A DNA stretch of 64,000 bases. It comes from Lunularia cruciata (taxonomy: Eukaryota; Streptophyta; Marchantiopsida; Lunulariales; Lunulariaceae). The stretch's first letter is position 1. Each line of letters opens with the position of its first letter. The notes beneath the pieces are model-generated. The model did not search any database, was not told where the DNA came from, and saw only the letters and a program-made list of their open reading frames with translations. The DNA lies in contig OX419756.1 in the NCBI GenBank assembly GCA_948567375.1, positions 30,084,333 to 30,148,332 on the forward strand, read 5' to 3'. Shown here piece after piece: positions 1 to 64,000 of the stretch. Made by a program: the position numbers and the translations under genes.

Positions 1-330
1 AAATTGTTTCCTCTCACTATCAAGAAGTTCTTGATCCCGAGTTCATTACTTTCTTCCCGCGTACTTTCTTGATTGGGCCAACTCTAAAGAAGTTTTTTAC
101 AGATTCTTCTGATCCGCTAATGCCGCCCGATACAAAGTCTCTTCTTCTTTATCTGTGTCTTTGGGTCTTTGGGTCTTTGGGTCTTGACCCAAGGTCAACT
201 TTGGGTTTTACTTCAAACTCCCGCTTCTTCTTATTTCTTCCCCAGTTAGCCCTCTTTAGGCTCTATCCACATACTTCTTCTTCCAATTTTCCTAAAACTA
301 TCCAAAAAAAATTAATTTGTGAGTACCACA
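1..330 (-). repeat. Element B1 3' LTR, first 330 bp (truncated by window edge)
   Basis: On the minus strand this starts TGTGGTACTCACA at 330, directly after a purine-rich tract, and matches the first bases of the other family B LTRs (28879, 62244 and the inverted one ending at 61111). It is the start of U3; the rest lies left of base 1. It holds a short GTCTTTGG tandem run near 156-185. No coding capacity is claimed here. Confidence 0.85.
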
Positions 331-342
331 TACCCCCTCCTC
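331..342 (-). other. Polypurine tract of element B1
   Basis: The minus strand reads GAGGAGGGGGTA immediately before the LTR start at 330. A purine run at this place is the plus-strand primer site of LTR retrotransposons. The pol stop codon overlaps its upstream edge. Confidence 0.75.
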
Positions 343-2881
343 AAATGTGAGCATCCCCGTGAACATCGACAACCGGTTCTTTATACAAAGTCGGGTCCAT
401 GGTCCAATATTTTCTAACCTTCCACCCATTTACTCGAGTGGCAAAAGGATGCCTTCCAGGTCTGCTAGGTGAATAGAGCCATTGGCATATATGTGCATAA
501 CACAGTATGGCACCATCTACCGCAAATGAAGTTTCCCTGGAAAAAATATGCGGTGATTGTCATATAACAACACCAAGTCACCTTCCTGAACAACCACATG
601 CTTGATTCTCTTATTGTGCCTGACTTTATGTTGTCCTTGGACTTCCTTTGTGGGTTGCATTGCACCGTCCCTTTTCTCTTCTAACCACATTAGTTGATGG
701 ATCCAAAGATCCTGGCTTTCTTTCTTTGACAATCACTCTTCGCAAAGAATCCGATAGGTCAGTACTTCAAATTCAACTGGTAGTATGGGATGCAATCCGT
801 ATGTCAGGAAATAAGGAGTTTGCTTGGTAGAAATCTTTTCAGTTGTTCTATATGCACACAAAGCTGTAGGTAACTTTGTGTCCCAATCGTAGGCATAACT
901 GACTGTCACCTTATTCAAAAATTTTGCACAACAATCCATTGGCCTTCTCCGTGAGTCCATTCGCTTTTGGGTTGTAAGGCGTGGTCTTCCAATGTTTAAT
1001 TTGGAAGTACTTGGTTAATGCTTCCACCATTGAGTTCAAAAAATGAGTTCCCTGATCACTGACCAATTCCAGAGGACACCAGCAACGGGAAATGATGTTT
1101 TGGAAGAAAAATTCTGCAACTATTTCCGCATCATCTCCTCGTGTTGCCTCTGCTTCTACCATCTTGGTTGCATAATCAGTGCATACCAAGATGTATCTCT
1201 TCCTTGTGACTCTAGGCACTGGTTGAATGGGACACACAAAATCAATACCCTATTTCTCAAATGGAGCCAATGGAAAATTTGGTTTCAAAGGCCACTAGGA
1301 AGTCACCGTCGGTTTCCCTATTTTTTGATAGGCATCACAACTTCAAATATGGGCATAAGTATCTTTATACATTGTAGGCCACCAATACCCTGCTGAAAGG
1401 ATTTTCTTCACCGTATTTTTCAGGGCATAGTGTCCTCCTGATACTTTAGAGTGTAAGGATTCAATGACTCCTCCAACTTTGTATGCCTCCAAACATCTCC
1501 GAAGTACTTCATCTTTGCCCATCTTAAACAAAATGTTGTGTTTTAATTGGTATGGTCCCACCTTCCGGAGGAAGACTGCACTCTGCTCCGGGTCCAGCCC
1601 CTCAGGACAATGACATGTATGCATATAGTGATATTCGGCCGCATACCTTGTACTTAATAGCCATCAGATGATATAGCTCTTCATCAGGAAACCGATCATC
1701 GACTTCCAAGTCTTGGTCTTGAGTTTCTAACCTAGATAAGAAGTCCGCATTCAAATGCAAAGCTCCTTTCCTTACTTGTACAATGTATGTGAATTCTTGT
1801 AACAACAAGATCCATCTTGCAATTCCACTAGACAAATCTGCCTTCTTGACCAAATGTTGCAATGCATAATGGTCAACATAGAAGACAAACTTGTATCCCA
1901 GCATGTAGTGGTGAAATTTCTTACAGGCATACACCATTCCAAGTGCTTCTTGTTCAATCATCAAATAGTTCTTTTATAAGACTGGTAATTGTTGGCTGGC
2001 ATAATAAACCGGATAGTCCTTCTTCTTCTTGTCCTTTTGACTTAAGACAACTCTGATTGCCATGGATGAGGTGTCCACATACACATGAAAAGGGACGTCC
2101 CAATTTAGGGCCCTCATGACTACGGCTTCAACCAGTTTCCGCTTCAATACTTGGAAAGCATCTTCTTGTGCGGCTTCCCACAAGTAGTCTTTGGACTTCT
2201 TCAACAGCTTTGTAAGGGGTGCAACAAGCACCACATAGTTTGACACAAAGTGTTTGTAGTATCTGACATGTCCTAAGAAGGCTCTCAGCTCTTGGATATT
2301 CATTGGGGATTCCAAAGCTGAGATTACTTTAACCTTCTCAACATTGACTTCAATACCTTGGCTTGACACCCGATGCTCCATGAGAATTCCTTCCTTCATT
2401 GCAAAGAAGCAATTCTCCGGGGTGTAATTACAAACCGACTAAATGACATCTTTCAAAAGTTTGGCAAAGGTAATCCAAATGTACATCTCTTTGCCCAAAT
2501 GCACAAAAATCATCAATGAAGACTTTCACAAATTTGCATAGAAAATCCTTGAAGATTGCATTCATCATCCATTGGAAAGTAGCAAGAGCATTACACAACC
2601 CAAAGGGCATTTGATTGTAAGAAAAAGTGCCCCAATTGGTGGTGAATGTAGTTTTATCCTTATCCTCTTCTTGGATAGAAACTTGATTGTACCCTAAAAA
2701 TCCATCGAGAAAATTGTTACAAGGGTGACCAGCTACTTGGTCCAAAATTGTATTTGTAAAAGGCAAAGGATGATGATCCTTCCTTGTCATTGCGTTCAAC
2801 TTGCAAAAATCTTGGCACACTCGGATCTTTCCCATCTTCTTCTCTGGAATGATGACAATGGGAGAAACCTACTCACTGCTC
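341..2881 (-). pseudogene. B1 pol, 3' part: RT palm/thumb, RNase H, integrase
   Basis: This is the downstream third of the B1 polyprotein on the minus strand, from the point where A1 is inserted (2881) to a TGA at 341-343. RT motifs are visible in order: RVCQDFCKLN near 2820, MPFGLCNA near 2610, and the catalytic segment VFIDDFCAFG near 2530-2500. RNase H follows (YVDTSSMAI, then EALGMVYACKKFHHY). The integrase has SDQGTHF near 1050 and a Glu in the LTEKANG segment near 965. The FIDDF form of the catalytic box, not YVDD, resembles the non-chromodomain Tat/Athila-type clade. The frame is broken at several places (near 2400-2430, 1970 and 1610), so it is a pseudogene. No room for an env-like ORF exists between its stop and the LTR. 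Confidence 0.85.
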
Positions 2882-3558
2882 TGTAACACCCATTTGTGCA
2901 TGTGTGTGGCATTTTGATATTTAGCTTGGTATTATAAGTACTTAAGAGATATTATTTATAGAGTTAAAGGATGGTTCTATATTAGTCATGGTTAGCTAAA
3001 GTTAGTCATAGCTAAGATAGAGTGGACCTTACTTTAGAGGAAGTAGAAAAGATGAGCACCACTATTTTGGATTTTAGTGTGTTGACTTGGTATTATTCCT
3101 AGGTGTTTGGCTTTGGGGAAAGAGTTGAGAACTCTTGGGCCCGCAAGCCTTTTTGTTTTGGATTCTTCTTTAGTCCAAGGATAGCCCATGTGAAGGAATC
3201 CTTGCTTTAGTGGTTGGGTCAAGATAAGGGGAATATGCCCATGTGAATGGATATTCCTTTCTACTTTTTGACTTTACTTGACTTTTAGTCTAGTAACTTG
3301 AGTTACTACGGTAATTAGTAACTTTGGTACGTAACTATTTCACAAGTATATAAACAAGGGGTGAGGAGGTACTCATCATCCTTTCATTTGCAACTATCTC
3401 TCTCTCATTGAGTTCTCTAGTGAGCAATGTCTTGAGTCTTGGAGTGTTAGCCTTGGAGGAGTATGATGGAGTTGGGGTTCCTTGCCTTCTTAGTCCATGG
3501 TGCGCTACCATAATAGCCATCAGAGGTTCATCCTGAGTGAGAGACAGGCCGGCTCACA
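2882..3558 (+). repeat. A1 5' LTR (677 bp)
   Basis: Starts TGTAACACCC and ends GGCTCACA. It pairs with 9998-10674. Both A1 LTRs lack a short segment containing CCACATGCTT that other A LTRs carry after AAGATAAG, which confirms that they are partners. U3 contains the palindrome AGTAACTTGAGTTACT about 60 bp upstream of the TATA box. Confidence 0.95.
3347..3354 (+). promoter_or_regulatory. TATA box of A1 5' LTR
   Basis: TATATAAA, preceded by TTTCACAAG and followed by a CT-rich stretch. The same octamer stands at the same place in the other family A LTRs. It is the likely core promoter dividing U3 from R. Confidence 0.65.
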
Positions 3559-3562
3559 TTTT

Positions 3563-3580
3563 TGGTTCTGTTGCCGGGAC
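3563..3580 (+). other. Primer-binding site of A1
   Basis: TGGTTCTGTTGCCGGGAC starts 4 bases after the LTR end. Copies A2 and A3 read TGGTTCCGTTGCCGAGA. It is related to the TGGCGCCGTTGCCGGGGA-type sites that use tRNA-Asp, but the match is not exact, so the primer tRNA is uncertain. Confidence 0.7.
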
Positions 3581-3599
3581 CTCTCTAGAAGGCAAGATA

Positions 3600-3722
3600 A
3601 TGTTCCGCGTCCAATTCTACATTAGGCAAAAGGAGGCTATGAGAGCTCACTTGGAGAGAACATTAGGAGAGGAGAGGGCTGAACTTATGTTAGAGAACAA
3701 GATCCATTTTTATACCCTGTAG
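3600..3722 (+). pseudogene. Short leader ORF just after the PBS (family A)
   Basis: An ATG at 3600 opens a frame starting MFRVQFYIRQKEAMRAH that stops at 3722. The inverted copy near 17400-17240 carries a longer version ending in ILYILYT, so A1 is probably frameshifted by one lost base near 3703. A2 has a stop ten codons in and A3 is frameshifted. The product is rich in charged residues and not recognised. It may be only leader sequence. Confidence 0.3.
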
Positions 3723-4417
3723 TTCATTATGATGTCTTTGAGGTGATTTTGTACATCTTGTACACATGAGAGGAATTGGAGAGATTGTGTGAGGTGGATT
3801 GCAAATTTTGGGGATTAAGGTGATTTTGGGCAAAATCTCAAGTTTGAGATCTGGACTTGAGATTTCTACACATGATAGCTTGGGTTATCTTTCAGTTAGC
3901 ACACTTGAAATTATTGTGAGAGCTTCTATGCGCACTGGGCTAGAATTTTTGAAAGTTGATAGGGTAAAGTGCTCCCGCAACTGCATGCTCTCTGGAAAAT
4001 TGTACAGAGTCTGTCATTTCTTCAATTTTCAGTGAATTGTCCTCAAAATTTCCAAGACAATTTAGTCCATTGTATTCCACCTGTTGCCACAAAAATCAGA
4101 GAGAGATCGTTTTTGCGCAAGGCGTTATGAGTTTTTGAAGTGAGGGGGGTGGTTTTCAGACCAAATCTGAAATATGGGTGCTGAATAGAAAGGTGCCTAG
4201 GCCAAATGGCTTGATGAAAAGATCTGAAAGTTTGCAGGGAGGGACGTCCTGGAGTTGTGATCAAGTGTGGAAAATTTCAGAGAACTGTGACATATTGGTT
4301 GGGAGATTTGAGGGACATTGTGAGGAAGGGTCAATTCTGTAGAGTGGAGATCTCATGCATGAGAAGTTTGAGATCAACAAAAAGCACGTTTGAGTGTTTA
4401 GATTCATCTTGGGGAAC
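3723..4417 (+). other. A1 untranslated leader
   Basis: About 0.7 kb between the short leader ORF and ORF0. It aligns with 13560-14262 in A2 and 46900-47517 in A3, with scattered stops in all frames. The open stretches in it begin at TTG or GTG rather than ATG and are not conserved, so I do not call a gene. It may hold packaging or translation signals. Confidence 0.5.
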
Positions 4418-4891
4418 ATGGAGGGTCATCAAGAGTGAAAATTGAGATTATGCAAGGTTCCCCAAGGGTTTGAGGTGATTTTAGGGGTGGATTTGAGGAA
4501 AAGAGAGTTTACAATAGAATTTGAAGAGAGTGTTGAGAGGATCCAAAAACCTACACCACCTGGAGGAAAGAGTGAGTCTAAGTGCTTTCTATGTGGAGAG
4601 AAGGGACATAAGGCAAGTTCATGTCCATTGACCTTTGAGAGCAAGAGATTGAGGGAAAGGAGAGGTTTACTTGACTTGGGTTTGCATGTTGGACCTTCTT
4701 CACCAAGATTGGGAGGGAGAAGATCTAAGACCAAGGAGTTGTGTGAGGTTTGTGGAGTTGAAGGACTTCCAAAAGGACATGAGTGTAGTGGAGTAAAAGC
4801 ACTTTTGGAGACTTTGGTGAAGGATCTTGGAGAGAGTCTTAGTACAGCTACAGAAATACTACCACCTTCATCAGCTAGTTCTCAAGATTAG
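4418..4891 (+). pseudogene. ORF0, zinc-knuckle leader protein of A1
   Basis: A 157-codon frame lies between leader and gag, in the same place in A1, A2 and A3. It starts with ATG at 4418 but has TGA at codon 7 (4436-4438) where A3 has TGG. The rest is open to the TAG at 4889. The middle holds a CX2CX4HX4C knuckle (CFLCGEKGHKASSC) and then a second Cys/His cluster (CEVCGVEGLPKGHEC). The N-terminal part is charged and the C-terminal part is Ser-rich. It is separate from the gag knuckle further down. I do not recognise the family. A role in binding RNA or DNA is an inference from the knuckle alone. Confidence 0.6.
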
Positions 4892-5126
4892 TGATGGAGA
4901 TAATCTTTCAACTTATGGATAAACTATCCATGAGAGTTAGATTAATATGCACTCTAGGATTTGATGTTGCTATAGAAATCTTGGAGCAACCTGAACCTTT
5001 TGTGTTCCCTAGAGTGGATTATTCTCAGATGGTGTTAGTCATCTATATACTCTATTAGTAATAGAGTGAGAGAAAAGAAAAGAGAAAAAGAAAATTGAGA
5101 GAAAAGAAAGATAGTGAGGGGTTAAG

Positions 5127-6742
5127 ATGGGGAAACTTCCGGTTTTCTTTGGCAAGGATGGAGAAGATGTGGAGGCCTTTGTGAGAGACTTCAAGAGAGC
5201 TTGCATAGGAAACAATGAGAGGAGGAAGAATAATGGGCCTCATTATTACCAGATTTCTTTGAGGATGCAGCACTTACATGGTATGAGTCAGAATACCAAA
5301 AGAGAGAGAGGAGAGAGGGGGAAGAGGAGTCTTGGGAGACTTTGACTTCAACACTCATTGAGAACTTTCTTCCTGATGAGAGTTATGAGAGATTGATGAG
5401 TGAGGTTACATTTCTCAAGCAAGGAGATGGAGAGAAAGTGAGGGTCTATGTGGAAAGAGTGGAAAAGTTGGAGTCCAGATTTCGCATAGTGTTGAGGAAG
5501 GGTGGGGATGATGTGGAGACTACAATGATTGGCATAGGGGCCATGCTCACCAAGAATTTTGTGGGAGGATTGAGACCACAAATTAGAAGCAAGGTGAGAT
5601 ATGAGAAACCTTCTTCCAAGGTTGAAGCTATCAAGATCGCAATTTGTATGGAGGAGAGTTTGGAAGGGGATGAGAGTGATTTGGTGGTGAAGGAGGTTGT
5701 GCATCCTCCTCAAGGCTACAAGTATGGTGGAACTTCTGATACTTTGGTGACAAGGGTTGCACCACAAGTAGAAGTTGCTCCAGTTCTTGGACCTCCACCA
5801 AAAGATCCACTCCAAACCATCACAGAACAACTTGCGGATCTCAAGATCAATGTGGTGCAACTATGGGAGAAGAGAGAGGTGGATCAGAATGTAGGGAGAG
5901 GGCCTAGGAGTTATGGAAACTATCCATATAGAGGAGGCCAACCAGCCAACAATTTCAATGATAGAAATTGTTTTGGTTGTGGAGGAAGAGGCCATATCCA
6001 AAGGAATTGCCCAAATTCCACTTACCATGGAGGAAGGGGTTATGAGGGAGCCAATAGAGGGAAAGAGGGAGGTAGTGAAACCCAAGGGGCTCCTAATCCC
6101 AACAAAGGTAAGGGGATAGCATACATAGATGTGGTAGAGAGCAAGTATGAGAAGGGAGAGTGCTCAAACTCCAAGGGTCTTAATTTGGAGCTTTTGGCAC
6201 AAGAGAAGAAGAGAGCTCGTTTTGCAGAGGATGTTCACTCTTCTCAAGGATTTACTTCAAGCAAGGATACTCCTATATCTACTAGGAGCACTTGCACCTC
6301 AACACCATCAACAAAAAAGACTCCAAGGAAGAAGTTGGGGATGGAGAACTTCTTGATCTCAAAGCAACAATGGAACTACAATGTGTTGGAGGATGTTGGT
6401 AGTCACAAGGCTAACATCACAGTGGGCCAATTAATTGCTTTGAACCCTACCTTGAGAAAGGAGCTTAGAGGTGGTTTGAGTTCTACAAGGAGCAAGAAGA
6501 AGAAGAAGGCAAAAGTTCCAGTATCAATGGGGGTGGTGGATGCCAAGCCAGCACCATGCGAAGCTTGTGAATATGCCTCCAAGATTGATGTGAGAGTGAA
6601 TGGTCACAACATCAAGGATGCATTGGTTGATGGAGGATCAGCGGTGAATGCCATGTCAGAAAGGTTGATGAAGAAGTTGGGTATGATACCCTCAAGACCT
6701 TCAATATTTGTGGTGAGCATGGCAAACAAGCAACAAGTTTGA
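5127..6742 (+). pseudogene. A1 gag and start of protease
   Basis: ATG at 5127 opens MGKLPVFFGKDGEDVEAF, the start of the capsid-type gag region. A one-base loss near 5231, compared with A2, shifts the frame; from about 5260 onward the proper frame is open again. The gag knuckle is CFGCGGRGHIQRNC near 5970-6010. A basic, Ser/Thr-rich linker follows, then the aspartic protease with VDGGSAVNAMS, its catalytic Asp codon at 6629-6631. The frame ends at TGA 6740-6742; A2 has CGA (Arg) there, so this is a CpG-type change. Gag would form the particle and the knuckle bind the genomic RNA. The sequence continues in frame into RT. Confidence 0.88.
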
Positions 6743-9313
6743 CCAGTAGGGGTGATGGATAAAGTGGTAGTTTCAGTTATGGGAGTTCAAAATCTCATGA
6801 CTTTCCAAGTTTTGAAGGATTCAAGCTATGACTTACTTCTTGGGAGGCCATGGTTGAGAGCAGCACGCACAACTGATCGATGGTACAAAAGGTACTTGAG
6901 GATTGGGCCATCAAACCATAGAGTCATTGTTCCTGTGACTAACACCACCAACACTTCACATTCAGATACACCATCTTCTGATTATTGGGAATCAGATTCT
7001 GAAGAAGGAGCTTCAGGTGTGGACACAAGCATGGAAGAGGAGACTTCCACGGAGGAGGATGAATCTGAATCTGATTCAGATGTGTATCCTTTGTGTGCTA
7101 TGGATTTTGCACCTAAGCCAGAGGTTTTGAAGGACCCAGAATCACCATTGACACTTGAGGAGGTAGAGAGAAGGTTATCTACCCTCAAGTATAGCCCAAA
7201 TGTTACCAAGGAGGAGAAGGTGAGATTTGAGGAGATTTTCCGCAAGTTCATCCATGTGTTTGCTTTTAGTTACAAGGATTTGAAGGAAGTCACCTTGGAC
7301 GAGCACAAGATAGAGGTGGAGTCACATGCAAGACCAATCCGCCAAAAGCAACGTTGCATTAGCCCACCAATATCTTTGGTTGTGAAGGAGGAGATTGATA
7401 AGCTCAAGGAGGCTGGATTTATCTTTGAGGTGGAGAATTCAGAATGGGTGTCTCCAATTGTCATTGTGAAGAAAAAGAATGGCAAGCTTCGGGTATGTGT
7501 GGATTACAAGAAGCTCAATGCTGTTACCAAGAAGGACTACTACCCACTGCCATTCATTGATGAGATCTTGGAGGAGGTTGCAGGTCATGAGAGGTACAGT
7601 TTTGGAGATGGTTATAGTGGATATAACCAAATCAAGATTGCACCAGAGCATCAACAACTCACCACATTCACCACACCTTGGGGAACTTACGCTTTCAAGG
7701 TCATGCCTTTTGGGCTTTGCAATGCTCCAGCCACATTCCAACGGTTCATGAACAAGGTATTTAAACCTTTCATTGGGAAATTTGTGAGAGATTTCATTGA
7801 TGACTTTTGTGTCTATGGGAGCAAGGAGGAGCACTTTGAGCACCTAATCAAAGTCTTGCAACGCTTGGATGAGGCAAATGCATCACTCAACCCAGAGAAG
7901 TGCATTTTTGGATGTGAAGAAGGTCTACTTTTGGGGCATATCATCTCCAAGGATGGAAGAGCAGTTGATCCTGAGAAGGTGAGGAAAATCTCAGACCTTC
8001 CATTCCCTTCAAGCTTGACAAAGTTACGCCAATTCTTGGGGATGGTTGGGTACTATAGGAGGTTCATCTTCTCATTTTCCAACAAGGCTTATGCATTGAC
8101 CATCTACATGAAGAAGGGTGTAGATTACATGGTGATTTTGGAAGACAAGGAGGCTCTCAAAGCTTTTGAGGAGCTCAAGCAATCCCTTGTTGTAGCTCCA
8201 ATTCTTGCTAAACCTGATTGGAGTAAACCTTTCATCCTCTACATTGATGCTTCTAATGTAGCGATAGGATGCACTCTTAGTCAATTAGACCAAGATGGGC
8301 ATGATCATCCAATAGCTTATGCTAGTAGGCAGATGGTTTCAGCAGAGAAGAACTACTCTGTCACGGAGAGAGAAGGGTTGGCAGTGATCTTTGGTCTCAA
8401 GAAGTTTAGACACTACTTGATTGGAGGGAAAGCCACCATTGTCACGGATCACAAGGCTTTGAAGTACATCTTCAACAAGCCTAATGTTGAAGGGAGACAA
8501 GCAAGGTGGATGATACTCTTGTCTGAGTATGACTACACCATTGAAGATAGGCCAGGAAAGAAACATGCAAATGCTGATTTATTATCTAGAGCCTATGATC
8601 ATGATGGAGATGAGCCAGTGGATGATTCCTTCCCGGATGAGGAGCTCATGACAATCTCAGTCACTCAAGAGGTTCCAATGGAGTACAAGGAGATTGTGGA
8701 TTTTGTGACAAAAGGTAACTATCCAGAAGGGATGCATGCTAGGGAGAGGAAGGCCCTTGCAGCAAGATCTAGACCTTACACAATGGTGGAGGATATTCTT
8801 TTTCACCAAGGAGCAGATGGTCTACTTCGAAGAGCAGTGGGTAAGGAAGAGTCTATCTTACTCATAAAGGAGTTTCATGAAGGTTTAGTATGTGGAGGAC
8901 ACTTTGCAGGAAAGGTGACTGCTTTCAAGATTCTAGATGCAGGTTACCATTGGAGAGGGATTTTCAAGGATTGTCTTGATTATTGCAAAACTTGTCATGT
9001 TTGTCAAGCTTTTGCTAGAAAGTCTACATCCACTCCACCACTTAGATCAATTCCATTGCTAGGACCTTTTGAGAAGTGGGGAATTGATTTTGTAGGTCCT
9101 CTCAATAGAACCCCAAGGAACAATCGGTACATTGTGGTAGTTACTGATTACCTTACCAAGTGGGTTGAGGCTAGACAATTGAGGGACAAGAATGAAGATG
9201 AAGTGGGTAGATTTCTTTATGAATGCATTATCACTAGGTTTGGATGCCCTTTGGAGTTGGTTTCTGATAGAGGAGGAGAGTTTACAGGAAGCATTACTAC
9301 AGCCATGCTATGA
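6743..9313 (+). pseudogene. A1 pol: protease end, RT, RNase H, integrase core
   Basis: This 857-codon open stretch is in frame with the gag end before it. It begins with the C-terminal part of the protease (LLLGRPWLR near 6835-6860) and an acidic linker. RT motifs: WVSPIVIVKKKNGKLRVCVDY near 7446, MPFGLCNAPATF near 7703, catalytic FIDDF at 7793-7807. RNase H begins YIDASNVAIG near 8240. Integrase has the HHCC finger (GHFAG...CKTCHVCQ, about 8898-9006), the first Asp in GIDFVGPL near 9082 and the second in SDRGGEF near 9267. It stops at TGA 9311-9313, between the second Asp and the catalytic Glu. The same TGA occurs in A3 and A4. Confidence 0.9.
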
Positions 9314-9949
9314 TATTTCTCTATCACACATAGAGTAACTACATCCTATAAGCCAAATTCCAATGGCTTGGCAGAGAGAACCAATCAGACCTTGTGCATG
9401 ATGTTGGCCAAAGATGCAGAAATGGAGGGGGCTAAACATCATTGGGACAAGAGGATTCATGCAGTTTTGTGGGAGTATAGGACAACCATGAAGACTTCCA
9501 CCGGATATTCTCCATTCCAATTGGTGTATGGTATTGAGTCTACCTTACCTATTCACTTTGATCTTCCTACCTTCCAAAGCATTCATAGGAGATTGAAGAA
9601 AGCACAAGGAAGTGATGCAGAGAAGTCAAGGAAGGATCAACTCATGGAGTTGGAAGAGGCAAGAGCAGTTGCTATGGTTCGAGTGGAGCAAGCCCAAAGG
9701 AAACAAAAGGAGAGCTATGACAAGAGGCAAGGCAAGAAGAAGGTGGAGCCTTTCAAAGAAGGTGATTGGGTAATGTTGTTTGATTCCATTCGATTCAAGA
9801 GAGTGCAAAAGAAGTTTTTGCCTAAGTACTTTGGACCTTTCATAGTAGAGAAGGTGTGGGGCAATTACACCTATGATCTCAAGGAGTTGGGAGGAAGACA
9901 CTTTGATAGGATTAACCATGATAAGTTGAAGATGTACCATAGAAGGTAG
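9314..9949 (+). pseudogene. A1 integrase C-terminal part
   Basis: The frame continues unchanged after the TGA at 9311, so reading through it would give a whole integrase. It contains the catalytic Glu in LAERTNQ near 9374, a long helical region (EARAVAMVRVEQAQRKQKE) and the DNA-binding end with KYFGPFIVEKVWG, a GPF/Y-like motif near 9830. The stop is TAG at 9947-9949, 48 bases before the LTR. There is no chromodomain and no env-like ORF after it. Confidence 0.85.
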
Positions 9950-9983
9950 AGAGACCTTCACTTTGAGGACAAAGTGAAAACTT

Positions 9984-9997
9984 AGTCCGGGGGTAAA
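9984..9997 (+). other. Polypurine tract of A1
   Basis: AGTCCGGGGGTAAA directly precedes the 3' LTR at 9998. The same tract is seen at 55817-55830 (A3, with TGGGGGTAAA) and, inverted and altered, at 36434 (A4). Confidence 0.75.
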
Positions 9998-10674
9998 TGT
10001 AACACCCATTTGTGCATGTGTGTGGTATTGTGATATTTAGCTTGGTATTACAAGTACTTAAGAGATATTATTTATAGAGTTAAAGGATGGTTCTATATTA
10101 GTCATGGTTAGCTAAAGTTAGTCATAGCTAAGATAGAGTGGACCTTACTTTAGAGGAAGTAGAAAAGATGAGCACCACTATTTTGGATTTTAGTGTGTTG
10201 ACTTGGTATTATTCCTAGGTGTTTGGCTTTGGGGAAAGAGTTGAGAACTCTTGGGCCCGCAAGCCTTTTTGTTTTGGATTCTTCTTTAGTCCAAGGATAG
10301 CCCATGTGAAGGAATCCTTGCTTTAGTGGTTGGGTCAAGATAAGGGGAATATGCCCATGTGAATGGATATTCCTTTCTACTTTTTGACTTTACTTGACTT
10401 TTAGTCTAGTAACTTGAGTTACTACGGTAATTAGTAACTTTGGTACGTAACTATTTCACAAGTATATAAACAAGGGGTGAGGAGGTACTCATCATCCTTT
10501 CATTTGCAACTATCTCTCTCTCATTGAGTTCTCTAGTGAGCAATGTCTTGAGTCTTGGAGTGTTAGCCTTGGAGGAGTATGATGGAGTTGGGGTTCCTTG
10601 CCTTCTTAGTCCATGGTGCGCTACCATAATAGCCATCAGAGGTTCATCTTGAGTGAGAGACAGGCCGGCTCATA
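9998..10674 (+). repeat. A1 3' LTR (677 bp)
   Basis: Partner of 2882-3558. It ends CATA rather than CACA; the TSD GCTC follows at 10675-10678, after which the B1 RT sequence resumes. Confidence 0.94.
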
Positions 10675-12709
10675 GCTCAAGATAGGAAAGATTATTCTGG
10701 CCCCTAAGAACTTGTCAATTTCATCTTTCACCAAGAGGGAGTACTTCGGGTTCATGCGGTATTGTCTTTGCCAAAACGGAACTACACCTTCAACCAGATC
10801 AATTCAGTGTTCTCAAAATTCTTGTGGAAGGCCCAGCATTTGATCAATAGACCAGGCAAATATATCCTAGAATTCTATAAACAGGGCAGTGTATCCTGCC
10901 AACTCCTCTAGAGTGATTGTCTTCAAAATCTTGAAAAAGTTTCCTTCAATCAAGACAACATCTTGACAATCATCAGGGTTGATGACGCCTTTGACATGGG
11001 TTACTCAGCTCAATCTAAGATGTTCTGCAGTCAAACCCCCTTCCTCCAAGTCGTGTTCACCCGAGGCAATGTCGTATGAGTCTTTGTCTTTGACTTCTAC
11101 CTCGTAGCATTCCAGATAATTGACTTGAACTTCATCTTTGGAGTCATCTGAAGACAAAGATGATGAATCTTTGGATTCATCTTTGTCTTCCAATGAAGTG
11201 GTTTCTCCAAGGTAAGGAACCTTTGTCCAACTCACTGTCACCAGCTTCTGATCTTTGGACAAAATGTCCTTAAACCGGAACTTTTGCTGGTGCCAATCCA
11301 TAATAACCTAGGCACTATACAACCTGGGTCTTCCGATCAAGAGAGGGTAACCAATTTTGGTTATTGGTCTCAACACAATGTAATTTAACTTGAAGGGCAC
11401 CTCTCCAATGATCGTAGTTATATTCGACAGCATGCCCAAAGGCCGTCTCTTGGTTTGATTTGCAAATTTCAGAATTCAGGGTGTTGGTTCAAATGTTGTA
11501 TACCCCAATCAATGTGTAGTGTCTTCTATCATGACATTCACACCCAACCCCAAATCAATGGGTATGGATGTGATCATGCATCCTGCAATCTCCGCATCCA
11601 CTTTGAGAGATCCCAAATCTTCTTGTTCAATACAATAAATTGTAGGCAAGTCTTTCTTGGTCATTGCCCTTACTTTCTTGAGGGCTAAACTTAGCTGCTT
11701 CTTGTACAGCTTGTTGTCCTCCCACAATTGCTTAAATGTGACATTAGCACTCGTAGACGCCATATCAGCCACAATATTGTATTGTAGGACTCCTCCCGAT
11801 TTCACCTTCTTTGCCTTTGTCTCTGGGTCCAAAGTCTGTCCTTGTTCAAATTGGACTTTGAGGTGCTTCAGGATGGTAATCAGAGTACGGATGGCCTTGA
11901 CCCAATGATCTTTGGGTTGACCAACTTTGGATCAAGTCTTTTACTTTGGACCAGATATTTGCCAAAAAAACTAGAGGATGTGTCTTTGTGTTCTCCTCCA
12001 AACTCATCTCCCACGTACAAAGTACTGCTTCCTCAATTTCTTTTTGCAAGGCTTTTGCTTTAGCTTTTGCTATAATCTTTTCCTCCTTAGTAGAAAGAAG
12101 AGCTTTTGGGCGTAGCCTCTTTGCCTTCCATGAAGACAAAGAAGTTGTACTCACTTCTTTGGGGTCGCACTTCTTCTTCCCCGTGCGTATCTCTACCTTC
12201 AAAATTTGAGGTCTGGCCATTCTCCTTTTGAAGCATGACTTCCTTCTTGAGGCCTCTCTTCCTCAAGTGTCATACAATTTACATTTGTATCTCCTTTTGC
12301 TTGGAGTGCAGCATGCTCAATGGGGGTCTGTACATACTTTACATGCGGCTTCGGGGTTGGTGGTTGTGGGCACTGATTTCCAGTATGCCCTGATCCTTTA
12401 CCATTTCCACAAAGTGAAATGTGCACAATTTGCCATCTTGGCTCCGAACAATTTAAAGACTAATGTCCCATCAAACCACAATTGTAGCAAGCACCCGGTG
12501 CAACATTTTGAGGCCTATTTTGGCCACCCATCGGTGGTCTTTGTGGGGGAGCATTATTGTTGTACTCCCTTGGTCCATATCCTGGACCTTGATATGATGT
12601 GCTCACTTGAGGCTCTACTTCTTGGGTTTGGTACACCGCCTCTTCTTCCTCACTTTGGTCCCAACCAGGAACCCAATCAATTTGTTACACTAGAAATGTA
12701 GTGCGGGTC
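10675..12709 (-). pseudogene. B1 gag C-terminal part, protease and RT start
   Basis: The minus-strand B1 polyprotein runs between insertions A2 and A1. From 12709 downward: a degenerate gag knuckle region (GNGKGSGHTGNQC near 12400), a Lys/Glu-rich linker (12220-11846), protease at 11832-11509 and the pre-RT acidic linker (11301-11005). The protease motif reads IPIDLGLGVNVM near 11570, where B2 has IDSGSSVNVM, so the catalytic DSG is lost. The RT N-terminal portion with RIIFPILSSE follows just before A1. Several stops and frame changes make it non-functional. Confidence 0.75.
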
Positions 12710-13402
12710 TTTAACACCCATTTGTGGATGTGTGTGGTATTGTGATATTTAGCTTGGTATTACAAGTACTTAAGAGATAATATTTATATAGAGATAAAGG
12801 ATGGTTCTATATTAGTCATGGTTAGCTAAATTTAGTCATAGCTAAGATAGAGGGGACCTTACTTTAGAGGAAGTAGAAAAGATTAGCACCACTATTTTGG
12901 ATTTTAGTGTGTTGACTTGGTATTATTCCTAGGTGTTTGGCTTTGAGGAAAGAGTTGAGAACTCTTGGGCCCGCAAGCCTTTTTGTTTTAGATTCTTCTT
13001 TAGTCCAAGGATAGCCCATGTGAAGGAATCCTTGACTTAGTGGTTAGGTCAAGATAAGACCACATGCTTAGGGGAATATGCCCATGTGAATGGATATTCC
13101 TTTCTACTTTTTGACTTTACTTGACTTTTAGTCTAGTAACTTGAGTTACAATGGTAATTACTAACTTTCGTACATAACTATTTCACAAGTATATAAACAA
13201 GGAGTGAGGAGGTACTCATCATCCTTTCATTTGCAACTATCTCTCTCTCATTGAGTTCTCTAGTGAGCAATGTCTTGAGCCTTGGAGTGTTAGCCTTGGA
13301 GGAGTATGATGGAGTTTGGGTTCCCTTGCCTTCTTAGTCCATGGTGCATTACCATAATAGCCATCAGAGGTTCATCTTGAGTGAGAGACAGGCCGGCTCA
13401 CA
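12710..13402 (+). repeat. A2 5' LTR (693 bp)
   Basis: Begins TTTAACACCC (TG altered to TT) and ends GGCTCACA. It keeps the segment containing CCACATGCTT that is missing from the A1 LTRs. TATATAAA is present near 13190. Confidence 0.9.
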
Positions 13403-13406
13403 TTTT

Positions 13407-13425
13407 TGGTTCCGTTGCCGAGACC
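13407..13425 (+). other. Primer-binding site of A2
   Basis: TGGTTCCGTTGCCGAGACC, 4 bases after the LTR, equivalent to 3563 in A1. Confidence 0.65.
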
Positions 13426-14262
13426 TCTCTAGAAGGCAAGATAATGTTCCATGTTCAATTCTACATTAGGTAGAAGGAGGCTATGAGAGCTCACTTGGAA
13501 AGAACATCAGGAGAGGAGAGTGCTGAACTTATGTTAGAGAACCAAGATCCATTTTGTATACCCTATAGTTCATTATGATGTCTTTGAGATGATTTTGTAC
13601 ATCTTGTACACATGAGAGGAATTGGAGAGATTGTGTGAGGTGGATTGCAGATTTTGGGGATTAAGGTGATTTTGGGCAAAATCTCAAGTTTTGGATCTGG
13701 ACTTGAAATTTCTACACATGATAGCTTGGGTTATCTTTCAGTTAGCACATTTGAAATTATTGTGAGAGCTACTATGCGCACTGGGCTAGAATGTTTGAAA
13801 GTTGATAGGGTAAAGTGCTCCCGCAACTGCATGCTCTCTGGAAAATTATACATAGTCCGCCATTTCTTCAATTTTCGGTAAATTCTCCTGAAACTTTCCA
13901 AGAAAATTAACTGCATTGTAGCCTACCTGCTGCCACAAAAATTAGAAAAAGATCGTTCTTGCGCAAGGATTTATGAGTTTTTTAAGTGAGGGGGGTGGTT
14001 TTGAGACCAAATCTGAAATATGTGTGCTGAATAGAAAGGTGTCTAGGCCAAATGGCTTGATTATTAGATCTGAAATTTTGCAAGGAGGGACACCCTAAAG
14101 TTGTGATCAAGTGTGAAAAATTTCAGAGGACTGTGACATACCGGTTGGGAGATTTGAGTGACATTGTGAGGAAGGGTTAATTCTGCAGAGTGGAGATCTC
14201 ATGCATGAGGAGTTTGAGATCAACAAAAAGCATATTTGAGTGTTTAGATTCATCTTTGGAAC

Positions 14263-14736
14263 ATAGAGGGTCATCAAGAGTAGAAATTGAGATTATGCAA
14301 GGTTCTCCAAGGGTTTGAGGTGATTTTAGGGGTGGATTTGAGGAAAAGAGAGTTTACAATAGAATTTGAAGAGAGTGTTGAGAGGATCCAAAAACCTACA
14401 CCACTTGGAGGAAAGGGTAAGGCTAAGTGCTTTCTATGTGGAGAGAAGGGACATAAGGCAAGTTCATGTCCATTGACCTTTGAGAGCAAGAGATTGAGGG
14501 AAAGGAGAGGCTTACTTGACTTGGGTTTGCATGTTGGACCTTCTTCACCAAGATTGAGAGGGAGAAGATCTAAGACCAAGGAGTTGTGTGAGGTTTGTGG
14601 AGTGGAAGGACTTCCAAAAGGACATGAGTGTAGTGGAGTAAAAGCACTTTTGGAGACTTTGGTGAAGGATCTTGGAGAGAGTCTTAGTACAACTACAGAA
14701 ATACTACCAACTTCATCAGCTAGTTCTCAAGATTAG
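14263..14736 (+). pseudogene. ORF0, zinc-knuckle leader protein of A2
   Basis: This is the counterpart of the 4418 and 47518 frames. The start codon reads ATA and codon 7 is TAG (14281-14283), but the remaining 150 codons are open, with the knuckle CFLCGEKGHKASSC and the CEVCGVEGLPKGHEC cluster unchanged. It lies 238 bases upstream of gag. Confidence 0.55.
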
Positions 14737-14974
14737 TGATGGAGATAATCTTTTAACTTATGGATAAACTATCCATGAGAGTTAGATTAATATGCACTCT
14801 AGAATTTGATGTTGCTATAGAAATCTTGGAGCAACCTGAACCTTTTGTGTTCCCTAGAGTGGATTATTCTCAGATGGTGTTAGTCATGTATATACTCTAT
14901 TAGTAATAGAGTGAGAGAAAAGAAAAGAGAAAAAAAAAAGAAATTTGAGAGAAAGAGGATAGTGAGAGGTTAAG

Positions 14975-17204
14975 ATGGGGAAACTTCCGGTTTTCTTTGG
15001 CAAGGATGGAGAAGATGTGGAGGCCTTTGTGAGAGACTTCAAGAGAGCTTGCATAAGAAACAATGAGAGGAGGAAGAATGAGTGGGCCTCATTATTACCA
15101 GATTTCTTTGAGGATGCAGCACTTACATGGTATGAGTCAGAATACCAAAAGAGAGAGAGAAGAGATGGGGAAGAGAGTCTTGGAAGACTTTGACTTTAGC
15201 ACTCATTGAGAACTTTCTTCCTGATGAGAGTTATGAGAGATTGATGAGTGAGGTTACATTTCTCAAGCAAGGAGATGGAGAGAAAGTGAGAGTCTATGTG
15301 GAAAGAGTAGAAAAGTTAGAGTCCAAATTTCACATAGTGTTGAGGAAGGGTGGGGATGATGTGGAGACTACAATGATTGGCATAGGGGCCATGCTCACCA
15401 AGAATTTTGTGGGAGGATTGAGACCACAAATTAGAAGCAAGGTGAGACATGAGAAACCTTCTTCCAAGGTTGAAGCTATCAAGATCGCGATTCATATGGA
15501 GGAGAGTTTGGAAGGGGATGAGAGTGATTTGGTGGTGAAGGAGGTTGTGCATCCTCCTCAAGGCTACAAGTATGGTGGAACTTCTGATACTTTGGTGACA
15601 AGGGTTGCACCACAAGTAGTAGTTGCTCCAGTTCTTGCACCTCTACCAAAAGATCCACTCCAAACCATCACAGAACAACTTGCGGATCTCAAGATCAATG
15701 TGGTGCAACTATGGGAGAAGAGAGAGGTGGATCAGAATGTAGGGAGATAGCCTAGGAGTTATGTAAACTATCCATATAGAGGAGGCTAACTAGCCAACAA
15801 TTTCAATGATAGAAATTGTTTTGGTTGTGGAGGAAGAGGCCATATCCAAAGGAATTGCCCAAATTCCACTTACCATGGAGGAAGGTCATGAAGGAGCCAA
15901 TAGAGGGAGCCAATAGAGGGAAAGAGGGTGGTAGTGAAACCCAAGTGGCTCCTAATCCAAACAAAGGTAAGGAGATAGCATCCATAGATGTGGTAGAGAG
16001 CAAGTATGAGAAGGGAGAAAGCTCAAACTCCAAGAGTCTTAATTTGGAGCTTTTGGCACAAGAGAAGAAGAGAGCTTGTTTTGCAGAGGAGGTTCATTCT
16101 TCTCAAGGATTTACTCCAAGCAAGGATACTCCTATGTCTACTAGGAGCACTAGCACCTCAACACCATCAACAACAAAGACTCCAAGGAAGAAGTTGGGGA
16201 TGGAGGATTTCTTGATTTCAAAGCAACAATGGAACTACAATGTGTTGGAGGATGTTGGTAGTCACAAGGCTAACATCACAGTGGGCAAATTGATTGATTT
16301 GAACCCTACCTTGAGAAAGGAGCTTAGAGGTGATTTGAGTTCTACAAGGAGCAAGAACAAGAAGAAGGCAAAAGCTCCAGTATCAATGGGACTAGTGGAT
16401 GCCAAGCCAACACCATGGGAGGCTTGTGAATATGCCTCCAAGATTGATGTGAGAGTGAATGGTCACAACATCAAGGATGCATTGGTTGATGGAGGATCAG
16501 CATTGAATGCCATGTCAGAAAGGTTGATGAAGAAGTTGGGTATGATACCCTCAAGACCTTCAACATTTGTGGTGAGCATGGCAAACAAGCAACAAGTTCG
16601 ACCAATAGGGGTGATGGATAAAGTGGTAGTTTCAGTGATGGGAGTTCAAAATCTCATGACTTTCCAAGTCTTGAAGGATTCAAGCTGTGACTTACTTCTT
16701 GGGAGGCCATGGTTGAGAGCAGCATGCACAACTGATCGATGGCACAAAGGGTACTTGAGGATTGGGCCATCAAACCATAGAGTCATTGTTCCTGTGACTA
16801 ACACCACCAACACTTCACATTCAGATACACTATCTTCTAATTATTGGGAATCAGATTCTGAAGAAGGAGCTTCAAGTGTGGACACAAGCATGGAAGAGGA
16901 GACTTCCACGGAGGAGGATGAATTTGAATCTAATTCAGATGTGTATCCTTTGTGTGCTATGGATTTTGCACCTAAGCTAGAGGGTTGGAAGGGCCCAAAA
17001 AAATCACCATTGACACTTGGGGAGGTAGAGAGAAGGTTATCTACCCTCAAGTATGGCCCAAATGTTACCAAGGAGGAGAAGAGGAGATTTTCCGCAATTT
17101 CATCCATGTGTTTGCTTTTGGTTACAAGGATTTGAAGGAATTCACCTTGGAGAAGCACAAGATAGAGGTGGAGTCACATGCAAGACCAATCTGCCAAAAA
17201 CAAC
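14975..17204 (+). pseudogene. A2 gag, protease and truncated RT
   Basis: ATG at 14975 is followed by MGKLPVFFGKDGEDVEAF and an uninterrupted first gag domain (WASLLPDFFEDAALTWYES), where A1 is frameshifted. A one-base loss near 15175 shifts the frame, and TAG near 15748 and changes near 15790 and 15890 break the knuckle region. The protease is kept (VDGGSALNAMS near 16487), and the codon that is TGA in A1 is CGA here (16599-16601). The frame reaches the start of RT and ends at the inversion breakpoint near 17204, before any RT catalytic motif. Confidence 0.82.
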
Positions 17205-18128
17205 ATAATCCACCTCACACAATCTCTCCGATTCCTCTCATGTGTACAAGATGTACAAAATCACCTCAAAGACATCATAATGAACTACAAGGTATGAAAA
17301 TGGATCTTGGTTCTCCAACATAAGTTCAGCTCTCTCCTCTCCTAATGTTCTCCCCAAGTGAGCTCTCATAGCCTCCTTCTGCCTAATGTAGAATTGAACG
17401 CGGAACATTATCTTGCCTTCTAGAGAGGTCCCGGCAACGGAACCAAAAATGTAAGCCGGCCTGTCTCTCACTCAGGATAAACCTCTGATGGCTATTATGG
17501 TAGCGCACCATGGACTAAGAAGCCAAAGAACCCCAACTCCATCATACTCCTCCAAGGCTAACACTCCAAGACTCAAGACATTGCTCACTAGAGAACTCAA
17601 TGAGAGAGAGATAGTTGCAAATGAAAGGATGATGAGTACCTCCTCACCCCTTGTTTATATACTTGTGAAATAGTTACATACCAAAGTTACTAATCACCGT
17701 AGTAACTCAAGTTACTAGACTAAAAGTCAAGTAAAGTCAAAAAGTAGAAAGGAATATCCATTCACATGGGCATATTCCCCTTATCTTGACCCAACCACTA
17801 AGTCAAGGATTCCTGCACATGGGCTATCCTTGGACTAAAGAAGAATCCAAAACAAAAAGGCTTGCGGGCCCAAGAGTTCTCAACTCTTTCCTCAAAGCCA
17901 AACACCTAGGAATAATACCAAGTCAACACACTAAAATCCAAAATAGTGGTGCTCATCTTTTCTACTTCCTCTAAATTAAGGTCCCCTGTATCTTAGCTAT
18001 GACTAACTTTAGCTAACCATGACTAATATAGAACCATCCTTTATCTCTATGTAAATAATATCTCTTAAGTACTTGTAATACCAAGCTAAATATCACAATA
18101 CCACACACATGCACAAATGGGTGTCACA
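17205..18128 (-). repeat. Inverted family A 5' end: leader, PBS and full LTR
   Basis: Read on the minus strand, 18128-17450 is a full 679-bp LTR starting TGTGACACCC, followed by the PBS near 17445-17428 and about 220 bp of leader. The breakpoint into A2 RT is near 17204. It is the 5' end of an A element lying opposite to A2. Confidence 0.85.
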
Positions 18129-18481
18129 GGTCAAGATAAGACCATATGCTTAGGGGAATATGCCCATGTGAATGGGTATTCCTTTCTACTTTTTGACTTT
18201 ACTTGACTTTTAGTCTAGTAACTTGAGTTACTACGGTAATTAGTAACTTTGGCACGTAACTATTTCACAAGTATATAAACAAGGGGTGAGGAAATACTCA
18301 TCATCCTTTCATTTGCAACTATCTCTCTCTCATTGAGTTCTCTAGTGAGCAATGTCTTGAGCCTTGGAGTGTTGGCCTTGGAGGAGTATGACGGAGTTTG
18401 GGTTCCTTGCTTTCTTAGTCCATGATGCGCTACCATAATAGCCATCAGAGGTTCATCCTGAGTGAGATAGGCCGGCTCACA
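18129..18481 (+). repeat. Partial direct A LTR (3' end of A2)
   Basis: Starts inside the LTR at GGTCAAGATAAG and runs to GGCTCACA at 18481. It abuts the terminus of the inverted LTR directly. The outer TSD GGTC follows. Confidence 0.85.
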
Positions 18482-19971
18482 GGTCAAACACTCCATATTT
18501 GTGTGGCCAAATTTACCAAACGTAGTGCACTATACATTTGGTCGGCCAAATGATGGAGGCTTCCTTTGGTCCTTAGCCGCAATCATGTAGATCTTAAAAT
18601 CTGCAAACTCTTTAATAAGAGTCTCTAGCTTCTGATCCGCCTTAGGTAAATTCTTTGTTGGCGGTGTTACTAGTTTCTTTCCTCCGCGTCTTTGTATTAT
18701 TTGCAGCTTTGATTCTTCTCTGGATTCCAAAGAAGAACTCAAAGATGCGGAGGATTACTCCAAAGAAGGGGATGTGCTGCAAGAAGCTCTCCTTCTAGGC
18801 TTCTTGCCTTTCTTCTCCCAATTTCTTTGGTTGCTGGATGAGTGGGAGTGAGCCGCCTCATATTGGGTGACATGTTTGAGGACTTTGTCTAGGGAAGTTA
18901 CATTCCTCTCCTTGGCAAAGATACAAATCTCTGGCAAAATTCTCTGGTCTGCCAAGGAACCAGGTAATGGCTTGGGCATTGGAGTAACCCACCACACCGG
19001 ATTGTTTTGGAACTCAATTCAATAGGGCCATGAACCGCTCAGAGTAATCTCTCAACATTTCCTTCTCCCCTAGGTCTTAATCATTAAGTGCCACAAAGAC
19101 ACTCATATAATAATCCACTTCTTGGAATTGTTCCAAGAAGCCATTTTGCAAGTCTGCCCAATCTGCTAGTGTGAACCTGGGTATACCAACTCCGAGCTTT
19201 CTTTTGGAGCAGACTTCAGAAAATCCGTAGATGATCTATAGAGTCATGTTCCTTGTTTGCAAAGGAAATGACTTTGAATTCTTTGATAAATTCATTAGGA
19301 TCTTTGTCTTGTTTTGTCCTCTTATACGTGTAATAGGCATGTTGGGTCACTGGTAACAAAGTCATCATTTGGTTTGGCAGAATTGGCTGTGGTAAGTTTG
19401 AACTTGAGGGAACCAAGGAGCTGCTTGGTATGGATGCCGTGTTGTCGGCCCAAGGGTTCCAATTAGTCAAGTTCAAAGTGGGGTCTTCTTCAAAAATTTC
19501 TTCTTCTCTAGTTGTGTCAACTTCAACCTTGAATAGAAGTAAGAGGTTCACCACCTTCCTAGTGTTCTTCAAAATTGCTTTGAGACAACTGAGGAATAGT
19601 GCGTAAACGATGTTGACACTCTTCTTCCATAAGTGTTTGTGTTGTCTTTTCACAAACAACTTCTTCATGAATTCAACTTCCTTTACATCTTTAGGGGAAG
19701 TTGGTATACTAGGTCGTAATGAGTATGTTTGCCCGCTCGAGTCTTTCTTCTTCTTGGAAGAGGGGGACAAAAAGTAGCCTTGCCACCCTCCTTTGCGTTT
19801 CTTTTGTTCGAGTTCTCGCAAAGCTTCTTGAACTTTGTGGAGAAGTTGGAAGTCCAATGCCTCTCGTTCTGCTTTGTCAAAAGTGGATTGGATCTTCAAA
19901 TGTTCTTCTTCTTCACAATGCAACATTTGTCTTTGAGCTCTCTCTTCTCGTTGTTCTCTTGATGCACACAT
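18482..19971 (-). pseudogene. B1 gag, N-terminal part
   Basis: The minus-strand gag begins at ATG 19971 (MCASREQREERAQRQ), the position equivalent to the B2 start at 21975. It starts with a Glu/Lys-rich helical region, then RTKQDKDPNEFIKEFKVIS near 19300, typical of a retrotransposon capsid region, then FLGRPENFARD-like sequence near 18950 and a basic Ser-rich tail. The knuckle begins at about 18530 (FGRPNV) and is split by A2. Stops near 19215 and 19030-19080 interrupt it. The 252-codon first block is still open. Confidence 0.75.
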
Positions 19972-20033
19972 TCATATTGCTTTGATGCCTAGTTTTGAGA
20001 TTGGCTTTGTATTCTTCCATTTCCAAATTTTGT

Positions 20034-20052
20034 ATCCCCGGCAATGGTGCCA
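20034..20052 (-). other. Primer-binding site of B1
   Basis: Minus strand TGGCACCATTGCCGGGGAT, a few bases after the LTR end at 20060. It resembles the tRNA-Asp-type PBS of several plant Ty3/gypsy elements; B2 has TGGCACCGCTGCCAAGGAT at 21894. Confidence 0.7.
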
Positions 20053-20059
20053 AAAATCA

Positions 20060-20532
20060 TATGACAACCCGGCAAATATCATTTTTGCGGAAATCAGGTA
20101 AGTAAAGTTTGTTCCCGTAGAGATACAAATTAGAATTGGTCAAATACAAAGCAAAGTAACAATTAAGTTCTCTTGGGTTCTTCTTTAATCTCTCAAGGAG
20201 AAACTACACCCAGAAGAGAGTAACAAGTTCACAATCTTGACAACTTGTCACAAATGCAAACTCCCATAATCACAACATCGCAAATTCTGTCCAAACAAAT
20301 CTTGATTGTGATGATTCAGATTCTCCTGAAGATGGTCCTTCATTGCAAAATGACTTTGCCTTAGAATTGTGTTCCACCCCTCCACTGAAGGCACAACTTC
20401 CTCGATCAAAATTGCTTCACATGAACACTGCGCTGCACTCAGGAATGCAGAATACTACCAACACTACAATTCCTCTCAGATCTATCAAGGCATTGCTCTT
20501 ATTGCACTTCACTCATGATTAAACACACAGAA
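20060..20532 (-). repeat. B1 5' LTR remnant (R-U5 end, 473 bp)
   Basis: On the plus strand it starts TATGACAACCCGGC, the inverted LTR end, and follows the inverted R-U5 of 31669 onward for about 470 bp. It then switches abruptly to direct-orientation LTR sequence near 20533. The U3 of this LTR is absent here. Confidence 0.8.
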
Positions 20533-21886
20533 AATGGTGAAAATGAAGGAATCAATGCTGGAATCCAAAGAAGAGTCTGAAGGGGAAACCAAATTGAAGG
20601 GAGAAGCGTTGAGAGAAGAAGAAGAGTTCACCTTCTGAAGTGAAGATTGAGTAGTGGCAGTGAAGGCAAGGCGGAGGTTCAACAAACCCAAAGGCAAATG
20701 ATGGATACAGGGAAACCAAGCCAAGAAGTCTCTACGATTGAATGGGGAGGTGAGAAGAAGAAGGAAGAAGAAGTTTCAGCACAACCTCGAACTGCCAAAG
20801 GAAAGAATAGTGTGCAAGCAGCCAAGGTGGGGCCCAATAAAGTTGTCACAGAAGAGGAGGACAGCTTGGATGAGGAAACCTTGATAGTACAAAGATTGCA
20901 ACTTTGGAGTAAGGTGCAAGAAGGAGTGTTGCTTGAAAAGGAAGACAAAGGCCAAGCCAATGACAAGAAATATGACACAGTGGAGTATCTATCAAAAGCC
21001 GTGTGTCTACTGTTGGCGGTCCTACAGCAAAAGAAAGTAGAGATGGTGAATGACAATCGTGATGTGCATGATGAGTTGGCAATAGTAAAGAAGTGGAATG
21101 CAGAAACCTTGTTTTTAAGAAGTAAGCTAATGAGAGTGGAGATGGAAGCCATAGAGCTTTAGGTTGAGGAGATTCTTTGGAGTGAGCACTCTAAAGTAAT
21201 GAGACAGGATTTAGTAAAGTGTCATGAGGACTCATTTGTAGTGTTATGTTGTTTGATATTCATAATTTTTGAAGATCGATAAAGTGAAGTGCTGATTTCA
21301 ATGCTCATTACTTGAGCTTGATTTCAAGTATCAACTCTATGTTTGTGTTTGTGAGTGTGAAGAATTTTAGAGTGAAAATTAGTGTGCTTGTTGGATGTTG
21401 GATTCCACAGTCTTGATCTTCATTCTGTATGTTTGATCTTGAGTGAAGTGCAATCAAAGCAATGCCTTGACAAATCTGAGAGGAATTGTATTGTTGGTAG
21501 TATTTTGCAATTGTGGGTGCAGCATAGTGTTGATGTGAAGCAACTTTGATCAAGGAAGTTGTGCCTTTAGTGGAGGGGTGAACACAATTCTGAGGCAAAG
21601 TCATTTTGCAATGAAGTGTCGTCTTCAAGAGAATCTGAATCACCACAATCAAGATTTGTTTGGACAGACTTTGCTATGTTGTGATTATGAGGGTGTGAAT
21701 TTGTGACAAGTTGTCAAGATTGCACACTTGTTACTCTCTTTTGGGTGTGGTTTCTACCTAAGAGACTAAAGAAGAACCAAATTGGTGACAGTTGCTTTGT
21801 ATTTGACCAATTATGACCAGTATCTCTATGGGAACAAACTTTACTTACCTGATTACCAAAAAAGTGATATTTTGTGGGTTTTCACA
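20533..21886 (+). repeat. B2 5' LTR, 5'-truncated
   Basis: Begins inside the U3 ORF at the fusion with B1 and ends TTTTCACA at 21886, 7 bases before the PBS. It lacks the distal U3 with TATTTAAG that is found in the other B LTRs. Confidence 0.82.
20647..21162 (+). pseudogene. U3 ORF fragment in the B2 5' LTR
   Basis: A 171-codon open stretch, Glu/Lys-rich and Ser-rich (SSGSEGKAEVQQ), continuing into a helical part with KKVEMVNDNRDVHDELA. It corresponds to the middle of the LTR protein seen at 33889-33400 (minus). The N-terminal domain is lost at the fusion and the C-terminal region at the internal LTR deletion. Confidence 0.6.
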
Positions 21887-21893
21887 TGATTTT

Positions 21894-21911
21894 TGGCACC
21901 GCTGCCAAGGA
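21894..21911 (+). other. Primer-binding site of B2
   Basis: TGGCACCGCTGCCAAGGA, 7 bases after the LTR end. It is equivalent to the B1 site on the other strand. Confidence 0.7.
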
Positions 21912-21974
21912 TACAAATCTAAAAAGTGGAAGAATACAAAGCCAGTTTCAAAAATAGGTGTCAAAGAAATATGA

Positions 21975-23643
21975 ATGTCTGCATTGAGAGAACAATGGGA
22001 AGAGAGAGTTCAAAGATAAATGTTGCATTGTGAAGAAGAAGAATGCCTAAAGATCCAACCCACTTTAGACAAAACCAAATGGGAGGCATTGGACTTTCAA
22101 CTTCTTCACAAAGTGCAAGAAGCCTTGTGAAAACTTGATCAAAAGAAACACAAAGGCGGTTGGCAAGGAAATTTCTTGTCTCCCTCTACCAAGAAGAAGA
22201 AAGACTTGAGCAGGCAGACATATTCATTATGACCTTGTACACCAACTTCCTTTAAAGCTATAAAGGAAGTCAAATTTATCAAGAAATTTGTTTGGGAAAA
22301 GACAGCACAAACACTAACGGAAGAAGAGTGTCAACACCTTCTATGCACGATTCCTTGATTGTCTCAAAGGAATTTCAAAGAACATTTCAAAGGAGTTGAG
22401 CCTTTTTTTCAACTTGGGTTGAACTCGACACAATCAGATAAGAAGTAATTGTTGAAGAAAGCCCAACATTGAACTTGACTAATTAGAATCCTTGGGCTGT
22501 CAATACGGCGTCCATATCAACCAGTTCCTTGGCTCCCTTAAGTTCAATTTACCATAGCCAATTCTACCAAGCCAAACAATGACTTTGTTACCTGTCACAC
22601 AACACATGTATCAAAAGTATAAGAGGACAAAACAAGACAAAGACCTTGATGAATTCATCAAACAATTTGAAGTCATTTCCTTTACTAATAAGGAACATGA
22701 TTTGGCAGATTGCCTGAGAATTTTTCCAACTCTGCTCTGAAAGAAGGCTCAAAGTTGGTATACTCATGTAACCCAGAACAGGTTCATACCGGCGGACTAG
22801 GAAGACTTGAGAAACAATTTCTTGGAACGCTTTCAGGAAGTTGATTATGACACTAATGTCTTCACGGCGCTCAACGATTTGGACAGAGGCAAGAAGGAGA
22901 AGTTGAGAGACTACTTTGAGCGGTTCATGGTGCTCTTGAGCCCAGTTCCAAAGCAATCAGGTGTGGTGGGTTACTCTAGTGCCCAAGCCATTACTTGGTT
23001 CTTGGGAGCACTTTCACCAAAGACTTGGATCTTTGCCAGGGAGAGGAATGTAACTTCCCTAGATAAGGTACTCAAACATATCACCCACTATGAGCAGCTC
23101 ACTCTCACTCTACCAGTAATCAAAGAAATCAGGAGAAGAAAGGCAAGAAGCCTAAAAGAAGAGCTTCTTGTAGTACATCCTCTTCTTCAGAGGAATCCTC
23201 CACATCTTCAATTTCTTCTTTGGAATCCAAAAAAGAATCAAAGCCAAGAAGAAAACAAAGATAAGGTACTCAAACATATCACCCACTATGAGCGGCTCAC
23301 TCTCACTCTACTGGTAATCAAAGAAATCAGGAGAAGAAAGGCAAGAAGCCTAAAAGAAGAGCTTCTTGTAGTACATCCTCTTCTTCATAGGAATCCTCCA
23401 CATCTTCAATTTCTTCTTTGGAATCCAAAAAAGAATCAAAGCCAAGAAGAAAACAAAGACGTGGAGGCAAGAAAAAATTGACATCCCCAGCAAAGAGTGT
23501 ATAGAAGGCACACAACAAGCTGGATGCTCTTATCAATGACTTTTTGGATTTTAAGATCTAGATGATTGGGATGAAGGACCAACAAAAACCTCCATCATTT
23601 GGCAGATCCAACGTATGGTGCACCGCGTGTGGCAAGTCAGGCC
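21975..23643 (+). pseudogene. B2 gag, N-terminal part
   Basis: ATG at 21975 (MSALREQWEERVQR) is aligned with the B1 gag start. A TAA follows after 14 codons, and there are further stops and shifts up to 22800. From 22807 a 224-codon stretch is open: NNFLERFQEVDYDTNVF, then LRDYFERFMVLL and SSAQAITWFLGAL, a capsid-type gag region. A one-base loss near 23094 puts the basic Ser-rich tail out of frame. It ends inside the first knuckle (WCTACGKSGH) where an A solo LTR is inserted. Confidence 0.78.
23062..23457 (+). repeat. 198-bp tandem duplication in B2 gag (2 copies)
   Basis: GATAAGGTACTCAAACATAT occurs at 23062 and again at 23260. The two 198-bp units are nearly identical (a few changes such as CAG/CGG and CCAGTA/CTGGTA). 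The period is 66 codons, so the frame is kept. B1 gag has a single copy. Confidence 0.9.
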
Positions 23644-24335
23644 TGTGAGCCGGCCTCTCTCTCACTCAGGATAAACCTCTGATGGCTATTATGGTAGCGC
23701 ACCATGGACTAAGAAGCCAAAGAACCCCAACTCCATCATACTCCTCCAAGGCTAACACTCCAAGACTCAAGACATTGCTCACTAGAGAACTCAATGAGAG
23801 AGAGATAGTTGCAAATGAAAGGATGATGAGTACCTCCTCACCCCTTGTTTATATACTTGTGAAATAGTTACGTACCAAAGTTACTAATTACCGTAGTAAC
23901 TCAAGTTACTAGACTAAAAGTCCAGTTAAGTCAAAAAGTAGAAAGGAATATCCATTCACATGGGCATATTCCCCTAAGCATGTGGTCTTATCTTGACCCA
24001 ACCACTAAGTCAAGGATTCCTGCACATGGGCTATCCTTGGACTAAAGAAGAATCCAAAACAAAAAGGCTTGCGGGCCCAAGAGTTCTCAACTCTTTCCTC
24101 AAAGCCAAACACCTAGGAATAATACCAAGTCAACACACTAAAGTCCTAAATAGTGGTGCTCATCTTTTCTACTTCCTCTAAATTAAGGTCCCCTCTATCT
24201 TAGCTGTGACTAACTTTAGCTAACCATCACTAATATAGAACCATCCTTTATCTCTATATAAATAATATCTCTTAAGTACTTGTAATACCAAGCTAAATAT
24301 CATAATACCACACACATGCACAAATGGGTGTTACA
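23644..24335 (-). repeat. Solo LTR of family A in B2 gag (692 bp)
   Basis: Inverted: TGTGAGCCGG at 23644 to GGTGTTACA at 24335. TSD GGCC at 23640-23643 and 24336-24339. It interrupts the first zinc knuckle of B2 gag. No internal sequence remains, so it is the product of LTR-LTR recombination. Confidence 0.93.
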
Positions 24336-25999
24336 GGCCATGCAAACACAGAATGCAATACTTGTAATGCATTTTTGGTGCAGCAGATTGATTGGCTTCC
24401 AAGATGGAACCAAGAAGAGGAAGAGGAAGCAGTGTACCAAACCCAAGACGTACCACCTCAGGCAAGCAAATCATACCAAGGTCTGAGGTTTGGACCAAGG
24501 GAGTATAACCCCAATGCTCCACCACAAAGACCACCAATGAGCAACCAAAACCAACCTCAAAATGTTGCACCCGAAACATGTTACAATTGTGGCTTGATGG
24601 GCCATTGGTCTCCAAACTGTCTGGAGCCAAGATGGCAAATTAGGTATGTTCCCTTATGTGGGAATTGTAAAGGATCGGGTCATATGGGCAACCAATGCTC
24701 TCATCCCGCAAACCTGAAGGCGCTTGTAAAATATGTATAGACCCCCAATAGAGCGTGCTGCAATTGAGGCAAAGGGAGATACTACTATAAATTGTATAAC
24801 ACTTGAGGAAGAAAGGCCTCAAGAAGGGAGCCCGGCCTTTGAAGATGAATGGCCGGACCTCAAAATTTTGAAGGTTGAGACGCGTGCTAGTAAGAAGAAG
24901 CGCGATCCCAAAGAACAAAGTATGACCTCTTTGCCAAGGAGGAAAAGATTCTTGCAGAAGCTAAATCTAAAGCCTTGCAAAAAGAACTCAAGAAGCAATA
25001 CTCAGGACTCAAGAGATGCGTTTGGAGGAGGAGACAAAGATAAAGCCTCCAATTTTTCTGGTGGACATCTGATCCAAAGTAAAGAATCTGATCCAAGCCG
25101 AGGTGGGTCAACCCGAGGAACCTTGGGTCCAGACCATTAGTACACCCATCACCATCATGAAGTGCTCCAAAGTCAAATTTGAACAGGGTGAGACCTTGAA
25201 CCCAAAGACCAAGGTGAAGAAGGTGAAATTGTTGGAAGTACCTCAATATGATGTTGTAGCAGATTTTGCATCCACAAGTGCAAACGTCACATTTATGCAA
25301 TAGTTGGAAGATAATAAGATGTACAAGAAGTAGCTAAATTCTGCCCTCAAGAAAGTAAGGGCAATGTCTAAAAAAGACCTACCTGCCATTTATCATATTG
25401 AACAAGAGGATCTAGGATCTCCCAAAGTTGATGTGGAGATTGCAAGGTGCATGATCACATCAATACCCATTGATTCAGGTTCCAGTGTGAATGTCATGAC
25501 CAAAGATACTGCAAATTGGTTGGGGTATCATATGCTTGAGCCAACACCCTGAGTTTTGAAATTTGCAGACCAAACCAAGAGATGGTTATTGGGCATGCTG
25601 TCAAACATAACCACGATCATTGGAGGGGTGCACTCTTCAAGTTGAATTACATCGTGTTGCAACCAGTGACTAAAACTGGTTACCCACTATTGATCGGAAG
25701 ACCCGGGTTGTACAGTGCCCAAGTTGTGGTGGATTGGCACAAGTAGAAGTTGCGGTTTAAGGACATTTTTTCCAAAGATCAGAAGCTAGTGATGGTGAGT
25801 TGGACAAAGGTTCTCCACCTTGGGGAAACAACATCATCTGAAGATGAAGATGAATCCAAAGATTCATCATTTGTGTCTTCAAGAGACTCCAAAGACAAAG
25901 TCCAAGTCAACTACTTGGAATGCTACGAGGTAGAGATCAAAGACAAAGACCCATATTTTATTGCCTTGGGGAACATGACTTGGAGGAAGGGGGTTTGAC
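24336..25999 (+). pseudogene. B2 gag C-terminal knuckles and protease
   Basis: It resumes the interrupted knuckle (HANTEC), then has a second one (CYNCGLMGHWSPNC near 24580) and a third (CGNCKGSGHMGNQC near 24660), so family B gag carries three. A charged linker follows (24733-25140). The protease has IPIDSGSSVNVM near 25480 with the DSG active site kept, and LIGRPGLYSAQVVVDWHK near 25690-25743. Stops at 24738, 25302, 25333 and 25551 and frame changes disable it. The acidic pre-RT linker ends near 25999. Confidence 0.78.
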
Positions 26000-28867
26000 T
26001 GCAGTTTGACTCGGATTAAGCCGAGTAAGCCATGTTGAAGGAGTCATCAACCCCAATGAGTGTCAAGATGTTGTCTTGACCAAAGGAAAAATTTTGAAAA
26101 TTTCTAAGATAGTCACTTTGGAGGAGTTGGCAAGATACACTGCCCTGTTTATAGAATTCCAAGATTTATTTGCCTGGTCTATTGATCAAATGCCGAGTAT
26201 TCCACAAGAATTTGGAGAACACTGGATTGATCTGGTTGAAGGTGCAGTTCCGGTTCAACAAAGACAATACTGCTTGAACCCAAAGGACTCACTCTTGGTC
26301 AAAGACAAAATTGATATGTACTTAGGAGCCAAAATAATTTTTCCTATCTTGAGCAGTGAGTGGATTTCCCCCATAGTCATTGTTCCAAAGAAGAAGACTA
26401 GGAAGATTCAAGTGTGCCAAGATTTTTGCAAGTTGAATGCAGTCACAAGGAAGGATCATCATACCTTGCCTTTTACAAATACAATTTTGGACCAAGTAGC
26501 TGGCCATCCTTGTTACCATTTTCTTGATGGATTTTTAAGATATAATCAAGTATCCATCCAAGAAGAGAACAAGGATAAACTAAATTCACTACCAATTGGG
26601 GCACTTTTGCTTACAATCAAATGCCTTTGGGTTGTGTAATGCTCTTGCTACTTTCTAGTTGAAGATGAATGCAATCTTCAAGAATTTTTTATGCAAATTT
26701 TTGGAGGTCTTCATTGATGATTTTTGTGTGTTTGGGCAAAGAGAAGTACATTTAGATTACCTTCACCAAAGTTTTGAAAGGTGTTGTCTTGCCAATTTGT
26801 CATTACACCCGGAGAAATGCTTCTTTGCAATGAAGGAGAGAATTCTTTGGGTGTCAAACCAAGGTATTGAAGTCAATGTTGAGAAGGTAAAATTTATCTC
26901 AGCTTTGGAATCCCCAAAAAACATCCAGGAGCTAAGAGCCTTCTTAGGACATGTCAAATACTACAGATGCTTTGTTTCAAACTATGCGGTGCTTGCAGCA
27001 CCCCTTACAAAGCTTCCAAAGAAGTCCAAAGACTACTTGTGGGAAGCATAACAAGAGGAAGCTTTCCAAGTATTGACAAAGAAACTGGTTGGAGCACCAA
27101 TTATGAGGGCCCCAAATTGGGATGCACCTTTTCACGTGTATGTGGACACTTTGTCCATGGCAATCAAAGTCATCTTAAGTGAGAAGGACAAGAAGAAGAA
27201 GGATTATCCGATTTATTATGCCAGCCAACAATTATTAGTTTCAAAAAGAACTATTTGATGACTAAAAGAGAAGCACTTGGAATGGTTTATGCCTGCAAGA
27301 AGTTTCACCACTACCTATTGGGATACAAGTTTGTCTTCTATGTTGACCATTATGCATTGCAACATTTGGTTAAGAAGGTAGATTTGTATGAGAAAATTGC
27401 AAGATGGATCTTGTTGTTACAAGAATTCACATACACTATACAAGTACGGAAGGAGCTTTGCATTTGAATGCAGACTTCTTGTCTAGGTTAAAAACTCAAG
27501 ACCAAGACTTGGAAGTTGATGATTGGTTTCTTGACGAAGAGCTGTATTATTTAATGGTTGTGCAAAGTATGAGGTATGCGGCTCAATATCACTATTTGCA
27601 TACTTTCCATTGTCTTGAGGGGCTGGACCCAGAGCAAAGGGCAATCTTCCTCATGAAGATGGGACCGTACCAATTAAAACACAACATTTTATTTAAGATG
27701 GGCAAAGACAAAGTACTTTAGAGATGTTTGGAGGCATACAAAGTTGGAGGAGTCATTGAGTCCTTACACTCTGAAGCATCAGGAGGACGTTATGCCCTGA
27801 AGAATATTGTGAAGAAAATCCTCTCAGTAGGGAATTGGTGGCCTATGATGTATAAAGATACATACGCCCATATTCAAAGTTGTGATGCATGTCAAAGAAC
27901 AAGAAAACCAATGGCTACTTCCTAGTGGCCTTTGAGACCAATTTTGCCATTGGCTCCATTGGAGAAATGGGGTATTTATTTTGTGGGTCTAATTCAACCA
28001 ATGACTTGAGTCACAAGGAAGAGAAACATCTTGGTATGCACTGATTATGCTACCAAGATGGTAGAAGCCAAAGCAACATAGAGAGATGATGCAAAAATAG
28101 TTGCAAATTTTTTCTTCCAAAACATCATTTCCCATTGTGGGTGCCCTTTGGAATTGGTCAATGATCATGGAACTCATTTTTCTGAACTCCATGGTGGAAG
28201 CATTAACCAAGTACTTCCAGATTACACATCGGAAGATGACTCCCTATAACCCAAAAGCAAATGGACTCATGAAGAAGGCCAATGGATTGTTGTGTAAAAT
28301 TTTGAATAAGGTGACAGCCTATGATTAGGACACAAAGTTACCTACAGCTTTGTGAGCATACAAAATGACTGAAAAGATTACAACCAAACAAACTCCCTAC
28401 TTCCTGACATACAGATTGCATCCTATACTACTAGTTGAATTTGAAGTACCATCATATTGGATTCTCTATGAGGAACAATTGGAGGTAGAAAGTCAGGATC
28501 TTTGGATCTAGCAATTAATGTGGTTAGAAGAAAAAAGGGATGATGCAATGCAAACCATGAAGGAAGTGCAAGAACAAAGGAAGAGCATGCACAATAAGTG
28601 AATCAAGCCCGTGGCTGTTTAGGAAGGTGACTTGGTGTTGTTATATGACAATCACCAAATATTTTTCCAGGCAAAACACATTTGTGGTGGATGGGACCAT
28701 ATCGTATTGTCCACATGTATGCCAATAGCTTTATTTAACTTGCAGACTTGGAAAGCAATCCATTTGCCACTCGAGTAAATGGCTGGAGAGTTAGAAAATA
28801 TTGGACCACAGACCCAACTTTGTATAAAGAACCGGTTGTTGGTGTTTGCATGGACGCTCACATTTGA
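26000..28867 (+). pseudogene. B2 pol: RT, RNase H, integrase
   Basis: RT shows SSEWISPIVIVPKKK near 26352, QVCQDFCKLN near 26410 and the catalytic VFIDDFCVFG near 26707. RNase H has HVYVDTLSMAIKV near 27136 and ALGMVYACKKFHHY near 27271. The integrase finger is CDACQRTRKP near 27884, with VNDHGTHF near 28157. The region of the catalytic Glu reads LMKKANG near 28265, where B1 has LTEKANG, so Glu is replaced by Lys. Frame breaks near 26580, 26640, 27050, 27720 and 27925 add to this. It ends at TGA 28865-28867, 11 bases before the LTR. Confidence 0.85.
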
Positions 28868-28878
28868 GAGAAGAGGTA
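28868..28878 (+). other. Polypurine tract of B2
   Basis: GAGAAGAGGTA between the pol stop and the LTR start TGTGGTACCC at 28879. Confidence 0.7.
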
Positions 28879-29300
28879 TGTGGTACCCACAATTTTTGGT
28901 TTTGGATAGTTTCAAGAAATGTTTTGAAGAAGAATTACGTTAGTAAAGCCTAAGGAGGGCTAAACAAGAAAGAAATAAGAAGAAACGTGTGTTTGGAGCC
29001 AAACCCAAAGTCAACCTCGGGTCAAGACCAAAGGACTCGGGATAGACAAAAGAAGAAGATGAAGAAGAGGACTTTGTATCAAGCAAGGTAGTCTAATCCA
29101 AAGAACCTGTAACAAACTTCTTTAGAGTTAGAAGATCAAGAAAGTACAGGAGAAGAACATAATGACCTCAGGATCAAGAAGTTCTTGATAGTGACAAGAA
29201 ACAACCCCACCAAAATTGGTGATTGGAGTGGGGAAACAACAGAAGAATGACCAATCAGCACAAGACTATAAAATCATGAGTTTTGCAAGGAAGCAGTGCA

Positions 29301-31668
29301 ATGTCCTGTGAGCCGGCCTGTCTCTCACTCAGGATGAACCTCTGATGGCTATTATGGTAGCACACCATGGACTAAGAAGGCAAGGAACCCCAACTCTATC
29401 ATACTCCTCCAAGGCTAACACTCCAAGACTCAAGACATTGCTCACTAGAGAACTCAATGAGAGAGAGATAATTGCAAATGAAAGGATGATGAATGCCTCC
29501 TCACCCCTTGTTTATATACTTTTGAAATAGTTACTTACCAAAGTTACTAATTACCATAGTAACTCAAGTTACTAATTACCGTAGTAACTCAAGTTACTAG
29601 ACTAAAAGTCAAGTCAAGTCAAGTCAAAAAGTAGAAAGGAATATCCATTCACATGGGCATATTCCTCTAAGCATGTGGTCTTATCGTGACCCAACCACTA
29701 AGTCAAGGATTCCTTCACATGGGCTATCCTTGGACTAAAGAAGAATCCAAAACAAAAGGCTTGCGGGCCCAAGAGTTCTCAACTCTTTCCTCAAAGCCAA
29801 ACACCTAGGAATAATACCAAGTCAACACACTAAAATCCAAAATAGTGGTGCTCATCTTTTCTACTTCCTCTAAATTAAGGTCCTCTCTATCTTAGCTATG
29901 ACTAACTTTAGCTAACTATCACTAATATAGAACCATCCTTTATCTCTATATAAATAATATCTCTTAAGTACTTGTAATACCAAGCTAAATATCACAATAC
30001 CACACACATGCACAAATGGGTGTTATAGTCTAGACACTACCCTATCCCTATTTAGAGTCAACCCAAAGTAATGCAAATTGTAAATTTGTAGGAAGACAAG
30101 TGGGTTAGGATCTCGAGAATGATCTTCTGCAAGAAGAGGGCAAGGAAATACATGATGGCCTTGAAAGTGAGTAAGCAGAGTGCGGTGAAAGGACTTGCAA
30201 TTTGTAGATTAGATGTAGTAGCACGGATCAAAGTCTTGGTGAGACTTTGTATCACGTTCCTGGCCTGGAACTAGAACTTCAGTTTTCCAAGTTTCATGGT
30301 AGAAATTGCAGCAAGCAATTGCAAGGATGTGCCAAAACACAAGGAGAAGAGAAGAATCAATGGACTGAGTTGGATTGGAGAATAGTCTTAGGGAGAGAAG
30401 AAAGAGAGGTAGGAGGTACCACCTTCTATCCAAAGCGTGATGCTTCAAAAGGGACTGCCGAGGTGAGAAACTCATTCAATCAACCTTGCACCATCAATGG
30501 GTATAAAATGGATAGTTATAGAGACCCCCAAGAGGAGAGGGATTTTAAACACAATGATAGAAATGTTCAAGCCAGAGCAAACCTCCTTTTTTATGATGCA
30601 ATAGGCGGCATTCTTTCACCAAATGTTTGCAAGAGAGGCAGTAGATTGGGCAAAATGTCTGCATCAGCAAGTGGGGCAGATGATTTTGGGTTGGAGAATG
30701 GATATGCCACCGCATTATTTCATGCCCTCTGCGGCTCATTTTTATTTTGGGCTGAGCTTGCTCACTTTGGAGCAAAGAAACCAAATGCGCTCACATTTTC
30801 ATCCAGATTTGTGGAAAGAGGCGGATGCAGATGAATGATATTATATGGAGAGGATGCAAGATGAGGATGAGTACTACAACAAAAATGAGAAGGAGAGAAT
30901 TGTAGCAACTGACATCCTGAGGGCCAGAAAGAGAACTAAGCTTGAAAGTTGCACTATGATAGTTCAGCCATAGCAAGTGTAAAAGCTTAACCCAACGGTA
31001 CTGATGGTGAATATGAAGGAATCAACGCCCAAATCCAAAGAAGAGTCTCAAGGGGAAACCAAATTGAAAGGAGAAGCATTGGGAGAAGAAGAAGAGTTCA
31101 CCTTGCAAAGTGAAGAATTGAGTAGTGGTAGTGAAGGCAAGGCGTAGGTTTAGCAAACCCGAAGGTAGATGATGGATACAGGGAAGCCGAGCACAAAAGT
31201 CTCTATGATTAAACAAGGAGTTGAGAAGAAGAAGGAAGAAGAAGTTTTAGCACGGCCACAAACTACCAAAGGAAAGAACAGTGTGCAAGCAGCCAAAGTG
31301 GGGCCAAATAAAGTTGTCATGGAAAAGGAGGACAGCTTGGATGTGGAAACCTTGATAGTACAAAGATCATAACGTTAGAGTAAGATGCAAGAAGGAGTGT
31401 TGGATGAAGAGGAAGACAAAGGCCGGGCCGATGACAAGAAATGTGACAGAGTGGAGTATCTATCAAAAGTCATGTGTCTACTATTGGTGTTCCTATAGCA
31501 GAAGAAAGTAGAGATGGTGAGTGCCAATCTTGATGTGCATGGTGAGTTGGCAGTAGTAAGAAAGTGGAATGCGGAAACCTTGTTGTTAAGAAGTAAGGTA
31601 ACAAGAGTGGAGATGGAAGCCAAAGAACTTTGGGTTGAGAAGATTCTTTGGAGTAAGTTGTGACAACC
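29301..31668 (+). pseudogene. U3 ORF in the B2 3' LTR (interrupted at codon 2)
   Basis: ATG TCC at 29301-29306 matches the MSS start of the other LTR ORFs; an A solo LTR follows at once and the frame resumes at 30032. Recognisable blocks are RIKVLVRLCITFLAWN near 30226-30273, DWRIVLG near 30377, MDSYRDP near 30508, then FAREAVDWAKCLHQ and HFYFGLSLLTLE (30623-30770) and SHFHPDLWKEADADE near 30793-30836. A Glu/Lys-rich region follows to 31668. Stops and frame changes are frequent. The C-terminal half is missing in this LTR version. Confidence 0.6.
29307..30027 (-). repeat. Solo LTR of family A in the B2 3' LTR (721 bp)
   Basis: Inverted: TGTGAGCCGG at 29307 to GGTGTTATA at 30027 (CA changed to TA at the end). 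TSD GTCC at 29303-29306 and GTCT at 30028-30031, one mismatch. It contains a 25-bp tandem duplication near 29543-29592 (GTTACTAATTACC units). Confidence 0.9.
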
Positions 31669-32327
31669 CGGCAAATATTACTTTTGTGGCAATCAGGTAA
31701 GTAAAGTTTGTTCCCACAGAGATACGAGTTAGAAATGTCTAAATATGAAGCAAAGTAACAATTGCAGTTCTTCTTGAGTTCTTCTTTAATCTCCTAGGTA
31801 GAAACCACACCCAGAAGAGAGTAACAAGCACTGATTTGCAGTCTTGTCACGAAGTAACACTTCTTAATCACAACTCCATCAAATCTTTCCAAACAATCTT
31901 GATTGTGATGATTCATGCTCTCCCAAAAACAACACTTCACTACAAAATGACTTTGCCTCAGAATTGTGTTCCACCCCTCCATTGAAGGCACAACTTCCTT
32001 GATCAAAATTGCTTCACATCAACTTTGCACTATACTCACAAATGTAGAATACTACCAACACTACAATTCCTCTCAGATCTGTCAAGGCATTGCTCCAATT
32101 GCACTTCACTCAAGATCAAACACACAAAATGTATATCAAGGCTGCGGAATCCAACATCCAACAAGCACACTAACTTGCACTTCAAAATTCTCCACACACT
32201 CACAATTACAAAAACAAAGTTGATACTTGGAATCAAGCTCAAGCAATGAGCACTGCTTCACAACACTTCACTTTATCTATTCTCATAAATTATGAGCACT
32301 GAACAACATCTAACTGTGAATGCCACT

Positions 32328-32335
32328 CTTAAATA
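32328..32335 (-). promoter_or_regulatory. TATA box of the family B LTR
   Basis: Minus strand TATTTAAG, 117 nt after the U3 ORF stop. The same octamer is at the same distance in 38247, 54590 and 58104, and as TATTTAAA at 39572-39579. Confidence 0.6.
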
Positions 32336-32451
32336 GTGAAGCAATTGACAGTTCTAACAAAAATATTGTTCTACAATAACTCTTCTAACCTACAAATCTG
32401 GAATAACAATACACCTCTTCATATCTACCTCTTCAAATCATAATTCTGTTA

Positions 32452-34987
32452 CTAATCCGATCCAATGTCTACTTTTTCATCGGCTTTCAAACCTGAACCC
32501 AAAGTAACTTTGCTCACTACTACTCTATCTTCGGGTTTCATAACTCCTAACTCTTCTATCAATTCTACTACTTCTTCACTCTGATCTACAATTGAGGTCT
32601 TGGGTAACCTTTCTACTACATTATCTTCCAACACACTCTTCTCTAAAGTGTCAAATGTCAAATCTGAAGACATTTGCACTCCTACTTCTACAACTTCGGG
32701 TCTTCGTACTTCTTCTACCTCACTACAAAGTTTAGCTAACTCTATCCTAATCAGGTCTAGTCTGAGACACACATTGTCTCCCACCTCTAGCATCTTCCTA
32801 TCTACATGATCTTGCAGCCGGATTAACAAATTATTCAACTCGGTGTCCTTCGCCTTCCTCTTACGTGTTTCCTGCACTAGCAACTTTAACTCGTGCAGCC
32901 TTGCTTCTTTGAGTTTACACCCCACCTCCATACTCAACATGGCCTTAATTTTTTTAACAACACCTTCTACTTCACTAGTTTCTTTCATCACCGTACACTT
33001 TTCCTTCTTCCTCTCTTCTTCTAATTCACTACGACACATCTGAAGCTCATCTTCAAACTCAACTTTCAATGCTTCCTTCTCCTTTTGATGTACATCAAGT
33101 TGTTCCTTGGCCTCGTGCACCAACCCTCTCAAATGATCTTCTTCTCTACTACCCTCCGTCAACTCTTGTTGCCAGGCCCGATCTTTCTCCGCTGCCCTCT
33201 TCTTAAGGCTCTCCAACTCTTGCTCCATCACCGCAACAATTGGAGTGTATTAATTCAACATGCACCGCTGCAAGTTCTCCCTTCAATCCCACAGTCATCG
33301 CAGTCATATCCTTCACTTCCTCACGACTCTTGACTAGCTCTTCCCTTGTCACCTCAAAGTGCTAACTCCGAAGAACCTCCTCAACCCCAAGTTCTTTGAC
33401 TTCCATCTCCACTCTTGTCAGCTTACTTTGCAACAACAAAGTTTCAGCACTCCAAGCTTTTACCACCGCTAATTCATTGGGTACGTTGAGCTTGGCACTT
33501 ATCATCTCCAACTTCTTCTCCTACAACATTGCCAACAACGGGCATACTACTCTGGACAAATAGTCCACTCCTTCGCTCCTTGCATCCTTGGCTCAGACTT
33601 CGGGTTCTGACTCTTCTATACTTGATATCTTGCTCCGAAGTCAAGATCTTTGCACCTTCAAGGTTTCCTCCTCAGAACTTTCTCCCTCCTTCTAAGGAAG
33701 GTTACTGGGCCCCATTGCTAATGCACTCAGAATCTTCTCATGCTTGGCAGCTTGAGGTTGTGCTTCAACTTCTTCTTCTTTCTTACTGCACCATTCCAGT
33801 ATGGAAACCTTGGGGCTCGGCTTTCTGACATCTTCCATTGGTTGTACCACTTCCTGAACTTCCCCCTCACCTTTGCTGCCGCTACTCAATTCTTAGCTTT
33901 GTAGCGTAAACTCCTCTTCTTTGCCTGACACTCCTCTCTTTGATCCAGTTTCTCCTTTTGATTCTTCTTCTTCCTCCTGCACGACTTCCTTCGACTTCAC
34001 CATCACCGCCACCGGGTTAAGCCTTGAAACTTTCTGGGGTTGTACAATCGCAACCCGACTCTCAGGCTTGGTCCTCTTCCTTGCCCTTGGAAGGTCAATT
34101 GCTATGATCTTTTCTCTCCCACTCTCTTTATAGTACCTATCCCCCTCTCTCACTCTCTCCACATAATATCACTCAACTACATCAACTTCCTTGTGCAAAT
34201 CTGGATGAAAGTGCGACCTCATTCAACTTTGCTCTTCCAAAGTCAGTAAGCTCAACCCTAAATAAAAATGCGCTGCGAATGGCACAAAATAGTGTGGTGG
34301 TATATCCATTCTCCACCCGGAAATCATCAGCCCCACTCTCTGATGTAGGCACTTTGCTCAATCTACTACCTCTCCCACAAACATTTGGTGAGAGAACACC
34401 GCCTGTTGCATAGTAACATAGGTGGTTCGCTCTAGCTTGAACATGGCCATCATCGCGCTTACAATTCCTCTTCGCTCAGGATCTCTATAGCTATCCACCT
34501 TATACCCATTCTTTGTGCGGGGTCGATTGAACGACTTCCTAACTTTGGCAATTTCTTCTGAAGCATCACACCTCTGATAGAAGGTGGTACCTCCTACCTC
34601 TCTGGCTTCCTTTCCCAACACTACTCTCCAATCCGCCTCCGTCCATCAAGCGGGATTCCCTCTCTTCCCCTCATGCTTCGGCCCATCCTTGCAATTGTTG
34701 GCCGCAATTTCTACAATGAAACCTAGAAAATTGAAATTCTAGTTCCAGGTCAAGAACGTGATACAAAGTCTTGTCAAGGCTTTGATCCGCATTATAACCT
34801 CTAATCAAAAAATTGTAAGCCTTCTCACTGCACTCTGCTTGCTCACTTTTGGTGCCATCGTGTGCTTCCTCACTTTTCTCTTGTGGAAGATCGTCCCCAA
34901 AATCCTAACCCACTCCTCTTCCTATGGATTTATGATCTGCATTACTTCGGGTTGACTTTGAATAGGCACCAAGTAGCGGCTGGACAT
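32452..34987 (-). pseudogene. U3-encoded ORF, long form (about 845 codons)
   Basis: ATG at 34987 (MSSRYLVPIQSQ) to TAG at 32452-32454. N-terminal domain about residues 60-290: LTRLCITFLTWN, WTEADWRVVLGKEA, YKVDSYRDPERRGIVSAMMA, ERTTYVTMQQAVF, PPHYFVPFAAHFYLGL and SHFHPD. A basic patch (RARKRTKPE) and a Glu/Ser-rich acidic region follow. The last 260 codons (33231-32452) are uninterrupted: a long heptad-rich coiled coil (ELESLKKRAAEKDRAW) and a conserved tail ending KADEKVDIGSD. At least eight stops interrupt the upstream part, so this copy is dead. No membrane segment, protease, RT or integrase motif is seen. I do not recognise the family. It is neither gag nor env. Confidence 0.7.
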
Positions 34988-36169
34988 GGCTCCTTCTTCT
35001 TGTGCACCTTGTAATTTTATAGTCCTATACTAATCAATCACTCTTCAGTCACTACTCCTCTCAAATTTCTGATTCGGTGAAGTTGTTGCCTGTCACTATC
35101 AAGAAGTTCTTGATCTCGAGGTCATTACTTTCTTCCCTCGTACTTTCTTGATTACGCCGACTCTGAAGAAGTTTGTTATAGGTTCTTCGGATCCGCTCGT
35201 GCCGCCCGATATGAAGTCTCTCTCTCTCCATCTTTGTCTTTGGCTTCTTCTTCACATCTTGACCCGAAGTCAAATTTGGGTTCATGCTGACAAGGCCAGT
35301 CCGAGTACTTTGCCTTATAACCCAAAGCCATGTTACCTCAGCTTTTTTCCCGAAGACTCTTTTCTTTGCCTTCTTTGGTCATACAGGTGCAATCCGACTT
35401 CTCTATACACTTCTTCTTCTCCATTTCCAAAAAAAACAAAAAATGAGAGTACCACATAAGCACTCTGAAGTAATGAGGGAGGATTTAGTAAAGTGTCACA
35501 AGGAGGCATTCATACTGTTATGTTGTTCAATATTCATAATTCTTGAAGATAGATCAAGCAAAGTGTTCATTTCAACGCTCGTTGCTTGAGCTTGATTTTG
35601 AGTATCAACTCTATGTTTTTGTTTGTGAGCGTGTGAAGAATTTCAAAGTGAAAATCAGTGTGTTTGTTGGATGTTGGATTCCACAGTCTTGATCTTCATT
35701 CTGTGTGTTTGATCCTTAGTGAAGTGTCATCAAAGCAATGCCTTGATAGATCTGAGAGGAATTGTAGTGTTGGTAGTATTCTGCAGTTGTAAGTGCAGTG
35801 CAATGTTGATGTGAAGCAATTTTGATCAAGGAAGTTGTGCCTTCAGTGGAGGGGTGGAACACAATTCTGAGGCAAAGTCGTTTTGTAGTGAAGTGCCATC
35901 TTCAAGAGAATCTGAATCATCACAATCAAGATTTTTTTAGACAAAATTTGTTATGTTGTGATTATAAGGGTGTGAATTTGTGACAAGTTGTCAATATTGT
36001 GTGCTTGTTACTCTCTTTTGGGTGTGGTTTCTACCCAAGAGACTAAAGAAGGACTTAAGAAGAACCACATTGGTGATAGTTGCTTTGTATTTGACCAATT
36101 TTGACCAGTATCTTTGCGGGAACAAACTTTACTTACTTGATTACCACAAAAGTGATATTTATTGTCACA

Positions 36170-36433
36170 ACAGGCCTAAGATTTCTCAACTCTTTCCTCA
36201 AGCCAAACACCTAAGAATAATACCAAGTCAATACACTAGAATCCAAAATAGTGGTGCTCATCTTTTCCACTTCCTCTAAAGTAAGGTCCTCTCTATCTTA
36301 GCTATGACTAACTTTAGCTAATCATAACTAATGTAGAACCATCATTTATCTCTATATTAATAATATCTCTCAAGTACTTGTAATACCAAGCTAAATATCA
36401 CAATACCATACACATGCACGAATAGGTGTTACA
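36170..36433 (-). repeat. A4 3' LTR, U3 remnant (264 bp)
   Basis: An inverted A LTR end (GGTGTTACA at 36433) running back to the point where B2 was inserted. The other LTR part must lie left of the window, beyond B1. Confidence 0.82.
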
Positions 36434-36445
36434 TTTACTCCGAGA
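36434..36445 (-). other. Polypurine tract region of A4
   Basis: The minus strand reads AGTCTCGGAGTAAA, a decayed form of AGTCCGGGGGTAAA in A1, directly before the LTR start at 36433. Confidence 0.55.
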
Positions 36446-36481
36446 CTAAGTTTTCACTTTGTCCTCAAAGTGAAGGTGTCT

Positions 36482-36999
36482 CTACCTTCTATGATACATC
36501 TTCAACTTATCATGGTTAATCCTATCAAAGTGTCTTCCTCCCAAATCCTTGTGATGATAGGTGTAATTGCCCACACCTTCTCTTCTATGAAAGGTCCAAA
36601 GTACTTAGGCAAAAACTTCTTTTGTAATCTTTTGAATCGAAAAGAATCAAACAACATTACCAAATCACCTTCTTTGAAAGGCTCCACCTTCTTCTTGCTT
36701 TGCCTCTTGTCATAGCTCTCCTTTTGTTTACTTTGGGCTTGCTCCACTCAAACCATAGCAATTGCTCTTGCCTCTTCCAACTCCATGAGTTGTTCCTTCC
36801 TTGACTTCTCTGCATCACCTCCTTGTACTTTCTTCAATCTCTTATGAATGCTTTGGAAGGTAGGAAGATCAAAGTGAATAGGTAGGGTAGACTCAATACC
36901 ATATACCAATTGAAAATAGAGAATATCCGGTGGAAGTCTTCATGGTTGTCCTATACTCCCACAAAACAACATGAATCTTTTTGTCCAAATGATGTTTAG
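36482..36999 (-). pseudogene. A4 integrase C-terminal part
   Basis: The minus-strand continuation of the family A integrase, from the point where the B LTR was inserted (36999) to TAG at 36482-36484. It contains VEPFKEGDLVMLFDSFRFK and KYFGPFIEEKVW. It corresponds to 9434-9949 of A1 and joins in order with 61112-62243. Stops near 36748 and 36915 break it. Confidence 0.82.
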
Positions 37000-37004
37000 T
37001 GTGA

Positions 37005-38902
37005 TGTGGTGCCCACATTTTTCATTTTGGACAAGTTTTAAAGAAGAAGTGCATTACTAAAACCAAATTGAACCCAAATGGAGAAGAAACAATGAGAAGT
37101 CTATATTTTGATTTGACCCAAGGAAGTCTACTTCATGTAAGAGGAAGAAGGACTCGGACTGGATCAGACCCAAAGAAGCTTACTTTGTGTCAGAGGAAGA
37201 AGAAGAAAAAGGAGATCAGATGCCAAAGGAAGGTCCTTGCATCGGAATGGAGGTTGTAGGTCAGGATTCTTGCAGGGGCCATATCTCAATGATGACAAGT
37301 CCAAATTGTGCATGCTATAACTTGTTGGAAGCACATTGTTTAGAGCTTTCCATTTCCACCAAAATTGCTAAGTTTAGATGAATGTAGCAGAAGTTATTTG
37401 CATTTGAAGTTTTGGAAGTAAATGTATAAAGTAGTTGAGTATCTTTGGGTTAGTGTCTTTGGGTTCATAGTACTTTGGGTCTATACAACTTTGGACTTTG
37501 GGTTTACATGACTTCGGGTTTACAAGACTTTGCCTCAAGACAAAAATGACTAGATTTGAGGTAGTCGGACCTCGAAGTGCAATGAAGGTGACTTCTGGAA
37601 TCTTGCTAGAGGCATCATAGGAGGTTAGAGTAGAGAAAGAAGATATTTAGGATACCCATGACTTCAATTTCAGTTCTGATTGAAGATAGGATAGAATTAG
37701 AGGAGAAATACCAATAGTGAACAAACCCGAAGTGCAAGATCAGACTGTAAGTGTCTTTGGGTCAATAACATGAGCAATTAAGGGAAAGTGGATTGCAAAT
37801 TGAAGGTGTACATAGTGTACCCATGCTTTCAATTATAATTCTTGATGATGACATAGTAGAATTAGTAAAGGAATTGATAGCAGTTAGACCCAAAGTAAGA
37901 GAGATAGGAGTGCAAGTGTCTTTGGATTTGACATTTGACACTTTAGAGAAGGGTGAGTTAAAAGATAGAAATTTAGAAGGATTAACTATGATAGGAATTG
38001 TAGATCAGGAAAGAGAAATGTTAGAATTAGTAGAGGAGTTAAAAGTTATGAAACCTGAGGACAGAGTAGTGGTGAGTGAAATTACTTCAGGATTGCAAGC
38101 CAAGGAAGAAGAAGACATCGGATCAGAGTAGTAAGAGTTTGAGGTAGGAAGAGGTAGATATGAAGAGGTGCATTGTCATTTTGGATCTATAGGTTAGAAG
38201 AGTTGTTGTAGAATGGTATGTTTGTTAGAACTATCATTTGCTTCACTATTTAAGAGTGGCATTCACATGAAATTGTTGTTCAGTGCTCATTATTTTTGAG
38301 AATAGATAAAGCAAAGTGTTGTGAAGTAGTGCTTGTTGCTTGAGCTTGATTCCAAATATCAATTTTGTGCTTGTGTTTGTGAGTGTGTGGAGAAATTCAA
38401 AGTGAAAATCAGTGAGCTTGTTGGATGTTGGATTCGGTAGCCTTGATCTTCATTCTGTGTGTTTGATCTTGAGTGAAGTGCAATCAAAGCAATGCCTTGA
38501 CAGATCTGAGAGGAATTGTAGTGTTGGTAGTATTTTGCATTTGTGAATGCAGCGCAATGTTGATGTGAAGCAATTTTGATCAAGGAAGTTGTGCCTTCAG
38601 TGGAGAGGTGGAACACAATTTTGTGGCAAATTCGTTTTGCAATGAAGTGCCATTTTTGGGAGAGCCTGAATCATCACAATCAAGATTGTTTGTAAAAGAT
38701 TTGATGGAGTTGTGATTAAGAAGTGTTAATTTGTGACAAGATTGCAAATCAATGCTTGTTACTCTCTTCTAGGTGTGGTTTCTACCCGAGAGACTAAAGA
38801 AGAACTACATGTTACTGTTTGACTTTGTATTTTGACATTTCTGATTAGTATCTCTACGGGAATGAACTTTACCGCAAAAGTGATATTTGCCGGGTTGTCA
38901 CA
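37005..38902 (+). repeat. Solo LTR of family B, short form (1898 bp), direct
   Basis: Starts TGTGGTGCCCAC at 37005 and ends GGGTTGTCACA at 38902. TSD TGTGA at 37000-37004 and 38903-38907, which is the first five bases of the inverted LTR it entered. TATTTAAG lies at 38247-38254. Most of the U3 ORF is deleted. Confidence 0.9.
37793..38131 (+). pseudogene. C-terminal piece of the U3 ORF in the short LTR
   Basis: An open stretch of 112 codons ending EEEDIGSE and TAG at 38129-38131, 116 nt before TATTTAAG. It carries the conserved segments VSLDLTFDTLEKGE and VMKPEDRVVVSE found in the other LTR ORFs. The upstream part, 37005-37792, is degenerate. Confidence 0.55.
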
Positions 38903-39695
38903 TGTGACAACTTGGCAAAGATCACTTTTGCGGTAATCAAGTAAGTAAATTTCATTCCAGCAAAGATACAATTTAGAATTGGTCAAATATGGAGTCAAAC
39001 AATAACAAGTAGTTCTTTTTGGTTGTGTCTTTAATCTCTCAGGTACAAACCACTCCCAAAAAATAGTAGCAAGCACTAATTTGCAGTCTTGTCACAACAT
39101 TTTGTCACCCATAATCACAACTTCATCAAATCTTTCCAAACAATCTTGATTGTGATGATTTATTCTCTCCCAAAATAGCACTTCACTACAAAACAACTTT
39201 GCCTCAAATTGTGTTCCACCCCTCCACTAAAGGCACAACTTCCTTGATCAAAATTGCTTCACATCATTATTGTATTGCACTTGCAATTACAAAATACTAC
39301 CAACACTACAATTCCTCTCAGACCTATCAAGGCATTGCTCCTATTGCACTTCACTCAAGATCAAACACATAGAATGAAGATCAAAGCTATGGAATCCAAC
39401 ATCCAACAAGCACATTAATTTACACTTTGAAATTCTTCACACACTCACAAACACACACACAATGTTGATACTCATAATTAAGCTCAAGCAACGAGCATTG
39501 AAATCAGCACTTTACTTTATCTATTCTGAAAAATCATAAGCACTAAACAACAACATACTACGAATGCCACCTTTAAATAAGTAGAGCACTTGACAGTTAT
39601 CTAACAACTATACCATTTCCTAACAACTCTTCCTACCTGTAGATCCAAAATGACAATGCACCTCTTCATATTTGCCTCTTTAAATCTCAAAATTT

Positions 39696-40249
39696 TTACT
39701 TCTCCGATCCGATGTCTACCTCTTCCTCTACTTCCAAACCCAATGCAACCTCACATACTACTATATCCTCATGTTTCACAACTTCTAACTCTTCTACTAA
39801 TTCTAACACTTCTTCTTCCTGATTTATAATTCCCGCCATGGGTAACCTTCCTAACTCTTGATCTCCTGATCCACTCTTCTCTAATATCTCCAATGGCAAC
39901 TCCAAAGATATATGCACTCCTATCTCATCAACTTTGGGCTTTGCTCTTACATCCTTCCAAAGTTTATCTATCTCTAACTTAACTAAATCCAATCTAATCA
40001 TGATATTGTCTTCCACTTCCAATATCTTCTTATCTACACGAGTTCTGAGACTAATTAGCAAAGCGTTCAAATCTTTATCCTTTGCATTTCTCCTCCTCGT
40101 TGCTTGCACCAACAACCTTAACTTGTGTAATCTTGTTTCTTCAATCCGCACACTGGCTTCTGTACTCAGCATTATGTTCATCTTGATTACGATCTCCTTT
40201 AGTGGCTCAAGCCTCATCCTTCTCTCTTATTCTTGATCCGCTTGCCAAT
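39696..40249 (-). pseudogene. U3 ORF C-terminal part of the inverted LTR (37000-61111)
   Basis: From the C1 insertion point (40249) to TAA at 39696-39698, with an open run of 173 codons from 40217. It shows RIEETRLHKLRLLVQAT, a helical region, ISLELPLEILEKSGSGD and the end EEVDIGSEK. The stop lies 117 nt before TATTTAAA (39572-39579). The full frame in this LTR joins 60700-59050, 46044-45680 and 40249-39696, about 856 codons. Confidence 0.65.
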
Positions 40250-40324
40250 TGTAACAATATGGAGTTTAGAGACAAAGTTAGTCGGGCTTACAAAGTAGAG
40301 AAGAAGAAAAAATAAGTAGGTAGC

Positions 40325-40461
40325 TTCTAGAAGCTTCTAACTAGCTTAGCTTGCATGCCAAGTAGGCGGCTTCTAGAAGGAAGCTTCTTGAGAAGCTTCC
40401 TAGTTAACTTGGCTTGCACTTCAAGAAAGCGGCTCAAGGAAGCTTCTTGAGAAGCTTCAAG
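40325..40461 (+). promoter_or_regulatory. Heat-shock-element-like cluster in the C1 LTR
   Basis: TTCTAGAAGCTTC at 40325-40337 is a perfect three-unit TTCnnGAAnnTTC heat-shock element. Two more GAAGCTTC palindromes follow, including AGGAAGCTTCTTGAGAAGCTTCCT near 40378-40401, an 11-bp inverted repeat with a TG spacer, and a similar one near 40438-40459. They lie just upstream of the TATA box. Function is inferred from the consensus only. Confidence 0.5.
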
Positions 40462-40477
40462 AGTCTTGTATGCTACC

Positions 40478-40485
40478 TATAAATA
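40478..40485 (+). promoter_or_regulatory. TATA box of C1 5' LTR
   Basis: TATAAATA, repeated at the same place in the 3' LTR (near 45563). Confidence 0.65.
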
Positions 40486-40590
40486 CCAAGGCCGAAGCTC
40501 ATGCTAGGCATTTGGAGTTTTCTCTCATTCAAGTGTCCCAATGTGAGTTTCAATTCTCTTATTTCTCTCCTTGGTTTTGGTCTTTTACAT

Positions 40591-40602
40591 TGGTATCAGA
40601 GC
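40591..40602 (+). other. Primer-binding site of C1 (initiator tRNA-Met)
   Basis: TGGTATCAGAGC one base after the LTR end, the standard site complementary to the 3' end of plant initiator tRNA-Met. Confidence 0.92.
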
Positions 40603-40860
40603 AGGAATGGGATGGATGGAATTTATAGACCACCAAATCCACTTCTGCCAAACCATTGGGACTTTCATGTCCAGATATTACCAAAGCATCATTTGACACA
40701 ATTCATCATCTCACGCTTTGGGCAGGATTTTCTACATATGATCACCGTGTCAGAGGAACCCTTGATACTTCTAGTTGTAACTTATGGAGAACGGTGGACG
40801 TGTTGTATCTATGTGTTAGTCAACTAGATAAAATGAGGGTAGTGGAATAGAGTAGTAGCA

Positions 40861-41742
40861 ATGGCGGCAATACCGGATGTTATCCTTGCAATGCAACAAC
40901 AAATCAAGCATCTTACTCGATTGTTGGATGAACAAGACCAACAACGACGAGAACAGATATACAGAGCGCCAGTTCGAGATGGAGAAGATCACATTTGATT
41001 TCCAAAACCCAAGGTGTTTGAAGGCAAGAATCTTCCAAGCACAATGGAGAATTTTGTGTTTGATTGTGAATGTTACTTTGAAACCACCAATCTTCAAGAC
41101 GAGCGGAAACAAATTCTCTTGGCTTCTAGCCAATTGGATGGCGTGGCAAAACTTTAGTGGCAATTCCGAGTAGAAAGAGCTGAACAACAAATTGTTACAC
41201 CAATTTTGACATGGGCAGAATTCAAGGATGCAATACTTGGTCAATTTCAGACTATAAATGCCACCCGAGCTGCACGAGATAAATTGGCGGAGTTGAGAAG
41301 CTACATCACACAATTTCAGAATATCATCATGCAAATTCCAGATATCCAAGAAGGTGAAGTTCTGGATCAATTTGTGCAAGGATTGAAGTCACGAACCAGA
41401 TTGGAGGTGACCATACGAGAGCTATAGAATGTAGAAGAAGCCATGCAATTGGCTGAGCATTTTGATTCCTTAGTTGCGACAACTTGGTCTCGACCTTGAC
41501 CTACACAAAAACTACCATTACCACGAGTGGAAGAACCGGTACCAATGGAGATTGATGCTATCCAACAAAGACCACTTGGCACAGCAGATAGAGAAAGATT
41601 ACAACAAAATGGAGGTTGCTTTTATTGTTGCCAAGTTGGACATTGCATTGCTGAATGTCCACTTAGGAATGGGCAATCTCGACAAGTTGCCCAGATGGAG
41701 TTTGTAGAACATAATGATCAAGCAAACAAAGAATCCCAATAG
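40861..41742 (+). pseudogene. C1 gag
   Basis: ATG at 40861 (MAAIPDVILAMQQQIKHL). The capsid region includes TWAEFKDAILGQF near 41205 and LDQFVQGLKSRTRLE near 41362, typical of chromovirus gag. One knuckle, CFYCCQVGHCIAEC, is near 41612-41653. In-frame stops near 40996, 41155, 41425 and 41498 interrupt it. It ends at TAG 41740-41742. Confidence 0.82.
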
Positions 41743-44640
41743 GAGATTTCGAGCCGCCTATTGGAAGCTTGATTAGTTCCAATGGGATTGAAGGCTCGAC
41801 CTATGCAAGTTTGCTTCACTTGCAAGGTACGATATCTAATCAGGGTTGTAGGATTTTGGTTGATTCTAGAAGTTCAAAGAATTGCATATCTATGCAAGTA
41901 GCAAAGGAATTGGGTATTCCTATCAAGCCAGTGATTGGAAGTAGTTTGATGATGGCGGATGGTAGAAAAGGTTCTACATTCCTCATCTTGCATCCTATTA
42001 CCTTCAAGATTGGGAAGGAGTATTTGGAGTGTATGAGGTTTGTAGTGGCACCTCTACACTATGATATCATTCTGGGTCTACCTTGGCTTGAATGTCATAA
42101 GGTTCAATTCGATTGGACCCGACATCAAATTCAAGTACAACACCAAGGTAGGAATTTCCGATTAGGTTGTCTGGCACCTCTAAGTAAGACACCTAAGAAT
42201 GTCCCAAGATGGGAAGTTTGTTGAGAAGGTAGCCATAGAGCAAATTTGGAAGGGAGATGAGTCCCAAGATGGGAAGTTTGCCAAGAAGGCAACCATGGAG
42301 CAAGCTTGGAAGAGAGATGAGTCCCTAGAAGGGAAGTTTGTTAATGAAGCAGCCATAGAGCAAACTTTGGAGGAAGATAAGTCTGTATTTGCGGTGTGGA
42401 TCAAGCCAATTGCACAAGAACAATCTGAGGAGGGCCAGGTGTCGCATCAAGCAACGGTTGATCAGATAGTTAAGGAGTTTGCATATGTGTTTCCGGATGA
42501 TCTGCCCAAGGGATTACCCTCTAATCGAGGTATGCCCTTCAAGATTGAGTTATTGTTAGAGAGTACTCCAGTGCGTAGACCAATCTATCGGCTCTCACAA
42601 AAGGAGTTGGAGGAGTTGCGAACAACACTAGAGAGTTGTTGGAGAAGGATTTCATATAACATAGTACCTCTCCGTGGGGAGCACCGGTACTATTTGTTCC
42701 AAAGAAGGATGGAGAACTTTGTTTCTATATTGATTATTGTGGGCTTAATAAGCAAACCGTGAAGAATGCATATCCCTTGCCTCGGATTGATGACCTGCTT
42801 GACCAATTAAGTGGAGCACGCTACTTTTCCAAGTTGGATCTTCGTAGCAGCTATTGGCAAATTCCTATTGAAGGAGAGGACGTGCAAAAGACTACCTTTC
42901 GCACAAGGTATGGACATTTTGAGTGGAGAGTTCTACTATTCAGACTCACTAATGCTCCAGCAGTCTTCATAGATCAGATGCATCGGGTGTTGGAGGGACT
43001 ATTGGATCAGTCCGTGGTAGTGTTCTTAGATGATATCTTAATCTATAGTAGGATAGAGGCAAAACATAGGAATCATGTGCGAGAAGTCTTAAGACGACTA
43101 TGACAATGGAAATTTTACTCCAAGAAGTCAAAGTGTGCTTTTTGGCAGAAAGAGGTTACCTTCTTGGGTCATAAGATCTCATCAGAGGGGATCAAGATGG
43201 AAGAAGAGAAGACCAAGGCCATTATTGATTGGCCTACCCCAAAGGATGCTACAGAAGTATGAGCATCCAATGGATTGGCCAGTTTTTTCCAACGGTTCAT
43301 CCACTATTATGCTCACGTGGCTGCACCATTGACTGACCTCTTGGGAAAGAACTTGAGCTTCCAGTGGACCACCAAGCATGAAGAAGCATTCCAGAAGTTA
43401 AAGCATATGGTGTCTTCAAGACCTATTCTTCAACCATATGATCCTCAACTACCTTGTGTGGTTGATTTTGATGCTTCTAACTTTGCAACATGAATTTCTA
43501 GATGGACTACATCCTATTACCTTTGTGTCTCGCCGACTAAATACAGCTGAAAGAAATTACTCTGCTTGAGATTGGGAACAACTTGCAATGGTATATGCCA
43601 CCAAGGTATGGAGGCATTATCTCTTGGGGAAACAAGTGATCATGCGAACTGATCACAAACCATTGTTGTAGACCTTACACTTGGAGCACATGAAGAGTCG
43701 GCATCATTGATGGGAAGAGAAACTCCAATTGTTTGACATCAAACTTGAGTACAAACCAGGTCGGTTCTATGTCATCCCTGATGCTCTATCACGACGACTT
43801 GATTTGAAGGATCTCCCTCTCATCACGGCGGCAATAACAACTGTGTCCATTGACCTTAAGGTCCATAATGAGTTTCAATCAGCTCTACAACAAGATCCCT
43901 TCTTCCAAATGGTACACGGTTGTCTGACAGCACGCGACAAGAAGTACAACACCTTCTCTTTCAAGGAAGGCCTTTTATTCCATGCAGACTAGATCTATGT
44001 TCCAGCCAAAGGTGATCTTCAACTTTTGTGCCTTCAAGAAGCCCATGATTTACCAATAGCTGGTCACATGGGAGTGGACAAGACCTTGGGCACCCTCCAA
44101 CACCAATGGTGGTGGCCCAACATGACACGAGATGTTTGAGACTTTGTTTGATCATGTGAAAGTTGCCAACGGAACAAGGCCAGCAACCAGAAGCTGAGTG
44201 GACTCCTTCAACCACTCGCCATTCCATCCGCTTGTTGGTAGCATGTGAGCTTGGATCTCATTACATCCTTGCCAAAGACAAAATAAGGACACACCGCAAT
44301 TGTGGTGTTTGTGGATAAGCTTAGTAAGAAAATCCACTTGGCACCAACCTGTGATACCGTGGATGCTCCAACCTTAGCGCAAATCTACTTTGACAATGTC
44401 TTCAAGCACCATGGGATGCCACGAGTACTCATCTCCGACCGAGATCCTTGATTTACCGAGAAGTTTTGGCAAGCACTCTTCCAAACACTCAACACCAAGC
44501 TTGCTTTATCCATGGCCTATCATCCTCAAACTGATGGACAAACCAAACGTGCCAATCGTACATTGGAGGATATGTTGCGGGCCTTTGTCAATGTCCACCA
44601 TACCAACTGGGATGAATGTCTTGCAATTGCAGAATTGCCT
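41743..44640 (+). pseudogene. C1 protease, RT, RNase H, integrase core
   Basis: The protease reads ILVDSRSSKNCIS near 41855; the expected DSG is DSR, so the active site is damaged. [26 protein letters not shown] near 42768-42840 and [12 protein letters not shown] near 43016-43050 (catalytic LDD). RNase H: VDFDASNFAT near 43461 and RTDHKPLL near 43647. Integrase: finger with CESCQRN near 44155, LDLI near 44252, SDRDP near 44437 and the Glu region in RANRTLEDML near 44548-44577. Stops and frame changes are many (for example 42226, 42640, 43260, 43492, 43990 and 44448). Lineage below chromovirus is not assigned. Confidence 0.82.
42201..42380 (+). repeat. 60-bp tandem repeat (3 copies) between C1 protease and RT
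   Basis: Units start at 42201, 42261 and 42321 with GTCCCAAGATGGGAAGTTTG-like sequence. The exact 60-bp period encodes a 20-residue repeat of the form SQDGKF...EQ.W..DE, in frame. It forms an acidic linker before RT. Confidence 0.88.
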
Positions 44641-45269
44641 ATAACAATTCCAAACAGGCAAGCACCGGATTTTCTCCCTTCTTTCTCAATTTTGGCCAAG
44701 ATCTGCTTGTTCTAGATTCTCTTCTTGCTCCCCCTCCCTCTCAGGTTCCTCATACTTCTACATTCTTGATCACTATATCCCAATCTCTCCAACAAGCCAA
44801 ATCTCACCTCCTTGTTGCTCAGAATTGCCAAAAACACTATGCGGACCATCATCGTCGTGATCTCACCTTTGAAGTTGGTGATAAAGTCATGCTATCCTCT
44901 AGTAACCTCCCTCTCCCACTTGATACCCAAGTTTGTAAACTTGCTCCTAATTGGATAGGACCATTTGATATCACCCACATTATCTCTCTTGTTGCTTATC
45001 GACTTGCCTTACCTTGTCACATGCGTATCCATCCTGTCTTTCATGTTTCCAAGTTACAACCCTTTGTTCCTAACCCTTCTTCCTTTTCCTCTCGAGTCCA
45101 ACCTCCCCCTCTTCCTATCTCTATCAATGATCATGAGGAGTACGAAGTTGATCGTATCCTTGCGTGTCACCATATTCAACGAGGCCGTCGCCAACATATG
45201 GAGTACAAGGTCCTTTGGAAAGGATATCCCCTTCATGATGCCACATGGGAACCTCTTTCTCACCTCTAG
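44641..45269 (+). pseudogene. C1 integrase C-terminus with chromodomain
   Basis: An open stretch of about 210 codons. It holds ASTGFSPFFLNFGQ, VGDKVMLSSSNLPLP, a GPF/Y-type motif (APNWIGPFDI near 44945), then the chromodomain at about 45136-45263: EEYEVDRILACHHIQRG, the aromatic core YKVLWKGYP, and the end HDATWEPLSHL. In chromoviruses this domain targets integration to marked chromatin. A frameshift near 44640 separates it from the integrase core. The stop is at 45267-45269. Confidence 0.88.
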
Positions 45270-45330
45270 AATGCACAGATGGTCATCAAGGACTTTGAAG
45301 CTTTACTAGCGATGAGGACGTCACTAACTA

Positions 45331-45341
45331 GGGGCGGGGGA
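45331..45341 (+). other. Polypurine tract of C1
   Basis: GGGGCGGGGGA, four bases before the 3' LTR. Confidence 0.75.
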
Positions 45342-45344
45342 ATA

Positions 45345-45674
45345 TGTAACAATATGGAGTTTAGAGACAAAGTTAGTTGGGCTTACAAAGTAGAGAATAA
45401 GACAAAATAAGTAGGTAGCTTCTAACTAGCTTAGCTTGCACGCCAAGTAAGCAGCTTCTAGAAGGAAGCTTCTTGAGAAGCTTCCTAGTTAACTTGGCTT
45501 GCACTCCAAGAAAGCGGCTCAAGGAAGCTTCTTGAGAAGCTTCAAGAGTCTTGTATGCTACCTATAAATACCAAGGCCGAAGCTCATGCTAGGCATTTGG
45601 AGTTTTCTCTCATTCAAGTGTCCCAATGTGAGTTTCAATTCTCCTATTTCTCTCCTCGGTTTTGGTCTTTTACA
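45345..45674 (+). repeat. C1 3' LTR (330 bp)
   Basis: Partner of 40250-40589, ending TTTTACA and followed by the TSD CCAAT. It keeps the distal GAAGCTTC palindromes but lacks the perfect three-unit element. Confidence 0.94.
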
Positions 45675-45679
45675 CCAAT

Positions 45680-46044
45680 CTTCCCTATACATTGCCAGTT
45701 TTGCCTCAAATTTAGCTTTCACCGTCTCTTTCTCCTTCTCCTTTTGAACAATCTTCTCTTCTAGATTACAAAGTAACCCCCAAAACCTCTCTTCCTCTCT
45801 ATATCTCACTGTCAGCTCTCTTTGCTAGAGTTGTTTCTTCCCTTCTACACTCTCCATCACTCTATTGAGCTCTTGCTCTTTCTCTGCTTCTCTTGCCATA
45901 ATATGAATGATTTCTAATTGTGAATCAACAAACTATTGTTTCAAAATTTTATACTCAGCTATCCCTTGCTATGACATTTTGCTCTATAACTTGCTCTTTA
46001 TTTCCCACTTCCCTTTTTAGATTCTCAATTACTTGGTTTTGTAC
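45680..46044 (-). pseudogene. U3 ORF middle part of the inverted LTR (37000-61111)
   Basis: A minus-strand coiled-coil stretch with KEKEKETVKAKFEAKLAMYRE near 45760-45700, between the A3 and C1 insertions. It is homologous to 57240-57460 in the LTR at 56262. Stops are present. Confidence 0.6.
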
Positions 46045-46743
46045 TGTAACACCCATTTGTGCATGTGTGTGGTATTGTGATATTTAGCTTGGTATTACAA
46101 GTACTTAAGAGATATTATTTATATAGAGATAAAGGATGGTTCTTTATTATTCATGGTTAGCTAAAGTTAGTCATAGCTAAGATAGAGGAGACCTTACTTT
46201 AGAGGACGTAAAAAAGATGAGAACCACTATTTTGGATTTTAGTGTGTTGACTTGGTATTATTCCTAGGTGTTTGGCTTTGAGGAAAGAGTTGAGAACTCT
46301 TGGGCCCGCAAGCCTTTTTGTTTTGGATTCTTCTTTAGTCCAAGGAAAGCCCGTGTGAAGGAATCCTTGACTTAGTGGTTGGGTCAATATAAGATCACAT
46401 GCTAGTGGAATATACCCATGTGAATGGATATTCCTTTCTACTTTTTGACTTGACTTGACTTGACTTTTAGTCTAGTAACTTGAGTTACTATGGTAATTAG
46501 TAACTTTGGTACATAACTATTTCACAAGTATATAAACAAGGGGTGAGGAAGTACTCATCATCCTTTCATTTGCAACTATCTCTCTCTCTCATTGATTTCT
46601 CTAGTGAGCATATGTCTTGAGTCTTGGAGTGTTAGCCTTGGAGGAGTATGATGGAGTTGGGGTTCATTGTCTTCTTAGTCCATGGTGTGCTACCATAATA
46701 GCCATCAGAGGTTCATCCTGAGTGAGAGACAGGCCGGCTCACA
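46045..46743 (+). repeat. A3 5' LTR (699 bp)
   Basis: TGTAACACCC to GGCTCACA, with TATATAAA near 46530. The PBS TGGTTCCGTTGCCGAGA follows at 46748. Confidence 0.93.
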
Positions 46744-47517
46744 TTTTTGGTTCCGTTGCCGAGATCTCTCTAGAAGGCAAGATAATGTTCCGCGTTCAAT
46801 TCTACATTAGGCAAAAGGAGGCTATGAGAGCTCACTTGGAGAGAACATAGGAGAAGAGAGGGCTGAACTTGTGTTAGAGAACCAAGATCCATTTGTATAC
46901 CCTGTAGTTCATTATGATGTCTTTGAAGTGATTTTGTACATCTTATACACATGAGAGGATTTGGAGAGATTGTGTGAGGTTGATTGCAGATTTTGGGGAT
47001 TAAGGTGATTTTGGGCAAAATCTCAAGTTTGAGATCTGAACTTGAAATTTCTCCACATGATAGCTTGGGTTATCATCTAGTTATCACACTTAAAAGTATT
47101 GTAAGAGCTATTATGCGCATTGGGCTAGAATTTTTGAAAGTTGATAGGGGAAACTACTCCCGCAATTGCATGCTCTCTAGAAAATTGTAGAGTCTACCAT
47201 TTCTTTACTTTTTTGTGGATTGTATTAAAAATTTCCAAGAAACTTCAGTCTGTTATATCCTACTTGCTGACACAAAAATTAGAAAGAGATCATTCTTGAA
47301 TAGGGAGAAATGAGTTTTGAAGTGAGGGGGGTGGTTTTCAGACCAAATCTGAAATATGTGTGCTGAATAGAAAGATGTCAGAGGACTGTCATGTACAAGT
47401 TGAAAGATTTGAGTGAAATTGTGAGAAATGGTCAATTCTGTAGAGTGGAGATCTCATGCATGAGGAGTTTGAGAGTAAAAAAAAGCATGTTTGAGTGTTT
47501 AGATTCATCTTGGGAAC

Positions 47518-47991
47518 ATGGAGAGTCATCAAGAGTGGAAATTGAGACTATGCAAGGTACCCCAAGGGTTTGAGGTGATTGGAGGAGTGGATTTGAGGAA
47601 AAGAGAGTTTACAATAGAATTTGAAGAGAGTGTTGAGAGGATCCAAAAACCTACACCACTTGGAGGAAAGAGGGAGTCTAAGTCCTTTCTATGTGGAGAG
47701 AAGGGACACAAGGCAAGTTCATGTCCATTGACCTTTGAGAGCAAGACACTGAGGGAAAGGAGACTCTTACTTGACTTGGGTTTGCATGTTGGACCTTCTT
47801 CACCAAGATTGGGAGGGAGAAAATCAAAGACCAAAGAGTTGTGTGAGGGTTGTGGAGTGGAAGGACTTCCAAAAGGACATGAGTGTAGTGGAGTAAAAGC
47901 ACTTTTGGAGACTTTGGTGAAGGATCTTGGAGAGATTTTTAGTACAACGACAGAAATACTACCACCTTCATCAGCTAGTTCTCAAGATTAG
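47518..47991 (+). CDS. ORF0, zinc-knuckle leader protein, intact frame in A3
   Basis: This is the only copy with a real ATG (47518) and no stop over all 157 codons; it begins MESHQEWKLRLCKVPQGFE. The first Cys of the CX2CX4HX4C knuckle is Ser here (SFLCGEKGHKASSC), so the finger is probably damaged although the frame is open. The second cluster reads CEGCGVEGLPKGHEC. An in-frame TGA 24 bases upstream limits the start. It ends TAG 47989-47991, 229 bases before gag. Family not recognised. Confidence 0.6.
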   Translation: MESHQEWKLRLCKVPQGFEVIGGVDLRKREFTIEFEESVERIQKPTPLGGKRESKSFLCGEKGHKASSCPLTFESKTLRERRLLLDLGLHVGPSSPRLGGRKSKTKELCEGCGVEGLPKGHECSGVKALLETLVKDLGEIFSTTTEILPPSSASSQD

Positions 47992-48220
47992 TGATGGAGA
48001 TAATCTTTCAACTTATGGATAAACTATCCATGAGAGTTAGATTAATATGCACTCTAGGATTTGATGTTGCAATAGAAATCTAAGACCAACCTGAACCTTT
48101 TGTGTTCCCTAGGGTGGATTATTCTCAAATGGTATTAATCATATACATAGTCTATTAGTTATAGAGTGAGAGAAAGAAAAGAAAAAAATTTGAGAGAAAA
48201 GAAAGATAGTGAGGATTAAG

Positions 48221-51200
48221 ATAGGGAAGCTTCTGGTTTTCTTTGGCAAGGATGGAGAAGATGTGGGGGCCTTTGTGAGAGACTTCAAGAGAGCTTGCAT
48301 AGGAAACAATGAGAGGAGGACAAATGAGTGGGCCTCATTATTACCAGATTTCTTTGAGGATGCAGCACTTACATGGTATGAGTCAGAGAGAGAGGAGAGA
48401 TGGGCAAGAAGAGTCTTGGGAGCCTTTGACTTCAACACTCATTGAGAACTTTCTTCCTGATGAGAGTTATGAGAGATTGATGAGTGAGATTACCTTTCTC
48501 AAGCAAGGAGATGGAGAGAAAGTGAGAGTCTATGTGGAAAGAGTGGAAAAGTTAGAGTTCAGATTTTGCATAATGTTGAGGAAGGGTGGGGATGATAAGG
48601 AGACTACTATGATTGGCATAGGGGCCATGGTCACCAAGAATTTTGTGGGAGGGTTGAGACCACAAATTAGAAGCAAGGTGAGATATGAGAAACCTTCTTC
48701 CAAGGTTGAAGCTATCAAAATTGCAATTCGTATGGAGGAGAGTTTGGAAGGGGATGAGAGTGATTTGGTGGTGAAGGAGGTTGTGCATCCTCCTCAAGGC
48801 TACAAGTATGGAGGAACTTCTGATACTTTGTTGGAAAGGGTTTCACCACAAGTATTAGTTGCTCCAGTTCTTGCACCTCCACCAAAAGATCCACTTCAAA
48901 CCATCACAGAACAACTTGCGGATCTCAAGATCAATGTGGTGCAACTATGGGAGAAGAGAGAGGTGGGTCAGAATGTACAGAGAGAGCCTAGGAGTCATAG
49001 AAACTATCCATATAGAGGAGGCCAACCAGCCAATAATTTCAATGATAGAAATTGTTTTGGTTGTGGAGGAAGAGGCCATATCCAAAGGAATTGCCCAAAT
49101 TCCACTTACCATGGAGGAAGGGGTTACAAGGGGAGCCAATAGAGGGAGAGAGGGAGGTAGTGAAACCCAAGTGGCTCCTAATCCAAACAAAGGTAAGGGG
49201 ATAGCATCCATAGATGTGGTGGAGAGCAAGCATGAGAAGGGAGAGTGCTCAAACTCCAAGGGTCTTAATTTGGAGCTTTTGGCACAAGAGAAGAAGAGAG
49301 CTCGTTTTGCAGAGGATGTTCACTCTTCTCAAGGATTTACTCCAAGCAAAGATACTCCTATGTCTACAAGGAACACTCGCACCTCAACGCCATCAACAAC
49401 AAAGACTCCAAGGAAGAAGTTGGGGATAGAAGATTTCTTGATTTCAAAGCAACAATGGAACTACAATGTCTTGGAGGATGTTGGTAGTCACAAGGCTAAC
49501 ATCACAATGTGCCAATTGATTCCTTTGAACCCTACCTTGAGAAAGGAGCTTAGAGGTGGTTTGAGTTCTACAAGGAGCAAGAGGAAGAAGAAGGTAAAAG
49601 CTCTAGTATCAATGGGGGTGGTAGATGCCAAGCCATCACCATGGGAGGCTTGTGAATATGCCTCCAAAATTGATGTGAGAGTGAATGGTCACAACATCAA
49701 GGATGTACTTGTTGATGGAGGATCAGCAGTAAATGCTATGTCAAAAAGGTTGATGAAGAAGTTGGGTATGATACCCTCAAGACTTTCAACATTTGTGGTG
49801 AGCATGGCAAACAAGCAACAAGTTTGACCAATAAGGGTGATGGATAAAGTGGTAGTTTCAATTATGGGAGTTGAAAATCTCACGACTTTCCAAGTCTTGA
49901 AGGATTCAAGCTATGACTTGCTTCTTGGGAGGCCATGGTTGAGAGCAGCATGCACAATTGATCGATGGCACAAAAGGTACTTGAGGATTGGACCATCAAA
50001 CCATAGAGTCACAGTTCATATGACTAACACCACCAACACTTCACATTCAGATACACCATCTTTTGATTATTGGGAATCAGATTCTGAAGAAGGAGCTTCA
50101 GGTGTGGACACAAGCATGGAAGAGGAGACTTCCACGGAGGAGGAGGATGAATCTGAATCTGATTCAGATGTGTATCCTTTGTGTGCTATGGATTTTGCAC
50201 CTAAGCCAAAGGTTTTGAAGGACCCAGATAAATCACCATTGACACTTGAGGAGGTAGAGACAAGGTTAGCTACCCTTAAGTATGGCCCAAATGTTACCAA
50301 GGAGGAGAAGGTGATATTTGAGGAGATTTTCCGCAAGTTCATCCATGTTTTTGCTTTCAGTTACAAGGATTTGAAGGAAGTCACCTTGGAGGAGCACAAG
50401 ATAGAGGTGGAGTCACATGCAAGACCAATCCGCCAAAAGCAACGTTACATTAGTCCACCAATATCTTTGGTTGTGAAGGAGGAGATTGATAAGCTCAAGG
50501 AGGCTGGATTTATCTTTGAGGTAGAGAATTCAGAATGGGTGTCTCCAATTGTCATTGTGAAGAAAAAGAATGGTAAGCTTTGGGTATGTGTGGATTATAA
50601 GAAGCTCAATGTTGTTACCAAGAAGGATTACTACCCATTTTCATTCATTGATTAGATCTTGGAAGAGGTTGCAGGTCATGAGAGGTACAGTTTTGGAGAT
50701 GGTTATAGTGGATATAACCAAATCAAGATTGCACCAAAGCATCAACAACTCACCACGTTCACCACACCTTGGGGAACTTACACTTTCAAGGTCATGCCTT
50801 TTGGGCTTTGCAATGCTCTAGCCACATTCCACCGGTTCATGAACAAGGTATTTGAACATTTCATTGGGAAGTTTGTGAGAAACTTCATTCATGACTTTTG
50901 TGTCTATGGGAGCAAGGAAGAGCACTTTGAGCACCTAATCAAGGTCTTGCAACGCTTGGATGAGGCAAATGCATCACTCAACCCAAAGAAGTGCATTTTT
51001 GGATGTGAAGAAGGTCTAATTTTGGGGCACATCATCTCCAAGGATGGAATAGCAGTTGATCCTGAGAAGGTGAGGAAAATCTCAGACCTTCCATTCCCTT
51101 CAAGCTTGCCAAAGTTACGCCAATTCTTGGGGATGGTTGGGTACTATAGGAGGTTCATCTTCTCATTTTCCAACAAGGCTTATGCATTGACCATCTACAT

Positions 51201-52522
51201 GAAGAAGGGTGTAGATTACATGGTGATTTTGGAAGACAAGGAGGCTCTCAAAGCTTTTGAGGAGCTCAAGCAATCCCTTGTTGTAGCTCCAATTCTTGCT
51301 AAACCTGATTGGAGTAAGCCTTTCATCCTCTACACTAATGCTTCTAATGTAGCTATAGGATGCACTCTTAGTCAATTAGACCAAGATAAGCATGATCATC
51401 CAATAGCTTATGCTAGTAGGCAGATGGTTTCAGCAGAGAAGAACTACTCTGTCATGGAGAGAGAAGGGTTGGCAGTGATCTTTGGTCTCAAGAAGTTTAG
51501 ACACTACTTGATTGGAGGGAAAGCCACCATTGTCATGGATCACAAGGTTTTAAAGTACATCTTCAACAAGACTAATGTTGAAGGAAGACTAGCAAGGTGG
51601 ATGATACTCTTGTCTAAGTATGACTACACCATTGAGGATAGGCCAAATAAGAAACATGCAAATGCTAATTTGTTATCTAGAGACTATGATCATGATGAAG
51701 ATGAACCAATGGATGATTCCTTCCTGGATGAGGAGCTCATGGCAGTCTAAGTCACTCAAGAGGTTCCGATGGAGTACAAGGAGATTGTGGATTTTATGAC
51801 AAGAGGTAACTATCCAAAAGGGATGCATGCTAGGGAGAGGAAGGCACTTGCAGCAAGATGTAAACTTTACACAATGGTGGAGGATATTCTTTTTCACCAA
51901 GGAGCAGATGGTCTACTTTGAAGAGCAGGGAGTAAGGAAGAGTCTATCCTACTTATAAAGGAGTTTCATGAAGGTTTAGTGTGTGGAGGACACTTTGCAG
52001 GAGAGGTGACTGCTTTCAAGATTTTAGATGCAAGTTGCCATTGGAGAGGGATTTTCAAGGATTGTCTTGATTATTGCAAAACTTGTCATGTTTTTGCTAG
52101 AAATTCTACATCCACTCCACCACTTAGATCAATTCTATTGCTAGGACCTTTTGAGAACTAGGGAATTGATTTTGTAGGTCCTCTCAATAGAACCCCAAGG
52201 AACAATCGGTACATTGTGGTAGTTATTGATTACCTTACTAAGTGGGTTGAGGCTAGACCATTGAGGAACAAAAATGAAGATAATGTTGGCAGATTTCTAT
52301 ATGAACTCAATATCACTAGGTTTGGATGCCCTTTGGAGTTAGTTTGTGATAGAGGAGGAGAGTTTACAAGAAGCATTACTACAGTCATGCTATGACATTT
52401 CTCTATCACACATAGAGTAACTACATCCTATAAGCCAAATTCCAATGGCTTGGCAGAGAGAACCAATCTGACCTTGTGTATGATGTTGGCCAAAGATACA
52501 AAAATGGAGGGGGCTAAACATT
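48221..52522 (+). pseudogene. A3 gag-pol up to the first B LTR insertion
   Basis: The gag start is ATA instead of ATG (48221). A deletion near 48388 shifts the frame, and TAG near 49140 follows the knuckle CFGCGGRGHIQRNC (49063-49104). Protease VDGGSAVNAMS is near 49711; TGA at 49825-49827 is in the same place as in A1. RT has a TAG at 50653-50655 and the catalytic box is changed from FIDDF to FIHDF (near 50886), so RT is inactive. RNase H reads YTNASNVAIG near 51333, with Asp replaced by Asn. A stop lies near 51748, and integrase stops include TGA at 52393-52395, the one shared with A1 and A4. The frame ends at the insertion. Confidence 0.86.
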
Positions 52523-55268
52523 TGTGGTGCCCACATTTTTTGTTTTTTTTTGTTTATTAGGATTTGAGGGAAGAAGTAAACATGGAAAGCTGAATTGTGG
52601 AAGAAGGAATGGATGGAAGTGACTTCGGAGGAAATCCAAAGAAGTCAAGATCAGATCTGATGATGGAGGTACTCAAGAGAGGGGTACAACAAAAGAAGTC
52701 CAAAGAGCATCATCTTTGGATTGGAAAGTGCAGGCGATACAAAGACCGTCTAACAACCTTGGTATGTGGCAAGAAAGTACACTTCAAGAAATGGCGGAGG
52801 CAAAAGAAGCATGTCTTGACAGTGACAGGACAGCAACATGCAGAAGAGGGGAAGTTGACTTTGAAATCAACTGAAGAATGATTGCAATTCAGGGTAATAT
52901 AAAATTGCAATTGTGCAAGGACAAGTTGAATATGCCAAGTAAATTTCCAATTCCTCTAAGTAGTTGTCTTGCAGTAATGCGTGTCAAGAAGCCAATTGAG
53001 AGTGCAATTTTCCAAAATCCAAAAGGGGTTAGAGTGTCTCGTCTAGGAGAAGGCATAGTCTTTTAGTGCCAAAGAACAAGAGAGCAAATCATGGCAAAGA
53101 AGGTCACAAATGCTCTAGCAGTGCGAAGTTTTGCAATTCATAGGTTAGATGTTGTAGCCAAAATCAAAGTCTTGAATAGACTTTGTATTACATTTTTTGC
53201 ATGGAACTAGAATTTTAGTTTCCGAGGAGTGATGGTAGAGATAGCTGCTAATAATTGTGAGGAAGGCCCTAAAGTCAAAAGGAAGAGAGGCAATCTGGCT
53301 CGGATCGACAATCAGATTGGAGGTTAGTGTTGGGGAAGGAAGCAAGAGAACTGACGGGGATCACCTTCTATCAGAAGTGTGATGCTTCAGAAGAAATGGC
53401 GGAGATCTGAAATTTGTTCTTTGCTCCGAGAACAACAAATGGTTACAAGGTGGAGTCCTATCGGGACCTGATTAGATAAAGTATTGTGGGGACAATTATG
53501 GCCATGTTCAAACCAGAACGGATGACTTACGTGAACATGCAACAAGTGGTCTTCTTCCACCAGATGTTTGCAGGAGAGTTGTGAGTCAAGAGAGAAGGAA
53601 CTGCAGAAGCAAGCTGAGGAATTGAAGGAGCATACAATGTTGCTAAGAAAAATGAAAGAGGAAGTCAGTGATGTGCGCATCGAGAATATTCATTTGAAGG
53701 TGACGGCAGCAATAATGGAGCAGGATTTGGACAGCTTGAAGAAGAGTGCAGCCAAGAAGGATCAAGCATGGCAGAGAGAGTTAGCAATCATGCATGAAGA
53801 AGAAGAAAGATTGCACAAGCTGGTACAAAGTGCTGAGTAACAAAGTTCACAGTATGCGGAGGAGAAGAAGATGCTCGCTGCTGAGTACAAAGATGAGTTG
53901 AAGATGTACTGTGAAGAGCTGAAGGCAGATCGATCTCAAGGGTATGAGTCGGAATCAGTAGGAGAAGTGGTAGGAAAGTTGCAAGCAATCTTGAGCATGG
54001 AGGCTGAAGGGAGATTGGAAGAAGAACGTCTACATGAGCTAAAGTTGCTCGTACAGGAAACTTGGAAGAGAAGAGCTAAAGACGTAGATATGAACACTTT
54101 GTTGATACGATTAAGGGAGTGAGTAGATAGGAAAATGTTAGAAGTAGGAGACAATGTAAGTCTCAGATTGGATTTAGTTAAAATAGAGTTAAAGAGAATT
54201 AAGAGTAGTGTGACAGCGGAGAGGAAGTCCAATGTTGCAAAAGTTGGAATACAGGTGTCATTGGACTTGTTATTTGACACATTAGAGAAGAGTGAGTTAG
54301 GAGATAAGGAAGTTGATAGATTACCCATGAGCTCAATTGTAGATTGTAGTGAAGAAGTAGTAGAAGTAGTGAAGGATTTGTTAGAATCAGACATACCCGA
54401 AGAAGGAGAAGTGATAGGAAGATCATTGGGTTTGAAAGCTGATGATGAGGTAGACATCGGATCGGGGTAGTAACAGTTTTGAGATATGAAGAGGTAGATA
54501 TGAGGAGATGGATTGTCAGTTTGGATCTGCAGGTAGGAAGAGATGTTAGGAAGCAGTGCATAAGTAGGAAGAACTGCGGTTTGCTTCAGTATTTAAGGAG
54601 AGCATTCGCAGTACTATGTTGTTTAGTATTCAAATTTATGAAGATAGATAAAGCAAATTGTTGTTTTCAATGCTTGTTGCTTGAGCTTAATTCCGATTGT
54701 CAATTTTGTGTTTTTGTTTGTGAGTGTGTGGAGAATTTCAAAGTGCAGGTCAATGTGTTTGTGGATGTTGGATTCCACAGCCTTGATCTTCATTTTGTGT
54801 GTTTGATCCTGAGTGAAGTACATTGGAGCAATGCCTTGATAGATTTGAGAGGAATTGTAGTGTTGGTAGTATTTTACATTTGTGAGTGCAGCACAAAGTT
54901 GATGTGAAGCAATTTCAATCAAGGAAGTTGTGCCTTCAATGGAGGGGTCTAACACAAATCTGAGGCAAAATCGTTCTTTGCAGTGAAGTGCCATCTTTGG
55001 GAGAATCTGAATCATCACAATCAAGAGTTGTTTGGACAGAGTTTGCCATGTTGTGATTATGTGTGGGTGTATTTGTGACGAGTTGTCAAGATTGTAGCTT
55101 GTTACTCTTTCCTAGGTGTAGTTGCTACCTAAGAGACTAAAGATGCAACCAAGAAGAACTACATGTTATTTTTTGACTTTGTATTTGACTAATTTTGAAT
55201 CGTATCTTTGCGGGAATGAACTTTACTTACTTGATTACCGCAAAAGTGATATTTGCCGGGTTGTCATA
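52523..55268 (+). repeat. Solo LTR of family B in A3 integrase (2746 bp)
   Basis: Starts TGTGGTGCCCACA at 52523 and ends GGGTTGTCATA at 55268 (CA changed to TA). TSD ACATT at 52518-52522 and ACATC at 55269-55273; the uninterrupted A1 sequence has ACATC. TATTTAAG lies at 54590-54597. Confidence 0.92.
52932..54470 (+). pseudogene. U3 ORF with internal deletion (LTR 52523-55268)
   Basis: ATG at 52932 (MPSKFPIPLSS) to TAG at 54468-54470, 120 nt before the TATA box. N-terminal domain: VAKIKVLNRLCITFFAW near 53155-53205, then a frame change, and KPERMTYVNMQQVVFFHQMFAGE near 53510-53575. The acidic middle region is missing: the frame jumps to the coiled coil (LQKQAEELKEHTMLLRKMKE, 53590-53840). The C-terminal part is well kept, with LHELKLLVQETWKRRAKD, SLDLLFDTLEKSE and the end DDEVDIGSG. 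Confidence 0.65.
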
Positions 55269-55782
55269 ACATCATTGGGACAAGAAGATTCATGCAGTTT
55301 TGTGGGAGTATAGGACAACCATGAAGACTTCCACCGGATATTCTCCATTTCAATTGGTATATGGGATTGAGTCTACCTTACCTATTCACTTTGATCTTCC
55401 TACCTTCCAAAGCATTCATAGGAGATTAAAGAAAGCACAAGGAGGTGATGCAGAGAAGTCAATGAAGGATCAACTCATGGAGTTGGAAGAGGCAAGAGCA
55501 GTTGCTATGGTTTGAGTGGAGCAAGCCCAAAGGAAACAAAAGGAGAGCTATGAGAAGAAGCAAGGCAAGAAGAAGGTGGAGCTTTTCAAAGAAGGTGATT
55601 GGGTAATGTTGTTTGATTCCATTCGATTCAATAGAGTGCAAAAGAAGTTTTTGCCTAAGTACTTTGGACCTTTTATAGTGGAGAAAGTGTGGGGCAATTG
55701 CACCTATGATCTCAAGGAGTTGTGAGGAAGACACTTTGATAGGATTAACCATGATAAGTTGAAGATGTACCATAGAAGGTAG
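55269..55782 (+). pseudogene. A3 integrase C-terminal part
   Basis: It resumes after the B LTR: KIHAVLWEYRTTMKTSTGYSP, IESTLPIHFDLPTF and KYFGPFIVEKVWG. TGA near 55513 (CGA in A1) and TGA near 55723 interrupt it. It ends TAG 55780-55782, and TGGGGGTAAA (PPT) follows at 55821-55830. Confidence 0.84.
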
Positions 55783-56261
55783 AGAGACCTTCACTTTGAG
55801 GACAAAGTGAAAACTTAGTCTGGGGGTAAATGTAACACCCATTTGTGCATGTATGTGGTATTGTGATATTTAGCTTGGTATTACAAGTACTTAAGAGATA
55901 TTATTTATATAGAGATAAAGGATGGTTCTTTATTAGTCATGGTTAGCTAAATTTAGTCATAGCTAAGATAGAGGGGACTTTACTTTAGAGGAAGTAGAAA
56001 AGATGAGCACCACTATTTTGGATTTTAGGTTGTTGACTTGGTATTATTCCTAGGTGTTTGGCTTTGAGGAAAGAGTTGAGAACTCTTTGGCCCGCAAGCC
56101 TTTTTGTTTTGGATTCTTCTTTAGTCCAAGGATAGCCCATGTGAAGGAATCCTTGACTTAGTGGTTGGGTCAAGATAAGGTCACATGCTAGTGGAACATG
56201 CACATATGAATAGATATTCCTTTCTACTTTTTGACTTTACTTGACTTTTAGTCTAGTAACT

Positions 56262-58780
56262 TGTGGTGCACACATTTTTTGTTTTTTTTCAAATTTTAGG
56301 AGAAGAAGTGTATAGAGAAGTCGGATTGCGCCTATATGGTCAAAGAAGGTGAAGAAAAGAGTCTTCAAGATGAAACCCGAGGTAACGTGACTTTGGGTCA
56401 TAAGGCAAAGTACTCGGAAATGCCCTGTCAGCATACAACCCAAAGTAAATTGTCTTTGTATTGGGGGGAGCTCAACCCAAGGCAAAGTATGGTGGTAATC
56501 GAGTCGGAGGACGAAGACTCAGAAGAAGATGCCGAGCTAAAAACTGAAGACTTGGAACATGAGGAGGAGCCTGAGCTAACGCTGCGGAGTGGAGATACAA
56601 GTAGCGATAGTGATGAAGGGGGAAACATGACCTCAGCACCAGCAGCTGATGACTACAAAGAAGCAGTGCCAGCCAAGATGGAAGCCAAAGACAACACACA
56701 GTTGGAAGACAAAGTAATTGTGCCCAAAGAAAAGAAGATCGCAGTACAACGAGGAGTTTGCTCAAGACGTAAGGCGAAGTGTGAAGAGGGGCCGAGTAAA
56801 GCAAAGGAAGAGGTAGGAGAAAGCTCGGGAAGTGAGGCTTTGATTCCGATAAAAGACTGCAGAGGAGAAGGTGAGTATTGGGTGAAGAAGGGGTAAGGAA
56901 GGAGATTTCTATGCAGGAAGAAGTAGTTGCAAGAGATGGAGTGGAGTATCTGAGGGAGGTGGTGTGCCCATTGTTGGTGAAATTGGAGCACAGGAAGAAG
57001 GAGATGTAGTCAACTTGTCTAGAGGTAAAGACTGTATTGCAGGTATTAGTGCAATTAGAAGAAGAGAACTCGGAGTTGAAGAAGAGTATAACCCAAGGTG
57101 AGGAGGAAAGAGAAGTACTGCGAGCGGAGGCAGTATAGAGAAGTCAGGTAATCAAAGACCTGAAGAGAGAAGTAAGTTATCTAGAGGATCTTGTGAAGAA
57201 GAGTGACATAGCAAGGGAGAGACAAGTAGTGGAGTATGAAATCTTGAAACAGTAGTTTGCTGATTCAAGAGTAGAAGTAATCCATGTTATGGCGAGAGTA
57301 GCAGCAAAGGATCAAGAGCTCAATAGAGTTACTTTGTAGTCAGGAAGAGAAGGTTGTTCAGAAGGAAAAGGAGAAGGAGACGGTGAAAGTTGAGTTCAAA
57401 GAGGAGTTGGCAATGTACAAGGAGGACTGGCTTGCAGATTGAGAGCGGGAGAGAAAAATAAGATTGGAGCCAGTGAAGGAGATAGTCCTCAAGATGAACG
57501 CAATGTTGAGTACATAGGCCAGCATTCAAATTGAAGAGACGAGACTACATGAGTTGAAGTTGTTAGTGCAGGAGATGAGGCAAAGACAGGCAAAAGACAC
57601 TGATTTGAATGCCTTGTTGATTAAGTTAAGAACTCATGTAGACAGGAAGATATTAGAAGTAGAAGACAACATTTCAATTAGATTAGACTTAGTGAAAATA
57701 GAGATAGAAAAGCTTTGGAAGGATGTTAGAGCAAAACCCGATGTAGATAACATAGGAGTACAAATGTCTTTGGAATTACTAGTGGAGACATTAGAGAAGA
57801 GTGGATGAGGAGATGAGGAGTTAGATAGATTACCCACTAGTGGAATTTCATATCAGGAAAAAGAATTGCTGGATCTGGTAGAAGAAGTAGAAGATGTGAA
57901 ACCCGAGGATAGAGTAGTAAGAAGTAAATTTACTTTGGGTTTGGGTTTGAAAGCCGATGACGAAGTAGACATTGGATCGGAGTAGTAACAGATTTGAGAT
58001 TTGAAGAGGCAGATATGAAGAGGTGCATTGTCATTTCAGATCTGCAGGTTTGTAGAGTTGTTAGGAAGAAATACATTAGGAAGATAAATATCAATTGCTT
58101 CACTATTTAAGAGTGGCATTCACATTATTATGTTGTTCAGTGCTCATTATTTTTGAGAATAGATAAAGCGAAGTGCTATGAAGTAGTGCTTGTCACTTGA
58201 GCTTGATTCCAAGTATCAGCTTTGCAATTGTATTTGTGAGTGTGTGAAGAAATTTGAAGTGCAAGTCAGTGTGCTTGTTGGATGTTGGATTCCATAGCCT
58301 TGATCTTCATTTTGTGTGTTTGATCCTAAGTGAAGTGCAATTGGAGCAATGCCTTGATAGATCTGAGAGGAATTGTAGTGTTGGTAGTATTTTGCATTTG
58401 TGAGTGTAGTGCAAGGTTGATGTGAAGCAATTTTGATCAAGGAAGTTGTGCCTTCAATGGACGGGTGGAACACAATTCTGAGGCGAAGTCATTTTGCAGT
58501 GAAGTGCCGTTTTTGGGAGAGCCTGAATCATCACAATCAAGATTGTTTGGAAAGATTTGTTGGTGTTGTGATAAAGGAGTGCTAATTTGTGACAAGACTG
58601 CAAATCAGTGCTTGTTACTCTCTTCTAGGTGTGGTTTCTACCTGAGAGATTAAAGATGCAACCAAGAAGAACTGAAATTGTTACTTTGCTTTGTATTTGA
58701 CCAATTCTGACTTGTATCTTTGCGGTAACAAACTTTACTTACCTGATTACCGCAAAAGTGATATTTACCGGGTTGTCACA
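56262..58780 (+). repeat. Solo LTR of family B in the A3 3' LTR (2519 bp)
   Basis: Starts TGTGGTGCACACA at 56262 and ends GGGTTGTCACA at 58780. A perfect TSD, TAACT, lies at 56257-56261 and 58781-58785. TATTTAAG is at 58104-58111. Confidence 0.94.
56336..57985 (+). pseudogene. U3 ORF lacking its N-terminal domain (LTR 56262-58780)
   Basis: An open run of 187 codons (56336-56896) joins the region before the ORF start directly to the acidic part (VVIESEDEDSEEDAELKTED). Compared with 62244 onward, about 1.2 kb between two AACCC(A/G)AGGC repeats is missing. KKIAVQRGVCSRRKAK, a basic patch, follows. The coiled coil (LVQLEEENSELKK near 57045) and the C-terminal part (VDRKILEVEDNISIRLDLVKI) are interrupted by a few stops. 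It ends DDEVDIGSE, TAG 57983-57985, 119 nt before TATTTAAG. Confidence 0.65.
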
Positions 58781-59049
58781 TAACTTGAGTTACTACGGTA
58801 ATTAGTAACTTTGGTACATAACTATTTCACAAGTATATAAACAAGGGGTGAGGAAGTACTCATCATCCTTTCATTTGCAAGTATCTCTCTCTCATTGAGT
58901 TCTCTAGTGAGCAATGTCTTGAGTCTTGGAGTGTTAGCCTTGGAGGAGTATGATGGAGTTGGGGTTCCTTGCCTTCTTAGTCCATGGTGCGCTACCATAA
59001 TACCCATCTGAGGTTCATCTTGAGTGAGAGACAGGTTGGCTCACAATAC

Positions 59050-60700
59050 TATTGCATCTACTTGTAGTACTTCCTTTTGCTCCTCTCCTTGATCTTCTTC
59101 AACTCCAAGTTTTCTTCTTCTAACTTTACCAATACTTGCAACACAATATTTACCTCCGGATACTTTGACTGCATCTCTTTCCTCTTTTCCTCCAATTTCA
59201 TCAGCAATGGGCATACAATCTCTTGTAGATATTCCACTCTTCCGCTTTGGTTTACCTCGGCTTGTGTGCTTTTCTCTTTCTTCACTTCTTCTTTACTTGA
59301 CACTCTTCTTCTTAGCTGTAGTCACCTGATTGGGATGGATTCTTCACTTCCTAAACTTCCACTCTCCACTTCTCTTCTTCTACTCAGCTCTACTTCACAC
59401 ATCACCTTCCATCTAGAATGAACACCTCTCTGAATGGTCACCCTCTTCTCCTTCTTCTCTGGACCTTTGTCATCTTGACTCGGGTTACCTTCTTCTACCA
59501 TCTCCATCTTTCCTTCTTCCTCCTCTGGTATAGGTTGCATCTCCACTCCATCTTCACTCTTGCTACTTGCTTCACCACTTTGCAATATGAGTTCAAGTTC
59601 TTCCTCCTTCTCCAAGTCTTCTGACTTGTACTCGGCTTCCCCCTCTGATTCTTCTCCCGACAATGTGATCACCACCAGGTCCTTCCTTGAGTTTATTTTT
59701 CTGATCTTTTGAGGTCTTGTAGCCACTACTTCTTCTTCTTCTTCTCTTTGATTCCTCTTCTTCAACTTCAAAGTATTCAACCCTAAATGCATGCTTTGCC
59801 CCATCTGTGCATAGTACTCGTCATTGTTTCTATCTGCAGAATGTATTGCTGCTCCTCTGCATCAACATCTCTTCTCAAGTCAAGATGGAAGTGTGACACC
59901 ATCTATGTCTTCTTGCCACATTCAGCAAATTCAGTCCCATGTAGAAATGGGCTGCAAATGGCACAATGTAGTCCAAAGGCAACTTGTCCTGCAAGTTCCA
60001 CACCATTTGTCTCATGCACTGATAGAAGCATTTGCCCAATTAATTGGTTCTCTTGCAAACATCTTATACTAGAACACCACTTGATGTTTCATCACATAAG
60101 TGATTTGCTCTGGCTTGAAGATAGCCATCATTGCTCCTATGATGCCTCTCCACACAGGGTCCTTGTAACTCTTGCCTTTATACCCATTCTTTGTGTGCTT
60201 TTAAGAAAAGGCGTCTTTCACTTCTTGGGTTTCCTCAGCTACTCTCCTTTCCCCAAGAATGTGGCTCCTTGCTCCTCACCCACCTCTCTTCCAAGTACTT
60301 ACTTCCAATCTGACTCTGTCCATCGAGCCGGGTTTCCTCTCTTACCCTCTGCCTTGGGTCCATCAAGACATTTACTCTCAATGATCTTGGTCTTGAAACT
60401 TGGAAAACAAAGGTTCTAGTTCCATGCTAAAAAGGTGATCTAAAGTCTGCTCAAGACTTTGATTCTTGCAATCACATCTAATTGCCGGATCGTGTGATTT
60501 CTCATTCCAAATTCCAAGTTCTTCTTTCCACCTCCCATCTTACTCTCCTTGACTATGGGTGGGTGATTACTCTTCCAATTGACTCCTAAACTAACTCTCT
60601 TGAGTTCCTCTTGATGCACCAGTGTGTCTCTTACTACACTCCCTTTTCCATGATCTCCCTCAGGATGACTTCTTAATGGAGATGGAAAATTACTTGTCAT
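59050..60700 (-). pseudogene. U3 ORF N-terminal part of the inverted LTR (37000-61111)
   Basis: It starts with ATG at 60700 (MTSNFPSPLRSHPEGD), then NHTIRQLDVIARIKVLSRL, and with frame changes the core domain down to about 59830. From 59804 an open 160-codon stretch holds the basic/acidic middle: TRPQKIRKINSRKD, GEESEGEAEYKSEDLEKEEE and KRVTIQRGVHSRWK. A helical stretch (LVKLEEENLELKK) ends at the A3 insertion. The start position agrees with 62660 and 34987. Confidence 0.65.
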
Positions 60701-61111
60701 CTCTTTGTCTCTATCCCAAATCTTATAGTGGCATGCCTCCTCCGTCTTTCTTCACTTTGAGTTTCTACCAAGAAATCACACCTCCTGCATGCTCAAGTCA
60801 TTGTCAATTTCCCTCCGCCCATAAGCCAGCCGTTTTATTTTGTGTGGTACCTTCTTGAATGTTCAACTCCAAAGGAAAGTTGTTACATTGTCCTCGCCTT
60901 GGGTGAGCACCCCCGAGCCAAAGTCTCGTTACTTTGGGTTGAATGCTGATAGGACCAATCCGAGTACTTTGTCTATTGACACAAAGTTACTTTACCTTGG
61001 TTTACAACCTGAAGACACCATTCTTTGCCTTATGATGCCATAGAAGTGCAATACGACTTCATTTGTACACTTCTTCTTCCAAAAATAAGAAAAAAAAATG
61101 TGGGTACCACA

Positions 61112-62243
61112 TTTAGCTCCCTCCATTTTTGCATCTTTGGCCAACATCATGCACAAGATCTGATTGGTTCTCTCTACCAATCCATTGGAATTTGGCTTAT
61201 AGGATGTAATTACTCTATGTGTGGTAGAGAAATGTCATAGCATGGCTGTCATGATGCTTCCTATAAACTCTCCTCTATCAAAAACCAACTCCAAAGGGCA
61301 TCCAAACCTAGTGATAATGTGTTCATAAAGAAATTGACCAACTTCATCTTCATTCTTGTCCCTCAATGGTCTAGCCTCAACCCACTTGGTAAGGTAATCA
61401 GTAACTACCACAATATACCGATTGTTCCTTGGGACCCCAAGGAACAATTGGTACTCTATTAAGAGGACCTACAAAATCAATTCCCCACTTCTCAAAAGGT
61501 CCTAGCAATAGAATTGATCTAAGTGGTGGAGTGGATGTAGACTTTCTAGCAAAAGCTTGACAAACATGACAAGTTTTGCAATAATCAAGACAAATCCTTG
61601 AAAATCCCTCTGGTAACTTGCATCTAAAATCTTGAAAGCAGTCACATTTTGTGCAAAGTGTCCTCCACATACTAAACCTTCATGAAACTCCTTTATGAGT
61701 AGGATAGACTCTTCCTTATCCACTGCTCTTCAAAGTAGACCATCTGCTCCCTGGTGAAAAAGAATATCCTCCACCATTGTGTAAGGTCTACATCTTGTTG
61801 CAAGGGCCTTCCTCTCCCTTTGCTCCCTAGCATGCATCCCTTTTGGATAGTAACCCCTTGTCACAAAATCCACAATCTCCTTGTAACCATTGGAACCTCT
61901 TGAGTGATTCAGATTGTCATGAGCTCCTCGTCCGGGAAGGAATCATCCACTGGTTCATCTTCATCATGATCATGGGGCCTAGATAAAAAATCTGCATTTG
62001 CATGTTTCTTCCTTGGCCTATCTTCAATGGTGTAGTAATACTCAGACAAGAGTATCATCCACCTTGCTAGTCTCCCTTCCACATTAGGCTTGTTGAAGAT
62101 GTACTTCAAAACCTTGTGATTTGTGACAATGGTGGCTTTCTCTCCAAGTAGTGTCTAAACTTCTTGAGACCAAAGATCACTGCCAATCCTTCTCTCTCTA
62201 TGACAGAGTAGTTCTTTTCTGCTGAAACCATCTGCCTACTAGC
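61112..62243 (-). pseudogene. A4 RNase H and integrase core
   Basis: The minus strand, from the B LTR insertion at 62243 to the one at 61112. RNase H: ASRQMVSAEKNYSVIEREGL near 62240-62180 and EDRPRKKHANADFLSRPHDH near 62020-61960. Integrase finger: CKTCHVCQAFARKS near 61590-61550, then WGIDFVGPLNR near 61480, VFDRGEF near 61270, and LAERTNQ changed to LVERTNQ near 61180. TGA at 61235-61237 is the stop shared with A1 and A3. It is colinear with 36999-36482, which lies 24 kb away. Confidence 0.85.
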
Positions 62244-64000
62244 TGTGGTGCCCACATTTTTTGTTTTTTTCAAAATAAAGCCGAAGAAGTGTATAGAGAA
62301 GTCGGATTGCGCTTGGTTGGCCAAAGAAGACGATGAAAATTGTCTTCGGGGTGAAACCCAAAGTAAAGTGGCCTCGGGTCATAAGGCGAAGTATTCTGAA
62401 ATGCCGTGTCAGCAAACGATATGAAGTAAATTGTCTTCGGATCGAGAAGGGGAGCTCAACCCGAGGCAAAGACAGTCTAACAACCTTTCGTCGGGGCGAG
62501 AAACTCAAGAAGGGGCGGTTTCAAAATTGGCGGCTCATACGCGTGAAGGTGAGGCGACAGTAATGGGTGCATGCAGGAGGTGTGATTTCTTGGTAGAAAC
62601 TCGAAGTGACGGAAGACGAAGAAGTGCAACTCTATAAAAATTGAGATTGCAATGACAAAATGTCAAGCAATTTTCCTTCGCCGTTGAGGAGTCATCTTGC
62701 AGGTGATCGGGGAAAGGGAAATAGAGTTGGACTTGTGTTAGTGCGTAAGGGGGAAGTCGAGAGAGAGAAATCAAGAGACCGAAAGAAAGCAGAAGAGATG
62801 GGAGGAGGGAAGAAGAACTCCGAATTTGTAGTGAGAAATCATGCAATTCAGAGATTACATGTAGTAGCAAGGATCAAAGTCTTGAGCCGACTTCGGATCA
62901 CCTTTTTGGCATGGAAATGGAACATAAGCTTTCCAGGATTCATGACAAAAATCATCGAGAGTAAATGTCTCGATGGTCCCGAGGAAGAAGGGAAGAGAGG
63001 AAATCCGGCTCGTTGGACAGAGTCGGATTGGAGACTCGTACTCGGGAAGGAGGCAGGCTCGGAGCAGGGGCCCACGTTCTTGGGGAAAGGGGAGATAGCC
63101 CAAGAAACTCAAGAGGTGAGAGATGCCTTCTCGTCGAAGAGAACAAAGAATGGGTACAAGGTAGAAAGTTACAAAGACCCTGTCAAGAGAGGAATTGTGA
63201 GTGCTTTGATGGCAATCCTGAAGCCGGAGAGAACTACCTATATGATGTAACACCAAGCGGTGTTCTTTCACAAATTGTTTGCAGGAGAACCAATTAATTG
63301 GGCGAGGTGTTTTCATGGGAGAACGAGGTAGATGGTGTGGAATCTGCAGGATAAGTCCCCTCCACATTATATTGTGCCGTTTGCAGCGCATTTCTATCTC
63401 GGGCTCAATTTGCTGAACTCAGCGGAGCGGAATCGGATGGTGTCGCACTTCCATCCGGATGTGCAAAAGGAAGTCGATGCGGAGGAGCAGCAATACATTC
63501 TTCAAATCTGGAGCGCAGACGATTACTACTCGAAGACAGGGAAGAACGTGGAGGTCGTTGAAAGTACCCTGACGAAGAAGAGAACTCTGCAAGCAGACGC
63601 CGAAGAAAACAAGAAACCTCGGAAGGTGCAGAGAAATAACCCGAGGCGAGGAATGGTGGTGATTGAGTCGGAAGATGAAGACTCGGAAGGCGAAGCCGAG
63701 CTCAAGACGGAGGACTCGGAACGTGAGGAGGAACCTGAACTGACACTGCAGAGTGGAGATACAAGCAGTGATAGTGAAGTCGGTGGAGAAATGACCTTGG
63801 CACCAACGCCTGAAGAATACGAAGAAGAAATTCAAGCCGAGGTAAAAGCCAAAGACAATGCAGCGCTGGAAGACGAAGTACCGGTGCTCAAGGAGAAGAA
63901 GATTGCAGTACAGCGAGGAATTTGCTCGAGACGTAAGGCAAAGGGGGAAGCGGGACCGAGTAGAGTGACAGAAGAAGTAGAAGGAAGCTCGGGCAGTGAA
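62244..64000 (+). repeat. Family B LTR, 5' part, least decayed copy (runs off window)
   Basis: Starts TGTGGTGCCCACA at 62244 in A4 RNase H; the 5-bp flank CTAGC at 62239-62243 should be repeated at the other end outside the window. It is clearly richer in CpG than the other copies (for example TCGGAAGATGAAGACTCGG near 63667), as expected for a recent insertion. Whether it is a solo LTR or the 5' LTR of an element cannot be seen. Confidence 0.88.
62660..64000 (+). pseudogene. U3 ORF, best preserved N-terminal half
   Basis: ATG at 62660 (MSSNFPSPLRSHLAGDRGKG); 447 codons stay in one frame to the window edge, with only two stops (TAA 63248-63250 and TAG 63329-63331). The basic N-terminus is followed by the core domain: VVARIKVLSRLRITFLAWKW, WTESDWRLVLGKEA, YKVESYKDPVKRGIVSALMA, KPERTTY, FAGEPINWARCFHG, PPHYIVPFAAHFYLGL and SHFHPD. 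Then comes an acidic block, IESEDEDSEGEAELKTEDSE, and a basic KKIAVQRGICSRRKAK segment. No signal peptide or membrane segment is visible. The function is unknown; a nuclear or nucleic-acid-linked role would be a guess from charge alone. Confidence 0.72.

What the first reader, a model, noticed from the sequence alone, without database searches (positions are those of the whole stretch)
31669..64000. An ORF of about 850 codons lies inside U3 of the family B LTR
Six LTR-defined intervals carry parts of the same reading frame: 31669-35456, 37000-61111, 52523-55268, 56262-58780, 62244 onward, and the B2 3' LTR after its PPT. The TSD-flanked solo LTRs and the PPT position show that it is LTR sequence, not internal sequence. 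Order of parts: basic N-terminus, a conserved core domain (WTESDW, KRGIVSA, PPHY..PFAAHFYLGL, SHFHPD), an acidic Ser/Glu region, a coiled coil and a fixed tail ending VDIGS. Large coding capacity in U3 is known for MMTV (sag) but is, as far as I know, unusual in plant Ty3/gypsy elements. I recognise no family for the product.
Basis: partly seen in the sequence, partly recalled or inferred. Interest (0 to 1): 0.88.

Follow-up and report, generated by a model that had tools for sequence, protein, structure and literature searches.

The report
Protein gene hidden inside retrotransposon LTRs
A plant jumping element of the Ty3/gypsy kind carries a large, once selection-maintained gene of unknown family inside its terminal repeats, so a full copy can hold it twice and leftover single repeats keep it, and whole versions of the gene seem to have been exchanged between otherwise similar elements.

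Summary
Family B is a Ty3/gypsy element with ~3.8-kb LTRs; a frame of ~845-863 codons lies inside the LTR (~412-2985). Of 39 further genomic copies fetched, 30 were kept (LTR 3,754-3,820 bp): 21 solo with 5-bp duplications (at most one mismatch), 5 after a PPT, 4 before a PBS. Between subfamilies, differences pile up at third codon positions inside the frame, not before or after it; within LTR pairs and among private mutations they are even. So the protein was selected in replicating lineages and decays after insertion. All 30 copies are interrupted; no codon is a stop in more than 12, but in the B-f type (8 copies) three codons are stops in most. No relative was found in Pfam, PDB or a large protein database; the fold prediction failed. 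New here: frame plus ~200 upstream bases form a divergent cassette (18-65% fixed differences per 60 bases) on a chassis whose LTR 3001-3660 (2 of 524) and gag-pol (88%, one element) are nearly shared. Cassette border and a TATA-like site fit the U3/R border. Most likely a trans-acting accessory protein; function and transcription untested. Host probably a liverwort (inference).

The parts
31659..35456 (-). B-f: complete 3,798-bp family B LTR, solo, TSD TAAGT/TAAGC, inserted in the 3' LTR of B2
32452..34987 (-). U3 frame in B-f, ATG to stop, about 845 codons, with in-frame stops and a frameshift near 33250
35015..35021 (-). TATA-like TATAAAA upstream of the frame (LTR 436)
32328..32336 (-). TATA-like CTATTTAAG after the frame (LTR 3121): possible promoter of the genomic RNA, so that U3 would end after the frame
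52523..55268 (+). B-a: solo LTR, frame lacks the PPHY-acidic part; ATG 52932, TATA-like 52898
56262..58780 (+). B-b: solo LTR, TSD TAACT, lacks N-terminus and core; acidic part from 56474, tail VDIGSE ends ~57985
62244..64000 (+). B-c: LTR cut by the window end; TATA-like 62633, ATG 62660; one frame to 64000 with 2 stop codons
59046..61111 (-). B-d part 1 (N-terminus, core, acidic); ATG 60700, TATA-like 60727; TSD TTTAG with 37000
45675..46043 (-). B-d part 2 (start of the coiled-coil-like part)
38903..40249 (-). B-d part 3 (coiled-coil-like part, tail, LTR 3' end)
37005..38902 (+). B-e: short solo LTR (C-terminal part of the frame only) inserted 5 bases inside the end of B-d, TSD TGTGA
28879..29306 (+). 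B2 3' LTR part 1, directly after the PPT; TATA-like 29267, ATG 29301
30047..31657 (+). B2 3' LTR part 2 (N-terminus, core, acidic part of the frame)
35457..36172 (+). B2 3' LTR part 3 (region after the frame)
20534..21886 (+). B2 5' LTR, truncated at its 5' side; same deletion of coiled coil and tail as the B2 3' LTR
21887..28878 (+). B2 internal region: PBS (tRNA-Asp-like, tRNA name recalled), gag with zinc knuckle, RT, RNase H, integrase zinc domain, PPT; a family A solo LTR lies at 23644-24336

Best explanation
Shown: a Ty3/gypsy family carries an ~845-863-codon protein frame inside its ~3.8-kb LTR. It was under purifying selection while lineages replicated and decays neutrally after insertion. 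It sits in a divergent cassette (LTR ~190-3000, including ~200 noncoding bases upstream) within a nearly shared chassis (LTR 3' part, gag-pol). Inferred: the cassette lies in U3 and may have its own promoter (TATA-like site 27-34 bases before the first ATG and ~165 before a second conserved Met), so a full element holds two copies and a solo LTR is a self-standing gene. Inferred: cassettes were exchanged when reverse transcription switched between co-packaged RNAs, strong-stop transfer at R joining one U3 to another R-U5. Most likely function, inferred: a trans-acting nuclear regulatory protein (basic patches, strongly acidic stretch, coiled-coil-like C-terminal half) acting on its own LTR type as transactivator or anti-silencing factor, which would explain why the gene travels with its upstream region.
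For: LTR anatomy. Codon-position differences between one genomic copy and ten window pieces: core 159/610, 127/617, 293/615; before the frame 68/331, 63/326, 63/327; after it 139/1003, 150/1005, 160/1006. Fixed differences between subfamilies agree for 550-1200: 52/205, 39/193, 99/192. Neutral after insertion: private variants 227/217/212, LTR pair 46/37/46, B2 LTR pair 22/216, 29/216, 26/217. Yardstick: gag-pol shows a similar third-position ratio (for example .13/.10/.31). Cassette: fixed differences 2 of 524 in LTR 3001-3660 but 18-65% per 60-base window in 181-2940; 6 of 8 B-f-type copies lie 0.38-0.51 from the other type in the frame but 0.03-0.11 in 3131-3640, where five copies of that other type lie 0.03-0.10 from their own majority; internal region of one B-f-type element 88.1% identical to a B-b-type one, against 91.8-92.4% within the B-b type, third positions 0.16-0.17. 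TATA-like sites: upstream in 5 of 5 window copies that cover it and 27 of 30 genomic copies; downstream TATTTAA in 5 of 7 window copies that cover it.
Against: No transcript, protein or binding data. No homolog. Core model pLDDT 39.9. 0 of 30 genomic copies has an unbroken frame. B2 carries the same loss of the C-terminal third in both LTRs, so the whole protein is not needed in cis. NG86 is biased low here: a neutral LTR pair gives 0.45, all 435 pairs of recent copies a median of 0.43, a context-free neutral simulation 0.83-0.91, so values of 0.12-0.29 between types overstate constraint; position counts are the sounder test. Fixed differences in LTR 1201-2000 favour third positions only weakly (88/224, 109/235, 124/222). 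The upstream TATA-like site is so close to the first ATG that its transcript would have almost no leader, and keeping an 8-mer in 27 of 30 copies is not special (26% of 8-mers are). The downstream site is TATTTAA in only 13 of 30 genomic copies (most others TACTTAA) and absent from both B2 LTRs. The nuclear role rests on composition alone.
Confidence: 0.42

Rival explanations
1. The frame is in R/U5, not U3: the genomic RNA starts at the upstream TATA-like site (LTR ~385-436), the frame is the first ORF of the genomic RNA, and the downstream TATA-like site is irrelevant.
For: The upstream TATA-like site is present in 5 of 5 window copies and 27 of 30 genomic copies, the downstream TATTTAA form in 13 of 30 (most others TACTTAA).
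Against: A start there would leave almost no leader before the first ATG, and a conserved noncoding part with its own TATA-like site begins at ~3100. The cassette border at ~3000-3130 is where exchange at R would put it.
Confidence: 0.2
2. The product is not a regulator but has another role for the element, such as particle assembly, nuclear import, or limiting rival elements (a Sag-like or copy-number role).
For: Composition does not settle function; divergent cassettes on one chassis would also fit competition between elements.
Against: Nothing specific; co-exchange of the upstream noncoding region favours a role tied to the promoter.
Confidence: 0.35
3. The pattern of a constant 3' LTR part and variable cassette reflects extreme conservation of R-U5, not exchange of cassettes.
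For: R-U5 carries transcription, polyadenylation and packaging signals (recalled); window copies are 0.07-0.23 from the majority there, private decay included.
Against: The internal region, not just R-U5, is much closer between types (88%; third positions 0.16-0.17; one B-f-type element) than the frame's synonymous sites (pS ~0.66).
Confidence: 0.25
4. A captured host gene riding along without benefit to the element.
For: Gene capture by LTR retrotransposons is known (review PMC7264820, parts 1 and 2 of 3 read). No intact copy was seen, and the B-f type has stops shared by most copies.
Against: Constraint is seen between diverged types that each gave about 40 matches; no host-like protein found.
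Confidence: 0.08

Closest known systems
MMTV Sag
   Same: Protein encoded in the LTR of a retroelement (PMC11998498, matching passages seen; 'LTR-encoded ERV protein').
   Different: Sag is a type II transmembrane superantigen of a mammalian retrovirus; here a plant Ty3/gypsy element and a frame of ~850 codons; no sequence relation found or claimed.
Plant accessory ORFs (Grande gene23, RIRE2, Retand Transposase_28)
   Same: Accessory gene of a plant Ty3/gypsy element with family-wide conservation; Grande gene23 has its own promoter and a nuclear product (PMC7264820, parts 1-2 of 3 read).
   Different: Those lie in the internal region between pol and the 3' LTR, antisense; here sense, inside the LTR, no Transposase_28 match.
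crapaud of Podospora
   Same: Subfamilies differ mainly in U3 while R and U5 stay alike; template switching or gene conversion proposed (PMC10787394, abstract, outline and section 8 read).
   Different: Section 8 discusses promoter or enhancer function for the variable part and names no gene in it; here the variable part encodes a selected protein.
VANDAL VANC anti-silencing proteins
   Same: Model for a sequence-specific trans factor of a transposon that counters silencing (PMC5735166, PMC10398659: only starts of abstracts seen in the listing); co-diversification with cis targets is recalled.
   Different: Arabidopsis transposons; no sequence relation tested or shown; function here not tested.

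Membership tests
Ty3/gypsy LTR retrotransposon | LTRs TG..CA, 5-bp TSD, PBS, PPT, pol order RT-RNase H-integrase | tested here: met
LTR-encoded (Sag-like position) | Coding frame wholly inside both LTRs | tested here: met
   L033/L025 pair: TSD GTGAG, LTRs 3,782 and 3,799 bp, both with the frame span (broken), about 6.2 kb with gag-pol between
LTR-encoded (Sag-like position) | Frame upstream of the transcription start (in U3) | tested here: inconclusive
   TATA-like site and cassette border after the frame; no transcript
MMTV Sag homolog | Sequence relation to superantigen proteins | tested here: not met
   no Pfam or PDB match, no protein at E<=10; no direct comparison with Sag was made
Transposase_28 accessory ORF (Retand) | PF04195 match; antisense, between pol and 3' LTR | tested here: not met
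   no PF04195 among matches at E<=1 or E<=10; sense, in LTR
VANC-like anti-silencing factor | Sequence-specific binding and loss of methylation at own element | not testable with these tools
   -
Captured host gene | Host ortholog outside the element | tested here: inconclusive
   none found in the protein database (relatives must share exact 5-residue words); own genome not screened for a non-LTR copy because the protein searches did not complete

The most novel reading that the evidence does not exclude
The U3 of these elements is a portable, self-contained gene cassette: a promoter region plus a cognate trans-acting protein that recognises that region. It is swapped by template switching between elements sharing gag-pol and R-U5, so types of the cassette compete for one chassis, and solo LTRs persist as a dispersed store of the gene.
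Probability: 0.25. Interest if true: 0.88.

Novelty: new variant of a known kind. Interest (0 to 1): 0.72.

Why it matters
The review of plant accessory ORFs places them in the internal region (PMC7264820, parts 1 and 2 of 3). A large conserved gene inside the LTR changes what solo LTRs are (possible gene copies, not just promoters) and how an element can spread a trans-acting factor. The cassette/chassis pattern gives a direct test of whether retrotransposons swap regulatory modules during reverse transcription, and a candidate counterpart, probably outside flowering plants, to anti-silencing proteins. I found no description of a plant LTR with a gene of this kind in the listings of six searches of the open library; most subscription papers are not held there.

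Tried and rejected
Homology: a 446-aa query (two pieces of B-c joined by X) and a 9-row alignment found nothing at E<=10; the control, family A pol, found 3,773 at E<=1e-20, so the database holds plant elements, liverworts among them. Pfam gave only matches below the curated cut-offs, best DUF4407 at E 0.0043 for the coiled-coil-like piece; PHROGs two weak ones, best E 0.012; PDB none at E<=1; one piece against viral contigs none. Structure: one AlphaFold job, pLDDT 39.9, not searched further.

A remembered likeness of the core to plant transposon domains (Transposase_28, Transposase_32) was considered and dropped: no Pfam match.

Shared UAG: four of five window copies have TAG where B-c has TGG; 4 of 8 B-f-type copies have a stop there. 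I considered readthrough, inheritance of a broken frame, and parallel decay at a CHG site (CHG 0.241, CG 0.195, all C/G 0.108 transitions). Left open.

dN/dS from NG86 is reported but not leaned on (see evidence against).

PMC6317226, a survey of plant LTR retrotransposons, was searched for six terms (among them 'aORF' and 'in the LTR'): 0 occurrences. A search on liverwort genomes with nested LTR elements listed nothing.
Full report
What is there. The window (C2:30,084,333-30,148,332 of a 565.8-Mb, 74-contig genome) is a pile of nested LTR retrotransposons. Family A is a Ty3/gypsy element whose pol is closest among named proteins to one of Marchantia polymorpha (75% identity over 74% of the query) and one of Riccia (66% over 62%). 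Family B is another Ty3/gypsy element: gag with a zinc knuckle, RT, RNase H and integrase, a PBS reading TTTTTGGCACC..TGCC after the 5' LTR and a PPT (GGAGGGGGTA in B1) before the 3' LTR. A genome about twice that of other liverworts and bursts of Ty3/gypsy elements are reported for Lunularia cruciata (PMC9985172, passages seen; a passage gives a 580-Mb assembly, apparently of that species). That the host is a liverwort is inference; that it is this species is a guess.

LTR status. Of the six intervals given, four resolve into five solo LTRs with 5-bp duplications (two of the five, ACATT/ACATC and TAAGT/TAAGC, with one mismatch), because 37000-61111 holds two nested copies. The fifth interval is cut by the window end. 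The sixth is the B2 3' LTR. Both LTRs of B2 carry parts of the frame, and both lack the coiled-coil/tail part.

Genome copies. A 1-kb query from B-b gave 41 matches: itself, 39 at 92-94% and one short piece (40 of 9,460 candidates scored). I fetched all 39. Nine were dropped before counting: four without a recognisable LTR end (L018, L027, L046, L047) and five with LTR length outside 3.75-3.82 kb (L023, L028, L031, L036, L043). Of the 30 kept, 21 are solo with a duplication (13 exact, 8 with one mismatch), 5 follow a PPT and 4 precede a PBS. One pair has TSD GTGAG, LTRs 95.0% identical and about 6.2 kb with gag-pol between; a second has TSD CAAAA and LTR pieces 94.2, 94.6 and 90.2% identical; a third 94.2% over 3.4 kb. 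The 30 copies are 91-95% identical to each other; they are the best-scored end of a large family, not a random sample.

Is it a gene? In the window copies, differences by codon position summed over aligned pairs are 872/3334, 724/3349, 1519/3341 (pairs are not independent). Against one genomic copy, the excess at third positions appears in each of seven segments from LTR 410 to 2985 (weakest in 410-547: 20, 22, 32 of 92) and in neither flank. Fixed differences between the B-b type (30 copies) and B-f type (8 copies: B-f and L052-L058) agree, weakly at 1201-2000. Controls: private variants, two LTR pairs and the flanks show no periodicity; variants shared by three or more recent copies show a slight one (120/120/149). 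NG86 values are 0.12-0.27 for 16 of 22 window pairs with at least 40 codons and 0.37-0.56 for the other 6 (C-terminal part; four involve B-e), but the same measure gives 0.45 for a neutral LTR pair, so only part of that is constraint. gag-pol compared between B1 or B2 and a genomic element has a similar third-position ratio.

State of the copies. 30 of 30 genomic copies of the B-b type are interrupted (3-12 stops in the reference frame, frameshifts not counted), yet none of 863 codons is a stop in more than 12, so the source of that type probably had an open frame. The B-f type differs: of 855 codons, 13 are stops in two or more of 8 copies, three of them in 5 or 6, so its last source was probably already interrupted. 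Of 20 window stops with an aligned sense codon, 8 fit a single C-to-T or G-to-A change, four of these being the one shared TAG codon. CHG sites change at 0.241 against 0.108 for all C/G, as expected of methylated plant DNA.

Product. Order: first ATG at LTR 412 of a recent copy, a second Met conserved in five window copies (MGGGKK/MAPK/MALK/MAKK), core (WTESDW at 766, GIVSA 943, SHFHPD 1195), a strongly acidic stretch (net -13 in 40 residues), a charged coiled-coil-like half and an acidic tail ending VDIGS. No family is recognised.

Cassette and chassis. Comparing the two types, fixed differences are 11 of 167 in LTR 1-180, 18-65% per 60-base window in 181-2940, 4 of 52 in 2941-3000, then 2 of 524 in 3001-3660; the last ~120 LTR bases could not be compared. 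Six of eight B-f-type copies are 0.38-0.51 from the other type in the frame but 0.03-0.11 in LTR 3131-3640, about what copies of the other type show against their own majority; two of eight (L054, L058) have unrelated sequence there. The internal region of one B-f-type element (4.7 kb fetched, between two B-f-type matches) is 88.1% identical to a B-b-type one, against 91.8-92.4% between B-b-type elements. The frame is thus far more diverged than the rest of the element. Strong-stop transfer between two packaged RNAs joins the U3 of one to the R-U5 of the other (general knowledge; also in PMC10787394, section 8), which predicts a border at the start of R. The observed border (~3000-3130) lies at a TATA-like CTAYTTAAG (~3103), which would put the start at ~3130. 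This is the best evidence that the frame is in U3; it is inference. A second exchange point near 180-240 is needed for the 5' side.

How it may work. See best explanation. The upstream noncoding region (LTR 240-400, 0.54-0.55 different between types) diverges and travels with the gene, which is what a cognate promoter/regulator pair would show, but linkage alone could also produce it.

Known relatives. In the parts of the review of plant accessory ORFs that I read (PMC7264820, parts 1 and 2 of 3), such ORFs are placed in the internal region. Retand antisense ORFs carry Transposase_28 (PMC11963269, passages). crapaud shows U3-specific subfamilies with conserved R-U5 and no gene named in the section read. 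Sag is a known LTR-encoded protein (PMC11998498, passages). Filing: the location is Sag-like; membership in any protein family is not supported.

Noticed in passing
window 37000-38930: B-e is inserted exactly 5 bases inside the 3' end of B-d, so two LTRs stand tail to tail and look like one palindromic insertion.
   Followed up: yes
window 20060-21886: Truncated 5' LTRs of B1 (minus) and B2 (plus) meet at 20532/20534 in opposite orientation, suggesting a rearrangement.
   Followed up: no
window 2881-10672: Young family A element: LTRs 2881-3558 and 9998-10672 are 99.4% identical; its pol is 75% identical to a Marchantia protein.
   Followed up: partly
window 40250-45674: A third element with ~330-bp terminal repeats (94.4% identical) and several open frames, unidentified.
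   Followed up: no
window 23061-23459: 201-bp tandem duplication (98%) inside the B2 gag region.
   Followed up: no
window 34741 (B-f) and the matching codon in B-a, B-d and B2: The same codon is TAG in four of five window copies but TGG in B-c; 4 of 8 B-f-type copies have a stop there.
   Followed up: partly
L009-L047, LTR 1-338: Eight of 30 copies of the B-b type have a 101-113-codon open frame at the very start of the LTR; no codon periodicity was seen there.
   Followed up: partly
L054, L058: B-f-type copies whose sequence beyond LTR ~3000 is unrelated to the other copies.
   Followed up: no
L052-L058 with window 31659-35456: Three codons of the frame are stops in most of these 8 copies, so the B-f type may have spread with a broken frame, perhaps helped in trans.
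   Followed up: partly
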